IMG/VR virus record: IMGVR_UViG_3300021962_000114
Location: 1 to 59,940 of that record
Strand: one strand, 5' to 3'
DNA length: 59,940 nucleotides
Source of the DNA: a virus
Of this stretch, positions 1-59,940 are shown one piece after another. Each line of letters begins with the position of its first letter. Position 1 is the first letter of the stretch. Under the pieces are notes generated by a model that was not told where the DNA came from, searched no databases, and was given only the letters and a program-made list of their open reading frames with translations. The position numbers and the translations under genes are program-made.

Positions 1-63
1 CTCAATCATGTTATTCAGATTGGCTTGCGCATTGGCTATATCGGTTGACGTAGGAGTTGCCAT
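1..63 (-). CDS. Partial CDS, N-terminal 21 residues only
   Basis: An ATG on the minus strand at 63 opens a frame (MATPTSTDIANAQ...) that runs off the left edge without a stop. It follows the stop of the upstream minus-strand gene by 5 nt, which fits an operon. Only 21 codons are visible, so no family can be named. By position after the capsid gene it may be another head or neck protein, but this is inference from gene order alone. Confidence 0.55.
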   Translation of the reverse strand, partial: MATPTSTDIANAQANLNNMIE

Positions 64-68
64 AATTT

Positions 69-944
69 TTACCAGTAACGACCTTTGCCTTTGTTGCCCA
101 GACTCTTGATTCTGTGGCTTCTGCAACTCCAATAGCCAGCCGTGGTTCTATCTTTCTTTTGGCTGCACTTGTGACGAGCAGCAAAGCTTTTACGACGGGC
201 TTTGCTACTAGCTCTACTTCTCATATTTGGATCGCCAAATGTTACTTTCTTGATGTTGCCACCCTTGCTTTTGACATACACAGCATACTTTTTTGGACCG
301 CCTGGAGTTCTGAATGGGCGATTCAAATGTACATTCTTGCCACGATGCTTGACTTCCATCATCAAGTCTTCTTCCTCCTCAATAGGAGCATCCAAATATA
401 CTTCTCTACCTTCGTAGATGGCTTTTTTACCCAAATCACTTTCAACCAGTTCTGCGTCTGGATCACACAATTCAATCTTGTTTTGGTGATACAATTCACG
501 AACTTCGTTGATCAATGCAAAATAAGCATCGCTGTAGGTTCTGAATACATTCTCTGTTAGCGACAACTTCTTGACCAAATGATATTCCAATTCCTTGCTG
601 ACTCTGACTTCACTAACCAACTTCATTTCACTCAAACCATCAGTATCATCTTCATTGACCGCACCATATTTTCTTGCAATGTCCATGGCTTGATCCAAAT
701 ATTGATTGGCCATGTCTAAATGATTTTGTCGCTTGGTGTCTTTGGTCATCTTGCTTTTCAATAGATGTGCTTTTTCCATCTTTCTCAAAGCAACATACTT
801 TTGGCGGTCCATCGCATTCGTGATTTGATCTTCGTACCCACCAGATTCTTTGACTGGCTCAAAACCCAGCTTTTCTAGTTCAGATGTGTTAGCAGCTTCA
901 ACTATACATTCTTTAATTAGATCTCTCAATTCGTTGGTGGTCAT
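69..944 (-). CDS. Conserved phage head-region protein with basic Cys-containing C-terminus
   Basis: 291 residues. The N-terminal two thirds are helical and acidic. From about residue 200 a region rich in Lys and Gly leads into a motif FGDPNMRSR followed by SFAARHKC...YWSC, which I remember from structural-gene neighbourhoods of T4-like aquatic phages, where it has no settled function. The paired Cys residues and surrounding His/Arg could bind metal or nucleic acid. The first residues (LRDLIKE, CIVE|A) contain L/I-x-E sites like those cut by T4-type prohead proteases. The gene follows the capsid gene, from which a strong terminator separates it, and has its own TATTTAT-type promoter 5 nt before the ATG. 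A head or vertex role is likely from position; the function is unknown. Confidence 0.8.
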   Translation of the reverse strand: MTTNELRDLIKECIVEAANTSELEKLGFEPVKESGGYEDQITNAMDRQKYVALRKMEKAHLLKSKMTKDTKRQNHLDMANQYLDQAMDIARKYGAVNEDDTDGLSEMKLVSEVRVSKELEYHLVKKLSLTENVFRTYSDAYFALINEVRELYHQNKIELCDPDAELVESDLGKKAIYEGREVYLDAPIEEEEDLMMEVKHRGKNVHLNRPFRTPGGPKKYAVYVKSKGGNIKKVTFGDPNMRSRASSKARRKSFAARHKCSQKKDRTTAGYWSCRSHRIKSLGNKGKGRYW

Positions 945-949
945 ATAGT

Positions 950-958
950 AATAAATAG
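950..958 (-). promoter_or_regulatory. TATTTAT-type promoter motif, 5 nt before ATG
   Basis: The coding strand reads CTATTTATT, then 5 nt, then the ATG at 944. It lies immediately downstream of the terminator that ends the capsid operon. If it acts as the -10 box of a gp55-type promoter, transcription would start at or next to the ATG. Confidence 0.55.
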
Positions 959-988
959 AAAAACCCCAGCCTTGCGACTGGGGTTTTT
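959..988 (-). terminator. Intrinsic terminator after the major capsid gene
   Basis: An 11-bp stem with CCCCAG/CTGGGG core and an 8-nt loop is flanked by T runs on both strands, so it could act in both directions. It sits 25 nt after the capsid gene stop and directly abuts the next promoter motif. Confidence 0.85.
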
Positions 989-1012
989 TGTTTAACTTAT
1001 GTCAACTACTGA

Positions 1013-2755
1013 TTATACAGTGTCGAGGTCTGCGATCAGAACCTTACCATAGAACTCAGGACGCACTACCTTCTTAGCGTAGCGGGTCATCACACCACGG
1101 CGTGGAGTGAAGTTCACTGGATCATAGACCAATGGAGTTTGGATGAGTGGGATGTATGGAGCATACACAGCACCGGTTTCGAGGAAGTTGTTTCCACGGA
1201 AACCAACCAAAATCACGTTGTCGGTCATGTATGGGTTCTTGTATACTTGGAAGCGACTTGCGAAGCTACCAACACGGCTGACACCCATTGCGAACTTTGC
1301 TTGGTCACCGTCAGTGTTCACAACGTAACCTGGAATAGATTCCAAGATAGTTGCTACGTCTGGCGAACATACCAAGAAGTTAGCACCACCACGTAGAGTC
1401 AATTGGTGAATCTTGTTAGAGACCTTTTGGATCTTGTTACCAAGAGTTTGATACCAAGTGCTCTTGACATATGCAGTGCGGTTAGCAGATGCATTGGTCA
1501 AGCGGGTGAAGCTTGCAACGTCGGTGACTGGATCAACAGTCTTGGTGAACTCAGTACCGATTTGAGCAGACCATGCTTCGGTGGTGACACCGGTCACGGA
1601 CTCGTTCAACATGTCGAGGATTTCGAGGTCGATTTCCATCGATACGTACTCAGACAACAGTGCAGTCAATTCTGCTTCTGCGTCAATGCTGTGGTAAGCA
1701 TTCAAGTCTTGAGCCAATTCTGGGGTCCAGACAGCCTTCAACTTACGAGTCTTGGCAACGATTGGTTCGCTCTTGAGGTCGAGGTTGACTTCAGGAATAC
1801 CGATATCGGTGTCAATGTTTTGGTAAGGTTGATTGTTGCTTGTACCAGAACCTTCACCAGCAGTCTTGCCTGCTTCAAAGTCACCACGGAGGTTGTCCGA
1901 AGGTTGAACAGTGTAGTTCAGTACAAGATTGTTAGGATGTGCAGCCAAACCAGAGGTTGCAGTGAACAAGTTGATTTGATAGTATGGGTTTGCCAAGCTA
2001 CCAGTGTTAACTGCGGTTGCATAGGTGTTGAGGATCGTCAATGCAGCACCACCAGCTTGTGCTTGGAACGAACGAACTGCGTTCAAGTCAACATTCCATG
2101 CATTGCCAGTGTTTGCACTAGCACCTGCTTGAGTGTTGTCGTCCAAGTTGAAAGTGACCTTATAAACACCAGAAACGATGTTGGTCACAGGATCAACAGA
2201 AGAACTGAATTGATCAGCGTATTGCAAATCGTTCCAGCTTGCGCTGGTTACGTTTGCATAGTTTGCAGCAAATGCAGAGCTAGAAACGGTACGCTCAGAG
2301 TACGCATAGCGACCTTGACCGTATAGACCGTTTACTGCTGCGTTGGTAGAACCAAGCTTCTTTTGGGTACCACCGAACAAGCTTTCGCCTGGGCGATGTC
2401 CAAGATGGTTGGTAGAACCATACTTGAAGTCCAGATAGAAGATCAGACCGCTTGGGAGGTTCATTGGTTGAACCGAGACGAACTCCTTAGCAGCGATCTC
2501 AGCAAATACACGACGAACGAGTGGGAGAGCTACGCCTGCCCATTGTTCGCTGTTTGCGCTGGTACCAGTTGAACTTGCTTCAGTAAGCAATTGATTTGCT
2601 TGGTTTTCCAAGAGGATAGACATGTGAGCACGTTCGATGCCTTGGCAGCTTTCGAGCAGACCTGTCTTTTCCCACTTTTGTTGAAGACCACGGGTTTCAG
2701 CCATCAGCTTAGCCTGTGGGTTTTGATTGTTTGTCAATAGACTTTTTACATCCAT
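1013..2755 (-). CDS. 23: Major capsid protein (T4 gp23-like)
   Basis: Forms the hexameric lattice of the head shell. The 580-residue product contains the family block ALPLVRRVFAEIAAKEFVSVQPMN (positions about 73-96) with PSGLIFYLDFKYG after it, as in T4 gp23. An L-T-E|A site at residues 57-60 matches the site where T4 gp21 removes the gp23 N-terminal propeptide (LTE|A), so the mature protein should start near residue 60. I chose the ATG at 2755 rather than an upstream start at 2800 because AGGAA lies 7 nt before it and the extra 15 residues look non-conserved. The scaffold gene lies directly upstream (50 nt), and a strong terminator follows, giving the T4 order 21-22-23. Somewhat longer than T4 gp23 (521 aa). 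Confidence 0.96.
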   Translation of the reverse strand: MDVKSLLTNNQNPQAKLMAETRGLQQKWEKTGLLESCQGIERAHMSILLENQANQLLTEASSTGTSANSEQWAGVALPLVRRVFAEIAAKEFVSVQPMNLPSGLIFYLDFKYGSTNHLGHRPGESLFGGTQKKLGSTNAAVNGLYGQGRYAYSERTVSSSAFAANYANVTSASWNDLQYADQFSSSVDPVTNIVSGVYKVTFNLDDNTQAGASANTGNAWNVDLNAVRSFQAQAGGAALTILNTYATAVNTGSLANPYYQINLFTATSGLAAHPNNLVLNYTVQPSDNLRGDFEAGKTAGEGSGTSNNQPYQNIDTDIGIPEVNLDLKSEPIVAKTRKLKAVWTPELAQDLNAYHSIDAEAELTALLSEYVSMEIDLEILDMLNESVTGVTTEAWSAQIGTEFTKTVDPVTDVASFTRLTNASANRTAYVKSTWYQTLGNKIQKVSNKIHQLTLRGGANFLVCSPDVATILESIPGYVVNTDGDQAKFAMGVSRVGSFASRFQVYKNPYMTDNVILVGFRGNNFLETGAVYAPYIPLIQTPLVYDPVNFTPRRGVMTRYAKKVVRPEFYGKVLIADLDTV

Positions 2756-2805
2756 AATATTTCCTATCTCTTTATCTGTTAGTTTGTTGGTTACTCGCAA
2801 ACAAA

Positions 2806-3924
2806 TTACTTCTTGATTCCTGCGAGTTTTTGGAATCGTGAAGTCATCACATCAGCTTGAGGTTCCACAATTGCGGAGTCAGGCTTTGTTGATGGTACTG
2901 GTTTGCTTGCCAAACCTTCGGTGATAGTCGAGACAGTTGCATTGGTAGAAGTCTTCTTCTTGGCAACCGATCCACCGGCATTAAATGATTCGGCCAAAAC
3001 GGTATATGCAAGCTTGATTTCACGCAATGTCTTGGTGAGATCAAACGTGCTGATGACCTTCAACTTTTGGTCTTCGGTCAAATTCTTGTTCTTGAACAGC
3101 TTGTTGGTGTACAACAGCTTTGCGTTCAAAATGTTGCTTTCTTCAAGAACAGTCTTGACATAGCGCAAACCTTCGTTTGCTTCTGCCAATTGCTTCTTGA
3201 GAGATTCGTTTTCTTCGCTCAAAGCAACAAGTGCTTCAGCGATTTCTTCTGGAGTGATGTCCATATCACCGCATTCTTCACAGTCTTCACCTTCGGATGG
3301 CGAAGGAACTTGACCTGGCACTGGAGCAACTGGTGCTGGTGCTGCGGCAACTGGAGCCACTGGTGCTGCTGGAGCAGCTACAGGAGCAGTAGGATCAACG
3401 GCAACTGGTGCTGCTGCGCCTTCTTCTTCAAGTTCAGCAAGCAATTCATCCAAGTTAATCTCGGCTTGCTCGTCAACCTTTTCCTTTTCGTCTTCTTCCT
3501 TCTCGCCCTTTTCTTCCTTCTCTTCGGCTACAACTGGTGCCGAACCGTCGGATTCAAGCTCTGCGAGAATTTCATCCAACTCTTCGCTGGTGATTTCAGT
3601 GCCCTCTTCCATGGTAGCATCAAATTCTTGCTTACCTGCTGGAGTGGTGTTTTTCTTAGCAGCAGTAGATGGTTGAACTGGATGTTGCTTAGAAGCTTCA
3701 TTACCATGTTCCTTACCAATGTTTGAAGATGCAAGCTTTTCTTCGATCTTGCCTTCTTCGTTACCTGCTTCGTCTTGTTGCTCTGCGTCTTCCTTGAGTT
3801 TGTCCGCAAACATTTCTTTCATGCTCTTGGCAAAGTTTTCCTCAAGGAAGGTTTTTGCGTTAGCAATTGCAGTATCACGTACTGCCTTTGCGTCAGCAAT
3901 GCTTTCTTTCAATAGATCGCTCAT
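2806..3924 (-). CDS. 22: Prohead core scaffolding protein (T4 gp22-like)
   Basis: Internal scaffold around which the shell assembles and which the prohead protease degrades. The 372 residues are very acidic, with a Pro/Ala/Val-rich low-complexity stretch at about 170-205 and two repeats of the form ELDEILAELE. The C-terminal third has the gp22-type segment (LLYTNKLFK, LTEDQKLKVI, TLREIKLAYTVLAES). An AGGAAAGG ribosome site lies about 10 nt before the ATG, unlike the leaderless-looking neighbours. Many L-x-E sites fit cleavage by the protease encoded further upstream. Its place directly before the capsid gene is the T4 order. The first residues (MSDLLKES) resemble the L-x-E-ending tags of other head proteins here. 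Confidence 0.9.
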   Translation of the reverse strand: MSDLLKESIADAKAVRDTAIANAKTFLEENFAKSMKEMFADKLKEDAEQQDEAGNEEGKIEEKLASSNIGKEHGNEASKQHPVQPSTAAKKNTTPAGKQEFDATMEEGTEITSEELDEILAELESDGSAPVVAEEKEEKGEKEEDEKEKVDEQAEINLDELLAELEEEGAAAPVAVDPTAPVAAPAAPVAPVAAAPAPVAPVPGQVPSPSEGEDCEECGDMDITPEEIAEALVALSEENESLKKQLAEANEGLRYVKTVLEESNILNAKLLYTNKLFKNKNLTEDQKLKVISTFDLTKTLREIKLAYTVLAESFNAGGSVAKKKTSTNATVSTITEGLASKPVPSTKPDSAIVEPQADVMTSRFQKLAGIKK

Positions 3925-4020
3925 ATTAAGTTATACCTTTCCTATTATTGTTGTGAAGTTATTGGAGAACTCCAAAGAAGATGTGTTTGCACTGACATCA
4001 AAGACGTTGATGTATTTGAT

Positions 4021-4030
4021 AATAAATATT
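4021..4030 (-). promoter_or_regulatory. Candidate late promoter for scaffold-capsid operon
   Basis: The minus strand reads AATATTTATT, close to the TATTTATA-like motif seen at other operon starts but about 96 nt before the scaffold ATG, which leaves a leader with a proper ribosome site. The same intergenic region also holds a TATAAATAG on the minus strand (4061-4069), which is the T4 late box in its usual orientation. Either could drive gp22-gp23. Confidence 0.35.
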
Positions 4031-4060
4031 GTATAAAATTCATAAATCACAATTTTTTTG

Positions 4061-4070
4061 CTATTTATAG
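4061..4070 (+). promoter_or_regulatory. TATTTATA promoter motif, 5 nt before plus-strand ATG
   Basis: CTATTTATAG on the plus strand precedes the ATG at 4075; counted from the end of TATTTATA the gap is 5 nt. No ribosome binding site fits between. Read on the other strand it is TATAAATAG, so it could also serve the divergent scaffold operon. Confidence 0.55.
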
Positions 4071-4074
4071 ATGT

Positions 4075-4671
4075 ATGCCAGCACAAAGCGAAAAACAAGC
4101 ACGATATTTCCGACTCGTCAGAGCGGTTCAAAAAGGAGATGTTCCTGCAAAGGACGTATCACCTGCACTGCGCAAAACAGCAAAAAGCATCAGTGCAAAA
4201 GCAGCAAAAGATTTCACCAAACTGAAAGAAATTCTTGCGCAATTGAGCGAAGAAGAATACAGCACCAGCAAAATGAAAGAAGTGGAGCCAGGCAAAACTT
4301 TTGATCAAGTGTTGGGAGAAAACGCTGGTCTACCATTCGACAAAAAAGAATTGTTGTCGTTTCAAGAAAAGCAAAATGGATTTGGTGGATTTGGTAAAGT
4401 AAACTTTGTACACAAAAAGAGCACCAACGAAATCAGTGCTGAACTCAACAGCAACGAAAGCAACAAAGTGTATGTGTTCAAAAAGTTGTCCAACAACAAA
4501 CACGAAGGTATGAGAAACTATGCTTGCTTTGTTGAGATGCGCAGCAGCAGCGATGAAAAACAACAACCAAAAATTGTATACACTCTCAGCACAATTTTTG
4601 ACGACAAAGACAGTGACAAAACCAAAGTATTGACAGACTTCATTGATAGAATCAACTCATATGGACTATAA
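4075..4671 (+). CDS. Small basic phage protein, DUF3008-like N-terminus
   Basis: 198 residues. The N-terminus (MPAQSEKQARYFRLVRAVQKGDV) resembles the short helix-turn found at the start of the small DUF3008-type phage proteins. The remainder has a Gly-rich FGGFGKVNF segment and a beta-rich C-terminal half with no recognisable enzyme motif. It is one of only three plus-strand genes in the window and is divergent from the scaffold gene. It overlaps the next gene by 11 nt, so the two are probably co-expressed. Function unknown. Confidence 0.75.
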   Translation: MPAQSEKQARYFRLVRAVQKGDVPAKDVSPALRKTAKSISAKAAKDFTKLKEILAQLSEEEYSTSKMKEVEPGKTFDQVLGENAGLPFDKKELLSFQEKQNGFGGFGKVNFVHKKSTNEISAELNSNESNKVYVFKKLSNNKHEGMRNYACFVEMRSSSDEKQQPKIVYTLSTIFDDKDSDKTKVLTDFIDRINSYGL

Positions 4672-5029
4672 AAACCTATACTCGCAAGTAAGACTCGGCA
4701 ACTTTTTGAAAAAATACACAGATGGTGTTGCCGAAGAAGAACCAAAATACAAGTTGATTGACATTGATCATCCAAACGGTTGGAACTTCAATGAAATTGA
4801 TACGTTGGGTGATATGGGCTTCAAGATCGACAACGATACCGACATGGTATGCGAAGTTGATGTGCCATCGATTGAACTAGAAAACCACAAGATTCCAGTC
4901 AAGGTATACAAAAACGAAGACGGGTATGTCCTTGAGACAACCCGCCGTTACGTATTTGAATCTTTTGATAAGATGCTTGAGTTTATTGACTCAATTCCAT
5001 CTGATTTGAAAACTCAGAGATTGCAATAA
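4661..5029 (+). CDS. Hypothetical acidic protein
   Basis: 122 residues starting at the ATG at 4661, inside the end of the preceding plus-strand gene. A TTG at 4643 in the same frame is possible but less likely. The protein is acidic, with the look of a small alpha/beta domain (IDIDHPNGWNFNEIDTLGDMGF, then two beta-like stretches). No family recognised. Its stop lies 1 nt from the stop of the convergent minus-strand gene, with no terminator hairpin visible between them. Confidence 0.72.
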   Translation: MDYKNLYSQVRLGNFLKKYTDGVAEEEPKYKLIDIDHPNGWNFNEIDTLGDMGFKIDNDTDMVCEVDVPSIELENHKIPVKVYKNEDGYVLETTRRYVFESFDKMLEFIDSIPSDLKTQRLQ

Positions 5030-5030
5030 C

Positions 5031-5504
5031 TTATTGACCTGCTGAGTGAGGTTCTTGAGGAAAGTTTGGCCCCAAGCTTACAGGTGCACCATCAGTTTGT
5101 GTTTGATAAGCTTTTGGTGCTTCTTGAATAGGATCAGCAATTTCAAAATAGCGTTCCAAACGAACACCACATTCTTCATACAACATCTCTAGTTGTTGTT
5201 CAATTGCTTTGATCTTGTGTGCTTCTTCGTATAGCTTGGAAGCACACTTTTTGATTTCCTTCATGTCACGCTCAACCATCTTGGCTTCCATCCATTCACG
5301 GCACTCTTTCAAAGCATAACGCTCTGCCAAGTTGACAGCTTCCATAATCTTACCAGCAGTCTCATATACAGCTTCAGCCTTGAGTGACTTGCGATATTGA
5401 TTGTAAGCTTTGATGGTTTCACGCAGCTTTACCTTCTCCTCTTTGGTCAAAGGAGCATATGCTGTTTCGGTTGAATTTTCTACGAGATGTTTTAGCTTGA
5501 TCAT
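5031..5504 (-). CDS. Alpha-helical head-region protein with L-x-E N-terminal tag
   Basis: 157 residues, nearly all charged helix up to about residue 125, then a Pro/Gln-rich tail. The first ten residues (MIKLKHLVEN) match the pattern of short tags ending in L-x-E in the neighbouring head genes, as in T4 internal head proteins and prohead core proteins. It lies between the prohead protease and scaffold genes. T4 has small prohead core proteins (gp67, gp68) near this place, just upstream of gp21, but I see no sequence match to those and offer only a positional analogy. Confidence 0.75.
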   Translation of the reverse strand: MIKLKHLVENSTETAYAPLTKEEKVKLRETIKAYNQYRKSLKAEAVYETAGKIMEAVNLAERYALKECREWMEAKMVERDMKEIKKCASKLYEEAHKIKAIEQQLEMLYEECGVRLERYFEIADPIQEAPKAYQTQTDGAPVSLGPNFPQEPHSAGQ

Positions 5505-5508
5505 ATGC

Positions 5509-5517
5509 TATAAATAG
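5509..5517 (-). promoter_or_regulatory. TATTTATA promoter motif, 4 nt before ATG
   Basis: The coding strand reads CTATTTATA, GCAT, then the ATG at 5504. The motif fills most of the 22-nt gap after the protease gene stop, and there is no ribosome binding site. Confidence 0.55.
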
Positions 5518-5526
5518 GGTTCAAAA

Positions 5527-6135
5527 TTACAATTCTGAAATAATATCACGAATGATTCTTTCAATATTGCTGTATGGGTTTACGATTTTGTTGGTGACAG
5601 GAACAATGCTTTCATCAAGCTTGCCTTGTGGATACATGAATGCACCTTGAGTCGAAGGATTGCTTACAAAGTCAAACGCAATCAAATCAAAATCATCTTG
5701 TACAACATCTGCGCCTTCACGCATGTCTTTCTTGACGCTACCCAGACCACGGCTACTGATACCCAATAGAATACCAGCCTTGAGAAGATCTTTTAGAATA
5801 TTACCACTTGGTGTAGGTAGAATTTCTACAGTACCCACCAAGTCATCGCCGTCCCAGCCCATATCAACGATATTGTGGCTGACATTTTTTAGGTTGACCA
5901 CCGAAGATTCTGGGTGATCCAATTCTCCCATGGCACGACGTTGCTTCACAAAGTTGTCCATATACTTTGTGGCTTCACGCTCAAGAATTTCTTTTGGATA
6001 TACACGTCCATTTTGATTCTTGGCGTCTGCACGTTGCAATGTGCCGGTTACAAGTACCTTGCCACTCGAAAGCGATTCGTTTAACGAACCTTTCTTAAAC
6101 TCAAATGGTAGTACATCAATCAGTATGTTTTTCAT
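5527..6135 (-). CDS. 21: Prohead core protease (T4 gp21-like)
   Basis: Serine protease that matures the prohead by cutting scaffold, capsid and internal proteins after L/I-x-E. At 202 residues it has the expected size. The catalytic His is in GELDHPE (His74) and the catalytic Ser is in GISSRG (Ser127 or Ser128). The N-terminal NGRVYPKEIL block and the C-terminal DFVSNPSTQGAFM block are also typical of the family. The start overlaps or abuts the preceding gene stop (3 nt gap), so it is translated as part of the gp20-to-gp21 operon. Its presence supports the L-x-E processing proposed for capsid and other head proteins in this window. Confidence 0.95.
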   Translation of the reverse strand: MKNILIDVLPFEFKKGSLNESLSSGKVLVTGTLQRADAKNQNGRVYPKEILEREATKYMDNFVKQRRAMGELDHPESSVVNLKNVSHNIVDMGWDGDDLVGTVEILPTPSGNILKDLLKAGILLGISSRGLGSVKKDMREGADVVQDDFDLIAFDFVSNPSTQGAFMYPQGKLDESIVPVTNKIVNPYSNIERIIRDIISEL

Positions 6136-6138
6136 AAA

Positions 6139-7290
6139 TTACGCTGTTGGTGCTGGTTGTGCCGCAGGTTTTTCTTCTGGCTTTGGAGCAGGTTCATCGC
6201 TGGTTGCGGTGTTGCTTGGAGCAGTCGAAGATTGTTTGCTTGGATCAACCAATGCCTTAGATTTTGCAATCTGATATTGGTCCTTTGGTTTTACATCAGC
6301 AGGACCAAGAATTCTAATTTTGTAACCAGGCTTCACAAAGAACTTCGCAGCCTTTTGTTTGTTTTCTTCACGACCCAAAATAATGATCACATAGCGATCA
6401 TAATAATAATCAATGTTTACACCAGTCACGTTGATGGTGTAATCTGTTTCGGGTTGTTTGAATCCCTTACTTGCACGAACCACAATCTTTTTGTTTAGAA
6501 TGTGATCTTGAATTTCTTTTTGAAGCTTCAGCTTCAGATCCTCGGTGCTGTTTTTTAGCTGAGTATCAAATTGAGTAAAATCTGGTTGTAGATTGTAGGT
6601 TTGAACTTGTACACTTGGTTCGGCTTTTGGTGCAGCTTGTGCCGCAGGTTGAGCAGCTTGAGGTGCTGGTTGTGGTGCAGCAGGTGCTGGTTGAGGTGCA
6701 GCATCAGCTTCGTTCATGCGAAAACGACGAAATCGAATACCATTCAAACCTTCAACGATTTTGGAAATTTTTTTGAACTTCGTATCAACTTCTGTGAAAG
6801 GAAGTTGTCCTTGCTTATATCCAGCCAAACCTGGATCAAGCTCTGGATCGCCATGTTGTGGCAAGCCATTAGCATCCAACCAGCTATCCACTGGCTCAAT
6901 GTTTTGTGCTGGAGTTACATATGCTGGTTCGCTATACATTTGATTTTCCAACGACAAGTCTTTGTCTCTTGGAACATTCTTTGCCAACTTATAACCAAGC
7001 TGGGTAGCAGCACGAACGTTGCCTGGACCACGCTTGCTAAACGCAAACGGAGTCATCACACCACCTACAGCACTGGTTGTGGTAGCTTCATTTTTGTTGA
7101 GAATTTGATCCTTGACTTTTTTTTCAATGTTTGCTCGCAACTCGGGGCTGATTTTGTCTGCGTGAGCTTGAAGCCAAGAATAGTATTGCTCTTTGTCAAT
7201 ACGTGCAAGTTCGCTATCACGGTACATTTTAGCGTACTGTTTAACGATGTCTCTGAATGGATCGCCTGATTCTTTAAGAAGCTTTTTCAT
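6139..7290 (-). CDS. Head-region protein with Ala/Pro/Gln linker, unknown function
   Basis: 383 residues from the ATG at 7290 (an in-frame TTG lies two codons upstream). It begins MKKLLKES, an L-x-E tag like those of other head proteins here. Residues 10-195 form a mixed helical region, followed by a low-complexity Ala/Pro/Gln linker (about 198-228), then a compact alpha/beta domain (about 230-345) containing KKIVVRASKG and VIIILGREENKQKAAKFF, and a Pro/Ala/Lys tail. The start overlaps the preceding gene by 17 nt. Position between portal and protease suggests a prohead or internal head component. No enzyme motif recognised. Confidence 0.8.
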   Translation of the reverse strand: MKKLLKESGDPFRDIVKQYAKMYRDSELARIDKEQYYSWLQAHADKISPELRANIEKKVKDQILNKNEATTTSAVGGVMTPFAFSKRGPGNVRAATQLGYKLAKNVPRDKDLSLENQMYSEPAYVTPAQNIEPVDSWLDANGLPQHGDPELDPGLAGYKQGQLPFTEVDTKFKKISKIVEGLNGIRFRRFRMNEADAAPQPAPAAPQPAPQAAQPAAQAAPKAEPSVQVQTYNLQPDFTQFDTQLKNSTEDLKLKLQKEIQDHILNKKIVVRASKGFKQPETDYTINVTGVNIDYYYDRYVIIILGREENKQKAAKFFVKPGYKIRILGPADVKPKDQYQIAKSKALVDPSKQSSTAPSNTATSDEPAPKPEEKPAAQPAPTA

Positions 7291-8146
7291 TGGCAAGGCT
7301 ATTCAATTCTTCAATCAACTCATATGCACTAAGCAAACTGGTCAATTGATTTTCTTTGACTACACCATTGATGGTTTTGTTTGCAAGCTGCGCAATGGTT
7401 TCATTGAGCTTGATTTTAATAACATCACTCTTTACCAAAATAGAACGTTCTTTCAATGCGGTAGAAACACGCTTGTATTCCTTGTTTACAAATTCAGTAA
7501 ACTTGGTTGTATTGGATACGTTGGTAATGAATGCTTTGAGCAATTGCTTTTGAGAAGGAAGTAGAGATGCGTACTTCTTGTTGAAGTTTTCGATCAAGAA
7601 CTTGTAAGCGAGAAGCTTGACCTCAGCGGGTTGAGAACTATATACGTCAAGTGTAGGCTCCTCGGATTTCTTTTCTCGTATCAAACTTTCGATTACACAC
7701 TCTCTGGCTTCTACCAGTTCTTCCACATCAAATTTTTGCTCGGTGCTGGTTTGATTCTCAAACAGCTTGTAGACACTGGCATACAGCTTGTAGTTTGGAA
7801 TTTTGTTTTTGAGAAATTCGTCAATGTTGAATTGTGCTTTGATCTCTTTGATCAAGTTGTACTTTTCAGCATTTAGATCACGCTCGTTTAGTTTGGAACG
7901 AGCTTGAAGAACAACATTGATAATACGATCTGCGGTCTCGGCATTCTTAGATGATTGACTAACAACAAAATTGTAGAGTTGAAACTCTTTACCCAGTGAC
8001 GTGCCTTCATTAAAATACTTGAACATCAAGTTCTTGGTGAAAGATTCATCACGCCCAGCCAAAATATCTGCGGTGATTTGACGAGTAAGCAGCTCAAATA
8101 ATACTCCGCTGTTCTTAAACTTCGAATGTTTAGCTTTCTTACGCAT
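7274..8146 (-). CDS. Conserved phage protein next to portal gene
   Basis: 290 residues, almost entirely helical and rich in Lys, Asn and Leu. The opening KHSKFKNSGVLFELLTRQITADIL is a block that I recall from T4-like aquatic phages at the same place beside gp20 and gp21, where it is annotated only as a conserved phage protein. No catalytic motif is visible. It lies in the operon portal - this gene - 6139 gene - protease, so a role in prohead initiation or core assembly is a reasonable guess. It has a TATTTATA motif 14 nt upstream. Confidence 0.82.
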   Translation of the reverse strand: MRKKAKHSKFKNSGVLFELLTRQITADILAGRDESFTKNLMFKYFNEGTSLGKEFQLYNFVVSQSSKNAETADRIINVVLQARSKLNERDLNAEKYNLIKEIKAQFNIDEFLKNKIPNYKLYASVYKLFENQTSTEQKFDVEELVEARECVIESLIREKKSEEPTLDVYSSQPAEVKLLAYKFLIENFNKKYASLLPSQKQLLKAFITNVSNTTKFTEFVNKEYKRVSTALKERSILVKSDVIKIKLNETIAQLANKTINGVVKENQLTSLLSAYELIEELNSLANEKAS

Positions 8147-8160
8147 ATAGTTCTATTAAA

Positions 8161-8169
8161 TATAAATAT
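8161..8169 (-). promoter_or_regulatory. TATTTATA promoter motif, 14 nt before ATG
   Basis: The coding strand reads ATATTTATA, then 14 nt (TTTAATAGAACTAT), then the ATG at 8146. The gap is longer than the 4-5 nt usual in this window and would leave a very short leader. Confidence 0.4.
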
Positions 8170-8201
8170 ATTGAATTTTACAAAATCATCATGAATTATG
8201 G

Positions 8202-10154
8202 TCACTCTGTGATATTTGTCTCATCCATATATGATTTTGTATCTCCTTCCTTCAAAGTGGTTTTATCATCCATGTAGGATTTGGCAGCATCCTCCTTCAA
8301 AATCTCTTTTGGAGTTTCAGTGGATTTCATCGATGCAGCCAATGATTTCAGGCTTTCCAATGATAGTGGAGAACGATTGCGATATTTGTGTGATACCGAC
8401 AAATCAGATTTGCTGTTCAGTTCCAGCGTTCCAAGTGGATCTTCTCCAAATGCATAATCACTGGCTTTTTTGCGACCAGTTTGATCACGTTCAGTAAGCT
8501 TTGGTGCTTCGCCACCAGAAGGTGCGGCACTGGTTTCGGCTTCTTTACCTGCTTCACCACCTGCCTCTGCTCCTGCTCCTGCTTCGCCCCCACCAGCTTC
8601 ACCTCCACCAGTGCCGCCCTCTCCTCCAGGCGAACCTTCTCCTTCACCTTCACCTTTCGCCTTGAGAAATTCCAATGCTGGGTCGTTACCTTCTTCTTCA
8701 ATCTGCTTGAAGCGGTAAGTACCCTTAGCATCATCAACAAGTTGCTTTTGTAGAATGATCATGTCTTGATCGCTAAGACCAAACACATTTTCATACATCC
8801 ACTTTTTGCTAAACATCTTTTGCTCACCCATGTCTTTGCAAACTTCAATCTTGCTCTTCCACACATCAATCTTTTCCTTTTCAAAGATTGTAGAAGGATT
8901 GGTAAGCTCCAAACTAAAATCAACCAACGACTCATCACGATATCCTTGGCTATACAAATGAACAACCGCAATTTTGTTGAGTTCACTCACAATAATGCGT
9001 TGCACACGTTGAATAGTACGTGCAAAACGAATATCTTCTGCTGCCAATGTGGCCTTACCAGAAAGTGATTCATCATAACCCAAGAATGCCTTTGGAATCT
9101 TGAGTGCTGCCATCATCTTGTTACGTAGATATTCGATATCGTCTGTACCAGTCCATTCAAGACCAGGCAAGTTATCAATGCTGGTTCCACTGTCTCCACC
9201 ACGAACTGGCAAGAAAAAGTCTTCAACCATGTTTTGTAGGTTGAAACGAAGATTGTAATCACCAGTGTTTTGATCCAAGTATGGAGTCTTTTTCATTTGT
9301 TGAATGATACGCTCCATGTGGTTATCAACTTCATTTGGAGGAATGTTACCAATATCAACCTTGAAAATACGCTTTTCTGGTGCTCGCATGATACGATGAA
9401 TCAACATTGCGTCTTCCATCAAACTCAATTGCTTCCACACACGGCGAGCACCTTCCAACATGCTCTTACCATAAGGCAAGAAATTGCTATCGCTCAACAA
9501 ACGAAAGTGTGCCATTTGATAATTTTCAAGATCCTCAATCTTGTTACCATAAGGCAAATTGACTTGAAACTTCACAAAGTTTCTGTTTTGTAGATGTGCA
9601 TTTTCTACACGGGTAACATAGTAGCTACTAAGAGGCTCCACCATGTATACACCATATTCTGGACTGATGTGCAGTCTCAAATAAAAATCACCATACTTGA
9701 CCAAACTACGAGTCCAACTCCAAAGATTGAATTCAATGTTGAGAATGTCATAAAACAAATTGTTCAAAACACTCTTGATGTCGTCGTTGCTGCTACGAAC
9801 CGTGATAACATCACCCATTTCATTTCTAGTAGTACATTCATCAGCATAAATGTCCAACGCAGAAGCCAAAATAGGGTCCATGTCCATTGTATCATAATCA
9901 CGAAACAGTTCCACACGACTGCTTTGATACGACAAATTGAAATCACGGGTATACTGATTATACGCCGTTGTACGAAGACGATTAAACCTATCACGCAACG
10001 AATTTCTATCGGTTGCGTAAAAAATTTCGTCGGTATCGATGACCTTGAGCTTTTTGCCACCAACGTTGCGAACAATAACGTCGTTGCTAAACAATCGCTT
10101 GAGTCTTGCGTATAGCGATCTGTTCTTTAGCTCTTGAAATGATTTTTCGTCCAT
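8202..10154 (-). CDS. 20: Portal vertex protein (T4 gp20-like)
   Basis: Forms the dodecameric ring through which DNA enters and leaves the head. The 650-residue protein has the typical portal blocks DPILASALDIYADECTTRNE (about 94-113), APEKRIFKVDIGN, a GLEWTGTDDIEYLRNKM stretch and LKIPKAFLGYDE. T4 gp20 is 524 residues; the extra length is a C-terminal extension from about residue 500 that is first extremely Gly/Glu/Ala-rich and then Ser/Lys-rich. Such an extension would project into the head and is unusual. Starts 24 nt after the terminase stop, with TAGGC as a weak ribosome site. Head operon order terminase - portal - protease - scaffold - capsid is as in T4, apart from inserted genes. Confidence 0.95.
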   Translation of the reverse strand: MDEKSFQELKNRSLYARLKRLFSNDVIVRNVGGKKLKVIDTDEIFYATDRNSLRDRFNRLRTTAYNQYTRDFNLSYQSSRVELFRDYDTMDMDPILASALDIYADECTTRNEMGDVITVRSSNDDIKSVLNNLFYDILNIEFNLWSWTRSLVKYGDFYLRLHISPEYGVYMVEPLSSYYVTRVENAHLQNRNFVKFQVNLPYGNKIEDLENYQMAHFRLLSDSNFLPYGKSMLEGARRVWKQLSLMEDAMLIHRIMRAPEKRIFKVDIGNIPPNEVDNHMERIIQQMKKTPYLDQNTGDYNLRFNLQNMVEDFFLPVRGGDSGTSIDNLPGLEWTGTDDIEYLRNKMMAALKIPKAFLGYDESLSGKATLAAEDIRFARTIQRVQRIIVSELNKIAVVHLYSQGYRDESLVDFSLELTNPSTIFEKEKIDVWKSKIEVCKDMGEQKMFSKKWMYENVFGLSDQDMIILQKQLVDDAKGTYRFKQIEEEGNDPALEFLKAKGEGEGEGSPGGEGGTGGGEAGGGEAGAGAEAGGEAGKEAETSAAPSGGEAPKLTERDQTGRKKASDYAFGEDPLGTLELNSKSDLSVSHKYRNRSPLSLESLKSLAASMKSTETPKEILKEDAAKSYMDDKTTLKEGDTKSYMDETNITE

Positions 10155-10178
10155 AAATTACTGCCTATCATATAAGTA

Positions 10179-11801
10179 TCATAAAAGCCATTTTAATGAT
10201 TCTTTTTTACCTGTTATTGGTCCAGCACCGGTGGTAACTGCACCTGTATCAAACTGCCAAGTCTCTTGAGGAGATTGTACAACTTTGGTTTGATTTGCTG
10301 GACCTGGTGTGTTGTTTATTACCTTTTTGATGCCTCCCAACATCATTTTTGTATAAACCATTTGCTCGGTACGAATCTTTAATGCAGTATCACGCACCCA
10401 CAAACCAATACCCAACGACATAACCAAATCGTCATTGTAACCTTTCATGGCTTCAGCCTTGGCTCCGTTCCAAATAAATACCATCAGTTCTTCGTACAAA
10501 CGAATACTGTGAATTATAATTTGACGCTCACGGAAAAAGCTTTCCATCTTATTGATAATCAACTGACGATTTACGTTGGTTGTGGTAAATCCTGGCGTAG
10601 CTTTCTTTTCAGCACTGTTGATTTTGTTGCTGTAGGTGCGCTCAATGTCTACCACCTTCAAATCCGATGAGCTATAATACAAGTTTGGATAATTTCTATC
10701 AATAACTTGCTGCAACGATGCCCAACCAATGTTGTTGTTTTCGATTACCAACAACGCATTGTTGTATTCTGTAGCAACTGTGACCAACAAATTACCATAG
10801 TCTTTGGTTGTAATTTGACCTTTGTATTCAGCCACTTGTTCCAGCGTTTCCACATCAAACACATGAAATGCACTATAGTCGGCACCATCTCCACGGGCAC
10901 AGTCAGCCACCACCATATAGTTTTTGCTATAGTCTGGTCGCTGCCAAATCCACAAATCTTGAGCAGCACCACGCTTTTCAATAGGATCTGTGATATGAGT
11001 CTTTTTGTAGAACTCCAATACATCCACTGCCACAACTTGATTACCAGACGTGCTAAAGTCGCAATCACATTCTTGTGCAGCACCCTTGATACCCGACAAT
11101 TCAGTTTGTTTGTCACGCCATGCTTGATCACGCTCGGGATGCAAATACCAAGGCAAACTGATAGTATTGAACTTATTCTCCTTGGCTTCTGCTGCTACCC
11201 ACGTTTTGTGAAAAAAGTTACCAACGCCATTTGGAGTTGATAGAACTGTGGCACGACCACCAGTTGATAGCGTGTATTGTGCCGACAACCAGATTTCTTC
11301 GATGTTGTCGATGAACGCAGCTTCGTCAATCACCAACAAAGACAAAGCGGCAGAACGACCAGCAGTACCAGCACTGGACACTGCTTTGATTTGAGATCCG
11401 TTTTTCAAACGCAAACTCAAACGATTGTCTTCAACACACTGAACCTTGAGCCATGCTGGAAGGTTGTCGTTGGCAAAGCGAACTTTGGTAACGATTTCTT
11501 TTGCAGTCTCTTGTGTAATACTGATACACAGAATGTTTTTGTCGTTGAAGAATGTCATCAACCACAAGCTATATGCCGACACCAGAGTAGAAATACCCAT
11601 CTGACGGCTCTTGAGGATGATGTTGAGATCAAACGTGACCAGATCCTTCAAGGCTTTTTCTTGAAATGGATACAGATCAAAGTTGCAAGTACCACGTATA
11701 GGATGTTGAATCTTCACATACTTCTTCATGAAGTATATGGGATCTTCAATACACTTCTTATACTCTTGCTTTATTAGATCTCTGTAGTTTTGCTGACTCA
11801 T
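10179..11801 (-). CDS. 17: Terminase large subunit (T4 gp17-like)
   Basis: ATP-driven DNA packaging motor and nuclease. From the ATG at 11801 the protein has 540 residues. ATPase domain: deviant Walker A LKSRQMGIST (about 63-72), where the usual P-loop Lys is replaced by Ile and a Lys sits before the loop, as in several terminase groups; Walker B LLVIDEAAF (about 155-163). Nuclease domain: VVADCARGDGADYS, LLVIENNN and GYNDDLVMSL supply the acidic residues. I chose 11801 over an upstream in-frame start at 11834 because GGAA lies 8-9 nt before it and the longer version reaches further into the preceding gene. It still overlaps that gene by 44 nt. Confidence 0.96.
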   Translation of the reverse strand: MSQQNYRDLIKQEYKKCIEDPIYFMKKYVKIQHPIRGTCNFDLYPFQEKALKDLVTFDLNIILKSRQMGISTLVSAYSLWLMTFFNDKNILCISITQETAKEIVTKVRFANDNLPAWLKVQCVEDNRLSLRLKNGSQIKAVSSAGTAGRSAALSLLVIDEAAFIDNIEEIWLSAQYTLSTGGRATVLSTPNGVGNFFHKTWVAAEAKENKFNTISLPWYLHPERDQAWRDKQTELSGIKGAAQECDCDFSTSGNQVVAVDVLEFYKKTHITDPIEKRGAAQDLWIWQRPDYSKNYMVVADCARGDGADYSAFHVFDVETLEQVAEYKGQITTKDYGNLLVTVATEYNNALLVIENNNIGWASLQQVIDRNYPNLYYSSSDLKVVDIERTYSNKINSAEKKATPGFTTTNVNRQLIINKMESFFRERQIIIHSIRLYEELMVFIWNGAKAEAMKGYNDDLVMSLGIGLWVRDTALKIRTEQMVYTKMMLGGIKKVINNTPGPANQTKVVQSPQETWQFDTGAVTTGAGPITGKKESLKWLL

Positions 11802-12405
11802 ACTTTTGTTCCAACTCTTTGATGAAACCGTCAATCTCAGCCAAACGTGCGTTGATGATTTCCAAATCTTTGGTTACATCCTCACGAATTTTGCCCACAT
11901 CTGCGCCTGTTTCCCACTTTTCAATGCTACCGTCTTCGTTGATAAACTCAAGAGGCTTGCCTTCGTGGTCTTGACACCATTTCAGTGTTTCATCAAACTT
12001 CTTTTTGTATTCCTTCAAAACACTGCTTTCGTTGCGCAAATCACGGGCTTGATCAAAATATTCCCAAGTACCGTCTAGTTTCATATCCGTTTCATTCTTG
12101 GTGAAACAGTCATAGCACAATTGTGTCTTTGGCCAAACACGATCATCCAAATAGTTGCCCCAGCGCACGTCCATGTTGCATTGCTTGCAACGCTGTTCAA
12201 TAACAAACGTTGCCTTTTTTGGAACTCTGCGCTTGGCACCATTCTTCCAGATCCACTTCTTACCTTGACTATCCTCCCACTGTTCTCCTTCTTTGCGTTT
12301 AGAGTTGTTGAGGTCGTCGGTATAACCAACTTGAACGAATGGACGTTCACCATTTACATAATCCCGAATGATGTCGAGATTGCTTTTGCCTTGTGCTTTT
12401 TTCAT
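11758..12405 (-). CDS. Zinc-ribbon protein upstream of terminase, possible small-terminase analogue
   Basis: 215 residues from the ATG at 12405 (an in-frame TTG lies two codons upstream). A central four-Cys zinc ribbon, CKQC (about 73-76) and CYDC (about 97-100), is followed by a charged coiled coil of about 100 residues (KEYKKKFDETL, DLEIINARLAEIDGFIKELEQKY). The N-terminal part has a GYTDDLNNSKRKEGEQW block that I recall from T4-like aquatic phages. It sits directly before and overlaps the large terminase gene, which is where T4 gp16 lies, and T4 gp16 is also rich in coiled coil. The zinc ribbon has no counterpart in T4 gp16 that I know of, so the small-terminase role is a positional inference. 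Confidence 0.8.
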   Translation of the reverse strand: MKKAQGKSNLDIIRDYVNGERPFVQVGYTDDLNNSKRKEGEQWEDSQGKKWIWKNGAKRRVPKKATFVIEQRCKQCNMDVRWGNYLDDRVWPKTQLCYDCFTKNETDMKLDGTWEYFDQARDLRNESSVLKEYKKKFDETLKWCQDHEGKPLEFINEDGSIEKWETGADVGKIREDVTKDLEIINARLAEIDGFIKELEQKYESAKLQRSNKARV

Positions 12406-12423
12406 AACCAATATGTATTTGTT

Positions 12424-13476
12424 TTATTTCCCAAAACTACTTTGTAGTCCTTTTACTATGAAACTTCCAGTAATTTTGAATGGATTACCATAGATACTAG
12501 GATCACGAATCACTATACCTTCGTGTTTCTCTAGATCTCCAATTTCACTGGTTGCGTTCTTTAGAACTTCATCGCCTAGTTTGATTGTGGCAATGTATAC
12601 AATCGTATCGTTGATTACTTTACGAATGTCTTGACCAGCAAAATCTTTTGAAATGTTTTTGCTCTTTTGTGCTTTCAAGAACTCTTCTCGGGTGATCAGT
12701 GGTGTTTCAATCTTGACATTTTTCAACCAATCTTTCAAAGATGCTGTAACTGCTTCGCCATTTGGATACAACGTAATCTTTTCTCCAAGTGGGCGAGTAA
12801 GATTAGGATTGCTCTTGAATGCAGTACCTACACTACCCAACACCTTGAACCCTTGCTTTTGAGCCACTACATTAAGCTTGTCGATGTAGCTTTGCATTGC
12901 TGCTTTGTCATAAGGAATTTCAGTAGCTACACGACTTTTTACTTGACCATCTTTACCAAAGGTTTTTGGCTTGATCTCCTTCAAACCGTGGATTGCCAAA
13001 AAGTTTCCGATATCTCCATAACCAACAACATTGGTTTGTCCTTCAACATATTCAATGTTGAGCAAAATATTTGGATTGTCTAGCAGCCCCAACTTTTTTA
13101 GTTCGGCTTGTGTGCTGGGAATAGCTTCGTCGAAAATATTGATAACCTTAGCACCAATTTTTACAAATCCATGCTCAACTCCAGTGGTTGGATCTGTAGG
13201 CCAGCGGTTTGCCAAATCTTCGGGTCTCATGCCTTGAACGTCGAACGGCTTGGCACTGCCACGATCCATAACAAATTTACCGTTTACCAAACGAATGCTG
13301 GCGTTGACACCATCGATCTTGACACTACCAGCACCCTTTTTGAGAGATTCAATTGATTTGGCAAACACATCAACAAGTTGCTTGCCAGTTTTTGTAAAAT
13401 CAAACGGATGCGCCATGTGTCCGCCAGCACCACCCTCACGCAGCATTTCAGTAAGAAGATTCTGTAATTTGATCAT
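12424..13476 (-). CDS. Predicted nucleotidyltransferase/ligase-fold protein with head-targeting-like N-terminus
   Basis: 350 residues from the ATG at 13476. The motifs of the covalent nucleotidyltransferase superfamily (DNA ligase, RNA ligase, capping enzyme) can be read in order: KIDGVNASIR with the candidate AMP-accepting Lys53, NILLNIEYVEG (motif III-like), EGIVIRD (motif IV) and KITGSFIVKGL (motif V-like). It lacks an obvious OB-fold or zinc finger, so it may be a minimal ligase or a degenerate relative; a DUF6267-type phage family with a similar GGHMAHPFD opening comes to mind. The first ten residues, MIKLQNLLTE, end in L-T-E, the same tripeptide as the capsid cleavage site. The ATG follows the stop of the upstream gene by 1 nt. 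Confidence 0.75.
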   Translation of the reverse strand: MIKLQNLLTEMLREGGAGGHMAHPFDFTKTGKQLVDVFAKSIESLKKGAGSVKIDGVNASIRLVNGKFVMDRGSAKPFDVQGMRPEDLANRWPTDPTTGVEHGFVKIGAKVINIFDEAIPSTQAELKKLGLLDNPNILLNIEYVEGQTNVVGYGDIGNFLAIHGLKEIKPKTFGKDGQVKSRVATEIPYDKAAMQSYIDKLNVVAQKQGFKVLGSVGTAFKSNPNLTRPLGEKITLYPNGEAVTASLKDWLKNVKIETPLITREEFLKAQKSKNISKDFAGQDIRKVINDTIVYIATIKLGDEVLKNATSEIGDLEKHEGIVIRDPSIYGNPFKITGSFIVKGLQSSFGK

Positions 13477-13477
13477 A

Positions 13478-14242
13478 TTAGTCAATAAATGTTTTTTCAA
13501 ATGTGGATACACCCTTCAAATATGAACGCTGTGTTTCATCAAGTGCATCATCAGTAAATTGCCAGTTCCAAAATAGTTGATCTGGAGTTTGAAATCCAAA
13601 AAAGTCAAGAACACTCTTTTGCGTCTGAACTACATGCTTACCATTCCAGTTTTGACCAACCGCAATAAATCCAGCATCAATGTCTTTGACAATGTTGGAC
13701 TCACCCATTGTCGAATGTCTGTTTTCAATCCAAGTCAAACGTTCGATGAGTTTTTGATAATATCCATTAGCTTGGCCCCATCTCACACTCGCAAAAAACA
13801 GCACACAGTCACTTTCAAATAACTCTTTGCTGATCTTCCAAAGTTCGTCGCCTTTTTCATTTACACTTGCCCAGCAACGATGATAACCACTTGGGTTTTG
13901 TTCTTTGTTTTTCAACAATGCTTTTGCCGCACCACAATGATTGCCACCAAATTCTTTGTTGCTGCTCACATTACCTTCACATGGTACAATGTGCAATTTG
14001 GTAGTATCAATCAATGTTACCTTTTCCTTACCAAGTAATTCTTGAATTTTGATAGCAAGTTGACTGCTTTTTGGAACGTCTTCTTTGTGTTGCGACCAAC
14101 GATTGCTTGTGGTCAACAACAACACTTTGTTTTTGCCACGCAGATAGTCGATAGTTTTCTTGTATTTCTTCGCATACAAGTCCATATCTTGCTCACTGAT
14201 GGGTAACTTAGATTCTAACAATAAGTCGGTCAGACTGATCAT
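13478..14242 (-). CDS. Flavodoxin-fold NAD(P)H-dependent oxidoreductase-like protein
   Basis: 254 residues resembling the NADPH-dependent FMN reductase / iron-sulfur flavoprotein group. After a ~38-residue lead-in, KVLLLTTSNRW starts a Rossmann-like beta1-loop, followed by a helix, KVTLIDTTKL (beta2), CEGNVSSNKEFGGNHC (a loop with Cys where related proteins have Cys-rich segments), DCVLFFASVRWGQANGYYQKLIERL (beta3 and the conserved helix) and DAGFIAVGQNWNGKH (beta4). These match the order in flavodoxin-like reductases, though FMN contacts cannot be confirmed by eye. The first ten residues, MISLTDLLLE, look like a capsid-targeting tag. Redox flavoproteins are uncommon in the head module of phages. 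Its promoter motif lies 5 nt before the ATG. Confidence 0.72.
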   Translation of the reverse strand: MISLTDLLLESKLPISEQDMDLYAKKYKKTIDYLRGKNKVLLLTTSNRWSQHKEDVPKSSQLAIKIQELLGKEKVTLIDTTKLHIVPCEGNVSSNKEFGGNHCGAAKALLKNKEQNPSGYHRCWASVNEKGDELWKISKELFESDCVLFFASVRWGQANGYYQKLIERLTWIENRHSTMGESNIVKDIDAGFIAVGQNWNGKHVVQTQKSVLDFFGFQTPDQLFWNWQFTDDALDETQRSYLKGVSTFEKTFID

Positions 14243-14247
14243 ATACG

Positions 14248-14256
14248 TATAAATAG
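14248..14256 (-). promoter_or_regulatory. TATTTATA promoter motif, 5 nt before ATG
   Basis: The coding strand reads CTATTTATA, CGTAT, then the ATG at 14242. On the plus strand it reads TATAAATAG, so it might alternatively be a T4-type late box for the divergent plus-strand gene 66 nt away. Confidence 0.5.
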
Positions 14257-14307
14257 AGATATATCACATAAATCGTTTATATTTTAGCGGTGGTTACTGA
14301 ATGAGCG

Positions 14308-14316
14308 ATATTTATT
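14308..14316 (+). promoter_or_regulatory. TATTTAT-type promoter motif, 5 nt before ATG
   Basis: ATATTTATT, then GAAAT, then the ATG at 14322. It drives the isolated plus-strand adhesin gene and has the same motif-to-ATG spacing as on the minus strand, which supports reading the motif on the coding strand. Confidence 0.5.
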
Positions 14317-14321
14317 GAAAT

Positions 14322-16286
14322 ATGAGATTAGTTGGACGCAACAAAAAAGGTCAAAAAATATTGATTACGGTTCCCGATTGGGATCAATACTTGCATGAAC
14401 AAACAACTGTCAATGCAGCCGCAGCACACCAACTAACTATTGCTCAAGCTGTGGGTCTTGGTGGTGGAGATGGCACTGGAAGTGATCCAGGCACAGATCC
14501 TACTCCAACACCAAGTCCTACACCATATGCTAGTTCAACTCCAACACCAAGTGTAACTCCTTCTGTCACAAAAACTCCTAGTGTTACACCTAGCATCAGT
14601 GTGAGCGCAACACCAAGTAGCACAGCAACGCCTAGCGTAACATCTACTCCAAGCAACTCTATAACTCCTAGTGTGTCTGTAACCCCTAGCTTGACAGCAA
14701 CACCTAGCATCAGTGTATCTGTCACACCAAGTTTGACCACAACACCAAGTGAAACGGTAACACCTACTCCGACTGCCACGGAAACTCCTACGCCAACTGC
14801 TACACCTGCTCCTGGATCATGCTATACTTATACACTAGTCAGTTTGCCTTATAATTTCCCAACTGCTGGAAATTCTATTATGAACAATGCGGCAGGAGTT
14901 ACTTCTGGAAGTGTTGATATCAACAATCTTACAACATCTGGTAGAGGATTTTATTTCAACAATATTGATGATGGTGCGGTTGATAGATCTGCTTACTACT
15001 CGACATTTGTTGGTCAAAATGTTACAATTACATTTACTCAAGGTAGTAATACAGCAATATATACTGGTGATACTACATCATTCAAATCATGGACTTCGGG
15101 TGGAACATCTGGATTTGTATTTGGAACAGGTATAGGAGTTCCAGGTGGTAGTGGTCCAAGTGGCACAGCTACATTGGTGCAAGCATCACCATCTGTATTT
15201 ACAATAGGATTGCCAGTTTGTGTAGGTATAGTAGCAACTCCGATCCCAACTCCAACACCAACGGCTACGGTAACACCTAGCATAACTGTTACACCAAGCT
15301 TAACCGCAACACCTAGCTTGACTGCTACTCCAAGCTTGACACCAACTCCAAGTGAAACAGCAACACCTAGCGTAACTCCAAGTGAAACAGCAACTCCTAG
15401 TGTGACTCCAAGTATTAGTGTAAGTGCAACACCTAGCCTAACACCAACACGTACTATAACACCTACACCTAGCTTGACTGCTACGCCTAGTATAACGCCT
15501 AGCTTGACTGCTACTCCGAGCGTAACACCAAGCTTGGCAGCACCAATTAATCCAAACGATCCTTCGTTGCAAATTTGGTTGAACGCAACCAATAGCACAA
15601 ACTACAGCCCAAGCAATCCAACCAATGAAACTTTCCTTGGTAGCTGGATCGACTCTGGATTGAGTAACCCTCACGATGCAAACACAACCGGTAATACTGG
15701 TGTCAAACCAAGATATCGTACCAATATTCAAAACGGTTTGCCAGCAGTATACTTTGACGGTAACAATGATTTGTTTACGGTCAATCCTTGGACTGCATTC
15801 CAAGCTATTCAAAAGTATACTTACTTCATTGTGATGAAGACCAATGCTACTGCAACTGATCAAATTGCTACAATTATGAAAACAAGCAGTGCCGAAGTCA
15901 AAGGCTTGTATTTGGCAAATATTGGCTCGCAATGGCAAATCGGTGGTGCTGGTGGTATTGCAAATGCTCCAGCAACAGTGGATACCAACTTCCACATCTT
16001 TACAACATATTTTGACGGAACTTTGACAGATGCCGACGTGAACGTTCAAAACGCATTGCGATTGAACATGAGAATTGACGGTGCTGCTCAAACATTGACA
16101 TTCTCAGCTAACGTTGGTAGCATAACCAATGCAAGTACCACTTACTTGTATATCGGTACCGATACATCAGGTAACTTTGACTTGGATGGATATATTGGTG
16201 AAATTGTCATCTATAACAAGTTGCTGACACTATCTGAAATTCAAAACGTTGAAGCCTACCTCAAGACCAAGTGGGCAACCCCATAA
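14322..16286 (+). CDS. Adhesin/fibre protein with two Thr-Pro-Ser stalks and lectin-like C-terminal domain
   Basis: 654 residues. A short N-terminal segment (1-48, MRLVGRNKKGQKILITVPDWDQYL) is followed by a Gly/Asp linker, a first TPS-repeat stalk (about 56-163), a beta-rich domain (about 165-300), a second TPS stalk (about 305-406) and a C-terminal domain (about 407-654). The last has the layout of a concanavalin A/LamG-like lectin fold: LQIWLNATN, LPAVYFDGNND, FIVMKTN and YIGEIVIYNKLLTLSEIQNVEAYL, the typical end of this family. The stalks are mucin-like and should be extended and open to O-glycosylation. It is likely displayed on the virion for binding cells or glycans. It stands alone on the plus strand between sheath and head genes, with its own promoter motif and terminator, like a moron. 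Confidence 0.85.
   Translation: MRLVGRNKKGQKILITVPDWDQYLHEQTTVNAAAAHQLTIAQAVGLGGGDGTGSDPGTDPTPTPSPTPYASSTPTPSVTPSVTKTPSVTPSISVSATPSSTATPSVTSTPSNSITPSVSVTPSLTATPSISVSVTPSLTTTPSETVTPTPTATETPTPTATPAPGSCYTYTLVSLPYNFPTAGNSIMNNAAGVTSGSVDINNLTTSGRGFYFNNIDDGAVDRSAYYSTFVGQNVTITFTQGSNTAIYTGDTTSFKSWTSGGTSGFVFGTGIGVPGGSGPSGTATLVQASPSVFTIGLPVCVGIVATPIPTPTPTATVTPSITVTPSLTATPSLTATPSLTPTPSETATPSVTPSETATPSVTPSISVSATPSLTPTRTITPTPSLTATPSITPSLTATPSVTPSLAAPINPNDPSLQIWLNATNSTNYSPSNPTNETFLGSWIDSGLSNPHDANTTGNTGVKPRYRTNIQNGLPAVYFDGNNDLFTVNPWTAFQAIQKYTYFIVMKTNATATDQIATIMKTSSAEVKGLYLANIGSQWQIGGAGGIANAPATVDTNFHIFTTYFDGTLTDADVNVQNALRLNMRIDGAAQTLTFSANVGSITNASTTYLYIGTDTSGNFDLDGYIGEIVIYNKLLTLSEIQNVEAYLKTKWATP
14490..14812 (+). 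repeat. Degenerate TPS-coding repeat, stalk 1
   Basis: Short direct repeats encoding T-P-S-[VL/I]-[TS]-x units. The codons vary (acaccaagt, actcctagt and so on), so the repetition is stronger in protein than in DNA. Confidence 0.85.
15238..15540 (+). repeat. Degenerate TPS-coding repeat, stalk 2
   Basis: Same kind of unit as stalk 1. It contains ACTCCTAGTGTGACTCC (15393-15409), which recurs exactly but inverted at 36826-36842 inside the stalk of a minus-strand fibre gene. Confidence 0.85.
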
Positions 16287-16303
16287 AAATGAAACTATAA
16301 AAC

Positions 16304-16332
16304 AAAGCCCCTCCGCAAAGAGGGGCTTTTTT
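16304..16332 (+). terminator. Intrinsic terminator of the plus-strand adhesin gene
   Basis: A 10-bp stem (AAAGCCCCTC / GAGGGGCTTT) with a 6-nt loop followed by a T run, 17 nt after the adhesin stop. Confidence 0.9.
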
Positions 16333-16349
16333 GTTGCTGCTTACAAATA

Positions 16350-16376
16350 AAAAAGAGGGCGATTGCTCGCCCTCTT
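16350..16376 (-). terminator. Intrinsic terminator of the tail sheath gene
   Basis: A 10-bp stem (AAGAGGGCGA / TCGCCCTCTT) with a 4-nt loop; on the minus strand it is followed by TTTTTTATTT. It lies 20 nt after the sheath stop and faces the preceding terminator, isolating the two convergent genes. Confidence 0.88.
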
Positions 16377-16396
16377 GTTGTTTATGCTAATTCAGA

Positions 16397-19300
16397 TTAA
16401 GCACTGAAACTTGCACCAGTTGGCAAAATGTTGAAGTCCAACATAATGAATTCTGCTGTGCGAGTTGGTTGAATATAGATTTGACCATACAGAATGTTAC
16501 GATCAATCAAGTCTGGAGTGTTGTTCTCAGCATCCATCTTGACTTGGTATGCATAGATACCATTGCGTTGTTGTACGCTTTCAAGATATGGATTGACGAT
16601 TGCCAAGAAGCGGTTGCGAGTTGCTGCAACGTTTTGTTCGAAAACAAGGTAGTTGCTGCTGCTTGCGATAAACTTCTTGAGGTTGATCAACAGACGGCGA
16701 ACATTGACACGATCCAGTGCGCTTGGGTTGATTTGCAGAGTCTTTTGACCCCACACCACAATGCCTTGACCTGGGAATGCTGCGATTGGGTTGACACGGT
16801 TCTCATAAAGAACGTCACGCTCTTGGTGAGTCAAGCGATCCAAGACTTGGACTGCTTGTGGAATACCACCACGATTCAAACCTGCTGGAGCATACCATTC
16901 TGCTGCTGCGTTGTCGTTTGCAGCGTAAACTGCTGGCAACACCACAGAAGGTGGAACTGGAATGATCTTGTTCAAGTTTGTGTCAAGGATCTTGACCCAT
17001 GGATAGTAGGTTGCAACATAGTTGCTGTCGATTGTTGCTACGCTGTTGATTGCAGCGTCAATCAAACCTACGCTTTGGTTGCTTGCTGGGAACACCACGT
17101 TATCCATGATGTAGAAGCAATCGCCACGGGTTTCACACATGGTGATGGTCAAGTTGGTAACATAGCTGTGTTGTTCACAGAAGATACCAGGCAACACGAT
17201 CAAGTTGATATCCCATTCATCGGCGTTGCCGAGGGCTGCGATACATTGCTTGTAAGCGATGCTACCAGGACTCTTGATTGTGGTACAATCCAAACCTTGT
17301 GTGTTACCAGCAGTGATGTCAGATCCAACGTTGATTGGAATTGCTGGCCATTGACCCTCAAATCCACCTTGGAATCCAACCACGAACTTACGCAAACGAA
17401 CATAGATTGGCTCGTTTACTGGATCGTAGATGCTTGGAATACTACCACTCAATTGAGGAGGCAGAATCGAACCAGTGCTTGCTGCTACGCCTTGAGCATA
17501 GTAAGATGCATCTGCGTAGCCCCAGACCTTGGCTTCAAGATCAAAGTCGATGTTGTCACCGTTTTGATCGTTGCCGCCGTAGTATGGAAGTGGCTTGAAC
17601 CAGTTTGCAGTGTCGATTGCAACACCCACACCAAACGACGAGGTTGGGTAGAGGTATGCGAGTTCTTCGCTTGCTTCGGCTGGATCACCAAACACAGTAC
17701 CAGATGGATACTTACCAGGTGCTAGACCATAGATACTTGCCTTGCTGTAGCGAACTGCTGGCAACAAGTTACCAAGAGTTCCATCCACTGGGGTCGAGTA
17801 TGCTTCAAATCCGTAAGGCACTACGCTTACTGGATATGGAAGATCGGTCATTTCAATACGAATATACTTACTCAAGTTGACGTAAGTACCGTATTCTACA
17901 ATCTTACCTGCGAAGGTAATGTATGCGTAGCGATCACCAATACGACGTGCTACGAAGTTTGCGCTATCTGGGTTGAGGTTCAAGTTTTGGAAGATTTCCA
18001 AATACTTTGGACGCTTGTCAGTATCGCTGTATGCACGAACTGCAAGAGTGAAGCTACCCCATTCGCTGCCAGGAACTGTACCAGACAACTTGACGTTGCT
18101 GATTTCGATCTTGTACTTGCGATTTGCCAAGGTACCATCGCTCAAGGTGTGAACCTTGAACAACTTGAACTTGGTTGGGTTTGCAGTTTCGGTTGCACTT
18201 CCCTTGAATGGAGCAATTGCTTGCGAATAGATCCAAGGAGTCTTGGCGTTGGTGATAGCGAATTGTGAATCGCCAGTGTTTGGATCATATGAGTATTGAT
18301 CCACAAACTTCATCGATTCTCCTACGCTGAAACCAGAGCTTGGTGCGGTAGCAACTTGGATTCTCCAACCACCACCTTCATCACCACTGCGAGTCTTTTC
18401 AGCCAAGAAGCGTTTGATGCTGTCTTCAAACAACACATAGTTGTATGCAGCTTCAATCTTTTGACCTTGAACTTGTTTTGCTGGGTTACCAACAGTTGGG
18501 TCCATACCAAACACTTCTTTGATATAGTTATTTGCATTCTCTTCAAGAGAGAAGTCATAGTAACCATAAGTACCAGAAGAGTTGTTTCCGTTTTCATCGG
18601 TGAAGTTGTAACGAAGAGCCAATTGATATTGGTTTTCGTTTGGATTGACTTGACCCTTGTAAGGATATACAGAGCTTGTCAATTGTGCTACAACTGAATC
18701 AACAAATCCATTGACTGTGTAGTTGCTGTCGAATTGGGTAGATGCATTTTGGGTATTTGCCAAAACTGCAAGCACCATATTCTTACGAGAATCTGGATTT
18801 GGGTTACATGGATCAGATCCACCCGAACCAGTTGCAATAAACGATCCATTGAATGGACCATACTTACCACTTACGATACCAATGAAGCGCAATGCTGCTC
18901 CGCAAGTTGCGGCACTACGAACTGTTGCAAAGCTTGCGCTATGCACAACCAAATCACCAGTTGCATCAAATGTATCCTTGTCGTAATCAAGATCAATTTG
19001 ACCTGTGTTTGTACCCGTGTTCAATACCGAAGAACTCAACAACCAATTAGTTTCTGAGCTTTCGTTGATTGCGGTTGAGATTTGAGTTTCCTCAGTGGTT
19101 TGTGTACCTTGTGCGCTTGAGGTCAGATAGAACCAACCAGAAGCATCGTTAGGTAGTGAAACACCACTAAACTTACGAATCAATCTCTTAGGAGTAGATA
19201 CAACACCAAGGCTTACTTGCTTGCCGCCATACAATTGGCTACCACTCAATGAACCAGTTCCGGCATATTTTGCAGGATAGTTACTGGTCAATTTAGCAGC

Positions 19301-20380
19301 ACCAAACTTGGCATTAATCGAGCCATTGAACTTCAATTCAGATGAATCATATGCAAAAATTGGTTCAAACAAGTTTTTGCTTTCGCCAGCATCACGGCTG
19401 AATGTATAGCCTGACAAGTTACTAACATCATCAACTGCATCACTCAAGAACACAAATGGCCAATTAACTTGTCCGTTGGTTTCTGTGATAGATGCCGTCA
19501 GATACGAGCCAGAGTTTGCTGGCCAGCTACGAACATTTCCAGAATAAGTACCGTTGATTGTAGGAGCAATAGAATATGTTTGTTGTGACAAAGCACTACC
19601 ACTGAAATATACAGTTCCTTGTGGAATAAACTTTTGTACATCAAACCAAGCAATTGCATAATCAGAGCCACCATTAATTTTTGTAACTTTCTTACCGTCG
19701 GCAACAACAGATGCACTGAATGCTCCGTATGCATTTGCGGTGGTAATATTGACCAACTTACGAGCCTTGAGTGCATTTCCAAGAGAAGAACTCAAACTGT
19801 TAATATTTGGCAAGTATGAGTATGATCCGATAAAGCTAAGAACTTGTGCCTTGGTGGTCAAACTAACAGATGCACTAATACCCGCCGCATCGGTTGTTGG
19901 AATACCATTGACAGCATCGCCAGGCACTTCCCAACCAGAACTGCTGTGAACATATTGAATGTTGGAAGTATAGCTATCGCTATTCAAATACATGAACGAA
20001 CCAGTGGTCAAAGCACCAATATCGTTGGTGCGATCCCAATAACCTGGTTGTGCATATACAACCAGCGGATTCTTTTGCCAATAACCAGTCAAACCACCAA
20101 CACGAACGATGGTTACGATACCTTGTTGAACTAGGTATTCTTTGGCAGTGTAGGGACCGTAGTAGACACCATCAGCAATGCCGAAGCGTTGTTCAAGTGT
20201 AGCTACGTCGGTGATAATGTTAGGAAAGAATGCAGGACCGTCCGCAAATGGAGCGACGATTGCACCTCCGATGTTGGCTACGCCTTGAGCGAGCCCCGAT
20301 AGATCATTTTCTCTGGTGAAGACACCAGGACTTACGATAGTTTGTTCTGGACTCCAGCGTCCACCTTCTTGTATTGGCAT
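16397..20380 (-). CDS. 18: Tail sheath protein (T4 gp18-like), double length
   Basis: Contractile outer tail sheath. The N-terminus has the sheath family layout (SPGVFTRENDLSG, GGAIVAPFADGP, VATLEQRFG, YTAKEYLVQQG, TIVRVGG). The C-terminal quarter has the conserved contraction core, with INLIVLPGIF, VLPAVYAANDNAAAEWYAPAGLNRGG, QERDVLYENRVNPIAAFPGQGIVVWGQKTL, NVRRLLINLKKFI and a final RTAEFIMLDFNILPTGASF strand. T4 gp18 has 659 residues; this has 1327, so some 650 residues are inserted between the N- and C-terminal parts, presumably surface-exposed beta-rich domains. GAAAGGAA is a good ribosome site. The tail tube gene (gp19), normally next to it, is not seen here; a plus-strand adhesin follows instead. 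Confidence 0.94.
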   Translation of the reverse strand: MPIQEGGRWSPEQTIVSPGVFTRENDLSGLAQGVANIGGAIVAPFADGPAFFPNIITDVATLEQRFGIADGVYYGPYTAKEYLVQQGIVTIVRVGGLTGYWQKNPLVVYAQPGYWDRTNDIGALTTGSFMYLNSDSYTSNIQYVHSSSGWEVPGDAVNGIPTTDAAGISASVSLTTKAQVLSFIGSYSYLPNINSLSSSLGNALKARKLVNITTANAYGAFSASVVADGKKVTKINGGSDYAIAWFDVQKFIPQGTVYFSGSALSQQTYSIAPTINGTYSGNVRSWPANSGSYLTASITETNGQVNWPFVFLSDAVDDVSNLSGYTFSRDAGESKNLFEPIFAYDSSELKFNGSINAKFGAAKLTSNYPAKYAGTGSLSGSQLYGGKQVSLGVVSTPKRLIRKFSGVSLPNDASGWFYLTSSAQGTQTTEETQISTAINESSETNWLLSSSVLNTGTNTGQIDLDYDKDTFDATGDLVVHSASFATVRSAATCGAALRFIGIVSGKYGPFNGSFIATGSGGSDPCNPNPDSRKNMVLAVLANTQNASTQFDSNYTVNGFVDSVVAQLTSSVYPYKGQVNPNENQYQLALRYNFTDENGNNSSGTYGYYDFSLEENANNYIKEVFGMDPTVGNPAKQVQGQKIEAAYNYVLFEDSIKRFLAEKTRSGDEGGGWRIQVATAPSSGFSVGESMKFVDQYSYDPNTGDSQFAITNAKTPWIYSQAIAPFKGSATETANPTKFKLFKVHTLSDGTLANRKYKIEISNVKLSGTVPGSEWGSFTLAVRAYSDTDKRPKYLEIFQNLNLNPDSANFVARRIGDRYAYITFAGKIVEYGTYVNLSKYIRIEMTDLPYPVSVVPYGFEAYSTPVDGTLGNLLPAVRYSKASIYGLAPGKYPSGTVFGDPAEASEELAYLYPTSSFGVGVAIDTANWFKPLPYYGGNDQNGDNIDFDLEAKVWGYADASYYAQGVAASTGSILPPQLSGSIPSIYDPVNEPIYVRLRKFVVGFQGGFEGQWPAIPINVGSDITAGNTQGLDCTTIKSPGSIAYKQCIAALGNADEWDINLIVLPGIFCEQHSYVTNLTITMCETRGDCFYIMDNVVFPASNQSVGLIDAAINSVATIDSNYVATYYPWVKILDTNLNKIIPVPPSVVLPAVYAANDNAAAEWYAPAGLNRGGIPQAVQVLDRLTHQERDVLYENRVNPIAAFPGQGIVVWGQKTLQINPSALDRVNVRRLLINLKKFIASSSNYLVFEQNVAATRNRFLAIVNPYLESVQQRNGIYAYQVKMDAENNTPDLIDRNILYGQIYIQPTRTAEFIMLDFNILPTGASFSA

Positions 20381-20432
20381 ATTTATTGTTTCCTTTCACA
20401 GTCACTTCTCATTGAAGAAGTTATGTTTACTT

Positions 20433-20441
20433 TATAAATAT
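20433..20441 (-). promoter_or_regulatory. Candidate promoter for tail sheath gene
   Basis: The minus strand reads ATATTTATA 52 nt before the sheath ATG. A second element, TATAAATAG in the canonical T4 late orientation, lies at 20465-20473. The sheath gene thus keeps a leader with a ribosome site, unlike the close-spaced promoters. The remainder of the 110-nt gap shows nothing else. Confidence 0.35.
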
Positions 20442-20490
20442 GCTTCAAAAAGTTGAACCTCTAACTATTTATATGATCTTTCATTTTTTT

Positions 20491-23400
20491 CTACCGAAAA
20501 TCGATCTTGCTATACCCATTTTCCTTTTTGATCTCCAAATGCATATCAACCATGTCTCGCATTTGATCCAAATGACTGATCACCCAAATGAAATCAAACT
20601 GATGCTTCATATAGGTAAACAATGCACCCATTTGACCCAAATGATCGCTGTCAGCACAACCAAAACCTTCATCAATACAGATAATATTTGGTCGTGGTAG
20701 ATTGCTGATATTAATCAAAGCCACACGAATAGCCAAGCCTGACACAAACTTTTCCATACCGCTGCCCATTTCCAATGGCCAGCGTTTGTCATCATAAACA
20801 ATATTGCTCATGATGTTCTTGCCATCGGTGGTCAAGGTCACAGTAAACTCTACAATCTGGTGTAGAATATTGTTGACTTCTTTTTCAACCTCGGGAAGTG
20901 TCTTGGTGATCACTTCATAAGGAATACCATCACGACTCACAATTGCAGTATAAATCTTGTAAGCCTCGTATGAAGCTTCCAATTCTTGCAGCTTTTTCAA
21001 CTGCTCTGCGGTATTCTTTTGTTGAATCTCCAATTTTCCCTTTTCTGTTGATGCCTTGAACAAATCATTATTTGCACTCTTGATGTCAAGTTCCACAGAT
21101 TTGATACTATTCTTGCAATCGTTTACCTGCACCAACAACTTATTGTTGTTTTCAATGATGTCCTTGTTTTTGTAAAACACATCGATGTTGTCACAAACAA
21201 GCTTTAGCTTGTTTTTGAGATCAATAAGCGTATTTTCCAACTTCAACACCGTGTTGTTGATGGATGCTTTGTTTTTCTCAAGAGCAGCACGATCCACCAA
21301 AAACTTTTGATATGCTTTGTATTGTTCTTCAATGTTACCATACGCCACAACATTTGACTTGATGGTTTGATATTGCTCAACAATTTGTGCAGCATGGCTT
21401 TTTTGATTTTCCAGTTCTTGCTTGGTGGCAATAGCATCTTTAACAAAAACGTTGTTGACACAATAGTTGCAGTTTGGATCATACTTGTGTTCTTCAAGCT
21501 TTTTCAGCTTGTCAATCTTGTTGCGAATAACAACTTTGAGCTTTTCAATATCGCTCTGGGTGTTTTTTTCAAGTTGTACGTCTGCTTTGTATAGTTCATA
21601 CTTTGCTTCGATTCCATCAAAGCTTAGTATAGACCCACTAAGATTAGTCAAACTAGCATCAATACCAGACAGCTTTTCCTTATGCTTGTTTATGTCAGCA
21701 AGTGTAGCATCAACGCTGGTAGTATAATCGATCTTGTCTTTTTCCAGCTTTGTGATATCAAATGCAAACGATTCGGTTTTGACGATGTTTTTGCTTAGTT
21801 CAATCAATTCTGAGTTATAATCTTCCTTCTTGGCTTCCAAAGACTTCAAAAGCAAATTCAGATCAGTGATCGATTGTTCATTCACCGCAATTCTTTGCGA
21901 TGTTTCAGACAACGACTCAATCAACTCATCTTTGCTGAAGTTTTTCAACAGCGCATTGGTTTCTTTGAATTGCTCATTGGCAATATTGTACAATTGATCA
22001 AACACAGTCAATCCCATGAATTGACACAACAAGTCTTTGCGCTCGGTATTGCCAAGATCCACAAACGAACCAGTTTTGCTGTTTTGAATACTCAACACTG
22101 TTAGAATAAAGTCGTCGTAGGTTCCCAAATAATCACGAATGATGTCGTTGGTGCTTCTACGAGCTTCTCCGTTCAAAGGTACTTCTTTGTCGTTCTCCTT
22201 TTTGTAGAACTTGACATCAACCTTTACGTTACCCTTTTTATCTGCTTTACCTTCTCGCTCAATAAAGTAATCAACGCCATTCACTTCAAAATTGAACTTG
22301 CACTTGAAGCTCATTTTCTGAGTGTTGAGAACGTGAACAGCTTTGTATCCCTTACTGAACTTGTCAAATACGCAAAAAGCAAGCGCATCCATGATGCTAG
22401 ACTTGCCACTAGCATTAGGCGCAAACAAACCGATGGTTCCCTTTAGCTTGGTGAAGTCAATATAGTTGCCCTCGCCATAGCTGAACATATTATCAAACTC
22501 AAAAGTCTTGGGCTTCCATCGAATGTTCTTTGGAGTTTTGTCTTTTGGAATTTGTGTGTTGATGTGCTTGTTGAGTTCCAGCACTTTATCCAAGAGTGAC
22601 TTTCCAACTTTCTTTGCAGTAAGAGCATCGGTGATCAATTTGTTCTGATATTCAACATCAAAAATGTTGTGAATATCCAACACTTGTCCAGCAGCAGACG
22701 TTTGATTGTCATAATCATCGATGCGAATAAATGTAGACTCCAAGATTTCGCATTTTGTTTTGATGTCGTTGATGACTTCTTTGACTTGCGAAGGAATAGT
22801 TTCATAGCACTTGGTGCGAATACGAGCTTTCTTTGGAATATCTTTGATATCCGTGATCAACTTACCTTTGTTGATTTCAACTGTATAGAAACCATAATCG
22901 TTTGGAAGTTCGTAGTGCTTAAACAATCTACGCTTCAAATCCCAAAGCAAAAACCCATGACCCTTGAGTTCTTCACCATGATTCTGTTGGATCATCGATC
23001 CAGCATACACAATGACTGGCTTGAATTCGTTGTCGTCATACTCTTGCAATACTTGATGCTTGTGAATATCACCAAGCATTACCATGTGATGTCCATCAAA
23101 CAATTCGTTGGTAATGGCACGGTTGCTCACAACATATCCAATATCAGTAACAGCAGCATTGACTGGTCCATGAAACAAACCAACATGGTGATCGGTTTCG
23201 TTTCTATATTTGCTCGGGATTTTGTCGTGTTTGATGTACTTGTCTGGTTCATCAAATACGCTAAAGTGATTGAACAAAATATTCTCGTATCTAAACACCT
23301 CGGTATCCTTGAGGTAGTAAAGATTCTTGTGGTTCAAACCATTGACGATAGGAGTCAAACAATCCAAACGAGCTTTGTTGTTGAGCAGAGCATCGTGATT

Positions 23401-23676
23401 ACCAGCAATCAAAATGGTGGGAACACGATCTGCGCAATTCTTCAAAAACTCGGAACCCAACTTGACGCATTCTGGTGACAAGTCAACCTTGTTGTGAAAC
23501 ACGTCGCCAGTGATAACACAAACCAAGTTTGTGTTTTTTGCGAGCTTATCAAGTGCTGTGTAGAACTTGTTGAATACAGATTCAAACTCTTCGTGGCGTT
23601 TGGTCAGTCGAATATGAATATCCGATACCTGAATTACGGTGTCTACTTTTTGATCTGTGTTTTTTAATACGATCAT
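20491..23676 (-). CDS. Fused Mre11-Rad50-type recombination nuclease/ATPase (gp47-gp46 / SbcD-SbcC fusion)
   Basis: DNA end-processing complex for recombination-dependent replication. One 1061-residue chain carries both subunits. Residues 1-~330 are the metallophosphoesterase: DIH (19-21), GDVFH (57-61), GNHD (92-95), HG (169-170) and GDIHKH (202-207). From about 385 the Rad50-type ATPase starts: Walker A APNASGKSS (419-427), a long coiled coil, zinc hook CNYC (736-739), a returning coil, the ABC signature in EMGSGMEKFVSGLA (969-982), Walker B ICIDEG (999-1004) and the H-loop VISHL. T4 makes these as two proteins, gp47 and gp46, in that gene order. No stop, frameshift or internal start signal separates the halves. 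The start overlaps the primase stop as ATGA. Confidence 0.95.
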   Translation of the reverse strand: MIVLKNTDQKVDTVIQVSDIHIRLTKRHEEFESVFNKFYTALDKLAKNTNLVCVITGDVFHNKVDLSPECVKLGSEFLKNCADRVPTILIAGNHDALLNNKARLDCLTPIVNGLNHKNLYYLKDTEVFRYENILFNHFSVFDEPDKYIKHDKIPSKYRNETDHHVGLFHGPVNAAVTDIGYVVSNRAITNELFDGHHMVMLGDIHKHQVLQEYDDNEFKPVIVYAGSMIQQNHGEELKGHGFLLWDLKRRLFKHYELPNDYGFYTVEINKGKLITDIKDIPKKARIRTKCYETIPSQVKEVINDIKTKCEILESTFIRIDDYDNQTSAAGQVLDIHNIFDVEYQNKLITDALTAKKVGKSLLDKVLELNKHINTQIPKDKTPKNIRWKPKTFEFDNMFSYGEGNYIDFTKLKGTIGLFAPNASGKSSIMDALAFCVFDKFSKGYKAVHVLNTQKMSFKCKFNFEVNGVDYFIEREGKADKKGNVKVDVKFYKKENDKEVPLNGEARRSTNDIIRDYLGTYDDFILTVLSIQNSKTGSFVDLGNTERKDLLCQFMGLTVFDQLYNIANEQFKETNALLKNFSKDELIESLSETSQRIAVNEQSITDLNLLLKSLEAKKEDYNSELIELSKNIVKTESFAFDITKLEKDKIDYTTSVDATLADINKHKEKLSGIDASLTNLSGSILSFDGIEAKYELYKADVQLEKNTQSDIEKLKVVIRNKIDKLKKLEEHKYDPNCNYCVNNVFVKDAIATKQELENQKSHAAQIVEQYQTIKSNVVAYGNIEEQYKAYQKFLVDRAALEKNKASINNTVLKLENTLIDLKNKLKLVCDNIDVFYKNKDIIENNNKLLVQVNDCKNSIKSVELDIKSANNDLFKASTEKGKLEIQQKNTAEQLKKLQELEASYEAYKIYTAIVSRDGIPYEVITKTLPEVEKEVNNILHQIVEFTVTLTTDGKNIMSNIVYDDKRWPLEMGSGMEKFVSGLAIRVALINISNLPRPNIICIDEGFGCADSDHLGQMGALFTYMKHQFDFIWVISHLDQMRDMVDMHLEIKKENGYSKIDFR

Positions 23677-24599
23677 AATTGGTGTTTTACTTTCAACTTG
23701 AAAAGACTGCTTTCGTCCATCTTAGCACTGGAATCAATTGCTTGCCAGGTTTTTTCGTGACCGATCTCGTTTGGATCTTTACCATTCAGCAAAACCAAAT
23801 GAGTGTTGATTTGGTTTTGCAACAAAAATTCACAAATAGCAACGCTGCTTTTCAAGGCATCATTGTCCAACAACACATTGACTCTGGGTGGTTTGTTGGA
23901 AATCAGCTTGATCTTGAGTTTATTGGACAATGTTTTGCCAAACAGCGGAATTGCGTTATAACGTACAGAGAATGCATCAAACACTCCCTCGACCAACGTG
24001 ATAGGTTGATCAAAATCAGTAAGCATCTCGAAACCGATGATGTCTTTGGTTGAGTCGCACAACCTATATTTCATTTTACTGTTGAACACGTCACGACCAC
24101 AATAAAAATTCAACTCACCATTTTCAGCATACGATGGTACCACAATACGATTTGCAAATGCGCCTTTTTCACAATACCCAATGTTGTAGCGAACAATGTC
24201 GTAGACGCTCAGATTACGCTTGAAGCAATAACTCAAAGCATGTTTCTGAGTTACTGAATTGGTGCTTTTATACAAAGGTTGAAACTCTGGCGGAAGACTC
24301 AGCTTTTTTTCTTCGTATGTTTCAATATGCTTGGGTGCTTGAATCTTACACAGAACTGGATAAAACTCGCTAGGAGCTTTGATCTTGTTCAACAAACTCT
24401 TGAAACTTTTGCCACTGAAGTTGCATACCCAACAATGATAATAGCCGCTCAAGGTGTTCACGTTGAGCTTGCGCTTGTAGTGATTACACTTGGGACAAAA
24501 AAACATAACTTCCTCACCACCTTTTTGGATGTGAGGTTTATGCTTGAAAAGCCGTGACAGCGTTTCTATGACCGAAGTGTCTACCATACGTCTGATCAT
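23673..24599 (-). CDS. DNA primase (DnaG/gp61-like, zinc finger plus TOPRIM)
   Basis: Makes RNA primers for lagging-strand synthesis. About 308 residues from the ATG at 24599; a second ATG four codons later (24587) and an upstream in-frame start at 24656 are alternatives, and none has a clear ribosome site. A zinc-binding domain CPKC (35-38) and CWVC (56-59) is followed by a TOPRIM core: LVEG (202-205, catalytic Glu204) and LLDNDA (243-248, Asp245/Asp247). The order and size fit a stand-alone phage primase such as T4 gp61 rather than a primase-helicase fusion. It sits between a RuvC-like nuclease and the Mre11-Rad50 gene, forming a small replication-recombination operon. Confidence 0.88.
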   Translation of the reverse strand: MIRRMVDTSVIETLSRLFKHKPHIQKGGEEVMFFCPKCNHYKRKLNVNTLSGYYHCWVCNFSGKSFKSLLNKIKAPSEFYPVLCKIQAPKHIETYEEKKLSLPPEFQPLYKSTNSVTQKHALSYCFKRNLSVYDIVRYNIGYCEKGAFANRIVVPSYAENGELNFYCGRDVFNSKMKYRLCDSTKDIIGFEMLTDFDQPITLVEGVFDAFSVRYNAIPLFGKTLSNKLKIKLISNKPPRVNVLLDNDALKSSVAICEFLLQNQINTHLVLLNGKDPNEIGHEKTWQAIDSSAKMDESSLFKLKVKHQL

Positions 24600-24631
24600 A
24601 TCATACACGACGTTGGCGGATACGCAATTTT

Positions 24632-25144
24632 TTATTTCTCGTCGTACATGGCACAAACCACGGCATCGTACATATCACTATTGCGTTCGTCCCAGTTGCC
24701 CTTTTTATTTTGTGCAGTGAACTTGGTCACGTCTGGCATCAAGGATTCAAGCTGTTGTTTCACAAATTCCTTGGGTTTGATTCCCTTGATTCTACATTTA
24801 CCAAATAAATGCTTGCGCATGGTGGTAACACTCAGTAGGTTGACCTTCTTTTTGAAGTGTTCTTCTAGGATGTAAGCAAATACAGCATTGTGCCGTGCCA
24901 GAGTGATAATAACTTGTTGTGATGTAAACCCGCCAGCAAAACCACTTAAAGCTGCTTCAAGATTGATGTGAGACATCTTGGAAATATTGGGATCTTTTTC
25001 CAAAACTGAAATAACATGAAACGTTTTTTCTTTGGTAGAGTCGAATTTCTTGGTGTCTATAAAACCAGCAGAGAGGATTTTTTTATCCTCTCTGAACGCC
25101 CAACCCGTTACTGAAGTGGAAGAATCAAGACCTAGTATAACCAT
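24632..25144 (-). CDS. RuvC-like Holliday junction resolvase
   Basis: Structure-specific nuclease that resolves branched DNA before packaging. 170 residues, typical for RuvC. The acidic catalytic residues are visible: Asp7 in ILGLDSSTSVTGWA, Glu63 in INLEAALSGF, and Asp157 and Asp160 in the C-terminal RNSDMYDAVVCAMY helix. T4 uses an unrelated enzyme (endonuclease VII, gp49) for this task. So this may replace gp49 here. It is the first gene of the primase/Mre11-Rad50 operon, with a variant promoter motif before the ATG. Confidence 0.88.
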   Translation of the reverse strand: MVILGLDSSTSVTGWAFREDKKILSAGFIDTKKFDSTKEKTFHVISVLEKDPNISKMSHINLEAALSGFAGGFTSQQVIITLARHNAVFAYILEEHFKKKVNLLSVTTMRKHLFGKCRIKGIKPKEFVKQQLESLMPDVTKFTAQNKKGNWDERNSDMYDAVVCAMYDEK

Positions 25145-25147
25145 ACT

Positions 25148-25156
25148 AATACATAG
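25148..25156 (-). promoter_or_regulatory. Variant promoter motif before RuvC-like gene
   Basis: The coding strand reads CTATGTATT then 3 nt before the ATG at 25144, one base off the CTATTTATT form. It also forms part of a 19-nt inverted repeat (CATACTA...TAGTATG). Weak evidence. Confidence 0.25.
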
Positions 25157-25161
25157 TATGA

Positions 25162-25650
25162 TTATCTGGTAAACCTACCGTCGCTATACTTCTTATTGTT
25201 GAAGCCTTTTGTATAAAGCGACAACTGTTTGGATTGATTTCCAATAGCATCTTTGAATTGGGTTTGACCAATAGGTGCTTTGAGCTTGAAGCCTTGGTCA
25301 ACAGTGTACAAAGCATCTTGCACAGCACCTTGACCATTCCAATTAACAGAGATCTTGTTGACACCATCAGTCTTGACACCACCATTGATGCTATCGCTAT
25401 AGTTCAATGCTTTTTCATTGAAATTTTCGGTACCTGTATTGGCACGTAGTTTGAATCCTTTTGTGGTAGTGTATTTCGCATCAAATGTGCTGGTACCGAC
25501 AGAAAGTTGGTTTGATCCATTACCAGTTTGCACGTTTTTTTGCACTGGTTGGTATGCGCCACCTGCTGGTTGACCAGACAAATAACGATCTGCCAAACTC
25601 ATGTTGGAAGATTCACGATCAATTACCTTTGCGTCAGATGAAGTTGCCAT
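25162..25650 (-). CDS. Hypothetical repeat-containing protein
   Basis: 162 residues, polar, with few hydrophobics. Three repeats of a KGFKL-type unit (TKGFKLRANTG, DQGFKLKAPIG, TKGFNNKK) spaced about 35-55 residues apart, each preceded by a Tyr/Thr-rich stretch, suggest a small fibrous or decorative virion protein. No family recognised. It lies between the FG-GAP adhesin gene (31 nt upstream) and the RuvC-like gene. An AAGGAAC ribosome site is present, and a CTATTTATT motif sits 20 nt upstream. Confidence 0.7.
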   Translation of the reverse strand: MATSSDAKVIDRESSNMSLADRYLSGQPAGGAYQPVQKNVQTGNGSNQLSVGTSTFDAKYTTTKGFKLRANTGTENFNEKALNYSDSINGGVKTDGVNKISVNWNGQGAVQDALYTVDQGFKLKAPIGQTQFKDAIGNQSKQLSLYTKGFNNKKYSDGRFTR

Positions 25651-25670
25651 ATATTTTTAGTGTTCCTTAT

Positions 25671-25679
25671 AATAAATAG
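25671..25679 (-). promoter_or_regulatory. TATTTAT-type promoter motif with ribosome site downstream
   Basis: The coding strand reads CTATTTATT 20 nt before the ATG at 25650, with AAGGAAC in the short leader. This is an instance where the motif is followed by a true leader. Confidence 0.5.
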
Positions 25680-25681
25680 GT

Positions 25682-28246
25682 TTAGGTATCCCATTTCACT
25701 ACAATATTGATTGGAATTTGACCAGTGTTTTTGATAGGATTTGCGATTTTGCCAATTGCCACCAAATCGGCATTGGCATACAAACCTACTTGAGTAATAT
25801 ATGGTGCCAAATACGAACCGGTCGGGTCCATAGACGCACTCAACTGATAGGAAAAGAATTCAGCTTTAATGTCATTGCCGGTACCTTTACCAGTATTTAC
25901 GTCCAAGAATTTGATGATGTCATCGTAGTTGTTGCGACGGCAGATTGGAGTCAAATACTGTTTATAATTGGTAACTTGTAGATTTTGAATGTAATAATTC
26001 CAGATCAAATATGCATCTGAATAATCCACAATACCATCCTTGTTTACGTCAAAATCCTTGGTGGCCAATTCACAGCGAAGTTCTGGAGTCAAACGATTGT
26101 TGGTATAATCATATACAGATGATGTAAAGAAGCTGAACATACTTTGTTGTACATCTCCTTCAACCAACACATTCCACCAAGATTCACGATGTGGAGCAGT
26201 AAGCTTGTAGTTGATGTATCTCAAAATAATGTCAAGATTGCTAAAATCAAAAGTAGCCTTGTTGATAATACCATAAGAAAATGCAGATCCCGTGATAGCA
26301 GTAGGATTGGTAGACACATTGAACTCACCTGGTTCGACAGTGCAAATATATTGCTTTTCGTTGAGTGTAATTTGACTATCATATGTGCCAAACACATAAT
26401 CATTCAAAGGATTCAGAGGATCTCGCAACAAATCTCTAAGAACACTACCAGTGTTGTTCACAACCAACCTATCGTTGTTGTAAAACACATTACCAACAAC
26501 TGCATCTTTTTGCAAGTCAGCAAAATCATAGATAAACGCTTGACCAAATACATCAACAACTGGTTGTTCCAAAACATACACAATGCTACCAGAGCTTTGA
26601 GCATTCATGTTATTGCCAGAACAGTCGCAGATTGCATCTTCCATTCTGAGTTGCACAATTGCTTGGTCAGCACCGCCACACTCAATCGGAAAGCTACCGC
26701 TTTGCTCTGCCAAAATAGGAGCTTGTAAATACAAGTCGTCGTTCAAAATTGCTGGCGAACCAATGACCAAGTTATCATTAGAGATTGCCACGCTAGATCC
26801 AAACGCAGTAAAGCATTCACCAATACGTTTTCTGTATGCAATTGGTGCGGATGTAGCAAGTTCAAACAATGCCGATCCAGAACATGGATTTGCCTTCCAT
26901 CTGTACAACAGTGCTTGACCGTTGTAGGTACTTGTACCAAAGTCGTTGTCTTGAAAATTTGTGTTGTACTGATTTATTGATGCAGACAGATAAAGGCTTG
27001 AAAATGGAAAGTATGGTTTTGGAGATCCTACCAAAATATACTTGTCGGTCATATCCACACTATATCCCAACATGTTGTCTTTGAATGTGGTTGTGTCTCC
27101 GTAAAATTTCTTTTGTAGAGTATATGCTCCAGATCCAGAAGATTGATAGTAGAAATAGAAAGCTCCACGTTGACGAACTGTTTGTGATCCACTATATTCC
27201 AAATACACAAGATCGTTTGGTGCGCCAACAACGAGTCCATTTTCATTCAATGCTACAGAATATCCGTATCTGGATTGTGAGTAACTCTGAGACAGTGGAT
27301 AAAACCCAACGCTAGAATCACCAGAAACAGTCAGCCACTTTGATGCTGTATTTTGCTGCAATGTTTGTAGAAATGTCCAACTATTTTGATCAGACGCCAG
27401 TTGATACACATACACCAAACTTTGTGTGGTAGACAACGTACCCACAGCAATTCTGTTTTGCGCAACCTTGTCGATTGCCACAGCAGATCCAAAAAACTTT
27501 TGTCCGTTATCACCACTCGTCAAAGTCGAATGTAGTGAGTACCCACAGTCGTCGGATTTTTCATACACATATACAGCACCTTTTCCACTGTTTGCTAATG
27601 GCGCACCCACCAACAAAAAATTGTTAGAAACCGCAATAGCTTTTCCAAACTGTTGCGAAGCTGATCCAGTGATGCTGCAAAATGGTCGTGAAGGCAAAAC
27701 AAATTCAGTGGTGTCTGCATCAGCACAGCTTGACGAATTGTTTGTGTCGTACATTCGATATACATCTACAGACGCAAATGCCAAAATGTTACCAGCAAGA
27801 CTTTCACTAAACGCCATGTCTCCAACTGCCATGTATTTGTCGCACATAGCAACAGAACGACCATAACCATTTTGCAAAATTATTGATGTGCCATCTTCCA
27901 ACACATAAAAACTACAGGTTGTAAATCCATGATCTGCGGATTCAAAATACAAACTACCGCTTTCTTCAGTGATCAAAGACGCTGTGCGTGATGCACTAGA
28001 ACTTTGCTCGGTAAAATATGTGTTTACAAATCCAAAATCCGATGCCACACTCTTACGATATGTTTTGACAAACGAGTAGTTGGTGGTGAACTGATTTTTA
28101 CGATATACCAACACTTCACCAAGGCGAGCATAACCTTCTTGGCACGTATATGGCTTTGAATTAGGATTACCCACAGCAACGTAGGTTCCATTTGTAGCCA
28201 CTTGGTATCCAAAATTCTCGTTATAGATGTTCAGCAGATTTGACAT
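25682..28246 (-). CDS. FG-GAP (integrin-like) beta-propeller adhesin with dockerin-like Ca-binding loop
   Basis: 854 residues. Seven FG-GAP-type repeats, each opening FG/YG-x-[SA]-V/I-A and continuing to a V-G-x-P-like turn, start near residues 12, 127, 200, 252, 327, 393 and 482; seven blades make a closed propeller like the integrin alpha head. At 733-744 DVNKDGIVDYSD is an EF-hand-type loop as in dockerin repeats. The C-terminus (VGLYANADLVAIGKIANPI) matches the C-terminus of the tail protein at 37897-39012, so this protein probably attaches to the tail in the same way. The likely role is receptor binding, with calcium dependence inferred from the loop. It lies downstream of a glycosyltransferase block. 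Confidence 0.85.
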   Translation of the reverse strand: MSNLLNIYNENFGYQVATNGTYVAVGNPNSKPYTCQEGYARLGEVLVYRKNQFTTNYSFVKTYRKSVASDFGFVNTYFTEQSSSASRTASLITEESGSLYFESADHGFTTCSFYVLEDGTSIILQNGYGRSVAMCDKYMAVGDMAFSESLAGNILAFASVDVYRMYDTNNSSSCADADTTEFVLPSRPFCSITGSASQQFGKAIAVSNNFLLVGAPLANSGKGAVYVYEKSDDCGYSLHSTLTSGDNGQKFFGSAVAIDKVAQNRIAVGTLSTTQSLVYVYQLASDQNSWTFLQTLQQNTASKWLTVSGDSSVGFYPLSQSYSQSRYGYSVALNENGLVVGAPNDLVYLEYSGSQTVRQRGAFYFYYQSSGSGAYTLQKKFYGDTTTFKDNMLGYSVDMTDKYILVGSPKPYFPFSSLYLSASINQYNTNFQDNDFGTSTYNGQALLYRWKANPCSGSALFELATSAPIAYRKRIGECFTAFGSSVAISNDNLVIGSPAILNDDLYLQAPILAEQSGSFPIECGGADQAIVQLRMEDAICDCSGNNMNAQSSGSIVYVLEQPVVDVFGQAFIYDFADLQKDAVVGNVFYNNDRLVVNNTGSVLRDLLRDPLNPLNDYVFGTYDSQITLNEKQYICTVEPGEFNVSTNPTAITGSAFSYGIINKATFDFSNLDIILRYINYKLTAPHRESWWNVLVEGDVQQSMFSFFTSSVYDYTNNRLTPELRCELATKDFDVNKDGIVDYSDAYLIWNYYIQNLQVTNYKQYLTPICRRNNYDDIIKFLDVNTGKGTGNDIKAEFFSYQLSASMDPTGSYLAPYITQVGLYANADLVAIGKIANPIKNTGQIPINIVVKWDT

Positions 28247-28250
28247 TTCC

Positions 28251-28259
28251 TATAAATAT
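28251..28259 (-). promoter_or_regulatory. TATTTATA promoter motif, 4 nt before ATG
   Basis: The coding strand reads ATATTTATA, GGAA, then the ATG at 28246. The GGAA spacer is too close to the ATG for a normal ribosome site. Confidence 0.5.
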
Positions 28260-28297
28260 TGATCAAAACCAAATATTTTGCAAAAGAATCACACTAA

Positions 28298-29995
28298 CTA
28301 GCCTGCATTTTCTTTTCGCTCTTCTGGTTTGTAGTATACAATTCTGTTATGATTGATTGGACTAGCCAACAGAACTGCTGGTTTTAGGTTGCCTTTGCGT
28401 GTTTCTTGGAACATATAGCTCATCCAAGTTTGTTCGTATGGATATGCCCATGTAGTATCCAAAAACATCTTTTTGTTTCCTTGTTTACCCACAATCATAG
28501 GCCAGTTTGCATAATAAATATCACCCTTGATATAGCTCAATCCATCCACAACCTCAATCGTATCAAATTTGGTTCTTGGGCAGTTAGGGTCCAAACCCGA
28601 CACTGGCAATTTGGTATAATGTGGCCAAACTTCGGCTCGCACAGTTTTTGGTACATTATACCAAGAAACTTGTATGTTGTTATCCATATAAACTTCTGTA
28701 TACGAGAACTTCAAAAAGTCCACATTAACGTCGCCGCCAATGATTTTCAATACCTTGTCATACAGATCTGGAACGTATGTTCTGAATCCATTTCTACAAA
28801 AATTGTTGACGGGTTCGTGTATGCCCATATCATCTTCCAGAAACACGTAATAGTCGCTGTCAGATTCTTGGAAATGTTGTGCTACTTGGAATCTGCCACC
28901 GTTGATGCCCAAATTCTTGTTGTTAATAATATGTTCAAAATTGTACTTTTTGCAAAGCTCGGCATTGGCTAATCTAGCATCTTCGTTGGTGGAATTGTCA
29001 ATCAGAATATTTCTGGTATGAGTCAACCATTTAGGATGTTTCAGCCAAGTTTGAATTGTATGTTCGACTTGTTGAGGAAAATTGAAAGTCAACATATACA
29101 CGGATACTTTCAATTTGTTTGGGTCAACATATTTTCTTGGTATGTATACGTTGATGTCTTGTGGAATTGGCTCAAGCACAACCTTGTCGTCGAGCAGAGC
29201 TTGAGCAAACTTAACAATAAGCCCGTTTGAGTCCAGTGAATAGCGTCTGTATTTTTCTGGCTCCAAATAAGACATGATGGTGAATACACTTTCTTCGGTA
29301 CCCATATAACCATCACTGAGAGTTCGATCCAATAGTGAGTAGTATGTGGCATTGGCTTGGTTGATAGATTCTTTATTACCACCAAACAATCCACCCCTAC
29401 AAACATATTCTACTTTCTTGCCACTGTATTTGTTTATTGCAGCAAAGTCAAAACCATGAATTTCATTTGAAGCCTCATATGGATAGCTCAAAAACAAAAA
29501 ATCGCTAAGGTGCGGTAAGATTTTATCCAACGCACGATTTTCAGTAAAGTATTTTTCGTATACTGTATTTGTAATGCCAGCGTCCAACCATATGAAATGT
29601 TTGGTATTGAATGGATTCCAGATAGTAACATCATTCAACAAAAACATTTTTGATTGCACAATTGGATTATACCATTCTTGCGCTGCTTGAGGCGATGACG
29701 AAAGCCAGCCTGCTTTATTGATCCATGCTGGATCTGTTCGTATCTTTTGTGTTTTATCCCAAAAAGGGCTGTACATGCGTTTCACATCATCCAGTTCATA
29801 CACTTTGACGTATGTGTTTTTTGATGTGCGTTTTGCCCATACCAAATGCTCCAGTTCTTTTGGTAGATACAAAAACAAGTTTGCATCAATATCCAAAAGC
29901 TTGTTCAAGTTTTCAATATAGTGATCAAATGACCTACCAACTCTGTTGATATTCCACAAACCAGTGACCACCGTCAAATCAGACATGTTACTCAT
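28298..29995 (-). CDS. Two-domain glycosyltransferase (HtrL/YibB-like plus GT2-like)
   Basis: 565 residues with two sugar-transferase-like halves. The N-terminal half (1-~290) begins LTVVTGLWNINRVGRSFDHYIENLNKLL and contains KHFIWLDAGIT and CRGGLFGGNKESI, the layout of the HtrL/WlaTC family. The C-terminal half (from about 305) starts KVSVYMLTFNFPQQVEHTI, typical of GT-A family 2 enzymes, and has FLEDDMGIH as its metal-binding acidic motif. The substrate cannot be told. It ends the block of sugar-transfer genes and starts 4 nt after the preceding gene. Cytoplasmic: no membrane segment visible. Confidence 0.8.
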   Translation of the reverse strand: MSNMSDLTVVTGLWNINRVGRSFDHYIENLNKLLDIDANLFLYLPKELEHLVWAKRTSKNTYVKVYELDDVKRMYSPFWDKTQKIRTDPAWINKAGWLSSSPQAAQEWYNPIVQSKMFLLNDVTIWNPFNTKHFIWLDAGITNTVYEKYFTENRALDKILPHLSDFLFLSYPYEASNEIHGFDFAAINKYSGKKVEYVCRGGLFGGNKESINQANATYYSLLDRTLSDGYMGTEESVFTIMSYLEPEKYRRYSLDSNGLIVKFAQALLDDKVVLEPIPQDINVYIPRKYVDPNKLKVSVYMLTFNFPQQVEHTIQTWLKHPKWLTHTRNILIDNSTNEDARLANAELCKKYNFEHIINNKNLGINGGRFQVAQHFQESDSDYYVFLEDDMGIHEPVNNFCRNGFRTYVPDLYDKVLKIIGGDVNVDFLKFSYTEVYMDNNIQVSWYNVPKTVRAEVWPHYTKLPVSGLDPNCPRTKFDTIEVVDGLSYIKGDIYYANWPMIVGKQGNKKMFLDTTWAYPYEQTWMSYMFQETRKGNLKPAVLLASPINHNRIVYYKPEERKENAG

Positions 29996-29999
29996 AATC

Positions 30000-30824
30000 T
30001 TATTTCAAATAACCCAATTGGTAAAACTTCATGTGACCATCATCGACTCTTTCTTGACGATACAAGTTACATCCTTCATTGCTATCATGTCGTGTGTGTG
30101 CCAGCACCGGAAATGTGGTTACTCCTCCAAATGTTTGCCAATCCTCCAATGAGTGTAGCTGTTTTTCAAATTCATACACCGCTACCATTTTTTTGATTTG
30201 GTTTTTTGTCAAATATGCCGATACCGTTATATCGTCGTTCCAACTTCCAAGATTGATAAACTCAAAAAAATCTTCGCCAAAATAACTGCGTTTGTAAGAA
30301 ACAGTTTTGTAGTGTTGCAGAACGTTTACAAATATGTTGTGTGTGACTGACACTACATAATGGTCCCTTTTATCGCCTCGCAATCTTGCAACGTCTTCTG
30401 GTGTTTCACGCTCGGCACGTAGTCCATCATAACCAATTGCTGTATTTGTGTGCAAGCCTTGATTTTTGACATGTTCCTGCAACATCTTAGGATGATACAC
30501 CAAGTCATCGTCGCAAACTACAATAATAGAGCTTGGGTCAGATTCTCTTTGCAATGTGTAAAATAGCTTGGTCAATGTTCCCTTGTCCTCCAAACCCTCA
30601 AACAATTTCAGCTTTGGATTAGTGATCGACAGAGTTCGAAGCCAATCTGGAACAACATACAATTCTTGTGTTTTATGATTGCGAGTCGGTATATTGAAAT
30701 GTACTTCATAGTCTCCAACATAATCTTGATTTACAAGAGATTCAATGCATCGTCGAATATCGTGATTGTGCGATTCCGAATTCAGACGAGATGGCACAGT
30801 GGTGAGTGTTATTATAACTTTCAT
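30000..30824 (-). CDS. GT-A-fold glycosyltransferase
   Basis: 274 residues. Starts MKVIITLTTVPSR, a typical opening of GT-A enzymes of the kind that modify lipopolysaccharide or proteins, with RRCIESLVNQDY helix following. The metal/nucleotide-sugar motif is VVCDDDLVYHP (about 101-111). A later GEDFFEF...NDDITVSAYL segment supplies the possible catalytic acid residues of the acceptor side. Donor and acceptor are unknown. It lies in a tight run of sugar-transfer genes (6 nt after the preceding gene, 4 nt before the next). Confidence 0.8.
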   Translation of the reverse strand: MKVIITLTTVPSRLNSESHNHDIRRCIESLVNQDYVGDYEVHFNIPTRNHKTQELYVVPDWLRTLSITNPKLKLFEGLEDKGTLTKLFYTLQRESDPSSIIVVCDDDLVYHPKMLQEHVKNQGLHTNTAIGYDGLRAERETPEDVARLRGDKRDHYVVSVTHNIFVNVLQHYKTVSYKRSYFGEDFFEFINLGSWNDDITVSAYLTKNQIKKMVAVYEFEKQLHSLEDWQTFGGVTTFPVLAHTRHDSNEGCNLYRQERVDDGHMKFYQLGYLK

Positions 30825-30829
30825 AATGA

Positions 30830-31855
30830 TTAGCTACCAAGATAAGTATAAACGTGTGTGTCTGTTATGTCCTCAACTGGCAAATGTTGAGCATAGTAAT
30901 TTCTAAGCTGTTGCTTGTTGTTTTGTATAAATTTTGATATTGATGTCACATCGCTATAGTCAAATGAAAAATGCGCCCAAACTTCTCTATACCCGCAGCT
31001 ATAGAAAGTGTCTTCGGGTCTGGTTTTGTGTATCATAGCCAAACCATAATTTTTCAAGTACGTAAAATCTTGAGCAGCTTTATATTGATAGTTCAAATTG
31101 ATAGACAGCAGATCGTATGTTGCTGGGTATACCCATGTAAAGTTATGATAGTATGTACTACCAAACAAACTCGTTTCATTTTTTATGAATGCTTGAATGA
31201 TCATAGTATTCATCAAATTATACGCCAGCATCAAATCGTCAGAACTACGAAAATGACCGCCATAAATAAAACCGTCATCGTTTCTAAACTGCAACTTAGA
31301 AGAATCAAAATCGAGCGTAGGAAACAATGGCATAACTGCGTTGTTCAAAAAGTTTGAAACCAACCCTGCCAATTCCGAAGATTTTTCAAATTTTCCTTGT
31401 TCCCACCCATAAACAGTCCCAGAAGGAATGTTATCAAAAAAATCAGCGATACAATTGTGGTTATTTCTGATAACCATATCTGTATCACAAACAACAAAAT
31501 TCAAAATGTTTCGATTCGCAAAATGTTTGAATACATACCTTTGCAAGAAAAATGGATATTGACGTTCGACAATATTGTAAAACTTTCTATGCCTCAGAAA
31601 GTATTCTTGATCAGTCGGCACTTCCAGACATACTTCGTTGTTTAGACTCACAACATCGTCTTTTCTCAGATCATCAATCGCAACAAACTCAAAATGATCA
31701 TGATAATCTTTGTAAAGGTCGTAGTAATATTGAGTGGTAAATATTACAATATACGCTTTGGTTATAGATGGACACGACTTTAGCAATAAATCGAAACGAT
31801 ATCGCATATGCGTACCAAAACAAAACATCGCTATTTTAGGAGCACCAACACTCAT
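30830..31855 (-). CDS. Glycosyltransferase-like protein with DTD motif
   Basis: 341 residues. After a short lead-in, KIAMFCFGTHMRYRFDLLLKSC starts an alpha/beta fold, and NFVVCDTDMVIRNNHN (about 118-133) gives a D-x-D motif as in GT8/GT6-type retaining transferases. GGHFRSSDDLMLAYNLM resembles the acceptor-side segment of such enzymes. The family is not certain. ATGA overlap with the methyltransferase gene shows that they are translated together. Confidence 0.7.
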   Translation of the reverse strand: MSVGAPKIAMFCFGTHMRYRFDLLLKSCPSITKAYIVIFTTQYYYDLYKDYHDHFEFVAIDDLRKDDVVSLNNEVCLEVPTDQEYFLRHRKFYNIVERQYPFFLQRYVFKHFANRNILNFVVCDTDMVIRNNHNCIADFFDNIPSGTVYGWEQGKFEKSSELAGLVSNFLNNAVMPLFPTLDFDSSKLQFRNDDGFIYGGHFRSSDDLMLAYNLMNTMIIQAFIKNETSLFGSTYYHNFTWVYPATYDLLSINLNYQYKAAQDFTYLKNYGLAMIHKTRPEDTFYSCGYREVWAHFSFDYSDVTSISKFIQNNKQQLRNYYAQHLPVEDITDTHVYTYLGS

Positions 31856-32550
31856 ACTGAATTAATAAATACTGACTGCCTACCATTCATGATTTTTACA
31901 TAACCATTTTGCAAAAGGTATGGTGCCAATATTTTGTCTTTACCACCCACTGATTCAACAAAGTCTGTGTCGTCAATAGATATCAGATGTACAGGCGCAA
32001 GTTTATCCTTTGCAGCCAGATACGCTTCTAGATGCTTCTCGGCATATAACGAAGTACCAACATCCCACCCATCCAAGTACAAAAAGTCAATTTGCTTATT
32101 GAAACTCTTGAGAAACTCAATTCCACATTGTGGTATATGGATGTGCAAATTACTTGGTATTTCTTGTTTAATGTGATATTTGTATTGATTCTCAAGTTGT
32201 GTTTTACAGTGAGTATCAATATCTACGGTGTATACCTCAAATCCTTCTTTAGCCCAAAAATATGTTGAGTGACCATCTTGACAACAAGGTGGTGCCTCAC
32301 ATTCTTTCATGACATTTGAGTGATCATAATAGTTAATACAGCCTTGTGTTGTTTCGTGGCGAGTAGACCCAATTTCAACAATCACTTTGGCGTCTAGTGT
32401 TTTCAACAACTCAATAGTCTTTTTGATCCATTTTGCGGGATAGCTTCTCAAGCTATTTTCAAAAGGCTCCAAGCGTATGCGATCCCAGTAAATAACGTCT
32501 GGATTAAAGCTTTTTGCGGACTCAATTACTTGTAAATATTTATCGTTCAT
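31852..32550 (-). CDS. SAM-dependent methyltransferase-like protein
   Basis: 232 residues from the ATG at 32550, which overlaps the stop of the upstream gene (ATGA). It has a Rossmann-type class I methyltransferase core: VIVEIGSTRHETTQG (motif I, about 56-70), VYTVDIDTH (motif II acidic residue) and IDFLYLDGWD (motif IV-like). The group resembles sugar or small-molecule O-methyltransferases found in surface polysaccharide clusters. CCQDGH and other Cys/His residues in the middle are of unknown use. Substrate probably a sugar, inferred only from neighbouring transferase genes. Confidence 0.75.
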   Translation of the reverse strand: MNDKYLQVIESAKSFNPDVIYWDRIRLEPFENSLRSYPAKWIKKTIELLKTLDAKVIVEIGSTRHETTQGCINYYDHSNVMKECEAPPCCQDGHSTYFWAKEGFEVYTVDIDTHCKTQLENQYKYHIKQEIPSNLHIHIPQCGIEFLKSFNKQIDFLYLDGWDVGTSLYAEKHLEAYLAAKDKLAPVHLISIDDTDFVESVGGKDKILAPYLLQNGYVKIMNGRQSVFINSV

Positions 32551-35162
32551 AGTTTGATTTCCACTCGCTCTGCCCATCCTCGGGTTGGACTAACTGCCCA
32601 ATACACAACTCGTACAGGCCAAACATCTGTAAGGAAATACTCCTCATAGTGAATGTTGCCCTTGTTTTGCAAAAAGTCAGATAGTTGTTTTCCGACAATA
32701 TGTGTGCTAAATACAGCTTGACCTTGAGCGTCATCAAACGCAACCAAGATGCTGTTGTAATCATCACCTGGTAATTGCTGACGAGTGATGTTTACAAGAT
32801 GGTAGAATGACTTTTTGAGCGAAGCTTTCCACTCTTGCTCCGACATTGGTGGATTTGGTGGTACACCATTGTTCATTGTATAGGGTTGCACTGACTTTTC
32901 TTTGAAACAAATACCAGCATACAACTCATAGTCATGCAACGACCTCTCCGTACCTAGATCATATCCAGTTAAATCATAGCCGTTATATTCGGTCTGAAGT
33001 AGTTGACGAATTTTGGCTCTGGACTTTGATTGTAGATCATTCCAATTTTCTCCACGTTTGGATTGGTCGTCCCAAACAAGAATACCATCTCGTTCTTTTC
33101 TTGCCATGGAATGCCAGATGATCACTTTGTTTGGGTGATAGATGTCGTAGCCGTGAGTGAATGATCGAACCGTAAGATTGATTTCCTCGCCACTGAAAAA
33201 GATATCCGAATCATGTTTGATAGTTTTTGCCCAGTGATTGTCACCAAAGCAGAAGTGTCCAGACAAAAATCGGCCTGGAACGGGTTTCGACAAATCCGCT
33301 GAACTGTTGAACCCACCTGGTCTGATGAAAATGGTACCATGTGGATAAAAACACGACATGATCGACTGCCAAGGTTCTTTGGTTCTTGATTTTGGATCGT
33401 CGGCGGGATCATAAAATGGTAGATATCCAGCCAGCAATGGCTTTTTAACTCCACTTGCTTTTAATCCATCATGCATTTCAATCAGTGTAGCATCCCACTT
33501 TTCTGCAAATCTGTGATGACTATCTAGCTGCAAAATATACTCTTCATTCAACAACATGGTATTGATTTGATATCTTGCAAATGGAAGACCTTTGGCAGCA
33601 GTATAATCCATTTCAATAATTCTGAACCTAGGATCATTACGATACTTGTCCAGATCTTTTGCAAATTTATCGGCTTTATTGAATTGATGACATACACCAA
33701 ATATCAATCTTTCTGGATGTGCTGCATTTTTCAAAGCACTTTCAATTGTAGGCAACAACTCTGGATCTCGGTATGCTGGCAAATGCACAAAGATTTTCCG
33801 TTTGTTTGGATCAGTATTGATCACTACTTTTTCGTCACGTTGCTTTTTGTATTTTTTGCTGTGTTTCCACAAACTTTCTGGGTCTGGTGAGCGAGGAACT
33901 GGTTTGGTTGGTGCAGGTATATAACGCTCAATTTTTTCCATCCAACCTTTAGATTTGCTGTGAGGCCAAAACACATAGGTATGCGGAACTTCTTTAGTAT
34001 GAAACGCTCTCCAGATTCTATGCCATTTGTCAGCAGGCTTCGAATTCTTGTAAGTGTTTACTTCTTTTTCGTCGGCATCACACCGTACAATCTCTACACC
34101 CTCTCGGTTTTTGAATGCAATGATCCAAGCATCATAGTCATTTTCTGGCACACTATCGTCGTGCATATCAATACAAAACTTGAAAATATGTAGCCAAGAT
34201 TTGTCATACTCAACTGGATCTGTGATTCCTGGATTTGGAGCAATCTTTTGATCCAATGTATATTGCTGAACTGCTCGGTCGCTAAACCTCACGCCAGCAA
34301 ACTTTTCATAGTCTTGTAGAGTTCTGACTTTGCCAAAATCATATACTCCAAAGTCGATGTTTTTGGTTTCTCCATCCATACCAAACAACTTGCGAGTGCG
34401 CAGATGTGATGACGCATTTCTGGTTGCCCAAATTTTGTCGTCGTCCCATTGCTTGACAGAACCATTTCGATGATAATAATGCCAAGCTATTACTTTGTGT
34501 GGGTGAAACAAATCATATCCGTGTGTGTACGCACGAACTGCCATGTTTATTTCTTCGCCGTGAAAGTAAAGATTTGGATCATACAAAACCTCTTTCACAA
34601 ACGAACCTTCTGCAAATGCAAAATGACCACTGAAAAATCTTGCTGGCACTGGCAAGTCCAAGTTTTGATACCCAGGTATAGTTGAGGGCACTGGAAATAT
34701 TGGTCCCTCTGGCAGGTAACGATCAAAGCAAATCATCCAAGGCTCGGTTACTCTGGCTTTTGGATCGTTTTGGGGTTCGTAAGAAGACAGATATGCCGTC
34801 AACACTGGCTTTTTATAGCCAACTGCCTTCAAGTCCTTCAACATTGTGATGGCTTGTTCATCCCAGTCTTGGTCAAATCTATGATGACTGTCCAATTGCA
34901 AACAATACTCTTCGCCAGAATACAACAGATTTAACTGATGCCGCACCCAGCATACACCTTGGCTTTGCTGGTATGGAATGTCTATGATTTTGAATCGTGG
35001 ATCTGTGTCGTAACCACCCAGAGTTTCTTTTTCATCGTGTTGCCAAGCAATAGCAAACACCAAATTTTCTGGATGCTTTGCTTTGGCTATACAATCATTG
35101 ATTGTCGGAATCAATTCTGAGTCTCTATAGCTCGCAATTTGAACAAATATTTTGGCATTCAT
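32547..35162 (-). CDS. Tandem GlcNAc-transferase-like enzyme (PF11397/Skp1-type), two copies fused
   Basis: 871 residues made of two homologous GT-A modules. Module 1 starts KIFVQIASYRDSELIPTI and has LQLDSHHRFDQDWD (about 88-101); module 2, from about residue 440, starts KIFVHLPAYRDPELLPTI and has LQLDSHHRFAEKWD. Each repeats a FSGHF.F motif, then FHGEEINM/FFSGEEINL with GYDLFHP/GYDIYHP, the conserved features of the family that includes the Dictyostelium Skp1 GlcNAc-transferase, which modifies hydroxyproline on a protein. After each module a C2-like or small beta domain follows (about 320-400 and 775-871). This family acts on protein acceptors, so the Thr/Pro/Ser-rich fibres encoded nearby are candidate targets. 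No membrane segment. Confidence 0.85.
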   Translation of the reverse strand: MNAKIFVQIASYRDSELIPTINDCIAKAKHPENLVFAIAWQHDEKETLGGYDTDPRFKIIDIPYQQSQGVCWVRHQLNLLYSGEEYCLQLDSHHRFDQDWDEQAITMLKDLKAVGYKKPVLTAYLSSYEPQNDPKARVTEPWMICFDRYLPEGPIFPVPSTIPGYQNLDLPVPARFFSGHFAFAEGSFVKEVLYDPNLYFHGEEINMAVRAYTHGYDLFHPHKVIAWHYYHRNGSVKQWDDDKIWATRNASSHLRTRKLFGMDGETKNIDFGVYDFGKVRTLQDYEKFAGVRFSDRAVQQYTLDQKIAPNPGITDPVEYDKSWLHIFKFCIDMHDDSVPENDYDAWIIAFKNREGVEIVRCDADEKEVNTYKNSKPADKWHRIWRAFHTKEVPHTYVFWPHSKSKGWMEKIERYIPAPTKPVPRSPDPESLWKHSKKYKKQRDEKVVINTDPNKRKIFVHLPAYRDPELLPTIESALKNAAHPERLIFGVCHQFNKADKFAKDLDKYRNDPRFRIIEMDYTAAKGLPFARYQINTMLLNEEYILQLDSHHRFAEKWDATLIEMHDGLKASGVKKPLLAGYLPFYDPADDPKSRTKEPWQSIMSCFYPHGTIFIRPGGFNSSADLSKPVPGRFLSGHFCFGDNHWAKTIKHDSDIFFSGEEINLTVRSFTHGYDIYHPNKVIIWHSMARKERDGILVWDDQSKRGENWNDLQSKSRAKIRQLLQTEYNGYDLTGYDLGTERSLHDYELYAGICFKEKSVQPYTMNNGVPPNPPMSEQEWKASLKKSFYHLVNITRQQLPGDDYNSILVAFDDAQGQAVFSTHIVGKQLSDFLQNKGNIHYEEYFLTDVWPVRVVYWAVSPTRGWAERVEIKL

Positions 35163-35217
35163 AACAGGTATACGGACACAAATAACTAGTTATCAAAACG
35201 CTCATACGCATATTCTA

Positions 35218-36054
35218 TTAGTAGTTTGTAAACGCCGACATATTATAAACAGTAAGTCCAGACGAGACACCTGCCAAATCACTCATTGCAACGTCTATTT
35301 CGGGTATGTACTTGTATATCGCAGAACACGTACCGATCTGATTTCCAGCAACTCTAAGTTCACCAGACGATGCGTAAAGCCCACCCATAAAAATCAACTC
35401 ACTAGTCACTCCATCATTTACAGGAACAAATACGGCATTACCTGAATCTCCGACGATTAATTGCTCTGAATTATTGAACCTTGCAGTATTGTATGAAAAT
35501 TGAAAATTAATCAAATTTCTAAGTGAGCAATCTACTTCTTGTCTTGTTAGTTTATTCAAATCACCACACAAAAACTTTTTCTGCTGATTCATATAAAACA
35601 TTGGCAAAACAGGGGATACCCACGGTCTACAAGGAAGATCCTCGGGGTTCACAGTTATGTTTTGCAAATAATTTTCAAATGATGGTGGAAATACTTTATA
35701 ATAGGCAAGCGACGAATCAACTGGTGTTGTAAAATATCCTACACTAATATCCGTATATCCAAAATCCGTACTAAGAGATGGTCCTATAGATTGTACAGAT
35801 TCTACCGAATACATAAACGTTGTGTTGTCATTGTTCACGTAGTAAATATTGTGACCTGGTGCTATACCAGTATGTGTGGCAAATATAAAATGTCGATCAC
35901 TGACAAGTGTTGCGCCAAAATAATTACCTGTACCATAAATCCACAAAGCTATACCTGTAGTGTCATACCCAACATCTGCCCTAACAATACAGTTGGTATT
36001 TCTGGCCCAGGTGTCAACGCCAGTTACGACGGCCATTACGTTTGTGTCGCTCAT
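35218..36054 (-). CDS. Trypsin-fold serine peptidase-like protein
   Basis: 278 residues without signal peptide. The chymotrypsin-like layout can be read: GATLVSDRHFIFATHTG with His61, then DFGYTDISVGYF with Asp102, then LIVGDSGNAVF with Ser204, which gives a complete candidate triad in the right order and with near-normal spacing. After the Ser, IFMGGLYASS matches the strand that lines the substrate pocket. The peptidase may trim a fibre, degrade a host surface protein or act in capsule penetration; this cannot be decided here. The gene overlaps the stop of the upstream TPS-stalk fibre gene (ATGA) and so is expressed with it. Confidence 0.78.
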   Translation of the reverse strand: MSDTNVMAVVTGVDTWARNTNCIVRADVGYDTTGIALWIYGTGNYFGATLVSDRHFIFATHTGIAPGHNIYYVNNDNTTFMYSVESVQSIGPSLSTDFGYTDISVGYFTTPVDSSLAYYKVFPPSFENYLQNITVNPEDLPCRPWVSPVLPMFYMNQQKKFLCGDLNKLTRQEVDCSLRNLINFQFSYNTARFNNSEQLIVGDSGNAVFVPVNDGVTSELIFMGGLYASSGELRVAGNQIGTCSAIYKYIPEIDVAMSDLAGVSSGLTVYNMSAFTNY

Positions 36055-37799
36055 AGATTAGAAATTAATGTATCAACTGTTCCTCCCACTGTCGAAGACA
36101 AATCACCGCCGCAAGGCGCACATGGGCTAACCTCACCAGATGACATCCACACACGATAAGGATCTGTCAGTGTACCAGAGCCACAAACCGGACTATAATC
36201 TCCGGTTGGATAAATTTGTGCCAAAAGGTTGCCAAACGATAGATTGTATGTGTGTGCTACATTTGGAGTACAACATCCGTCCACCGGTTCAGTCTGAAGA
36301 TGAGTTGCTGTAACCGTATATGTATTTGAATCGGTTGGTGAAAAACTATCCGTAAAATATCCGGAGGCAATTTTATTACCAGCACATCTCAATTTTTTTG
36401 CAGTAATTTCATCTCCAGTTGGAGACGTAAAACTTGTGTTGTTACATGCTGTATATACAAATACTCCACTTGTATTGCTGTCACCAGCACACGATGCGTT
36501 CACAGTCACAGTGCTATTACATTTCTGCGCCGGAGTCGGAACCGTTGTATAACAATCACATCCACCTGGTTTAGGATCTGGACATGCTGTTTTATTTGGT
36601 GGACTGCTTGGAGCAGGATATACAACAAAGTATACCACACCTGGTATAGGAGGACTGCTACTTGGAGTAGGCGTTGGGCTAGGGTCTGGTATTGGAGAAT
36701 TGCTTGGTGATGGTGCTGGAGAATTGCTTGGCGATGCCGCAGGCGAATTACTTGGTGATGGGGCGGGAGAATTACTTGGAGTTGCAAGAGGTGTTTGTGT
36801 CACGCTTGGAGTCACGGTCTCGCTCGGAGTCACACTAGGAGTAGCTGACACAGATGCATCAGGAGTACTGCTTGGAGTAGCACTAACGCTAGGGGTCGCA
36901 GTGGTACTAGGCGTTTTAGTAATACTTGGAGTTACTGTTGGTGTAGGCGACACTGAAGATGCTGGCGTACTACTTACACTAGGTGTTGGCGTTGGTGTGA
37001 TAGTCCTAGTAGGAGTCAGCGTAACGCTAGGAGTAATTGTGACACTAGGAGTAGGCGTCGGAGTTGGTGTAGGCGTTGGTGCCGGAGGAATATCACAACA
37101 AGGAGCTTCATAGGTTGGGTTTGAAAGATACGCACCCAAACCACAAATATTTACTGGATAAGTCAAATCATCCGAGTTTGCAACCAAAGGATATTTATTG
37201 ACAAAATAAGATCCAGACAGTTTCAAATTGTAGTTTCCATCATCAACGATGTCAGCAACCACATCACCGCTTTGATTGCTAATTACCACGGTGTTGGGTC
37301 TAATTTTATCACCTGTTTGGCTGATGCTCAATTGCAACAATGAAAACTCATTGGTCAAATGCAAAGATGCTTTGCTGGTATCATACTCATCAAAACCAAA
37401 AATGTTGTAGGCATTATTGTAGTTATTGTAGTACATGTTGAAGACAGTATTGTAAACCTGTCTTTGATATGTACCGTCCAAATTCATTGGATTGGATTCT
37501 TGACTCCAACCCGCACTTCCGCTTGGATAAAAAACTGAACTAGATGGAACGTATTTTCCAATTTCAAAATCAATCACATTTTCAAACTGCGATATTGCCA
37601 AGTAACCGCTAACATCCTCTGATGGAGAACAGCTACCAGATACATTGTCGTTGCACTGTGTAGTGTCTGCCGTCAATGGAAAAATGTCGTCACCGTCATT
37701 AGCAGCGATCAGATCATTCAATACACTGTTGACCGTTTGTGGCTTTGCAATCGTAAACGGCGTTATAATGATGTCTTGATTTTTGAAAAATTTGATCAT
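36051..37799 (-). CDS. Tail fibre-like protein with Thr-Pro-Ser stalk
   Basis: 582 residues from the ATG at 37799. An N-terminal domain (1-~235) ends in a conserved-looking Cys-rich EAPCCDIPPAPT. Then follows a mucin-like stalk (about 236-385) of TPTP, TPSV and SNSPAPSP units, and a C-terminal Cys-rich beta domain (about 390-582) with many CXXC-type pairs (CDCY, CCTP, CAPC) that probably form disulfides or bind metal. The stalk is the same sort as in the plus-strand adhesin 20 kb away. Likely a host-binding fibre. The next gene encodes a trypsin-fold protein. The start is set by a CTATTTATA motif 5 nt upstream; an ATG-less extension to 37832 is unlikely. Confidence 0.8.
   Translation of the reverse strand: MIKFFKNQDIIITPFTIAKPQTVNSVLNDLIAANDGDDIFPLTADTTQCNDNVSGSCSPSEDVSGYLAISQFENVIDFEIGKYVPSSSVFYPSGSAGWSQESNPMNLDGTYQRQVYNTVFNMYYNNYNNAYNIFGFDEYDTSKASLHLTNEFSLLQLSISQTGDKIRPNTVVISNQSGDVVADIVDDGNYNLKLSGSYFVNKYPLVANSDDLTYPVNICGLGAYLSNPTYEAPCCDIPPAPTPTPTPTPTPSVTITPSVTLTPTRTITPTPTPSVSSTPASSVSPTPTVTPSITKTPSTTATPSVSATPSSTPDASVSATPSVTPSETVTPSVTQTPLATPSNSPAPSPSNSPAASPSNSPAPSPSNSPIPDPSPTPTPSSSPPIPGVVYFVVYPAPSSPPNKTACPDPKPGGCDCYTTVPTPAQKCNSTVTVNASCAGDSNTSGVFVYTACNNTSFTSPTGDEITAKKLRCAGNKIASGYFTDSFSPTDSNTYTVTATHLQTEPVDGCCTPNVAHTYNLSFGNLLAQIYPTGDYSPVCGSGTLTDPYRVWMSSGEVSPCAPCGGDLSSTVGGTVDTLISNL
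36650..37090 (-). repeat. Degenerate TPS/SNSPAPSP-coding repeat, fibre stalk
   Basis: Short repeats encoding T-P-S-V-[TS] and S-N-S-P-A-P-S-P units on the minus strand. GGAGTCACACTAGGAGT at 36826-36842 is the exact reverse complement of 15393-15409. Confidence 0.85.
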
Positions 37800-37804
37800 C
37801 CTAG

Positions 37805-37813
37805 TATAAATAG
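37805..37813 (-). promoter_or_regulatory. TATTTATA promoter motif, 5 nt before ATG
   Basis: The coding strand reads CTATTTATA, CTAGG, then the ATG at 37799. It lies directly downstream of a hairpin terminator. Confidence 0.5.
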
Positions 37814-37839
37814 GGATATTTGTGGAATCCAATAAACTA

Positions 37840-37874
37840 AAATGTTGCCTATGTCATAAACACAGGCAACATTT
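37840..37874 (-). terminator. Hairpin terminator after tail protein gene
   Basis: An 11-bp perfect stem (AAATGTTGCCT / AGGCAACATTT) with a 13-nt loop; the minus strand continues TTAGTTT, a modest T tract. It sits 23 nt after the stop of the upstream tail gene and just before the next promoter motif. Confidence 0.6.
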
Positions 37875-37896
37875 CAACACCATCATAAGGTTCTTA

Positions 37897-39012
37897 TCAG
37901 AAATCGATACGTACCTTGATCAATAGTTCGCTGTCAAAGCTCTTTTGAACTGGACGACTTACTTTACCGATAGCCAATAGCTCGTTGTCGGAATTGTACA
38001 AACCAACACTGGTAATATAAGTGCGTGGATTGTTGATCAAATCTTGATAGATGATCGTTCCTTTGGTCAATCCATCTGTACCGTTTGATACAAACGTAGG
38101 ATTATTGGTGTAGTTGAATTCCTTGTTCTTTACACGCACAAAGTAGTTGGTGCTAGGAACAAATTCGCTCTTTCTGACCGCCATTGGCTTGGTGCTGCGT
38201 TGCAAACGATAATAGAAATCATGTGCCCAAACACGCCAATAGTTTTGAAATGCTGGTGCATATGGACTTTCGCAGTTTGAGGTACCAGCACGATCCAACA
38301 AATAATTGCCAGACGTAATACCAACACGCTTTTCTAGGTTAATTGCGTTAAACACGACTACGCCGTTTGAAGGATAAAACAAACCAATACCTTCATATAC
38401 TGGACTACCGTTTTTGTAGTATGGTGTAGGAACACCAGCAATCACAGATCCAGAAATAATGTTGTAAACGTTTTGTTGCTTGTTTACGATAGACGAATCA
38501 TCAATATAGCTGTATTGGCCGTTGGTGCCCATGAAGTTGATCTGAATTTGACCTGGGTCAATTTGATCCTTCATTTTATCAGCCGAAAAATTCATCACAA
38601 AAATAGCTTCGCTGTCTTGTGGTGTAGACACGCTACCAGATGCAAACGAAAACAAGTTGTCGCCGGGTTGCAACAAAATGTTTTTGTATTGCGAGTACAT
38701 CACCTTGGTTTCGTTGGTCAATACTTGGCTACCAGGGTTGATAGATGTACAGTCATAGTATGAGCTACCACTGTTTGCATAGTCACCATATGCAATTGCA
38801 AAGTATTCTTCGCCGCCTGCATAGATGTTGGTGTAATATTGACCATTGCGAACATCCCAGTTGCTTGAACCAATCATGGTGTTTGCTTGTGCAGATGATG
38901 TCACAAAGAATGATTGACTCAAATACAAACTACCAGTGCCGAACAAACCAGAAGATACTTGGTTTATTCTACCCACTACGATGTCGTCTGCTGTGAATTT
39001 ACTAAAAATCAT
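37897..39012 (-). CDS. Tail structural protein, conserved T4-like family
   Basis: 371 residues, beta-rich and rich in Ser, Gly, Asn and Tyr. The C-terminal 40 residues (TSVGLYNSDNELLAIGKVSRPVQK) are the conserved end that I recall from a virion protein found in T4-like aquatic phages, and the same end recurs in the FG-GAP adhesin at 25682-28246. It follows the MAYLDN-type gene by 9 nt, so they form an operon. A baseplate or tail-fibre attachment role fits the context. Confidence 0.82.
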   Translation of the reverse strand: MIFSKFTADDIVVGRINQVSSGLFGTGSLYLSQSFFVTSSAQANTMIGSSNWDVRNGQYYTNIYAGGEEYFAIAYGDYANSGSSYYDCTSINPGSQVLTNETKVMYSQYKNILLQPGDNLFSFASGSVSTPQDSEAIFVMNFSADKMKDQIDPGQIQINFMGTNGQYSYIDDSSIVNKQQNVYNIISGSVIAGVPTPYYKNGSPVYEGIGLFYPSNGVVVFNAINLEKRVGITSGNYLLDRAGTSNCESPYAPAFQNYWRVWAHDFYYRLQRSTKPMAVRKSEFVPSTNYFVRVKNKEFNYTNNPTFVSNGTDGLTKGTIIYQDLINNPRTYITSVGLYNSDNELLAIGKVSRPVQKSFDSELLIKVRIDF

Positions 39013-39021
39013 AGATTATCT

Positions 39022-39663
39022 TTAGGTTGTTGTAGGAACTTTTACCGTCACTGTGATTGACGTATTACCACCGCTTTCATTTCCAATAATGGTAATGTTT
39101 GTGGTGGTGGTTTTTGCCAACGAAGCATTTGGAACAAATCTAAACTTGTTACCAACCACAACTTGCGATGTCTGTGAAGTCAAATCTCCAGCAAACGTCG
39201 GAACGGTTGCGGTAGTCGAATTCAAGCTATTTGTTTCGGTCACAATCAAAGTACCAACGCTCTTGTTTGAAAGAATTGCTGTGTATCCCAATGTGACATT
39301 GTAGGTTGGGTTGGTGCTTGGACTGATAGAAATGTCTCCAGTATAATCTCGGTCAATAGTAATGACGCTTTGAGCAACGCTGATGGTAGGTACCATAGTA
39401 ACACCTTCATTGAGTGTCACCAACTTATACTTCATTAGCTGACTTTCGTCGGTGATAGGTTCCATGACTGGCGTGTTTCTTAGAGCAATGTCATAGTACG
39501 CACTACCAAGAGGGTGTGTTGGATTGAACTGTGTATAGTCAATTTCATCGTCCGCCAATGCAAACGCTGTGATATTCAATCCTCCCGTTTTTGCAAGAAT
39601 CTGACGACCTTTCTGCGTCAAAACAGCGTTGATTGTGATTACATTGTTGTCTAAGTATGCCAT
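39022..39663 (-). CDS. Conserved tail protein (MAYLDN family) with BACON/Ig-like tail
   Basis: 213 residues from the ATG at 39663 (an in-frame TTG two codons earlier is less likely). The first 75 residues (MAYLDNNVITINAVLTQKGRQIL, FALADDEIDYTQFNPTHPLGSAYYDIAL) form a block seen in many T4-like aquatic phages as a virion protein of unsettled role. The rest is a Thr/Ser-rich beta domain typical of Ig-like adhesion modules. Lies between a very large tail protein and another tail protein. Confidence 0.82.
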   Translation of the reverse strand: MAYLDNNVITINAVLTQKGRQILAKTGGLNITAFALADDEIDYTQFNPTHPLGSAYYDIALRNTPVMEPITDESQLMKYKLVTLNEGVTMVPTISVAQSVITIDRDYTGDISISPSTNPTYNVTLGYTAILSNKSVGTLIVTETNSLNSTTATVPTFAGDLTSQTSQVVVGNKFRFVPNASLAKTTTTNITIIGNESGGNTSITVTVKVPTTT

Positions 39664-39709
39664 ATACAAATAATTATCAAACTAATTTGGTTTTCAATCA
39701 AAGAATATG

Positions 39710-42700
39710 TTATAAATTCATGATATACATATTCAGGCTGGCACTGTTGTCCATCGAAGCAGTAAGCGGAACTGCTTGGAACAAACTATCTGGACTATTC
39801 GCACTTCCAGTAATAGTGCCGTAAACTGGGAAGTTGCTGCTGGAAACAGTCAAACTCAAAAAGCCTGGAATCGTAATCACTGGAGATGATCCGTTTGTCA
39901 AACCTTGACGATTGATGGTTGTGGTACTGTCGTTTTTACCCTTGACGTATGGGTAATATGTTAGCTTTGCTGGGCTGAAAGTTTTGACGCCATTATTAAT
40001 GCTAAAATTAGATCCACTGACAGCAGTATAGCTATATCTAGAGCCAGCCAAACTCAACTTGCTCAAATGACGTTGCGAGTATCCGCTGTTTTGTACACCG
40101 TAGTATCTGTTAGTAAAACCAGCAGATCCCGTTACTGATCCAGATCCAATTGATTCAACTCTATAAAAACTAGATGTAAATCCAACAACACGACCGTTAT
40201 TGTTGACAAGTTGATAGTATTCATTTGCAGGCACATTGTAAGTGTTGCGAATGTTGAATCCGTTGCTGTTTACAAACACGTTTTTACCATAACGAGCAAA
40301 CATGAAATCACGATCATCAACTTTGTCTGGAATTTCAAACCTTGAGAAATTGTAGGTGTTGTGATCAGTATCCATGTCGGTTGCTGATACCACATACAAC
40401 GGCATCAAGTTGCCGGTTGTGTATGACGACGACAAATGTGCAGCATTGTCAAATCCAAAGCTTGCTGTGTACATGCCGTTGACATCATATTTGATGTCTT
40501 TGTAATTAAACTTCTTACGTTCCAAAACAGAAGGTTCAATCAACAATCCACGCTTTAGTGATGCTCTGTTTGGAACCACCTTGGAAATATAATCAAACAC
40601 GCTAAAGTCGATATAGAACTTGTAGGTCGTGTAGTATTCTTGGTTATAAATATACTTTTGATTGGTTGACGCAAATGCTGCCAAACGAGCTTGAAGCTCT
40701 GGATAATTTTGGCTGGTCAAATACTTTGGATCGCCAATGACATCAGTGATACCTTCTTTACCGATGAAGTTTTCAATACTATTCTCCAAGTAAGTAAATG
40801 GACTGATGTAATATCCTACAACGTTGCTATCACTACCAACAATATCATTGGTCTTTGTGGAATAGTCATAAGGCACCAAATTAGAAGTTGCATACTCATC
40901 AATCTTGTTGATCTTGACGTTGTTCTTGTAGTTTGGACCAAAGTTATCAGCATTAATTGCTTGCTTGATGGTCAATTTCTCAAACTGATATGGGAAGTTT
41001 GATACAACGGTTGGCGTACAAGCTGGATATCCTTGAGTTACATATTCTCCAGTGAAGTTATATGCCTTGAATGCGTTTGTATGTGGACTATCAGAAACTT
41101 GATAATACACGTTTTGATTTGGTACCCATACAAAATCGACAGATGACGTATGTGACCAAAGATCTACTGGAGTATCAAAGCTCCAAAGATACAAAAGGTT
41201 TTCATAGATGATAGCCTTTTCTGGAACAGAAATACTGTCGATGTTGTAGCTATGCTCATCAAAATCAGCCATGGCCAATGGATCAATAAACACCTTGATT
41301 TTATCGATGTTACCAACCAATGGTGTATTGGTGTTGTAGTTTCCGATATAATAGCTACCAGATGAGAAATACTGGTTCATACCAAACTGCAAAGTTTTTG
41401 TAACTATGCTTTGGAAATTTCTCAACGAACCTTCGTATTGATTGATAGCAAGAGTATATGTTTTTGGTACATACTTTTCCGCATTCGATGCAGTGAACGA
41501 CGCAGTGACATAGTAAATTGTGTCTGCGTCATCTATTCGATAGTCAACTGGACCATAGTTAACAGTATCGGGTATGTTATCATACTCAAACCCTGTTGCT
41601 ATATCTCGACTGATCATGAAGCTGTAGATACTTCCATTAAAATAAGGAAGTTGATCCGACACAAAACTTGCAGTGGTACCTGTTTCAAATGGATGAAAGT
41701 TGAAAATCAACTCACCAGACTCGGTTTGTCTTGATTTTTTGATAAACACTTCCCAGTCAATATGCTTGTTACGAATCTTTTTGACCAAAGGAACCTTGTC
41801 GTTTTCAAAGTAGTTTGCACTGGTCAATCTAAATGCTGCTTCAAATGTATTGAATCCACTGAATTGTTCTGAAAGAATACACGATGATGTAAGTTGTTGA
41901 CCAATCGAAGAAGTATTGGCAATTGTATATGGAGCCAATGCTACATATTTGTATTCACTGCCCGTGTGATTAAATGTAATGTACTTGTTGCTATCGTATT
42001 GAGTCAAATAAACGATGTCTTCAAAGTCAAAATAGTTTTGACGATTGACGTTAACGTCTGTGCTACCATATTCACGAATTTGGATTAGTCCAGATGGAAT
42101 ACCAAACAAAGAAGTTATCAACTCCAATGAGTTTGCAGTACCCTTGGTTTTGTAAATGTATGGTAGGTTGTTGGCGAACCGATTCAAAATGCGTTTGCCA
42201 TAGTCGAAATAGGAACTCGACAACGAACCAGTAGCTTCGGTGCTATCAAACAAATATTGTGATACATCACTGTTTTGTAGTTTGAAGTTGCTGGTGTCCC
42301 AACTAAACGAATTCAGCAATTCATCCAGAAAGTTTTTTGGATAATCTGTGGCTTCAGAGAATCCAAGAGGATATGTTTTTGGAAACTTCTTGATATACAC
42401 CATGATGTTATCAAAGAAATGACCCACCATTGCAGTAAATTTCAGATAATCAGCATAGTCTTGATTGTCTTGAATATACTCTGGTAGTTGATTGATCAAA
42501 GCGTCTGGATTGTTGAGATCATAGTCAACACCGTCTTGAATTTTCTCGTTGATGCTTGATGTATTAAAGAACAAATACGACTCGTATTCATCAAACGAGT
42601 TCAACAATGCAATTTGCTCTTGTACCAACTTAGCTTTTTCGCCAGCATAAGATGCGCTGATTACTCTGTTAGAGTTTTGTGCTCGCAATTGAATTGCGGT

Positions 42701-44197
42701 CTTTTGAGTTTCTTTTGTGTTATACTCTGAGATCTTGCTTTTTGCAATCTTGGTACGCAACTCGGCAGAGCTATAAATGACGAAGTTATCGAAGTTGTTG
42801 TAGTCAATCAACAAATCATTGTACTTGGTTTTTACATTGGCTTTTGCTGCGGTAAGTGTATCAATTGAATGCTCGCCGTATTTATCGTTGGTTGGATATG
42901 CTGTGTTGACGGCAACATCAAAGTTGACACCATTCAAATAAACCTTGCGAGTTACCTTGTCTACAAACAGATTTGTTTTGAAATAGACTGGTGCGATTGA
43001 AATGTTGCTGATCCAACAAGTTGTACGAATGTCATACTCCAGTGGCAAAGGTGCATCCAGCTTTATCTGAACATTAACTCTACCGTCTGCTGGGTTTAGA
43101 TAGTTGGTATGATCCAATATCTTTACCAGATTTCCACCGCCGAAATTCAAAGCGTTCTTATACAGACCAAAAAATCTGTTTGCATACTCAGCAAGCAACT
43201 CCGACATTTTTGGTTCAAGCCAATCATTGTAGATGAGTTGCACAAACAAATCCAGTGTGGTTTGCAACTGTGCTGGATTGATGCTTGTTTTTTGCAAGAT
43301 GCGATCTTGCGATACTTTTGTGACAATAGTTTTGAATGCCAGCAAGATTTCATCTTTGCTAAACTCAGTGCTGTTGTAAGTATAGGTAAAGTTCTTTAGT
43401 TGATCGTCAATACCAATAAACTTGGTGCTTTGCTGTACAACTTGGTCGTCTGCGTTTGACAGATTTTGAATCTTATCAAACCCAACATACGTATCAATGA
43501 TGAATTGTTGAAGCTGTGCTGTAGACTTGAGACCAAGGTTTTGCGCAATCTCAAAGTAGTTGTAGTTTGCAGTATTTGCTACAAACGTTTGAGAAATAGG
43601 ATTGTTGTCAATCACTTGATTAACCAACGACGAGATCTGCAAGAACAAATACTTCTTGTCTGCAAATGCACTGGTCTTTGTAGCGTCCAATCCAGCTTTT
43701 ACCGACAGTGTTGGATTAAACGCAAACGACAAACGAATTTCTGTACGGCTTGGACTGATTTCTTTGATGACCAATTTGTTTTGATCATTTCCAGCCACGT
43801 TTCGTACAAAGTTGTACAACACATAATACAAACCAGGCGAAACCTGTGTCTTGCTTAGAATGTCTTGAGTGTTGAGCAACAGTTCGTTATTGAACTTTGT
43901 GAAGTTGGTGAACGGTTTGGCAAAAACATAGTATGATAGCTTGTTGTTGATATCATAATAGCTACCTTGAATGATCGAATATGAAATTGTAGGAACTACT
44001 CTGTTGAAAGCAATGGCTTCTTGAGAGCTATTGTACAATGTAAACTCAACCAAGTCGTTGTCGGAGCTACCAAAATAATGCTCGGCATCAACGAACTTTT
44101 GTTCGTAAAGCTCTTGAAGGTTGGGAGCAAAATACGAACCACTAGCTATGCCAGTATTCAGTGTTGATTCGTTAAATGATAGGTAACTATATGGCAT
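39710..44197 (-). CDS. Very large tail/baseplate protein (possible positional analogue of gp7)
   Basis: 1495 residues, the longest product in the window. Rich in Tyr, Asn, Phe and Ser, mostly beta with a helical middle (about 450-540, with NTKETQKTAIQLRAQNS and AKLVQEQIALLN). A segment at about 770-900 (FNTFEAAFRLTSANYFENDKVPLVKKI, WEVFIKKS, LPYFNGSIYSFMISRD) has the look of a concanavalin/LamG-like sandwich. No specific T4 homologue is visible. It is encoded after gp6 and two smaller proteins, where T4 has gp7 and gp8, so a baseplate wedge or fibre-network function is a guess by order. Confidence 0.82.
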   Translation of the reverse strand: MPYSYLSFNESTLNTGIASGSYFAPNLQELYEQKFVDAEHYFGSSDNDLVEFTLYNSSQEAIAFNRVVPTISYSIIQGSYYDINNKLSYYVFAKPFTNFTKFNNELLLNTQDILSKTQVSPGLYYVLYNFVRNVAGNDQNKLVIKEISPSRTEIRLSFAFNPTLSVKAGLDATKTSAFADKKYLFLQISSLVNQVIDNNPISQTFVANTANYNYFEIAQNLGLKSTAQLQQFIIDTYVGFDKIQNLSNADDQVVQQSTKFIGIDDQLKNFTYTYNSTEFSKDEILLAFKTIVTKVSQDRILQKTSINPAQLQTTLDLFVQLIYNDWLEPKMSELLAEYANRFFGLYKNALNFGGGNLVKILDHTNYLNPADGRVNVQIKLDAPLPLEYDIRTTCWISNISIAPVYFKTNLFVDKVTRKVYLNGVNFDVAVNTAYPTNDKYGEHSIDTLTAAKANVKTKYNDLLIDYNNFDNFVIYSSAELRTKIAKSKISEYNTKETQKTAIQLRAQNSNRVISASYAGEKAKLVQEQIALLNSFDEYESYLFFNTSSINEKIQDGVDYDLNNPDALINQLPEYIQDNQDYADYLKFTAMVGHFFDNIMVYIKKFPKTYPLGFSEATDYPKNFLDELLNSFSWDTSNFKLQNSDVSQYLFDSTEATGSLSSSYFDYGKRILNRFANNLPYIYKTKGTANSLELITSLFGIPSGLIQIREYGSTDVNVNRQNYFDFEDIVYLTQYDSNKYITFNHTGSEYKYVALAPYTIANTSSIGQQLTSSCILSEQFSGFNTFEAAFRLTSANYFENDKVPLVKKIRNKHIDWEVFIKKSRQTESGELIFNFHPFETGTTASFVSDQLPYFNGSIYSFMISRDIATGFEYDNIPDTVNYGPVDYRIDDADTIYYVTASFTASNAEKYVPKTYTLAINQYEGSLRNFQSIVTKTLQFGMNQYFSSGSYYIGNYNTNTPLVGNIDKIKVFIDPLAMADFDEHSYNIDSISVPEKAIIYENLLYLWSFDTPVDLWSHTSSVDFVWVPNQNVYYQVSDSPHTNAFKAYNFTGEYVTQGYPACTPTVVSNFPYQFEKLTIKQAINADNFGPNYKNNVKINKIDEYATSNLVPYDYSTKTNDIVGSDSNVVGYYISPFTYLENSIENFIGKEGITDVIGDPKYLTSQNYPELQARLAAFASTNQKYIYNQEYYTTYKFYIDFSVFDYISKVVPNRASLKRGLLIEPSVLERKKFNYKDIKYDVNGMYTASFGFDNAAHLSSSYTTGNLMPLYVVSATDMDTDHNTYNFSRFEIPDKVDDRDFMFARYGKNVFVNSNGFNIRNTYNVPANEYYQLVNNNGRVVGFTSSFYRVESIGSGSVTGSAGFTNRYYGVQNSGYSQRHLSKLSLAGSRYSYTAVSGSNFSINNGVKTFSPAKLTYYPYVKGKNDSTTTINRQGLTNGSSPVITIPGFLSLTVSSSNFPVYGTITGSANSPDSLFQAVPLTASMDNSASLNMYIMNL

Positions 44198-44201
44198 ATG
44201 A

Positions 44202-44675
44202 TTACGTTAATGGTAGAAATGGAAACGCATCGCTGAAGTCGGAAGGCACATTGCCTTGACCCAATTTGATACGCAGATTGATCATTTCATTCTTCATAGC
44301 AGCAATAACTTGTTTATCGTCACTATTCTCATATTTGTCAACAAGAGCATTTACCGTTTCATTCAAGATTCTATTTTCTGCCAACTGCTCGTTATACTTT
44401 TGCAGCAGCACAGCAACATCTTGTGCTTGTTGTTGCTCAGTTGCTTGCAACTCGTTGAATTGAACAGAGTTTGTGTCAACAATCTTGTCCGTATTATATT
44501 CTAGAGTTTTTAGCAAAATGTTGCTGTAATAGTATTTGCCGTCTGCTGGATTTTGACGATTGAAAACCAGTTGAAGATTGCCGAACGAATCAAAATTGTT
44601 CGCAAAAACGCCTGTGTCTCTAAACGTTTGTAAGTCTTTAAGACCAACCGTATATTCAACTACTATGTCTGCCAT
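44202..44675 (-). CDS. Small coiled-coil tail protein
   Basis: 157 residues. N-terminal beta-rich part (1-65), then a coiled coil of about 75 residues (NELQATEQQQAQDVAVLLQKYNEQLAENRILNETV). Stop and start are within 5-6 nt of both neighbours, a tight operon with the large tail protein. Probably a baseplate connector or chaperone; no family recognised. Confidence 0.78.
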   Translation of the reverse strand: MADIVVEYTVGLKDLQTFRDTGVFANNFDSFGNLQLVFNRQNPADGKYYYSNILLKTLEYNTDKIVDTNSVQFNELQATEQQQAQDVAVLLQKYNEQLAENRILNETVNALVDKYENSDDKQVIAAMKNEMINLRIKLGQGNVPSDFSDAFPFLPLT

Positions 44676-44680
44676 ATCAA

Positions 44681-46546
44681 TTATCTTACAATTTTGAATA
44701 CCTTGGCGGTGTCCACAATGTCCACCGTGCCATCTGGGTACTCTGCCTTTATAAATATCTTGAAATATCGTTCTTGAGGCAATCCAGTGGTATCAAACTT
44801 AAAATAATTTCCTTGATTTGGGTCGCAGCTTAGTTTTGAATATTGATCAAAATCAACCAACACCTCCTCAGATTCGGCATCTTTGATCATAAAATATGAC
44901 GAAGTTGGAAGGTATTTAGGTGTCACCATAACAGGTTGCTGATATGCTTTTTGAAAGTTCTTCAGCGGATATTGATCTCTTGCAAACACAAATACTTTAG
45001 GCAAACTGCCTGCTTTATATGTGTCTTTGAGTTGTTGCAGAGTGATCAAATTCTGAATAGAGCCTGTGACGGGTGCCAAACTACCAGTGTTGAAAACACT
45101 ATCGTCCCAAGCAACATCAATGTATGGACTGTAAATGGTGTTGGTTTCTTTGCTGAAGAATTGCAGCAATCCGTTGGTTTGTTCAACTGGAGGAACTGTT
45201 ATTTCCAACGAAGTTGCCAAAATTATACCATTATTTGGTACACAACCGCACAACCAAGAACGCACAATTTGAGTAACATCCATTGTGATGTCACCTTGTT
45301 GACCTAGATTGAAAGACTGACTGCAAATCAGACTTGATCCACTCAACGGTGAGTAGAATGATGAGCTACAGATCCAATGTGGCTTGTTGGTGTATGTGCT
45401 AGGAACGTTGTAATACCATGTACCACCACCGTTTTTGAAACTTGCTGATGCATACGATGCTGTGCGCAGATAGTCTACTTGTTGGTAGCTATTGGTAATT
45501 GGATAAGACCATGGATTTTTACCATCCCAACTTCTATAATCCCAGCTTGCACCCATCTTTGAGCCACCGTCTGCCCAGCGACCATCACCGTTGTCCCAGC
45601 TTTGGCTAATAGGATATGCATAGATGGTGTAATTTAGTGGCAAATTGCGTTGGCCACATGCTGTCAAGTTCAAAGTAAACTTGATGTTTGAGCTTGATAC
45701 ATGACTTCTTGCGATTGATTCGCTGATATTTGCCAAATCAAACTGCAACATGGTTCTTGAGAAGTCTGGACGAAGAATATAGTAAGCTGATTGTGGAGGA
45801 TTGATTGATCCACTATATTCGCCTTGAAACAACCCCGTGAAATTTGTAACGTCCAAATAATAGAACGTGGTAGATTCCACCGTGCTCACAGACCCACCAA
45901 ACGGCGATGAATAAACGCTGCCAGTGAAAGTGCCGTCTGTAACACATAGAGGGCCTGTGCCAGTACAAGATTTGCCAGACACAACTCCGTTGAACTGTCT
46001 GAAACTTCCACTACCTTGCAATGATTGAGTCAGCGGAGATGTTGTATATGTTTTACCATTTACTTTGAGTGCGGTAAAAGTTGATCCCACAGACAAAGAT
46101 CCATTGAAACTGCCAGTGGTGATCAAACCATCTACTTGAGCATTTGATGTGATGTTGTAGCTGCCACTGAATGATCCAGATGCGATATCAGCAGATCCAG
46201 ATACGGTCATGGCAACCAGCGGAGCAACGTTTTGGTTTGAAAACCTACCACTAAATCTACCGATAGAACTTTCTGCACCAATTACAGACGAAGCCACTGG
46301 ATACTCACGCCAAAAACTTCCAGAATAAGTGTAAAAAAAGTTGTTGTCATATGCCAACCAGCCTTGATTACCATACGAGTCGCTGTTTTGTGGAGCAGCA
46401 TACCAATTTGGTGTGGTATATACCAAACTGTTGCCGTAGTTCAGCGCATAGATTTCCAAAATTTCATCAATTCCAAAGTTTTTGTTGCGAAGGTCTTTGG
46501 CATTATTGATGTAGGTATCTTTTATTGGGTAAATAAATGTATGCAT
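44681..46546 (-). CDS. Tail protein with DNRLRE-like and GSFxGS repeat regions
   Basis: 621 residues. It begins TFIYPIKDTYINNAKDLRNKNFGIDEILEI, the typical first strands of a DNRLRE-type beta domain; the same domain appears to resume from about residue 250 (SRTMLQFDLANISESIA... LNLTACGQRNLPLNYTIYAYPISQSWDNG), with an insertion between that is full of G-S-F-x-G-S units (about 85-240), such as ASGSFSGSYNIT and TTGSFNGSLSV. This nested arrangement is common in phage adhesins. Located between gp6 and a coiled-coil tail protein, therefore probably a baseplate peripheral protein. Confidence 0.78.
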   Translation of the reverse strand: MHTFIYPIKDTYINNAKDLRNKNFGIDEILEIYALNYGNSLVYTTPNWYAAPQNSDSYGNQGWLAYDNNFFYTYSGSFWREYPVASSVIGAESSIGRFSGRFSNQNVAPLVAMTVSGSADIASGSFSGSYNITSNAQVDGLITTGSFNGSLSVGSTFTALKVNGKTYTTSPLTQSLQGSGSFRQFNGVVSGKSCTGTGPLCVTDGTFTGSVYSSPFGGSVSTVESTTFYYLDVTNFTGLFQGEYSGSINPPQSAYYILRPDFSRTMLQFDLANISESIARSHVSSSNIKFTLNLTACGQRNLPLNYTIYAYPISQSWDNGDGRWADGGSKMGASWDYRSWDGKNPWSYPITNSYQQVDYLRTASYASASFKNGGGTWYYNVPSTYTNKPHWICSSSFYSPLSGSSLICSQSFNLGQQGDITMDVTQIVRSWLCGCVPNNGIILATSLEITVPPVEQTNGLLQFFSKETNTIYSPYIDVAWDDSVFNTGSLAPVTGSIQNLITLQQLKDTYKAGSLPKVFVFARDQYPLKNFQKAYQQPVMVTPKYLPTSSYFMIKDAESEEVLVDFDQYSKLSCDPNQGNYFKFDTTGLPQERYFKIFIKAEYPDGTVDIVDTAKVFKIVR

Positions 46547-46547
46547 A

Positions 46548-48539
46548 TTATACCACTAGTCCTTTGATATCGGTCGTAGGAAACTTGACTTCAAAAATTG
46601 ATGGATCTTTTGAAGGATATACGATGTTGTTTTGTGTGGCTATATCAATGTTGTAAGCAATTGGAGAATAGTCTCCATCGTCAATAGTCAAGTTCTTGAT
46701 CTTCACATTGATTACAGATTGAACACCCTCATTCTTCATGATTTCAAACATCAGTTGGCTGATATTGATTGGTTGATTGAAACTCCATCCATCAATGTTG
46801 AAAAATTCTTGTACAGACGAAATACATGCGTTCAACACATCACGTTTGTTGAATCCAGCAAACACACTGATTTGAAACTCCACCCCAATGTTGATGATAT
46901 ATCCATCAATCACGTTAAACTTGTCGGTCAAAATCTTGTATTGACTCAAGTAGTTTTTCAAATTAAGCAAAGTAGCTTCGTTGATTGGAGTCAAATGCTT
47001 TTGTGTATTGTAACCCAACAAATATAGATTGTTTGTGAACGGATTGTTGCTTTCCAAGAACTTTCTACGATCAAGTGGGTTGAGTGGGTTCAAATTCAAC
47101 GCTTCGTTCATTGCTGCCGATCCGCTGATAACACCACTAATAAGTCCAGTATATGAAACTTGACGAGTTGCATTTGGTTGAACATATGCTTTTGCCACAC
47201 TACCAAATTGTGGGCTCATAGAATATACTCGCAACAAAATGTCTTCTTCGGTCACAATACGATTTTGTGATGAAAAGTTTGCAATAGCGTTTTGTCGAAT
47301 ATCTTCGTCGGTTTCTGGACCAGCACCACCTGTCGCTGCAAGTGGGTTGTTTACTCTCAAGCTGTTTTGAATATTGTTGAGCAGCGAAATCTGGCTATCG
47401 GTCAAACCACTGGTATCGTTCAAATACGCAACCGAGCTAATCACTGTGATTTCTTCTGAGTTGACGTTGCTTTCCAAACCGCCGCCAACGATATAAGTAA
47501 TTGTGAGCGTTGTATTGGATGGAGAAACACCATAACTGTTGCTTTTCAATACGTTGGTTCCGTCCAAACTGATGTTTAGATTGCCTAGATTTGACATTCC
47601 CACACCCACATTTGTAGGATTAGGTACAATTACGGTGTTGTCGAAGTTTTCGGTGTTTGCGCCAAACTGAATATATGTGTTGTTTGCTTCATCAATATAT
47701 GTGATGAATCGCTTTTCGGTGCGAAGATACTTCAAAAGCTTTGGAGTTTCGCCACGATACTTTGACAGTGTTTGATTTGTCAAAGGAACGTTATCAACAG
47801 CCAATGGTACCGTTTCTTGTGCAAGATATTGAACTTCATAGTAATTGTTGTTGTTGCTGTCAACCACGCTTACTACCTTTACAATGTTTGAACCCTCAAG
47901 CTTGATATTCAAGAAAGGTTGTGCTGCACCAACAGTTACTTGCTTAGATACAAGTTTGCCAGAATAAGCCTTTGCTTTTTTCTTGAGCAAATAGAATTGT
48001 GGAGCACCAGTTTCGTCACGGCTATATACACTGATCTCTCTAGGAGAAAATACGGTGTCTTGGCTGAAATCAACGCTATCGTCAACCAAAAATGGTACAC
48101 CAGACACGCTGCTAAATTGCGAATATGGACGCAGAATCAAACAGTAGTTCTCATCTGGCACGTAATCTGCATCCATTGATCCTACACGCTTTGACGGAAG
48201 AAGCTGAAACAAATCAAGCTCGGTTGCGGCAGCAGATGTTACTTTTGGTTTATATCCCAAATATGCTGCTTGGTTGATGATGTTTCTGCGATCAGTGGCA
48301 AACTGAATAAAGCTTTCTTTGAACTGCTGGTCAGTGTAGTACGACAGCACATCACCAACATATGCAGCTTGCTCAATAAAAATTTGACCTGGCGAACTTT
48401 CACTAAAATCCCTATAGCTTTGGGGATAATATTGCTTAGTGAAGTCGATCAGTTGTTGCTTCAACGACGCAAAATCACGGTTGACGTAGTTCACGTCTTT
48501 CGTGTTTGCTCGGAACGTCTTGTTGATAATCTGTGCCAT
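46548..48539 (-). CDS. 6: Baseplate wedge protein (T4 gp6-like)
   Basis: Core of the baseplate wedge and iris. 663 residues (T4 gp6 has 660). The N-terminus NRDFASLKQQLIDFTKQYYP...FSESSPGQIFIEQAAYVGDVLSYYTDQQ (about 20-72) is the gp6/gpJ-type opening, and ATGGAGPETDEDIRQNAIANFSSQNRIVTEEDI (about 400-432) is the central conserved block. C-terminal YNIDI and KFPTTDIKG end as in the family. Start overlaps the gp25 stop by one base (TAATG), as in T4 where gp25 and gp6 are adjacent. Confidence 0.94.
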   Translation of the reverse strand: MAQIINKTFRANTKDVNYVNRDFASLKQQLIDFTKQYYPQSYRDFSESSPGQIFIEQAAYVGDVLSYYTDQQFKESFIQFATDRRNIINQAAYLGYKPKVTSAAATELDLFQLLPSKRVGSMDADYVPDENYCLILRPYSQFSSVSGVPFLVDDSVDFSQDTVFSPREISVYSRDETGAPQFYLLKKKAKAYSGKLVSKQVTVGAAQPFLNIKLEGSNIVKVVSVVDSNNNNYYEVQYLAQETVPLAVDNVPLTNQTLSKYRGETPKLLKYLRTEKRFITYIDEANNTYIQFGANTENFDNTVIVPNPTNVGVGMSNLGNLNISLDGTNVLKSNSYGVSPSNTTLTITYIVGGGLESNVNSEEITVISSVAYLNDTSGLTDSQISLLNNIQNSLRVNNPLAATGGAGPETDEDIRQNAIANFSSQNRIVTEEDILLRVYSMSPQFGSVAKAYVQPNATRQVSYTGLISGVISGSAAMNEALNLNPLNPLDRRKFLESNNPFTNNLYLLGYNTQKHLTPINEATLLNLKNYLSQYKILTDKFNVIDGYIINIGVEFQISVFAGFNKRDVLNACISSVQEFFNIDGWSFNQPINISQLMFEIMKNEGVQSVINVKIKNLTIDDGDYSPIAYNIDIATQNNIVYPSKDPSIFEVKFPTTDIKGLVV

Positions 48540-48940
48540 TAGATTTTGTCCGTCGTAATTGTTACGTCGGCACTTGCCGTCGTTTTGTTATAAGTGAATG
48601 TCACACTTATAAATATCTTGTTCTTATCAGTATTCTCTGGTTGATTTGTAGCCAATTGCACTTTTACGTCGTTGACAATCACGCCGTTCAACCATCTATC
48701 AATATCACGTTGAACCACATCAACGATGATATCTTTACTGACTTCCAAATCTGCTTGTTGAAACAGCAGATTATACAAACCAGATCCAAAGTCATTGTTG
48801 AATCTGCGTTCACCAGGCATCGTAAGCAACAAATTTTTGATGTTGTCTGCAACTTGTGCAGCAGTAACAACATTTGTTGCAAAATATCCACTTTTACCCA
48901 AAGTAATTGGCAGAGATAGACCTAAAGCCTGGGTTGCCAT
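48539..48940 (-). CDS. 25: Baseplate wedge protein (T4 gp25-like)
   Basis: Small baseplate wedge component that nucleates the sheath; 133 residues (T4 gp25 132). GLSLPITLGKSGYFATN opens, AAQVADNIKNLLLTMPGERRFNNDFGSGLYNLLF (about 28-60) contains the family block with the conserved Arg residues (GERRF here for the more common E-P-R type). Adjacent to gp6 and overlapped by one base. Confidence 0.93.
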   Translation of the reverse strand: MATQALGLSLPITLGKSGYFATNVVTAAQVADNIKNLLLTMPGERRFNNDFGSGLYNLLFQQADLEVSKDIIVDVVQRDIDRWLNGVIVNDVKVQLATNQPENTDKNKIFISVTFTYNKTTASADVTITTDKI

Positions 48941-48946
48941 AATTTG

Positions 48947-49450
48947 TTATCCTTTTTTAGCAGCAACCTTTTTGTCAACTGCTTTCATCAAAGCTCGAAA
49001 ATCTCGATTAAATACAGCAGCAGTCTTTTTTACTTCAACTGGTGCCGCAGCAGGGATTTCTGGTGCAGCAGCTTCGTTAAGAACTTCTGTTCCTCCTCCA
49101 CCAAAACCACCCATCATACCAACCATGCTACCTTCTTGTGGAATACCCTTGAAGTTTTGTGCAGTTTCGTTCAACACAGCGTTTAGAACTGGATTTTTAG
49201 TATATTGAACCTTCTTTTTGCTGGTTTGAGGTTGTTGCGGTGTTTGCTCAATATCGTCGTTTTCCATCAAACTTGCAAAGCTTGAATTTGATGGATTTTC
49301 GCTGACTTGGACTTCACGACGTGATTGGTTCACAGAAGAACTTGCACCAAAAGCCTCAGAAATGCAGTTTTTAACTTCATCTCGCACAGCCTTTCGTACT
49401 TCTTCACGAACTACTTTAGCGATATATTCTTTAAGTTGGTCCACTTTCAT
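48947..49450 (-). CDS. Hypothetical protein, charged helix and Gly-rich segment
   Basis: 167 residues. An N-terminal charged helix (MKVDQLKEYIAKVVREEVRKAVRDEV), a polar linker, and MMGGFGGGG near residue 120, ending in a Lys-rich helix. I recall similar small proteins beside gp25 in T4-like aquatic phages, with no known role. Six nt separate it from gp25. The weak ribosome site AGAG lies before the ATG. Confidence 0.72.
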   Translation of the reverse strand: MKVDQLKEYIAKVVREEVRKAVRDEVKNCISEAFGASSSVNQSRREVQVSENPSNSSFASLMENDDIEQTPQQPQTSKKKVQYTKNPVLNAVLNETAQNFKGIPQEGSMVGMMGGFGGGGTEVLNEAAAPEIPAAAPVEVKKTAAVFNRDFRALMKAVDKKVAAKKG

Positions 49451-49473
49451 AATTTCTCTAATATCTATAATTA

Positions 49474-51369
49474 TTAACCTGACTTAGATTTGTTCAAATT
49501 TAATAGTTGTTCTGCTCCTTTTGTGCTGTCTGGTCTTGGTATCTTTATCTTCTTGATACGGGGTGCATTTGCAGGTTTTGGTACTTTTGGTGTGGGTAAA
49601 CCATTTTTTACAGATGCTAGTTTAGCCGCAGCAGCACCCAAAGCTACACCAGACGCAGCACCAATCAATGCTCCTTTACCACCTCCAAGAGCGGCACCTA
49701 TACCTCCACCCAGTCCACCACCAATCAATGCTCCACCACCAATTCCACCAGCAGCAAGACCACCACCCACAGCCAACCCGGAAACTCCGCCGATCAATGC
49801 ACCTTTGCCTCCACCAGCCAAAGCACCTATGCCTGCTCCAACGCCGCCACCAAGCAATCCAGCACCAGCAACACTACCAAACGATGGTGCAACACTGCTT
49901 TTTGCTGAAGATACCAATTCAGATGGTGATGCGATTGCTGAGTTTGGATTTAGTGCCCCAATATTTGTATCGGACAATTTGCTCAACGCAGCATCCGCAC
50001 CACTAATATTTGTTGGTGGAGCAATATCTGGCAAACTTGGTATGTTAGGTTTTGGAACATCAGGCAGCGATGTTTTAAGTTTATCTGCTGCTGCGGTTAC
50101 TTCTGTTGATCCAATATTACCAGTTGCGGGATCAACAAACTTGGTGTTACCAGCAATCGTTTCTGGTTTGTATTTGTCAGGACTCCAATTTTCACCTAGT
50201 CCGTCTTTGACAAACTTTGGAGTTTCAACTTTTGGAGTCTCTACTTTTACGTTTGTATCTGACTTCAGTTTTGCCACAATATCTGTACCAGAAGCAGATG
50301 TTACTTTATCAACCGAAGAAGATACTGACGACGTTGTAGTGGTAACTGAATCTTTGCCTGGAATCTTAAACTCCGTTTGACCTGCATTATTTGGTAAAGC
50401 AGCCAATTGTTCCTGGGTCATTCTTGATCTAGGATCATCAGAAGCAAAACTTGTACGCACAGTTACGCCGCCACCAGATACTTTTTCAACACTTTTGGTG
50501 GTAACTGTTTCTGTAACAGTTGATTTTACTGTTCCACCCTCAGCAGTAAGTTTGTCTAAACTTTCAGATGGATTTAGTGCTTTTGGTTCAGACGACGGCA
50601 ACGTGATATTGGCATCATCAACCGTTGGTGGTTTATTTAGGGTGCCATAAATTGTTTGAGTTGGTGGTCCAGGCAATGCTGGTGCTGGATCTGGAAGAAA
50701 ACATGCTGGAATTTGATTTTTATTCCACGTTCCATCCTTTGCATTGTCTGCAACTTCTTGCGACACCGACATCACATTTTCTGCCAACGCTTTTTCTTTT
50801 TTGTTTGCTTGGTCTACTTTTCCTTGCAACAAAATCTGTTCATACGATTTAACGTCGCCATGGATAGTCAATAAATAAGGCAACAGTTTACTTGTTTCCA
50901 GATCTTTGAAACATGGCCATTTTGCATAATAAACCCGCTGAAAAATCGGTCTTTGGTTTATGTTGACGATTATATTTTGTTTGTTGGTGCTTGGTCCAGC
51001 ATAACCAACTATGACAGGCGGAAGATTGTTTTTATCAGGAACATCTGGCAACAACTTACGATCATTCAAATACTTGTAAAGCTCTGCGTATGTTTTTGGT
51101 CCCGTGTTTTCGACTTTGACTGATGCTGCTTTTTGATTAGCAGCAACACGTAAAGCACTATGACTACCAATCAAGTTTTTTGGATCGATGGCAACTGGGG
51201 CTGGAGCCAAGCTAGGATCTTCAACATAATATGAAAAATCTTCGCTAGTTTTTGCATCTTCAAACGCATACATGATTTTGGCATTGCCATCCAAAAAGAT
51301 GCCAGCGTTCCAGTTGTTGCCAGAATCGGGTTGCAAAAATCCAAGAATGTCTACAAGTTTGTCCGCCAT
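49474..51369 (-). CDS. Baseplate-region protein with glycine-zipper C-terminal segment
   Basis: 631 residues from the ATG at 51369, 4 nt after the hub gene stop. N-terminal domain (1-~200) contains GIFLDGNAKIMYAFED and NIIVNINQRPIFQRVYYAKWP. A long Thr/Ser/Val-rich low-complexity region follows (about 250-480). Residues ~510-600 hold about ten Gly-zipper repeats such as GALIGGVSG and GGGIGAALGGGKG, the type found in membrane-inserting or pore-forming proteins. The end is Lys/Pro/Arg-rich. Its place between the hub and gp25 genes suggests that it is carried in or near the tail tip; insertion into the host membrane during DNA delivery is a plausible inference. Some glycine-rich proteins of this kind are only structural. 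Confidence 0.75.
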   Translation of the reverse strand: MADKLVDILGFLQPDSGNNWNAGIFLDGNAKIMYAFEDAKTSEDFSYYVEDPSLAPAPVAIDPKNLIGSHSALRVAANQKAASVKVENTGPKTYAELYKYLNDRKLLPDVPDKNNLPPVIVGYAGPSTNKQNIIVNINQRPIFQRVYYAKWPCFKDLETSKLLPYLLTIHGDVKSYEQILLQGKVDQANKKEKALAENVMSVSQEVADNAKDGTWNKNQIPACFLPDPAPALPGPPTQTIYGTLNKPPTVDDANITLPSSEPKALNPSESLDKLTAEGGTVKSTVTETVTTKSVEKVSGGGVTVRTSFASDDPRSRMTQEQLAALPNNAGQTEFKIPGKDSVTTTTSSVSSSVDKVTSASGTDIVAKLKSDTNVKVETPKVETPKFVKDGLGENWSPDKYKPETIAGNTKFVDPATGNIGSTEVTAAADKLKTSLPDVPKPNIPSLPDIAPPTNISGADAALSKLSDTNIGALNPNSAIASPSELVSSAKSSVAPSFGSVAGAGLLGGGVGAGIGALAGGGKGALIGGVSGLAVGGGLAAGGIGGGALIGGGLGGGIGAALGGGKGALIGAASGVALGAAAAKLASVKNGLPTPKVPKPANAPRIKKIKIPRPDSTKGAEQLLNLNKSKSG

Positions 51370-51373
51370 AGGT

Positions 51374-53092
51374 TTACGATTCAAATTCAAATTCAGTTTG
51401 AACTGGACCTTCACGACGATTGCGTCCTTTGAAGTCTCCAATTACTCCTTCACCACTAACAGTATTGATTATTACTGGATCTGCGCATTCTGCACCACTG
51501 CCAACTGGTTTGACGCCGTTGGCACCAGGCGCATATCCACCACCCGTCAAATATACACGACGACTTAGCGTTTTATGCAAATTATCACGCAGCAGTTTCA
51601 GCTTGATTTGTTGAACTGGTATTTGTGTTTGATCTGGAATAGAATCTCCTGTATTCAACTCGCTAATTTGACCAGCGTCTTCATGTCCATGTGGATGTGG
51701 ATGAACGTGGTGATACCAATGAACGTGGTCAAGTAGCCAATTGCAAAGATCATACAACCAGTCTACGGTTGTTTGTCCTAGCAGTGCTGGTTCGTTTGTT
51801 TCTCCATACTGACCCAAAAATATTTGAGGAGCATTGATGCAAGCTGTACGATTGGTTGTCAACACAACTTGGTCGTTGGCATCTACAGTATATTCAGCGT
51901 CAGTCACAATACCATATCTACGCTTGCTGAAATGCAGTGTTTCGGCAAATCTGCTGCTCAACACAATACGATCTGTGTTGATGACCATCTGATCGCCGTT
52001 CAAAATAGGAAATTCAAATGTGGTTGATCCCGCTGGATTGAAAAGAACTTGTTCTTCAGTAGGTTTACGATCCTTTGTCACTCCAAACATTTTCTTGTAT
52101 ACAGTCGTAACCCAATTACTTACAACAGGTCCACTATTGATCTCAATCGTAGTACCATCATTATTGATGTCTTCTTCAATTTGCCCACCGTAATTCTTTT
52201 CACGATCTGTGATAACTGGAATTGGTGGTAGTTTTGGATGCAATTGTTGCGGCTTGTCCAGTGCAATATTGCGCTGACGATTTCTCAAAATAAATCTTGG
52301 ATTGCCGTATCCACCATTCACAGAGTCTCTAAACAAATTAGCGTTCAGTGCGTATGATGGGTTTGTAGACTTATCAAGCTGACGATTGCTGTTGTATGCA
52401 GTGAATCGAATGCTTTGACCAAAACGACTTTCTATGACAGTATCTCCTTCAAATTTACGAACACTACGAATAAACGGATTCAGAATGAAATAGCTTCCCA
52501 AATATCCAGTTTTTGTGATTGCCTTAAAGTTTGGATGTGATAGATATGTTTTTCTAAGCGGGTCTGGATTGCTTGGTGTAGCACTTGTATAGTCGCTGCT
52601 TTTGGCAAGTTCGGTAACAAAGTCAGCATTTACTCCAACAAAATTGTATTGATTAAAAGGCTTGGTGTAGAAATAGTTTCCAAACACTTTGATGACCAAC
52701 ACTTGTTCATTCAACAATGGATATTGCGTAATCGTATTATCCAAAGGAATTGCCCAAGGCAACTTCTCTTGTGGAGTTTTGCCTTCCAAATCTAAAATAC
52801 GAACCTTGGCACGACCGATATAACTGTAATCGGTGTTTTTTGGGTTGGGTACTTCGTTCTTATAGTTTACAGGAATTTGCTGTGGGTTGACATTAATTGC
52901 CAACTGAGAAGACCTAGAATCTGGAGATTTATCAAAAAATGGATGTTGATCATTCAGAATGATGTCAACTACAACCGCCAACTGAAAATTTGGATTGTCG
53001 CCTGTTCCTTTTGAACCTTGTCGTGGTCCACCGCCAGCAGATGGGTTCTGTACTTGAACATATCTGGATATATTTGTAGATGCGTCACTCAT
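51374..53092 (-). CDS. 5: Baseplate hub/spike OB-fold protein (gp5-like, no lysozyme)
   Basis: 572 residues. The N-terminal half has the hub features: IGRAKVRILDLEGKTPQEKLPWAIPLDNTITQYPLLNEQVLVIKVFG (about 90-135), an OB-like barrel. GDTVIESRFGQSIRFT (about 218-233) resembles gp5/VgrG-type blocks. No lysozyme domain like that of T4 gp5 is present. From about 425 APQIFLG...EPALLGQTTVDWLYDLCNWLLDHVHW leads into the His-rich run HVHWYHHVHPHPHGHE (about 455-471), then a GD-rich segment. The His cluster may bind metal at the spike tip, as in other phage spikes where histidines hold iron. It lies upstream of gp25 and gp6. Confidence 0.85.
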   Translation of the reverse strand: MSDASTNISRYVQVQNPSAGGGPRQGSKGTGDNPNFQLAVVVDIILNDQHPFFDKSPDSRSSQLAINVNPQQIPVNYKNEVPNPKNTDYSYIGRAKVRILDLEGKTPQEKLPWAIPLDNTITQYPLLNEQVLVIKVFGNYFYTKPFNQYNFVGVNADFVTELAKSSDYTSATPSNPDPLRKTYLSHPNFKAITKTGYLGSYFILNPFIRSVRKFEGDTVIESRFGQSIRFTAYNSNRQLDKSTNPSYALNANLFRDSVNGGYGNPRFILRNRQRNIALDKPQQLHPKLPPIPVITDREKNYGGQIEEDINNDGTTIEINSGPVVSNWVTTVYKKMFGVTKDRKPTEEQVLFNPAGSTTFEFPILNGDQMVINTDRIVLSSRFAETLHFSKRRYGIVTDAEYTVDANDQVVLTTNRTACINAPQIFLGQYGETNEPALLGQTTVDWLYDLCNWLLDHVHWYHHVHPHPHGHEDAGQISELNTGDSIPDQTQIPVQQIKLKLLRDNLHKTLSRRVYLTGGGYAPGANGVKPVGSGAECADPVIINTVSGEGVIGDFKGRNRREGPVQTEFEFES

Positions 53093-53093
53093 G

Positions 53094-53432
53094 TTACTTT
53101 TTGGCGATAGAAATTACGTCGTCCATCAATTGCTTGCGTTCGTCTTCGCTCAGAATCATCGCACCACCCTCACCACTAGTTTCACCTTTTGCCACCAATT
53201 TTTGAACGATAGCTGCCAACTTAACCAGTTGTTCGTCATTCTTGACGCCAACATCATAATAGTCTTTAATTAGTGGCACAATAATAACAGCGTCGTTTAC
53301 CGTCTTGATCAGAGTACGCAGTTCAGAGATCAAAATATCGATTTGATCCTTTTTGCTTTCGGAGTTTTTTACTATGTCCTTACAAAGACTAGAGAAGTTC
53401 TTTCCCTTGTATATCTCAAAGTTTGTATCCAT
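53094..53432 (-). CDS. Conserved small phage protein
   Basis: 112 residues from the ATG at 53432; helical (SLCKDIVKNSESKKDQIDILISELRTLIKTV) with a central VIIVPLIKDYYDVGVKNDEQLVKLA motif and a Gly-rich stretch GETSGEGGAMILSEDE. I recall the block from T4-like aquatic phages beside the hub gene, without known function. It is the first gene of the hub-gp25-gp6 operon (2 nt from the hub gene). Start decided by the CTATTTATT motif 4 nt upstream; an in-frame extension to 53459 would run into the terminator hairpin. Confidence 0.78.
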   Translation of the reverse strand: MDTNFEIYKGKNFSSLCKDIVKNSESKKDQIDILISELRTLIKTVNDAVIIVPLIKDYYDVGVKNDEQLVKLAAIVQKLVAKGETSGEGGAMILSEDERKQLMDDVISIAKK

Positions 53433-53436
53433 ACTC

Positions 53437-53445
53437 AATAAATAG
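53437..53445 (-). promoter_or_regulatory. TATTTAT-type promoter motif, 4 nt before ATG
   Basis: The coding strand reads CTATTTATT, GAGT, then the ATG at 53432. It directly follows the terminator's T run, so promoter and terminator share the same few bases. It heads the baseplate operon. Confidence 0.55.
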
Positions 53446-53474
53446 AAAAAACCAACCATTTTGATGGTTGGTTT
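53446..53474 (-). terminator. Intrinsic terminator after the late sigma gene
   Basis: An 11-bp stem (AAACCAACCAT / ATGGTTGGTTT) with a 4-nt loop followed on the minus strand by TTT, then the promoter motif. It ends the operon containing gp55, 26 nt after its stop. Confidence 0.85.
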
Positions 53475-53499
53475 CGTTTTTATACAAAATATGTTGTGG

Positions 53500-54507
53500 T
53501 CAAATCACACCACGATTCATGTAGTTTTTGTTGATCTGCCCTTGATAGGCTTTCATTTTGTTCAAAACCTTGGTGATTTGCTGAGTCTTGCAATTACTGA
53601 TCTCTCGGATGTAAAGATACAGAGTTTTCTTGTTGAAGTTTTCAATACGCTCACAGCTACGAAACAACTCCAATACTGCATATGCAATATTTAGATCTTT
53701 GACCTTGGTGAAAACCTTGGTAATGTTTTTTTCCCAATAGTCGATCACCAACTTCATGAACTCTTGAGTTTGAACAGTACGATAGTGTGCATCTTCAGTT
53801 TGCAAACACACGCTGTCTTCGCTAGGAGTTTCACTGATATCTACATGCTGATTGAAACGCTTGTAGTTGTTATTGTTATGAAAAATCAAGTAGTTCTTGG
53901 CAACAATACTGAAATAGCTGAATGCTTTGCCTTTGCCAGCTTGAAACTTGTGTATGTTGGAAACAAGATGTGCCACAGTTTCACGCTGAATTTCCAACGG
54001 ACCAGAATCAAAGTACGTAAACTTGAAAGTGTTGTAGATATTTTCTACCAGCTTCTCGAAACTGAATTTGATACGCTCATTATAGATTGTATTGCGCACA
54101 TCGTTATCAGTCTCAGCGTTGTAGGCAATGATGGCTTCTTCTGTGGCTTTGCTGAAATAGATCTTTTCTTTTTTGTTTCTACCACGACGACGAACTGGCT
54201 TATCGCTTGCGTCCAGTGTTTCCACGTCAGATTCAACATCTGTGCTGGTAGTGGATGACACTGACTCAACATCACTATCTCGCTTGACAAAAACACCACT
54301 AGAAGAAATAGGCAAATCTTTCTTGATTTGCTTTGGTTGCTTCTTGACTACCTTCTTTTTCTTGGGAACCGTGACTTTGTAAACGACAGTAGTCTTGGGT
54401 TTTTTGTCTTTTTTCTTGGTGTTAGACAAAAGCTTTGCGGTTTTCTGCTTGGAAACCTTCTTACTTTTATCCTTGCTTTTCATCAGTGGTTCTGTTTGCG
54501 TCATCAT
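53500..54507 (-). CDS. 55: Late-transcription sigma factor (T4 gp55-like)
   Basis: Directs host RNA polymerase to phage late promoters. The C-terminal 225 residues match gp55: FSKATEEAIIAYNAETDNDVRNTIYNERIKFSFEKLVENIYNTFKF (about 113-158) is the region-2-like opening, and AYFSI/FSYFSIVAKNYLIFHNNN (about 193-215) the promoter -10 binding part. Unlike T4 gp55 (185 aa), it has a ~110-residue N-terminal extension rich in Lys, Val and Ser/Thr. The start at 54507 overlaps the upstream gene by 41 nt; starts at 54504 or 54483 are possible, and none has a good ribosome site. Its presence makes it likely that the TATTTATA-like motifs in this window are late promoters. Confidence 0.88.
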   Translation of the reverse strand: MMTQTEPLMKSKDKSKKVSKQKTAKLLSNTKKKDKKPKTTVVYKVTVPKKKKVVKKQPKQIKKDLPISSSGVFVKRDSDVESVSSTTSTDVESDVETLDASDKPVRRRGRNKKEKIYFSKATEEAIIAYNAETDNDVRNTIYNERIKFSFEKLVENIYNTFKFTYFDSGPLEIQRETVAHLVSNIHKFQAGKGKAFSYFSIVAKNYLIFHNNNNYKRFNQHVDISETPSEDSVCLQTEDAHYRTVQTQEFMKLVIDYWEKNITKVFTKVKDLNIAYAVLELFRSCERIENFNKKTLYLYIREISNCKTQQITKVLNKMKAYQGQINKNYMNRGVI

Positions 54508-54961
54508 TCTGTATATTGTTGATTCTGTTGTTGTATTCAGTGATAATGTTCACCATGTCTTGAAAAAGAATGCCAACATCATCATCTTTTTCAAACATAC
54601 CACGTTCGTCGATAGATTTCAACTGTTTATATACGTTTCCTGTAAGTTTTCCAAAGTCTGTGACCCATTGGGCCAGTTCCGTATTCAATTTTTCTGAATC
54701 ATCCAGTTGTTTTTGCAACAATTCAAGCTGCTCCAGAGATTTTTTAATTGATACGTGCAAAAACGCAGAAATACCAGTGCTGAGAATTTGTTCAAGATCT
54801 TTTTGAGCAGTACGCAACTCGTTGATCTTTGATACAACCAGTTCAGCATCCTTCAGCTTTTTGTTGACGCTGCGCAGCCGAAAGAACAAAAAGGTGCTGA
54901 TGGAAAATAGCAGCACCGATAGTGTAACAAGGATTTGTGTAATCATATTAAGTGTAAACAT
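54467..54961 (-). CDS. Membrane-anchored coiled-coil protein
   Basis: 164 residues. One N-terminal membrane segment (about 6-28, ILVTLSVLLFSISTFLFF) followed by a positively charged RLRSVNKK and a long coiled coil, so an inner-membrane anchor with a cytoplasmic coil is predicted. A C-terminal motif SIDERGMFEKDDDVGILFQDMV is one I recall from T4-like aquatic phages. The start at 54961 shares a TAATG with the stop of the preceding 45-codon gene; an ATG at 54946 is an alternative. It is cotranscribed with gp55, but its role is unknown. Confidence 0.78.
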   Translation of the reverse strand: MFTLNMITQILVTLSVLLFSISTFLFFRLRSVNKKLKDAELVVSKINELRTAQKDLEQILSTGISAFLHVSIKKSLEQLELLQKQLDDSEKLNTELAQWVTDFGKLTGNVYKQLKSIDERGMFEKDDDVGILFQDMVNIITEYNNRINNIQNDDANRTTDEKQG

Positions 54962-55098
54962 TAGATTTCATCAGACTCATCATCTAGCTCAACAAATTCA
55001 TTAATAAACTCAACAGCGTCGTCGATTGCTGACCAGTCGTTATTTTCGTTTGCTTCTATAAGAATGCGACGTAGTTCTAAAAGTTCTTCGTTATTCAT
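54961..55098 (-). CDS. Small acidic 45-residue protein
   Basis: Reading the minus strand from the ATG at 55098 gives MNNEELLELRRILIEANENN...ELDDESDEI and a TAA at 54963-54961. The product is acidic and helical, like small phage regulators or inhibitors, and the stop overlaps the next start (TAATG), which is strong support for a real gene. No family recognised; the promoter-like CTATATATT lies upstream. Confidence 0.65.
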   Translation of the reverse strand: MNNEELLELRRILIEANENNDWSAIDDAVEFINEFVELDDESDEI

Positions 55099-55153
55099 GG
55101 GTTTCTAATACAGTAATATATAGTTCCCACGATTCAAAACGATATTTTTCTTT

Positions 55154-56269
55154 TCAAAAACTGAACAAACCACGAATACCAGCACCTTTTCCTCTGATCT
55201 TTCTGATGATGGTATTTTCGATTGGCTTCTCTACAACCCTTTCTACTTCTTTAACTACCTCAACTGGCTTTTCTACAGTTTTTTCAACTTCATGTATTAC
55301 GTCACGAACAACATCAACTGGCTTTTCAACCTCAACAATTTTTTCCACAACTCGTTCCACAGGCTTTTCCACCTCAACGATCTTTTCTACTACTGTTGTA
55401 TTGTTTGTTGATTGGTCAGCCTCGGTAGATGTTTGTTTCTTTAGCTCAATGTCTTTCTTTTTGTAGAGTTCATACTCTTTATCAGTTTCTACTTCACGAT
55501 AGTTTGCAGACATGTTGTATGCCAACAACAATACCACAGCCAATGGATCAAACACAGTAATCAGCACGATAATAAACCACTTTACAACGTGACGAATGTC
55601 TGTGTTGAATTCGTCTGCCACAAATTTGAATGTTGTAATATCTTTCTTTTGACTGTTTTCAATCTTGAGCTTGAAAATGTCATCATCGATCTTGCCAGAT
55701 TTATCACTAGCGTCTTTCAACTTAGCATTTTCAGTTTCAATTTGTTTGTTCAAATCACCGATTTGTTCGTTGATTTGATTTTGAATACTTTGTAGCTGAA
55801 TTGGATTGCGAGCAATCAATGCATTGGTCATTGTTTGGCTCAAACGATCTTCTTGAGAAGCACGTAGTGCCAACAACTTGTCGATGTTGGCTTTTACAGC
55901 ATCAAGCTTTTTGGATTCGGTAGTTTTTTGCATTTCCAAAGTGGCAATTTTGGTGTTTGCCAATTCACTTTCCAACGAACTCTTTTGAAATGCTGCTGTA
56001 AGATAGCCAAAAATACCCAAAGATGTAATACACATCAAAACCAACACAGCCGTCACCATATAAACCTTCATCAGTTTATTGGCAATATTCCAGTATCTAA
56101 ACAACCACGATGTTGTCACAAGCTTGCCCAATTCAAGCGAGCTTGCCATGATCATAGCAGCTATGATAGCACCAGAGAAAAGCAAACCAATACCATACAC
56201 ACTGAAGAAAGCGGCACAGCCAGCAATCAACATGGAGGTAAACATCACCAAATTTTTGAATTTGAACAT
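55154..56269 (-). CDS. Polytopic membrane protein with VEKP-repeat cytoplasmic tail
   Basis: 371 residues. Two adjacent membrane helices (about 5-48), a third (about 70-92), then a ~120-residue coiled coil (about 95-215), a fourth helix (about 229-252) and a tail of VEKP repeats (VEKIVEVEKPVERVVEKIVEVEKPV, about 285-350) ending in a basic KIRGKGAGIRG. The VYGIGLLFSGA...SLELGKLVT opening is widespread in large T4-like phages, where it remains without a name. It could be a membrane organiser or lysis-linked protein. The ATATTTATA promoter motif is 5 nt before the ATG, after a terminator. Confidence 0.82.
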   Translation of the reverse strand: MFKFKNLVMFTSMLIAGCAAFFSVYGIGLLFSGAIIAAMIMASSLELGKLVTTSWLFRYWNIANKLMKVYMVTAVLVLMCITSLGIFGYLTAAFQKSSLESELANTKIATLEMQKTTESKKLDAVKANIDKLLALRASQEDRLSQTMTNALIARNPIQLQSIQNQINEQIGDLNKQIETENAKLKDASDKSGKIDDDIFKLKIENSQKKDITTFKFVADEFNTDIRHVVKWFIIVLITVFDPLAVVLLLAYNMSANYREVETDKEYELYKKKDIELKKQTSTEADQSTNNTTVVEKIVEVEKPVERVVEKIVEVEKPVDVVRDVIHEVEKTVEKPVEVVKEVERVVEKPIENTIIRKIRGKGAGIRGLFSF

Positions 56270-56274
56270 ACTAA

Positions 56275-56283
56275 TATAAATAT
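56275..56283 (-). promoter_or_regulatory. TATTTATA promoter motif, 5 nt before ATG
   Basis: The coding strand reads ATATTTATA, TTAGT, then the ATG at 56269, just downstream of a terminator hairpin. Confidence 0.5.
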
Positions 56284-56296
56284 CAAAGATACTAAA

Positions 56297-56324
56297 AAAC
56301 CCTTCGCATTTCTACGAAGGGTTT
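56297..56324 (-). terminator. Intrinsic terminator after Hsp20 gene
   Basis: A 10-bp stem (AAACCCTTCG / CGAAGGGTTT) with an 8-nt loop; the minus strand continues TTTAG. It lies 21 nt after the Hsp20 stop. Confidence 0.85.
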
Positions 56325-56344
56325 GTTGTAACCAATTGGCTTAA

Positions 56345-56824
56345 TTATCCAATCTTGATCTTTTTGCTTGTTGGAGGTGTTGGCTTGACCTTTTTGATGG
56401 TCACAGTCAACAGTCCATTCTCAAACTTGGCCGAAGTAGTTTCTTTGTCAAACAAGTCGCTCAAGGCGAATGTACGTTTGAAGCTGCTGTGCTTGAGTTC
56501 TTTGCGAATATAGGTACGTTTGTCGTCCTTTTCAACAGTCTTGGTCTTTTGACCACTAATGATCAACAGATTTTCTTCAAATTCCACAGAAACCTCGTCT
56601 TTGCTGAGACCTGGAATCTCGGCGATGATTTCAATGCTATCTACATTATCAATAACATCTACTTTTGGATAGCTTTGTTTTTCGAAGAATCCCACACCAA
56701 ATTCCTTGGTGAAATCTGGGAAAGCATTTGAGAATACATCATCAAACAGCTTATCGAATGGGGTTAGAAATTCGTCACGATTGATGTGACGCAACACAGG
56801 TGAGTTGTATCTTACTACTGACAT
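56345..56824 (-). CDS. Small heat shock protein Hsp20 (alpha-crystallin domain)
   Basis: ATP-independent chaperone that holds unfolded proteins. 159 residues: a variable N-terminal arm (1-50), an alpha-crystallin domain (about 51-140) with YPKVDVIDNVDSIEIIAEIPGL, VEFEENLLIISGQK, FKRTFALSDLF and the signature FENGLLTVTIKK, and a C-terminal IKIG tail that resembles the I-x-I/V oligomerisation motif. Hsp20 genes are known in T4-like cyanophages and help phage protein folding or host survival. It has a good AAAGGA ribosome site and its own terminator, so it is a monocistronic or last gene. Confidence 0.93.
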   Translation of the reverse strand: MSVVRYNSPVLRHINRDEFLTPFDKLFDDVFSNAFPDFTKEFGVGFFEKQSYPKVDVIDNVDSIEIIAEIPGLSKDEVSVEFEENLLIISGQKTKTVEKDDKRTYIRKELKHSSFKRTFALSDLFDKETTSAKFENGLLTVTIKKVKPTPPTSKKIKIG

Positions 56825-56948
56825 ATTATTGTTCCTTTCTTTGTTATAATAATTCGTTTTGAACTTATTATCTTGGCAACCTCACAAGAGCTTTGCCGTG
56901 ACGGTAATCTACCATCAACAATATATAGCTGTCAAGAAACAAAAAACA

Positions 56949-58838
56949 TCACTGTTTTTGTTGATACACTTCAGTATCGCCAACACCAGCGTTATGACCA
57001 ATAATTTTTCCACGCATCAAGAATCTACGGTTTTCACAATTCAAGTGCATATATTTTCCAATAGGCATATACAACTCATTGCTTTCAACTATGTAGTTGT
57101 CGCCATGCGCACCTTCAAGCACATCACCAGCTTTTAGAGATCTTACTGATCTCCAAACACCATTTCCAATATACCACAAATGACTGTCGTCCACATCATA
57201 CGTCTCGCCTCGTATCACAGTTCTCCAGATTGGAGCATCTGCTTCATAAGCCAGTGTTACTTTGTTCCATTCGTCATCTGGACCACGTAGATGCATTCCT
57301 ACCTTAATTTCACCTGCTGGTATAAATCCATGCTCTTTGGTTTCCATAGGTTGCCAAACCGCTGGACATCCTCCGCTACTACCATCGCCTGTGGAAGATG
57401 GTACACAAACTGTTTTATTCCAATTTGCCGTGACGTATCCAGTCAATGTTGCTGCTGGACTAGTAAATGTCATGGTAAATGTACCTTTTGCCGAGAAACT
57501 AGAGCTTTGGGTAGCTTGTCCCCAATATGCTTCACCAAATTTAATCGAATGCTTTTTCGTCTCTCCTGCTGCCAAGGAGACGGTCGGAGCAAAAGATGGT
57601 ACCAATTGACTGCCTGCAAAAAGTAACGGTTGGTTATTTTCTGTATTGATCCAGTCTTGGTTGAAAGTTATGTTAACCGGTTCATTGTTTGGATTGGTCA
57701 CCCAAAAACTTCCAGTGTAGTGAACTTGAGAAATGTTTGTAATGGCACAAACGGTCTGAGCGTTGCAAAAACAGTCTTGAACGGCTGCTGTATTTGATAC
57801 GTTTCTTGTTGGAGGTGATCCACACGAACCTGCTACACTCGCATTGGCCAACGCAAACAATCGAATAACAGATTGTCCTGTTGTTGTTACTACTTCATCT
57901 ACACCATAGCTATAGGTTCCAGCTTGAGGTGGTCCGCCAGTGCAAGTTACCAAACCTGCATAATAGTTTCCGTTTGGAGAAAGACGTGTTATTGACCCTT
58001 GCAATGCAAATGTACGAGTGCCACCCAGTGTATAAGCTGGTGCTGTCTTTGTAAAATATCGTGTGTAGCCAGTGAGTGTATAGCTTTGTGGGTTTGCTAT
58101 AAAATTTGGAAGCTCTGCGACAAACAAAGACAAATCCGATTTTTGAAAAGCGTTTAGTGTAGCATTGGAATTGATCTTTGGAGTAATATCTGCGACGGCA
58201 GCGTTAATATTTGACATCACGCTGGATTGAATTGATACACTTGAGCCGACAACAGACGTTGCTGCACACGAACCAGTAAAGAAACTAGATGTAAATGCGT
58301 TGGAAACAACATCCTTCAATACTACTTTATAGATTCTGTCTGTGGTCAAACCAGAAAAGTATTCTTCAGCATCATTTGCCAAAACATACGAAGCTTGTTT
58401 TGTGAACGATGCTGCTCCAGGAGGATTTGGTTTTGAATACAAGCTGTATCTATAAACACGACTTGATGTTTCCTGCGTCAAATAGTTAGCGTTGTATACG
58501 GTACTATCTGGGTAGAATTGAGCATACCAAACACCATTTCCTTGTGACTTTACAGATGCACTCAAAAAGTTGGCACCATAAAATTCACTCATTCTAGCGT
58601 CACGAATGTTATCGTAGCTCACCAAGCCAGCACCAATTCCTTGGTCACTTTTTACGTTGTTTACTGGATCGCCAGTGAATGCCTTTAGTCTAGCCAACGA
58701 AGCCGACAACGAAATGTTTTGAGTAGGAACAACATTATCGACGTTGGCGAGTAGATTGTTGATCGATGCGTATGGTGAACCTGCCGCCAACTGAGAGAAT
58801 GACAGCGATCCTCCTCTATTTAAGCGATTGATCGGCAT
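56949..58838 (-). CDS. Tail-tip protein with C-terminal Hint (intein-like) domain
   Basis: 629 residues. The N-terminal region (1-~110) is a phage-tail-type opening (LNRGGSLSFSQLAAGSPYASINNLLA). The middle is beta-rich with many Cys pairs. Residues 491-616 form a Hint module of normal size: Cys491 after a Gly-Ser linker, GFIPAGEIKVGMHL (block A-like), YDVDDSHLWYIG with a block-B His, SLKAGDVL, and the final IIGHN (615-616). The residue after HN is Ala, not Ser/Thr/Cys, and only 13 residues follow. That is the layout of bacterial intein-like (BIL) domains that cleave, or splice poorly, rather than of a splicing intein. The gene is downstream of the S74 fibre gene by 3 nt. Confidence 0.8.
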   Translation of the reverse strand: MPINRLNRGGSLSFSQLAAGSPYASINNLLANVDNVVPTQNISLSASLARLKAFTGDPVNNVKSDQGIGAGLVSYDNIRDARMSEFYGANFLSASVKSQGNGVWYAQFYPDSTVYNANYLTQETSSRVYRYSLYSKPNPPGAASFTKQASYVLANDAEEYFSGLTTDRIYKVVLKDVVSNAFTSSFFTGSCAATSVVGSSVSIQSSVMSNINAAVADITPKINSNATLNAFQKSDLSLFVAELPNFIANPQSYTLTGYTRYFTKTAPAYTLGGTRTFALQGSITRLSPNGNYYAGLVTCTGGPPQAGTYSYGVDEVVTTTGQSVIRLFALANASVAGSCGSPPTRNVSNTAAVQDCFCNAQTVCAITNISQVHYTGSFWVTNPNNEPVNITFNQDWINTENNQPLLFAGSQLVPSFAPTVSLAAGETKKHSIKFGEAYWGQATQSSSFSAKGTFTMTFTSPAATLTGYVTANWNKTVCVPSSTGDGSSGGCPAVWQPMETKEHGFIPAGEIKVGMHLRGPDDEWNKVTLAYEADAPIWRTVIRGETYDVDDSHLWYIGNGVWRSVRSLKAGDVLEGAHGDNYIVESNELYMPIGKYMHLNCENRRFLMRGKIIGHNAGVGDTEVYQQKQ

Positions 58839-58841
58839 ATA

Positions 58842-59940
58842 TTACTTTGATTCTAATTGAGCAATTTTTTCCGCCAAAGCCGCAATTTGTTGTTGCTGCT
58901 CTTGCACAGTTTTGATCAACAGAGGTATGAACGAGTTATACTTGACATGTTTGTAGCCATTCATGTCATCCTTCACAAAATCTGGATAAATTTGTTCAAC
59001 TTCTTGTGCGATCAAACCAAAATCTGAAGTACCATTGCCGTTCCATTCAAACGACACTGGGTTCAGTGCGTCAATCTTGCTATATGCGTCCTCAATAGGT
59101 TGAATATTGTCTTTTAGACGTTCATCCGAAGATGCAAATGTTGAGAATGATACGATATCACCAGCAACGTCAAGTTGACCACTTCCACTGACTCTCAACA
59201 ATTTGGTATATGCGCTACCAGATGTTACCAAGAATACGTTTTCATTTGGCTTGTAAACGTTATACGGACTTGCGTTAGTAGCATAGTATCCAGGCCATCC
59301 ATAAGAACTGCTCAAATGAACATGGCATTGTGCTTGAATATAGTTGCTTTGTGGGAAATGACCAATACCCAACAAGCGTGTACGCACACCCAAAACAGTC
59401 CAGCCAGATTTTCCAGAGTTAGTAGCATCTGGTTTCCACGCAACATCTTTTTCATATGGCGGAACCAAACAAGTGTCATCTGTAAACGAACCCGAGTAAT
59501 AAATTGCAAAATTTGCTCCAGTGCGAATGTAATTATTTCCGCATTGCAATCCAATATCGTACAAATAATTCTTTCCGTATTGTGATGCGGAATATTGAAT
59601 CAAATGTTGGCCGGTATAATTATTGACGACCAGCGGACGAGACAAAATAGTACGACCCTTGGTAGATCCCAAAGAACCGCCCAGGTTTGGCCAACCAGTA
59701 CCTTTGTTTATAGTAGTAGTGTCAACTTGAACAAACGGAACGTTGGCTGTTGAACTTGCACCAGTCCAATAAGTAAAGTCGTTGGCAACACCAGTACCAG
59801 TCAAAGCACCGGGCACAGAATCCGCAGTCAGAGCATGTACAGAATCCATTGCCCAACTTGCTGTACCATGAAACGCAGCTTTTTTGGTGAATGCTGCCGA
59901 TGCGCTCATATAGCCTTTGAAGCTACCAGTAAAGCTGCCA
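58842..59940 (-). CDS. Tail fibre/spike with C-terminal S74 intramolecular chaperone (partial)
   Basis: The reading frame stays open to the right edge, with GSFTGSFKGY before the first Met at 59909, so the N-terminus probably lies outside the window. A beta-rich body contains a WPNLGGSLGSTKGRTILSRPLVVNNY segment. The C-terminal 100 residues are the peptidase S74 autochaperone: FASSDERLKDNIQPI (Ser and Asp-Glu-Arg at the predicted self-cleavage site), VSFEWNGNGTSDFGLIAQEVEQIYPDFV and a coiled-coil end VQEQQQQIAALAEKIAQLE. This domain guides trimer folding and then cuts itself off. The fibre is likely to be a mature trimer ending before the SSDER site. Confidence 0.88.
   Translation of the reverse strand, partial: GSFTGSFKGYMSASAAFTKKAAFHGTASWAMDSVHALTADSVPGALTGTGVANDFTYWTGASSTANVPFVQVDTTTINKGTGWPNLGGSLGSTKGRTILSRPLVVNNYTGQHLIQYSASQYGKNYLYDIGLQCGNNYIRTGANFAIYYSGSFTDDTCLVPPYEKDVAWKPDATNSGKSGWTVLGVRTRLLGIGHFPQSNYIQAQCHVHLSSSYGWPGYYATNASPYNVYKPNENVFLVTSGSAYTKLLRVSGSGQLDVAGDIVSFSTFASSDERLKDNIQPIEDAYSKIDALNPVSFEWNGNGTSDFGLIAQEVEQIYPDFVKDDMNGYKHVKYNSFIPLLIKTVQEQQQQIAALAEKIAQLESK

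Follow-up and report, generated by a model that had tools for sequence, protein, structure and literature searches.

Nine genes in this virus are preceded, almost at the ATG, by the same short AT-rich motif. Is it a promoter and, if so, where would transcription begin? The stretch of DNA analyzed (hereafter the window) comprises an entire IMG/VR virus record, 59,940 nt long and perhaps a genome fragment. It belongs to a far-T4 phage, the major head protein, head protease, portal, terminase, sheath and Hsp20 of which match PHROGs families. Ranked by portal protein, Microcystis phage Mel-JY01 (55% identity) comes closest among named phages, followed by Flavobacterium phage immuto (51%) and Rhodothermus phage RM378 (32%). 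Because of these portal-based relatives, and on their evidence alone, a Bacteroidota host appears likely; no relative was found in the genome contigs searched. Related phages carrying bS21 have been predicted to infect Bacteroidetes, in a paper the accessible part of which mentions no promoter (PMC9723584). A bS21 link was considered here and rejected: PF01165 was found in Mel-JY01 only, among the 18 records searched.

The original prediction described the motif as (C/A/G)TATTTAT(A/T), or a one-base variant, ending 4-5 nt before the ATG of nine genes (starts 944, 4075, 5504, 14242, 14322, 28246, 37799, 53432 and 56269). This observation is confirmed: each of the nine has a perfect TATTTAT(A/T) at that distance on its coding strand. 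No one-base variant is required, the core being mismatch-free in all nine, and the base 5′ of the box is C in six and A in three; the G that had been allowed for never occurs. TATTTAT occurs 26 times in the window where 11.6 are expected, a number reached by none of 100 shuffles; ATAAATA shows no comparable peak in the window. The nine boxes and the nearby terminators are listed below, with the orthologues that retain a box.

950..957, minus strand: box TATTTATT, 5 nt before the ATG of gene 69-944; adjoins the terminator at 988-959
959..988, minus strand: terminator hairpin, the T-run of which abuts the 950-957 box
4062..4069, plus strand: box TATTTATA, 5 nt before the ATG of gene 4075-4671; 31/31 orthologues
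5509..5516, minus strand: box TATTTATA, 4 nt before the ATG of gene 5031-5504; 30/33 orthologues
14248..14255, minus strand: box TATTTATA, 5 nt before the ATG of gene 13478-14242; only 6/20 orthologues
14309..14316, plus strand: box TATTTATT, 5 nt before the ATG of gene 14322-16286, divergent from 14242; <3 comparable orthologues
28251..28258, minus strand: box TATTTATA, 4 nt before the ATG of gene 25682-28246; 9/13 orthologues
37805..37812, minus strand: box TATTTATA, 5 nt before the ATG of gene 36051-37799; 6/10 orthologues
53437..53444, minus strand: box TATTTATT, 4 nt before the ATG of gene 53094-53432; 30/33 orthologues
53448..53475, minus strand: terminator hairpin, the T-run of which abuts the 53437-53444 box
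56275..56282, minus strand: box TATTTATA, 5 nt before the ATG of gene 55154-56269; 24/26 orthologues
56297..56324, minus strand: terminator hairpin upstream of the 56275-56282 box

Relatives were fetched with the portal, the protease, the product of the 25650 gene and a gp55-like protein, giving 271 loci which, together with the window, yielded 1401 distinct ATG starts from a simple longest-ORF caller. The gap is taken as the number of nt between the 7-mer TATTTAT and the ATG. At gaps of 4-6 the 7-mer is found in 224 of the 1401 starts (gap 4, n = 41; gap 5, n = 96; gap 6, n = 87), against 0-8 (mean 3.95) in 20 rounds of dinucleotide shuffling of the upstream sequences; in shuffled sequence this spacing, which at equal frequency would have refuted the proposal, is far rarer. 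The starts are mutually related, and these counts are not independent tests. The longest-ATG caller also mis-starts some genes (53459 for 53432 in the window; “gap 0” at locus L001). The box is directional, with ATAAATA and TATAAAT found at gaps of 4-6 only 5 and 3 times, respectively, in the same starts. Gaps below 4 occur in just three starts, and all three have a second ATG at 6 nt from the box. Over distinct boxes, start codons at gap 4-6 that open at least 60 codons comprise 240 ATG, 9 TTG, 1 GTG and 2 CTG. Two marks of leaderless mRNAs, a -10-type motif about 10 bp before the start codon and ATG as that codon, are met by these figures.

Boxed genes lead operons. None of the 277 starts overlapped by an upstream gene on the same strand has a box, and the boxed fraction is 37/422 where that gene lies 1-20 nt away, 62/262 at 21-60 nt and 62/196 beyond 60 nt; it is 45/126 for starts with a divergent neighbor and 18/118 where the upstream distance is unknown. 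The claim that operon-internal genes are unboxed thus holds for overlapping starts in the related phages and fails in the window at the operon-internal 31855, where a box sits within the upstream gene, 8 nt from the ATG. On the 303-kb contig G001, 30 of 364 starts are boxed, 18/93 on the structural side (the first 100 kb) and 12/271 elsewhere. On this split, set after the bins had been seen, the expectation that the box serves late (structural) genes is met; there are no data on the timing of expression behind the late and early labels.

Conservation was counted over orthologues with matching N-termini, leaving out 944 and 14322, which had fewer than three. As listed above, a box at gap 4-6 is retained by nearly all orthologues of 4075, 5504, 53432 and 56269, and less often by those of 28246, 37799 and especially 14242.

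Terminators also bear on where transcription might start. A hairpin followed by a T-run lies within 40 nt of the box at 68 of the 224 boxed starts, against 9/415 unboxed leading and 4/762 unboxed internal starts. In 28 cases the T-run abuts the box, in the order terminator, TATTTAT, 4-6 nt, ATG, and all 28 come from the orthologues of just two genes, 944 and 53432. These are also the two window genes that bear out the claim of a terminator directly before the box; the other two named, 56269 and 37799, have the hairpin about 14 nt upstream and its end about 30 nt upstream, respectively. A separate terminator scan returned 988-959, 53475-53448 and 56324-56297. Because the upstream transcript should end before an abutting box, and because the terminator leaves scant room for another promoter, +1 is expected at the ATG or in the last few nt before it. 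The spacing leads to a similar inference: the 8-bp boxes end 3-5 nt before the ATG, and a Flavobacterium-like box-to-start distance would place +1 at or next to the A.

The reading favored here, to which we give a probability of about 0.72, is of a late -10-type box read by the phage gp55-type sigma and producing many leaderless late mRNAs. (A/C)TATTTAT(A/T) would be the lone -10-type element of the late promoters of this clade, recognized by host RNA polymerase carrying the putative sigma encoded at 53500-54507, and at many operon-leading late genes transcription would start at the A of the ATG or within 1-2 nt of it. Placement, directionality, conservation, terminator juxtaposition and the presence of a putative gp55-type sigma support the earlier view of a T4-like late promoter with +1 at or next to the ATG; RNA 5′ ends and recognition by the sigma are unproven. 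That the box is a promoter is an inference made without RNA data, and a very strong one. That boxed late mRNAs are leaderless or nearly so is inferred in the absence of RNA 5′ ends and is probable. The profile of the 224 boxed starts contains no conserved -35-like motif, only AT-rich or terminator sequence.

Not every box lies next to its ATG. Those of 8146 and 25650 were correctly placed at 14 and 20 nt, and the gp22-position gene (start 3924) and the sheath gene (start 20380) were observed to have extra boxes, 96 and 52 nt upstream, respectively.

8161..8168, minus strand: box TATTTATA, 14 nt before the ATG of gene 7274-8146; short leader expected
25671..25678, minus strand: box TATTTATT, 20 nt before the ATG of gene 25162-25650; short leader expected
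4021..4028, minus strand: box TATTTATT, 96 nt before the gp22-position gene 2806-3924; long leader and AGGA site
20433..20440, minus strand: box TATTTATA, 52 nt before the tail sheath gene 16397-20380; leader and GAAAGGA site

At these four genes the more distant box would give leadered mRNAs. The distant boxes are themselves retained, 94-104 nt upstream in 22/22 orthologues of the gp22-position gene, and in 11/11 for the sheath gene, 32/32 for 8146 (within 115 nt) and 12/12 for 25650. Shine-Dalgarno (SD)-like sites are kept in 20/22 orthologues at the gp22 position, 11/11 of the sheath gene and 22/23 of Hsp20; the orthologues of boxed genes have none, except 1/20 for 14242.

Could the box be a promoter from which transcription begins slightly upstream of the ATG, so that the mRNAs carry leaders of 1-4 nt and are not truly leaderless? 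The range of gaps, 4-6, and the tendency of bacterial start sites to shift by a few nt leave room for this, but the gaps break off sharply at 4, which agrees with a start at the A, and we consider such leaders unlikely to be the rule. The difference would be small, since mRNAs with leaders of 1-4 nt are translated much like leaderless ones.

It is less probable still that the box acts in RNA, as an element UAUUUAU recognized by the ribosome or a translational regulator in place of an SD site on leadered mRNAs. The tight spacing between box and ATG would suit such an element, as would the near absence of SD-like sites from boxed-gene orthologues, though the box itself fills the place of an SD site. 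However, overlapping starts also require translation and are never boxed, and where a T-run abuts the box the upstream transcript would end before reaching it. The distance to the ATG is also not fixed. In immuto, TATTTAT lies mostly 10-25 nt upstream (n = 21, shuffles 1.8), with n = 4 at gap 4-6; in Mel-JY01 it lies at 26-50 nt (n = 17, shuffles 2.6), with none at gap 4-6; and at the gp22 position it is further away again. Because the distance shifts in this way between relatives, a promoter is favored over a ribosome signal. A T4-type TATAAATA promoter on the opposite strand, firing away from the gene, is suggested by TATTTATA being the exact reverse complement of the T4 box and can practically be discounted, as it is the gene downstream of TATTTAT that stands at a fixed distance, coding-strand ATAAATA is not enriched at gap 4-6, and a backward-firing promoter would at once meet the terminator.

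If the box is a late promoter, which protein would read it? The original prediction held that gp55 is encoded in the window. A gp55-type gene is present, found through its homolog in immuto, and is missed by the T4 gp55 family model.

53500..54507, minus strand: gp55-like late sigma candidate, 335 aa; low-confidence N-terminus, predicted region-2 fold at residues 119-221, C-terminal helical domain at 226-335

T4 gp55 matches phrog_234, a family that finds no match when searched against the window and matches immuto weakly (E 0.008). The immuto protein in turn matches 53500-54507 (E 1.2e-37, 35%) and 15 of the 17 other records searched, the exceptions being RM378 and T4. A profile of this gp55-like family reaches an RM378 ORF at 17032-17826 (E 1.3e-12); searched against 59 kb of T4, it ranks gp55 first (E 0.0027; next 0.2). 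Direct profile-profile comparison with T4 gp55 (hhalign) gave no match, with low diversity; a PHROGs scan of the immuto sigma recovered no gp55 family at E 0.1; and PDB sequences searched with the immuto sigma (phmmer) and with its family (hmmsearch) returned just weak unrelated matches. In the predicted structure, residues 119-221 superpose on region 2 of sigmaE (4lup_C) with Z 9.3 and 2.6 Å over 92 residues, and on this model a sigma region-2 fold can be assigned to the product. Foldseek alone was weak (best E 0.053), and T4 gp55 is absent among the structure matches listed. The C-terminal domain modeled on its own is most like sigma region 4 (Z 5.9, 3.4 Å, 68 residues), with the SRP M domain scoring equally, and Foldseek gave no match for it below E 0.35; the resemblance to region 4 is suggestive only. 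Compared by eye for a sliding-clamp-binding peptide, the C-terminus NKNYMNRGVI is unlike the hydrophobic-acidic LDFLYE end of the T4 protein. The 25162-25650 product was also considered as gp55 and rejected, since neither families nor PDB sequences nor phages gave a gp55 match for it. We lean towards the 53500-54507 protein as the factor that reads the box, an inference for which no data link sigma and box.

T4 late transcription depends on a TATAAATA box together with gp55, gp33 and gp45. T4 late promoters have a single 8-bp TATA box and lack a -35 element (PMC2988020). The boxes described here share with them the single 8-bp AT-rich element, the lack of a -35, the association with late genes and a putative phage-encoded homolog of the gp55-type sigma. 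They differ in sequence and position: TATTTATA stands 4-6 nt before the ATG in this clade, whereas in 50 kb of T4 late DNA TATAAAT/ATAAATA lies mainly 27-29 nt before it. The difference in the middle two bases that had been pointed out is real, and is part of the reverse complementarity noted above. Filing as a T4 late promoter proper calls for TATAAATA on the coding strand; because this is not met, the coding strand reading TATTTATA, the element is classed as a variant of the T4 late promoter. Elsewhere in the T4 lineage, S-PM2 and other cyanophages have the late promoter NATAAATA (PMC2984593), and the cyanophage method found no late promoters in pelagimyophages (PMC7029224).

Flavobacterium promoters offer a second comparison. 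Transcription in Flavobacterium johnsoniae starts 4-5 nt after the -7 element, and the promoter box of F. psychrophilum spans -12 to -5 (PMC6847099; PMC9723704). An equal box-to-start distance would put +1 of the phage genes at the A of the ATG. Unlike these sigmaA promoters, TATTTATA does not fit TAnnTTTG, for which G001 shows no enrichment over the reverse complement, and the host mRNAs mostly have leaders. Because leaderless mRNAs are few in Flavobacterium (5.5% in F. psychrophilum), the leaderless pattern of the phage would not be that of the host. This low share (PMC9723704) and the retention of the 14242 box in only 6/20 orthologues speak against the best reading, as do the failure of direct profile comparison between the sigma and T4 gp55 and the lack of a phrog_234 match in the window.

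In Deinococcus, experiments have shown leaderless mRNAs to start from a -10 motif adjoining the ORF (PMC12340547), and genome analysis supports such a motif as a mark of leaderless genes (PMC3160421). The leaderless genes of Deinococcus-Thermus and Actinobacteria likewise have a -10-like motif about 10 bp before the start codon and no SD site (PMC12340547; PMC3160421), but they are host genes served by the main sigma, whereas here a late box of a T4-lineage phage is concerned and 5′ ends are unmapped. Late promoters of phiKZ (TATG, start at the G) also start at an ATG-like sequence (PMC5312081); they are read by a phage multisubunit RNA polymerase, while the candidate here is a T4-type sigma. 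Among the titles and abstracts of the literature matches listed, none reports late promoters of the form TATTTATA, or late mRNAs without leaders, in T4-like phages of Bacteroidota.

A broader proposal, doubtful as it stands, is that a T4-lineage branch in Bacteroidota/Rhodothermota has re-specified its late promoter, a single-chain sigma with a gp55-like region 2 and a region-4-like domain reading TATTTAW and starting many late mRNAs at the AUG. If true, leaderless mRNAs would carry much of the late program, in hosts with ribosomes that ignore SD sites. A T4 review of 2010 asked why nature shows no fused gp55-gp33 sigma (PMC2988020); the 53500-54507 protein is an unproven candidate for a natural fused late sigma, and under this proposal would be the one whose absence was queried there.

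On the favored reading, the T4-lineage late box differs between phage groups both in sequence and in leader position, and the box offers a cheap means of calling late promoters and correcting start codons in these genomes. It also opens to test how Bacteroidota ribosomes, which hide their anti-SD, handle leaderless mRNA. Leaderless late mRNAs are predicted gene by gene for a large uncultured group of aquatic phages and for the cultured RM378. In RM378, 11 genes have TATTTAA exactly 6 nt before the ATG, against 0.1 in shuffles for gap 4-6; the motif occurs 13 times at 10-25 nt, and one boxed case adjoins a terminator.

Three genes on the minus strand are preceded by SD-like sites, reading GAAAGGA or AGGAAAGG, which are conserved among their orthologues:

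start 56824, minus strand, Hsp20 gene, site kept in 22 of 23 orthologues
start 20380, minus strand, sheath gene, site kept in 11 of 11 orthologues
start 3924, minus strand, gp22-position gene, site kept in 20 of 22 orthologues

Such conservation is odd for this phage because its likely hosts are Bacteroidota, in whose ribosomes the anti-SD is hidden (PMC9976891). The gp22-position gene also has a leader of approximately 90 nt (3925-4016, minus strand), in which orthologue comparison reveals the conserved inverted repeats CATCAA...TTGATG and TTGGAG...CTCCAA. Folded as a single sequence, this leader has only a slight advantage over shuffled versions (z -1.0).

Further copies of the TATTTAT box, the proposed late promoter, lie within coding regions:

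44751, minus strand, TATTTAT within the upstream coding region, 75 nt before gene 44675
48609, minus strand, TATTTAT within the upstream coding region, 69 nt before gene 48539

For each of these two genes, 24 of the 26 orthologues retain a box no more than 115 nt away, a pattern that either an internal promoter or conservation of the codons could produce. On the plus strand, CTATTTATA (20465-20473) lies in the intergenic space that precedes the sheath gene and faces no clear gene.

Among the relatives (loci L001-L142), T directly precedes the ATG in 76% of all starts (n = 629), a bias that extends beyond the boxed genes and is unexplained. Outside the structural side of G001, a 303-kb relative contig, TTGACA is enriched upstream of genes (95-280 kb), preceding 48 of 259 starts as against 12.8 in shuffles and 16 for the reverse complement; it is perhaps an early promoter element.

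The C-terminal domain of the gp55-like sigma (53500-53832, minus strand) resembles sigma region 4 in its predicted model, and the protein is possibly a natural fusion of late sigma functions. In Rhodothermus phage RM378, Rm378p020 (NC_004735.1, 17032-17826), annotated “hypothetical protein,” matches the gp55-like profile (E 1.3e-12).

By portal protein, the closest named relative of the phage is Microcystis phage Mel-JY01 (PP395634.1), together with Flavobacterium phages, despite its listed host, Microcystis elabens. Mel-JY01 also carries a ribosomal protein S21 gene.

Follow-up and report, generated by a model that had tools for sequence, protein, structure and literature searches.

Introduction

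Phage T4 is the textbook case of injected proteins that are loaded by a tag, and its cargo bearing a capsid-targeting sequence (CTS) is ejected. The T4 internal proteins IPI, IPII and IPIII are small and basic, and carry a 10-residue leader with hydrophobic residues at 4, 7 and 8 and a glutamate at 10 (MKTYQEFIAE/A; here and below, the slash marks a cut site). Amber-suppressor replacements in IPIII have shown that residues 4 and 7 govern targeting and residues 8 and 10 processing; with Asp at residue 10, processing is blocked while targeting stays intact (PMC9026906). Alt, the packaged and injected ADP-ribosyltransferase of T4, is reported to be cut after 7 N-terminal residues (PMC9026906), and in phage SPN3US a prohead protease removes the propeptides of the ejection proteins before ejection (PMC7411985).

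The IMG/VR record of 59.9 kb studied here is that of a T4-like phage, with a gp23-type capsid protein and an S77 prohead protease; by window we mean the whole stretch of DNA analysed, 59,940 nucleotides. In the capsid protein, Microcystis phage Mel-JY01 and Flavobacterium phage immuto come closest to it among annotated cultured phages, at 49-50% identity. An S77-family protease and a gp23-type capsid are common to this phage and to the system of the T4 internal proteins, and the leader of the reductase described below, MISLTDLLLE followed by S or A, resembles theirs. The candidate cargo differs, being enzyme-like (an FMN reductase and a protein of predicted RNA-ligase fold) and predicted from the genes to be packaged. 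SPN3US is a more distant phage, and its motif is A-x-E.

Results

The features of interest are listed in Table 1. In the window, portal- and terminase-type genes separate the capsid and protease genes from those of the reductase and the ligase-like protein. An earlier note on this DNA had invoked an L-T-E/A site in the capsid protein together with the protease, and both are indeed found. The capsid site reads QLL[TD]E/A in the capsid protein of 9 contigs out of 9, and so matches the reductase tag, LL[LTNSI]E/A, in form.

Table 1. Positions of head-module features and predicted tags in the window.
Feature	Position	Strand	Basis or remark
Head-region protein, basic C-terminus, leader MTTNELRDLIKECIVEA	69..944	minus	orthologues tagged differently
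Major capsid protein (MCP) gp23, 580-aa reading, ATG near 2755	1013..2752	minus	Pfam Gp23 E 1e-74
Predicted capsid maturation site LLTE/A	2579..2590	minus	MCP residues 56-59 (580-aa reading)
Scaffold protein, gp22-like by position, predicted docking surface	2806..3924	minus	gene order before MCP
Helical head-module protein, tag MIKLKHLVE/N, start 5504	5031..5504	minus	start conserved
S77 prohead protease, predicted cutter	5527..6135	minus	Pfam PF03420 E 6e-30 and own genome search
Head-module protein, start MKKLLKES	6139..7290	minus	tag reading unsupported
RNA-ligase-like nucleotidyltransferase, 350 aa, tagged	12424..13476	minus	motifs and structural matches
Ligase tag MIKLQNLLTE/MLRE/GG, two possible cut sites (E10, E14)	13435..13476	minus	conservation
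FMN-reductase-like (flavodoxin-fold) protein, 254 aa, tagged	13478..14242	minus	weak Pfam FMN_red; fold comparison
Reductase tag MISLTDLLLE/S (A in most homologues)	14213..14242	minus	column conservation

A family search with the scaffold protein gave no match. Its C-terminus, SRFQKLAGIKK (window 2809-2841), is almost invariant across the clade. In the cultured phage immuto, gp083 (L356, 21676-22140) carries RRMQKLAGIITE/S close to its N-terminus; this segment is possibly another docking module, ending in I-T-E. Beyond the reductase gene, on the strand opposite to the head genes (14322-16286, plus strand), lies a 654-aa protein with S/T/P repeats (SVTPSVTATPS) and a C-terminal segment that looks lectin-like by eye.

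With the Pfam family FMN_red (PF03358), the window reductase scores 14.1 bits for a cut-off of 24, and a homologue (L297) passes the cut-off with 25.7. Structure comparison with Foldseek and VIA brings it close to the SsuE, ArsH and YhdA-type reductases, and over residues 36-252 it has the flavodoxin-like fold of FMN reductases (Foldseek E 2.6e-5; VIA Z about 12), in a model whose mean pLDDT is only 58. It has in common with these enzymes the fold and a TSNRW...KSxQLA stretch after the first strand, but differs from them in which Cys, W and H residues are conserved, and in carrying a phage-specific tag at the N-terminus. In the model the fold begins near residue 36 and is preceded by an N-terminal helix of low confidence; for both enzymes, residues 1-20 are modelled with low confidence, with a short helix at 4-8 or 4-13.

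The reductase has 168 close relatives in IMG/VR, and 527 with a broader profile. Among the 63 distinct sequences with E at residue 10, M1, L4, L8 and E10 are found in 63/63 and L7 in 61/63 (otherwise I), while seven different letters occur at residue 5 and five at residue 9. A few reductases have one extra residue (LLLQEA), and L-x-E is still kept.

In 84,980 bacterial and archaeal species genomes, two reductase homologues were found (52-58% identity), on Gracilibacteria and Kerfeldbacteria contigs, and a search of the phylum added three more, for a total of five in Patescibacteria. The tag is absent from the start of all five. Homologues lacking the tag in related phages had been named in the earlier note as evidence against packaging. 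The 63 distinct reductases keep the tag. In one phage contig, G397, the reductase lies outside the head module, among sugar-type genes, is untagged and begins at the fold (MIAKFIDHLKDKKKVLFLTTSNRW). Since G397 has S77 and gp23, yet an untagged reductase, packaging is not inherent to the enzyme. In another phage, G003, the reductase gene is absent altogether. The reductase leader is a separable add-on, absent from the non-cargo homologues (five bacterial, one phage).

For the ligase-like protein, we take the ATG at 13476 as the start; the longest open reading frame begins 36 nt earlier, at a GTG within the upstream gene. The best matches of its model (pLDDT 74) are T4 RNA ligase 1 and other RNA ligases, with a VIA Z of up to 7.3, under the usual comfort level of 8. 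Foldseek gave at best E 5.7e-3, and Pfam RNA_ligase E 0.099, below cut-off. The motifs KxDG and EGxV are common to this protein, T4 RNA ligase 1 and nick-sealing RNA ligases, and the fold predicted for it would be theirs too; identity to T4 RNA ligase 1 is about 14% in the structural alignment, and the activity is predicted. T4 Rnl1 is not known to be capsid cargo. In the alignment, KIDG (motif I) and EGIV (motif IV) are fixed save one conservative change, and columns K53, D55, G56, E319, G320 and V322 are invariant.

Close relatives of the ligase number 155 in IMG/VR. In 53 distinct sequences, L4 is kept in 52, L8 in 53 and E10 in 52, and position 7 is I or L; positions 5 and 9 vary, with six letters at residue 9. 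E14-G15-G16 is invariant in the same set, so the ligase may be cut at LRE/G as well as, or instead of, LTE/M; one ligase (L024) has K at tag position 10 and retains E14/G. The L024 protein (3225-4574) also has a C-terminal extension of ~100 residues that, by eye, looks like pretoxin-type segments. A loss of the tag in G008 and L073, whose ligases start MIKISKLLVS..., is apparent only: the G008 gene is interrupted, and a tagged first piece lies upstream (MIRLNNILSEVIQEGGAGGH). L048, with the same start, probably has the same cause. In the G008 gene (G008:C1:67188-69078), the interruption falls right after GGAGGH, and the insert, likely a mobile intron or homing endonuclease, holds a CxxC-containing reading frame.

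A sister T4-like lineage has leaders on both enzymes, MSRFLKLLEE/A on the reductase and MNFQRFFILNE/GGAGGHM on the ligase, the latter being fused to an NMN-adenylyltransferase-like domain. When both enzymes were sought in cultured phages, nothing matched save the C-terminal nucleotidyltransferase domain of this sister-lineage ligase. The ligase had no match in the two bacterial genomes bearing reductase homologues, in a search run without a positive control.

We then turn to the frequency of such starts. All five N-termini with L-x-E starts cited in the earlier note are present in the sequence. In its loose form (L-x-E within the first ~10 residues), the motif is found in 7 of the 45 window genes (69, 2806, 5031, 6139, 12424, 13478 and 48947), where internal Met residues predict 3.0 (p=0.03), and it also fits orthologous terminases, which start MSQxNLREII. 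Given these terminase matches and the weak excess in the window, the loose motif proves little by itself, and it was dropped as unspecific. The strict tag, whose T4-like spacing puts hydrophobic residues at 4 and 7 and the E at 9 or 10, is found in 3 of the 45 genes, 13478, 12424 and 5031 only, against 0.38 expected (p=0.006).

Aligning N-termini genome-wide, as had been proposed as a check, does uncover more carriers. Over nine contigs (the window and eight related ones; 1023 genes, called blind to the tag), 61 genes have the strict tag, for about 8 expected (8.6 from internal Met residues, 7.9+/-3.0 from shuffled sequences). Other letters in the E slot are rarer: D 10, K 9, Q 10, S 15, T 19 and N 28, the last count coming in part from the tagged ligases themselves (MIKLNNILNE). 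Because the strict expression was composed after the T4 and window tags had been seen, a fair test has to be made on the other families. With the three families of the window left out, there are 139 families that have several members. In 8 of them, half or more of the members carry the tag, where any other letter gives 0-2 such families; two of these eight (MSLINIYNE, MSEVTKFTE) are probable chance matches. In some of the tagged families, D takes the place of E at the cut site. In T4, IPII and IPIII (MKTYQEFIAEA), Alt (MELITELFDED, a short leader on an enzyme of other chemistry than those of the window) and gp24 (MAKINELLRES) fit the strict expression; IPI, gp67, gp68, gp21, gp22 and gp23 do not, nor does any T7 or lambda protein. 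The enrichment for E in T4 itself is modest (E 8 vs D 5).

The helical protein at 5031 keeps the start M(I)KL[KR]HL[VL]EN in nearly all orthologues; on this pattern, its tag is probably a capsid-targeting propeptide, and the protein possibly a core protein. The gene at 6139, which starts with an ATG at 7290, two codons past a TTG, was rejected as a carrier: its orthologues begin MKKPLKES, MKNHLKKS or otherwise, and LKESGDPFRDIV is internal in another protein. The scaffold, which starts at 3924 with MSDLLKE, was set aside too, as any gp22-like protease substrate is expected to have LKE. Thus, among the five carriers initially claimed, the reductase and the ligase hold and 5031 is probable, while 6139 fails for want of conservation and the scaffold is uninformative. 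A further carrier that had gone unmentioned is 69-944, starting MTTNELRDLIKECIVEA. Its orthologues have MIKLNDLxE-type tags on the same body, unlike the window leader, as if leaders had been exchanged.

Besides this family, the following are convincing carriers: a 424-aa protein (MVKLIDILVEN), GP88 (MKFIDLLTEA; Pfam E 1.6e-34), of which an untagged homologue exists, a Mom-family protein present in one contig only (MIKLKELILEG; E 1e-24), two small families with a YRG motif (MKRYSLLYES, MKLIDILTEV) and a possible metallopeptidase (MIKFKDILNEA). The ADP-ribosyltransferase and metallopeptidase readings were made by eye, and profile searches on these proteins found nothing. Searched by sequence against solved structures, neither of the two enzymes nor the YRG protein gave a match, so the ADP-ribosyltransferase reading is one of motif only. 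The PADLOC search for defence families gave no useful matches.

Discussion

The reading of the reductase and ligase tags as T4-type capsid-targeting propeptides is well supported by the sequence comparisons: they are conserved at the T4 CTS positions, absent from cellular reductases, found on unrelated families and specific for E. Columns 4, 7, 8 and 10, conserved in both enzymes, are the four positions mapped in T4 IPIII. From this analysis we infer docking, cleavage, packaging and injection of both enzymes, and we consider it likely that both are tagged, docked on the scaffold, cut by S77, kept in the head and brought into the cell with the genome. The CTS would be a short amphipathic helix, of which hydrophobic residues 4 and 7 would dock the enzyme on the prohead scaffold; the S77 protease would cut at L8-x-E10 during maturation, and the freed enzymes would stay inside the head along with the DNA, and reach the host cell when the genome does. 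What they might do there is a weakly held guess: the ligase could seal host-made RNA breaks (of anticodon-nuclease type) or nicks in the entering genome, and the FMN reductase could shift redox or flavin chemistry before phage transcription starts. Such a mechanism would be of a known kind, the cargo, a reductase and a ligase-like enzyme, being new. The Mom-family DNA-modification protein would be an odd cargo, which is a point against. A literature search for virion proteomics of immuto or Mel-JY01 found none.

An unlikely alternative accepts the CTS and its loading into the prohead, and places the role of the proteins there, in head assembly, in processing of the scaffold or in packaging (for instance by sealing nicks in the packaged DNA), without injection or a function in the new host. 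Both genes do belong to the head module and lie immediately upstream of the terminase and portal genes, and IPIII contributes to head morphogenesis in T4 (PMC9026906). However, the reductase cannot be essential for heads, since G003 has none, its homologues also occur outside head modules, and T4 ejects its CTS cargo. We find it more improbable still that the N-terminal helix serves some other kind of docking, for example to a replication, transcription or membrane complex of the phage, with an incidental L-x-E form. Many docking roles are known for short amphipathic N-terminal helices, and the tagged Mom-family proteins act on DNA, but the specificity of the E slot (E 61, D 10, K 9), the free residue between L and E, and the identity in form with the capsid cleavage site all argue otherwise.

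Chance, finally, could produce such a likeness without function, L/K/E-rich helix-forming starts being common; in its favour, the loose motif has a p of only 0.03 in the window and fits terminases. This explanation is strongly disfavoured, and we give it very little credit: held-out families are tagged, the letter E is specific, conservation is position-specific over 116 distinct sequences, and the bacterial homologues are tagless.

If the tags do work as capsid-targeting propeptides, enzymes are delivered at infection by an uncultured clade that is widespread, the reductase being encoded on hundreds of IMG/VR contigs. Cargo would then be readable from N-termini alone, an easy way of screening metagenomic T4-like phages for injected effectors and counter-defence proteins, the large family here being one of uncultured freshwater T4-like phages. 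A broader proposal, which we put forward tentatively and with more doubt than belief, is that a single, interchangeable leader serves the clade as its cargo code, and that an enzyme kit is injected at time zero against damage by host defences. The kit would comprise the RNA-ligase-like enzyme, the flavin reductase and the motif-only ADP-ribosyltransferase-like proteins, and would repair or pre-empt damage before phage expression.

In immuto (L356), which is cultured on Flavobacterium sp. LMO8, three proteins bear tags: gp093 (MISIYNILKE/V), gp082 (MRLLELLRE/A) and gp079 (MKKLIRIVE/A). Shared starts of other types were seen in the same phage, among gp076, gp077, gp092, gp080, gp094 and gp095. 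Three of these proteins, among them one with a PduO-type adenosyltransferase annotation, start F[DN]L[KR][KS]FL[VT]ENKLTxN, and the others have common MKKSxLxxIIKE-like starts; by their sequence, these look like further leader classes. Of the 1023 genes, 171 have a sense-strand TA[TC]TTAT upstream, 11-13 nt from the start codon, and this motif precedes window genes 69, 4075, 5031, 13478 and 14322. Within 40 nt, it is found for 27 of 48 tagged genes vs 245 of 975 others. So near the start codon, it would be either a promoter for leaderless transcripts or a translation signal.

Follow-up and report, generated by a model that had tools for sequence, protein, structure and literature searches.

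A minus-strand block of sugar-modifying genes in a T4-like phage and the probable O-glycosylation of its mucin-like stalk proteins

Introduction

Virion glycosylation by phage-encoded enzymes is known for few phages. The window analyzed here, the whole 59,940-nt stretch of the IMG/VR record IMGVR_UViG_3300021962_000114, is a contig of a T4-like myovirus with the genes for gp23, gp20, terminase, sheath, gp6, and gp25. The contig of a near relative (L129, also G051) reaches 303 kb, so the window phage and its relatives are probably jumbo phages. A minus-strand block of sugar-modifying genes adjoins the gene of a Thr/Ser/Pro (TPS)-rich protein, and a second such protein is encoded 12 kb off. Altogether, the window proteome contained 352 twenty-residue segments with at least 60% T/P/S, in comparison to at most 15 in 200 shuffles. 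The locus raises the question of which molecules these enzymes modify. We propose that the block likely specifies a cytoplasmic pathway by which the phage O-glycosylates its own mucin-like stalks.

Results

Organization of the locus and the stalk proteins

14322..16286, plus strand: stalk 1; N-terminal peptide, two TPS-rich segments (nt 14463-14843 and 15222-15554), and LamG/ConA-like C-terminal domain
25682..28246, minus strand: FG-GAP repeat protein (PF14312, 2e-26); backbone gene outside the system, at the other border of the block
28278..37150, minus strand: swappable block, as delimited by comparison with L129, a close relative lacking the stalk
28298..29995, minus strand: HtrL_YibB domain (PF09612, 6.7e-15) fused to a GT2-like domain
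30000..30824, minus strand: GT2-like glycosyltransferase, weak match (PF00535, E 0.0008, below the Pfam cut-off)
30830..31855, minus strand: putative transferase, by its DTDM motif only; homologue in L008
31852..32577, minus strand: methyltransferase-like protein, by motifs and phrog_24975 (1.6e-11; a phrog of unknown function)
32547..35162, minus strand: tandem GT60 (PF11397), polypeptide N-acetylglucosaminyltransferase-like, 871 aa
35218..36054, minus strand: protein between stalk 2 and the GT60, with a trypsin-like GDSGN motif found by eye in the translation
36051..37799, minus strand: stalk 2; conserved head, TPS-rich mucin-like stalk, and variable tip
37897..39669, minus strand: two conserved backbone anchor genes (37897-39012 and 39022-39669), outside the system

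The blastn homology between the window and L129 ended at 37151 and restarted at 28277. In the stalk-less relatives, the FG-GAP gene directly follows the head gene. The earlier note had described the block as flanked by two stalks; this holds only loosely for stalk 1, which is separated from the block by the sheath, SbcCD, primase, and FG-GAP genes. Additionally, the gene at 35218-36054 lies within the block; its product had no Pfam, PHROG, or PDB match and no counterpart in the readable blocks of the relatives.

The ORF at 36051-37832 most likely begins at the ATG at 37799, as had been assumed for stalk 2. This protein consists of the head (residues 1-236), the stalk (approximately residues 228-393, nt 36621-37118), and a tip of approximately 190 aa. 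The TPS-dense parts comprise 166 residues in stalk 2 and 238 in stalk 1. The head is orthologous to stalk-less proteins of 207-248 aa in 62 relatives, and AF2 modeling of its fold on 24 sequences reached a pLDDT of only 34. Among the stalk-bearing relatives, the tips mostly shared 25-48% identity where alignable. The C-terminal domain of stalk 1 matched PF13385 below the cut-off (E 0.00045) and had a homologue (78% over 247 aa), with a TP segment of its own, in the stalk-bearing relative G062.

The tandem GT60 enzyme

The 32547-35162 product matched PF11397 with an E value of 1.6e-126 (422.9 bits, cut-off 21) in four stretches that form two modules, the N-terminal one at 33915-35162 and the C-terminal one at about 32550-33833. 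The QLDSHHRF sequence with the DxH motif was retained in both, and DSHHRF was invariant across all 22 aligned modules, those of the window among them. The presence of two intact GlcNAc-transferase-like modules in one chain, as the earlier note had read it, was thus corroborated. The GT60 family includes the T. cruzi mucin and the Skp1 GlcNAc-transferases (PMC9472816, PMC6939170) and is grouped with GT27, both having DxH instead of DxD (PMC7185993). By homology, this GT60 enzyme would be expected to move GlcNAc from UDP-GlcNAc to a polypeptide.

The N-terminal module was modeled with AF2 (pLDDT 94.5) on an alignment of the window and related loci, with XacN1 and RAS14 left out. In the comparison with PDB structures, the top 29 entries were all ppGalNAc-transferases (Z 19.6-23.0), the best match at Z 23.0, and the next entry followed at 18.1. 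TarS and TarP, whose acceptor is the wall teichoic acid polymer, share the GT-A fold and also matched, at a lower rank (TarP, Z about 16); hence, a common fold in the model does not prove the acceptor.

The accompanying enzymes and the host surface as a possible target

A homologue of the 28298-29995 gene was located near GT60 in all 14 of the viral GT60 loci examined, and also in the XacN1 and RAS14 phages, in comparison to 8 of 76 bacterial GT60 loci. Judged by gene neighborhood, the HtrL-GT2 protein is a conserved partner of GT60. The GT2-like domain, its second one, scored below the Pfam cut-off (E 0.009). Homologues of the 30000-30824 product were found in L008, L017, and L018. The 30830-31855 product had no Pfam or PHROG match and no useful match in the PDB sequence search, and the 31852-32577 product had no Pfam match; recognized methyltransferases were present in the blocks of relatives. 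Of the three further sugar-transfer enzymes and the methyltransferase expected from the earlier reading, the 28298-29995 protein has the PF09612 domain, and the 30830-31855 and 31852-32577 products lack a Pfam family.

Alternatively, the target of these enzymes could be a glycan on the surface of the host (LPS, the capsule, or a wall polymer). Their action might then, for instance, prevent superinfection, and the stalk would merely share the insertion site. The GT25 and GT2 members of the blocks resemble LPS enzymes, and HtrL/YibB is known from the neighborhood of LPS genes. The GT2 half of the 28298-29995 protein weakly matched TarP in the PDB search (E 0.001), and TarP is phage-encoded. However, the GT60 model was nearest to polypeptide transferases, and neither a flippase nor a lipid-carrier enzyme was found among the family matches of the block proteins. 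The 29 block proteins also showed no clear membrane helix (maximal 19-residue KD mean of 1.69), although this does not tell against TarP-type enzymes, which are soluble. The presence of the enzymes moreover tracked the TP stalks, within the locus as well as among complete genomes of isolates, as described below. Host-surface modification is therefore disfavored and seems unlikely to us; the comparative evidence supports glycosylation of the fibers.

Joint gain and loss of the stalk and the enzymes

The anchored set comprised 80 loci, and the site was readable in 70 related phage contigs. The same gene pairs, which the earlier note had suggested looking for in other phages, were indeed recovered: the stalk and the modifying enzymes were both present in eight of eight stalk-bearing loci and both missing from 62 of 62 stalk-less ones (Fisher about 1e-10, calculated by hand and uncorrected for relatedness). 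The stalk state changed five times on the tree in all bootstraps. Independent events are thus few (about five), and many of the contigs are close kin or fragments. L129, belonging to the window's own clade, carries a non-TPS extension and no enzymes. In one pair of loci, a single 9.3-kb block in one corresponded to 62 bp in the other, between flanks 80-82% identical. Three outgroup contigs (G059, G060, and G083) encode GT60 with no TP stalk but beside Ser/Thr-rich fiber-like proteins, for which the PHROG annotation gave no match; conversely, G033 has a TP stalk and other enzymes but no GT60.

The joint gain and loss suggests that these phages sugar-coat their own attachment proteins. Part of the co-inheritance is plain linkage, since the stalk and the enzymes are adjacent in one block.

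Enzyme sets and the composition of the stalks

The enzymes varied between the inserts, which carried a tandem GT60, a separate single GT60, or the combination of a GT32-like transferase and an oxygenase resembling prolyl hydroxylases. The Ser share of the stalks was 0.39-0.63 with the tandem GT60 and 0.03-0.22 with the single GT60, except for one phage, L011 (0.54), in which the SPP repeat accounts for the high value. In L128, the Ser share tracked the enzyme rather than the backbone. The prolyl-hydroxylase-like gene (PF13640) adjoins the TP stalk of G033 and occurs in the GT60-bearing records G010 and G007; the window and most relatives lack it, but many of these relatives are fragments.

A more far-reaching idea, which we entertain tentatively and would not yet favor, is that jumbo phages run whole, exchangeable mucin-type O-glycosylation pathways for their attachment stalks, with enzymes and stalks in matched pairs: single GT60 with Thr stalks, tandem GT60 with Ser and Thr stalks, and, in a hydroxyproline form, prolyl hydroxylase plus a transferase with pure TP or SPP stalks, in parallel to plant extensins and Skp1.

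Isolated phages and bacterial GT60 loci

Only one relative of the XacN1 lineage was found in IMG/VR, and the isolate genomes served as a control. The TPxxTPxxTP pattern matched 43, 52, and 52 times in the GT60-positive isolates XacN1, RAS14, and CM1, respectively, and not once in 11 GT60-negative jumbo relatives. XacN1 encodes at least 14 TP-rich proteins, and its ORF334 is a GT60 of the same kind. The TP proteins of XacN1 and RAS14 are spread across the genome, so the association needs no physical linkage to GT60. Two virion glycoproteins were reported for XacN1, unnamed in the main text (PMC5852040). In the open-access literature, nothing on TP-rich or mucin-like phage proteins was found beyond XacN1, an absence that carries little weight.

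In bacteria, a TPS-rich protein was encoded within about 10 kb of GT60 in 12 of 38 loci versus 4 of 47 regions drawn at random from these genomes (p 0.007). This association counts as supporting evidence only, because several of the 12 loci share one Burkholderiales arrangement, with the TPS protein on the opposite strand about 4 kb off. In the one such locus that was read (L226), the TPS protein is a VgrG with a PPPTEP tail.

The isolates also bear on two other explanations. The stalk and the enzymes might be one recombination module, traveling jointly through linkage and end homology with no functional coupling; the breakpoints between the conserved flanks are clean and delimit a single block, and phage tail-fiber regions are recombination hot spots. 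Nevertheless, the enzyme sets of different inserts are unrelated, and every enzyme with a nameable family modifies sugars or proline; stalk 1 sits 12 kb away, the TP proteins are dispersed in XacN1 and RAS14 and missing from 11 relatives, and the Ser content tracks the enzyme type. We consider mere co-travel highly improbable.

Instead of the stalks, the block might glycosylate the phage DNA or a different virion protein (capsid or sheath), for which mycobacteriophages and T4 offer precedents. Mycobacteriophages are known to glycosylate their capsid and tail tube (Freeman 2023, cited in PMC12619734), and the unnamed XacN1 glycoproteins leave room for such targets. On the other hand, genes for capsid, sheath, and DNA functions occur in all relatives, whereas the enzymes accompany only a TP stalk or the Ser/Thr-rich fiber-like protein of the outgroup. 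A DNA glycosyltransferase role of GT60 was considered and dropped, as no GT60 is known to glycosylate DNA. Another target is, in our estimation, very unlikely.

Discussion

The idea of fiber glycosylation by a phage-encoded system, put forward in the earlier note, is well supported by the joint gain and loss at one locus, the isolate control, the ppGalNAc-transferase-like model, and the match between the enzyme type and stalk composition; the transfer of sugar to the stalks themselves, its identity, sites, order of steps, and benefit are what we infer. The head domain would dock the stalk on the virion, as presumed from the place of its gene among the tail genes, and a Thr/Ser/Pro stalk of 160-400 residues would bear the variable tip, which presumably binds the receptor. 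GT60 would act before assembly or while it proceeds, attaching a first sugar to Thr and Ser residues in the stalk; this sugar would most likely be alpha-GlcNAc, donated by UDP-GlcNAc. Its extension could fall to the HtrL-GT2 protein and other transferases, and in some relatives methyl-, carbamoyl-, or fucosyltransferases might cap the glycan. Decorated in this way, the disordered stalk would stay extended, resist proteases, and have an altered surface. Given the variable tips and the swapped enzyme sets, we slightly favor a role in diversification over one in shielding.

Such a system is best described as a new mucin-type form of phage virion glycosylation. The GT60 alpha-GlcNAc-transferases TcOGNT of T. 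cruzi and Gnt1 of Dictyostelium and Toxoplasma share PF11397 and DxH with the window enzyme, and those of T. cruzi initiate O-glycosylation at Thr residues in mucin-like proteins (PMC9472816, PMC6939170, PMC7185993). In contrast to them, the window enzyme, known from its sequence and model, is phage-encoded, would work with no secretory pathway, and has two modules per chain and an extra C-terminal domain. The GT27 ppGalNAc-transferases of animal mucin-type glycosylation, the closest solved structures (Z about 20-23), also use Thr/Ser/Pro-rich acceptors resembling the phage stalks, but the identity is about 13%, no ricin-type lectin domain was seen in the phage GT60, and GT60 is classed as a GlcNAc-, not GalNAc-transferase. 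As cited in PMC12619734, mycobacteriophage glycosyltransferases (Freeman et al. 2023) likewise modify structural proteins of their own virion, there at the C-terminal ends of the capsid and tail-tube subunits, whereas the window combines mucin-like stalks, GT60, and a swappable stalk-enzyme block. XacN1 has the same GT60 and HtrL-GT2 pair along with its TP-rich proteins and reported virion glycoproteins; however, its description did not tie the enzyme to the TP-rich proteins and portrayed the virion as devoid of tail fibers (PMC5852040).

The predictions can be checked on the existing isolates XacN1, RAS14, and CM1, partly from deposited proteomic data (for the XacN1 virion, PXD008065, named in PMC5852040). 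If true, mucin-type O-glycosylation would extend to phages and, judging from the GT60 loci of bacteria, perhaps to these as well, and a soluble bacterial-type enzyme for it would become available. Many unexplained phage glycosyltransferases would be supplied with a target. The finding bears on how large phages may protect long disordered fibers and vary their surface.

Gene content of the stalk locus

The stretch comes from IMG/VR and represents part of a T4-like myovirus genome, in which gp23, gp20, the terminase, the sheath, gp6 and gp25 were recognised. Its proteome held 352 windows dense in Thr, Ser and Pro (TPS), far above chance (at most 15 in any of 200 shuffles). The relevant genes are as follows.

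Stalk genes and the sugar-modifying block
14322-16286, plus strand: a further TPS-rich protein, LamG-like at its end, on the opposite strand to the block and 12 kb off
28298-29995, minus strand: HtrL_YibB/GT2-like fusion
30000-30824, minus strand: weak GT2 match
30830-31855 and 31852-32577, minus strand: two proteins without a Pfam match
32547-35162, minus strand: two PF11397 (GT60) modules, profile match 1.6e-126
36051-37799, minus strand: stalk gene, residues 1-236 forming a conserved head

Between stalk and GT60 gene, the 35218-36054 protein has a trypsin-like GDSGN motif with plausible His/Asp partners. It had no family match and, among the blocks, was present only in that of the window; its product could be a stalk-processing protease. 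The tail sheath protein (16397-20380, 1327 aa) matched the sheath domain only in its last 300 residues, the N-terminal extension of about 1000 residues being without assignment and kept in relatives. We infer the position of the stalk head on the virion from the adjoining tail genes only. A clear membrane helix was found in none of the 29 block proteins tested.

Stalks and enzymes are gained and lost together

The earlier note had proposed looking for the same gene pairs in other phages. Eighty loci, mostly from fragmentary records, were anchored on the conserved gene 39022-39669 and counted where the stalk site was readable. Enzyme genes were inserted after the stalk in all eight TPS-stalk loci (L123, L125-L128, L131, L156 and L170) and in none of the 62 stalk-less ones. 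In block-less relatives the head alone made up the entire protein (207-248 aa), followed by an FG-GAP backbone gene. The stalk state changed five times on the tree of two backbone proteins, in every bootstrap. L170, with stalk and enzymes, contrasted with its tree neighbour L146, which has neither, and L156 with its neighbours L163-L167. Flanks were 80-82% identical between L008, which is the L170 phage, and L146, whose record was read as L212; the two differed by a single 9.3-kb block versus 62 bp. The window's neighbour L129 carried a non-TPS extension without enzymes; such same-locus contrasts tie the enzymes to the TPS stalk and not just to a longer protein. Part of the co-inheritance is linkage, since stalk and enzymes are adjacent.

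Outside the readable loci, a second TPS stalk was seen ahead of the contig end in L121, and several further stalk-bearing contigs stopped within or just past the stalk. Many metagenome contigs, L121, L122, L124, L130, L132, L154 and L160 being the cases noted, broke off within or just past the TP repeat; stalks of this kind and the genes next to them may therefore be lost from short-read data through assembly breaks. Between the SbcCD and sheath orthologues, a site with no extra gene in the window, the stalk-less L105-L120 had several additional genes, which may form an alternative fibre locus.

GT60 in isolated and outgroup phages

Of about 50,000 phage records, a match to the GT60 gene passed the search threshold only in the isolated jumbo phages XacN1, RAS14 and CM1. 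They had 43, 52 and 52 TPxxTPxxTP matches, respectively, versus 0 in all eleven GT60-less related jumbo phages; as RAS14 and CM1 are near copies, the comparison is two against eleven. The TP-rich proteins of the isolates spread beyond one locus, XacN1 having at least 14. Proteomics of XacN1 gave at least two virion glycoproteins, for which the phage's own transferases ORF328 and ORF334 were suggested, and no tail fibres were seen on its virion (PMC5852040). ORF334 is a homologue of the window GT60.

Three outgroup contigs had GT60 and no TP stalk. Their GT60 adjoined Ser/Thr-rich fibre-like proteins (S+T about 24-31%), which would fit a fibre acceptor, though a different stalk. At L205:10979-14094, L206:10484-14627 and L207:5940-9340, a short single GT60 lay directly by fibre-like proteins with SSSYALTSSY repeats.

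GT60 fold and motif

The N module was modelled confidently by AF2 (pLDDT 94.5, pTM 0.88). Its top 29 PDB entries were all ppGalNAc-transferases (Z up to 23.0; 277 residues, 3.2 Å), the enzymes that start mucin O-glycans; the next chain scored Z 18.1, with polysaccharide synthases at about 17. The DSHHRF motif was unchanged in all 22 aligned GT60 modules. GT60 has been grouped with GT27, DxH being common to both (PMC7185993), and its members include the T. cruzi mucin GlcNAc-transferase and the Skp1 hydroxyproline GlcNAc-transferase (PMC9472816, PMC6939170).

Enzyme sets and stalk Ser content

The inserts share a sugar-modifying theme yet are not a single copied cassette. Tandem GT60 occurred in the window, L005-L008 and L128, and single GT60 in G015, L125 and L127, in a separate part of the GT60 tree adjoining bacterial sequences. 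The block of contig G033, without GT60, had a glycosyltransferase with a DXD sugar-binding region (PF04488, 1e-14) and a 2OG-Fe(II) oxygenase of prolyl-hydroxylase type (PF13640, 3e-15) adjoining an almost pure Thr-Pro stalk, which makes hydroxyproline glycosylation possible in this phage. A second, small protein that looks like an oxygenase also lay beside this (TP)n stalk at the G033 oxygenase locus (L101:10018-11426). Other blocks also carried GT4-like, GT25 and GT11 (fucosyltransferase-like) enzymes, a carbamoyltransferase and FkbM-, TylF- or CmcI-like methyltransferases.

The Ser share, Ser/(Ser+Thr) within dense stalk segments, was 0.39-0.63 in all tandem-GT60 phages (both window stalks, L006, L007, L008 and L128) and 0.03-0.10 in G015-type and G033 stalks; phages with one GT60 had 0.15 (L009), 0.21 (L010) and 0.22 (XacN1). 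An exact rank test on the compared phages, ignoring relatedness and leaving out L011, gave p 0.002. L128 belongs to the G015-type clade by backbone, yet has the tandem enzyme and a Ser-rich stalk. The exception was L011 (0.54), with Ser mainly from an SPP repeat and a hydroxylase-like gene in the same record. At L011:18124-20139 we read a long extensin/collagen-like PPSPPSPPGPP repeat; the record also has a PF13640 oxygenase. The second GT60 module may serve Ser, but the match counts as a hypothesis because the pattern was spotted only after looking.

Bacterial GT60 loci

A TP-rich secreted or phage-tail-like protein sometimes lay beside GT60 in the 76 bacterial loci examined; such neighbours were found at 12 of 38 GT60 loci versus 4 of 47 random regions (p 0.007, the loci not being independent). 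The HtrL-GT2 partner was beside GT60 in 8 of the 76, and HtrL_YibB occurred, one copy each, in 7 of 38 GT60-bearing genomes, which speaks for a long-standing pairing of GT60 with HtrL outside phages. On a large Jiulongibacter contig (L216:7942-15145), GT60 and a second, diverged copy accompanied the HtrL-GT2 partner and a short TP-rich protein whose start is twin-arginine-like. In Burkholderiales, about 4 kb separated GT60 from a TPS-rich protein (L226:15078-17363), with similar opposite-strand proteins in L231, L235, L238, L242 and L257. The one read, in L226, was a VgrG, the spike protein of type VI secretion, and had a tail of PPPTEP repeats; hence glycosylation may extend to a secretion spike.

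Conclusions

The fibre-glycosylation system put forward in the earlier note stands as the most likely reading, given the locus co-occurrence, the isolate control, the model and the Ser match, with sugar transfer itself a prediction. We consider it probable that the locus encodes a system for mucin-type O-glycosylation of phage stalk proteins. Glycosylation of phage virions is of a known kind; judged by the sources searched, the novelty lies in the acceptor, the enzyme family and the matched unit that can be swapped.
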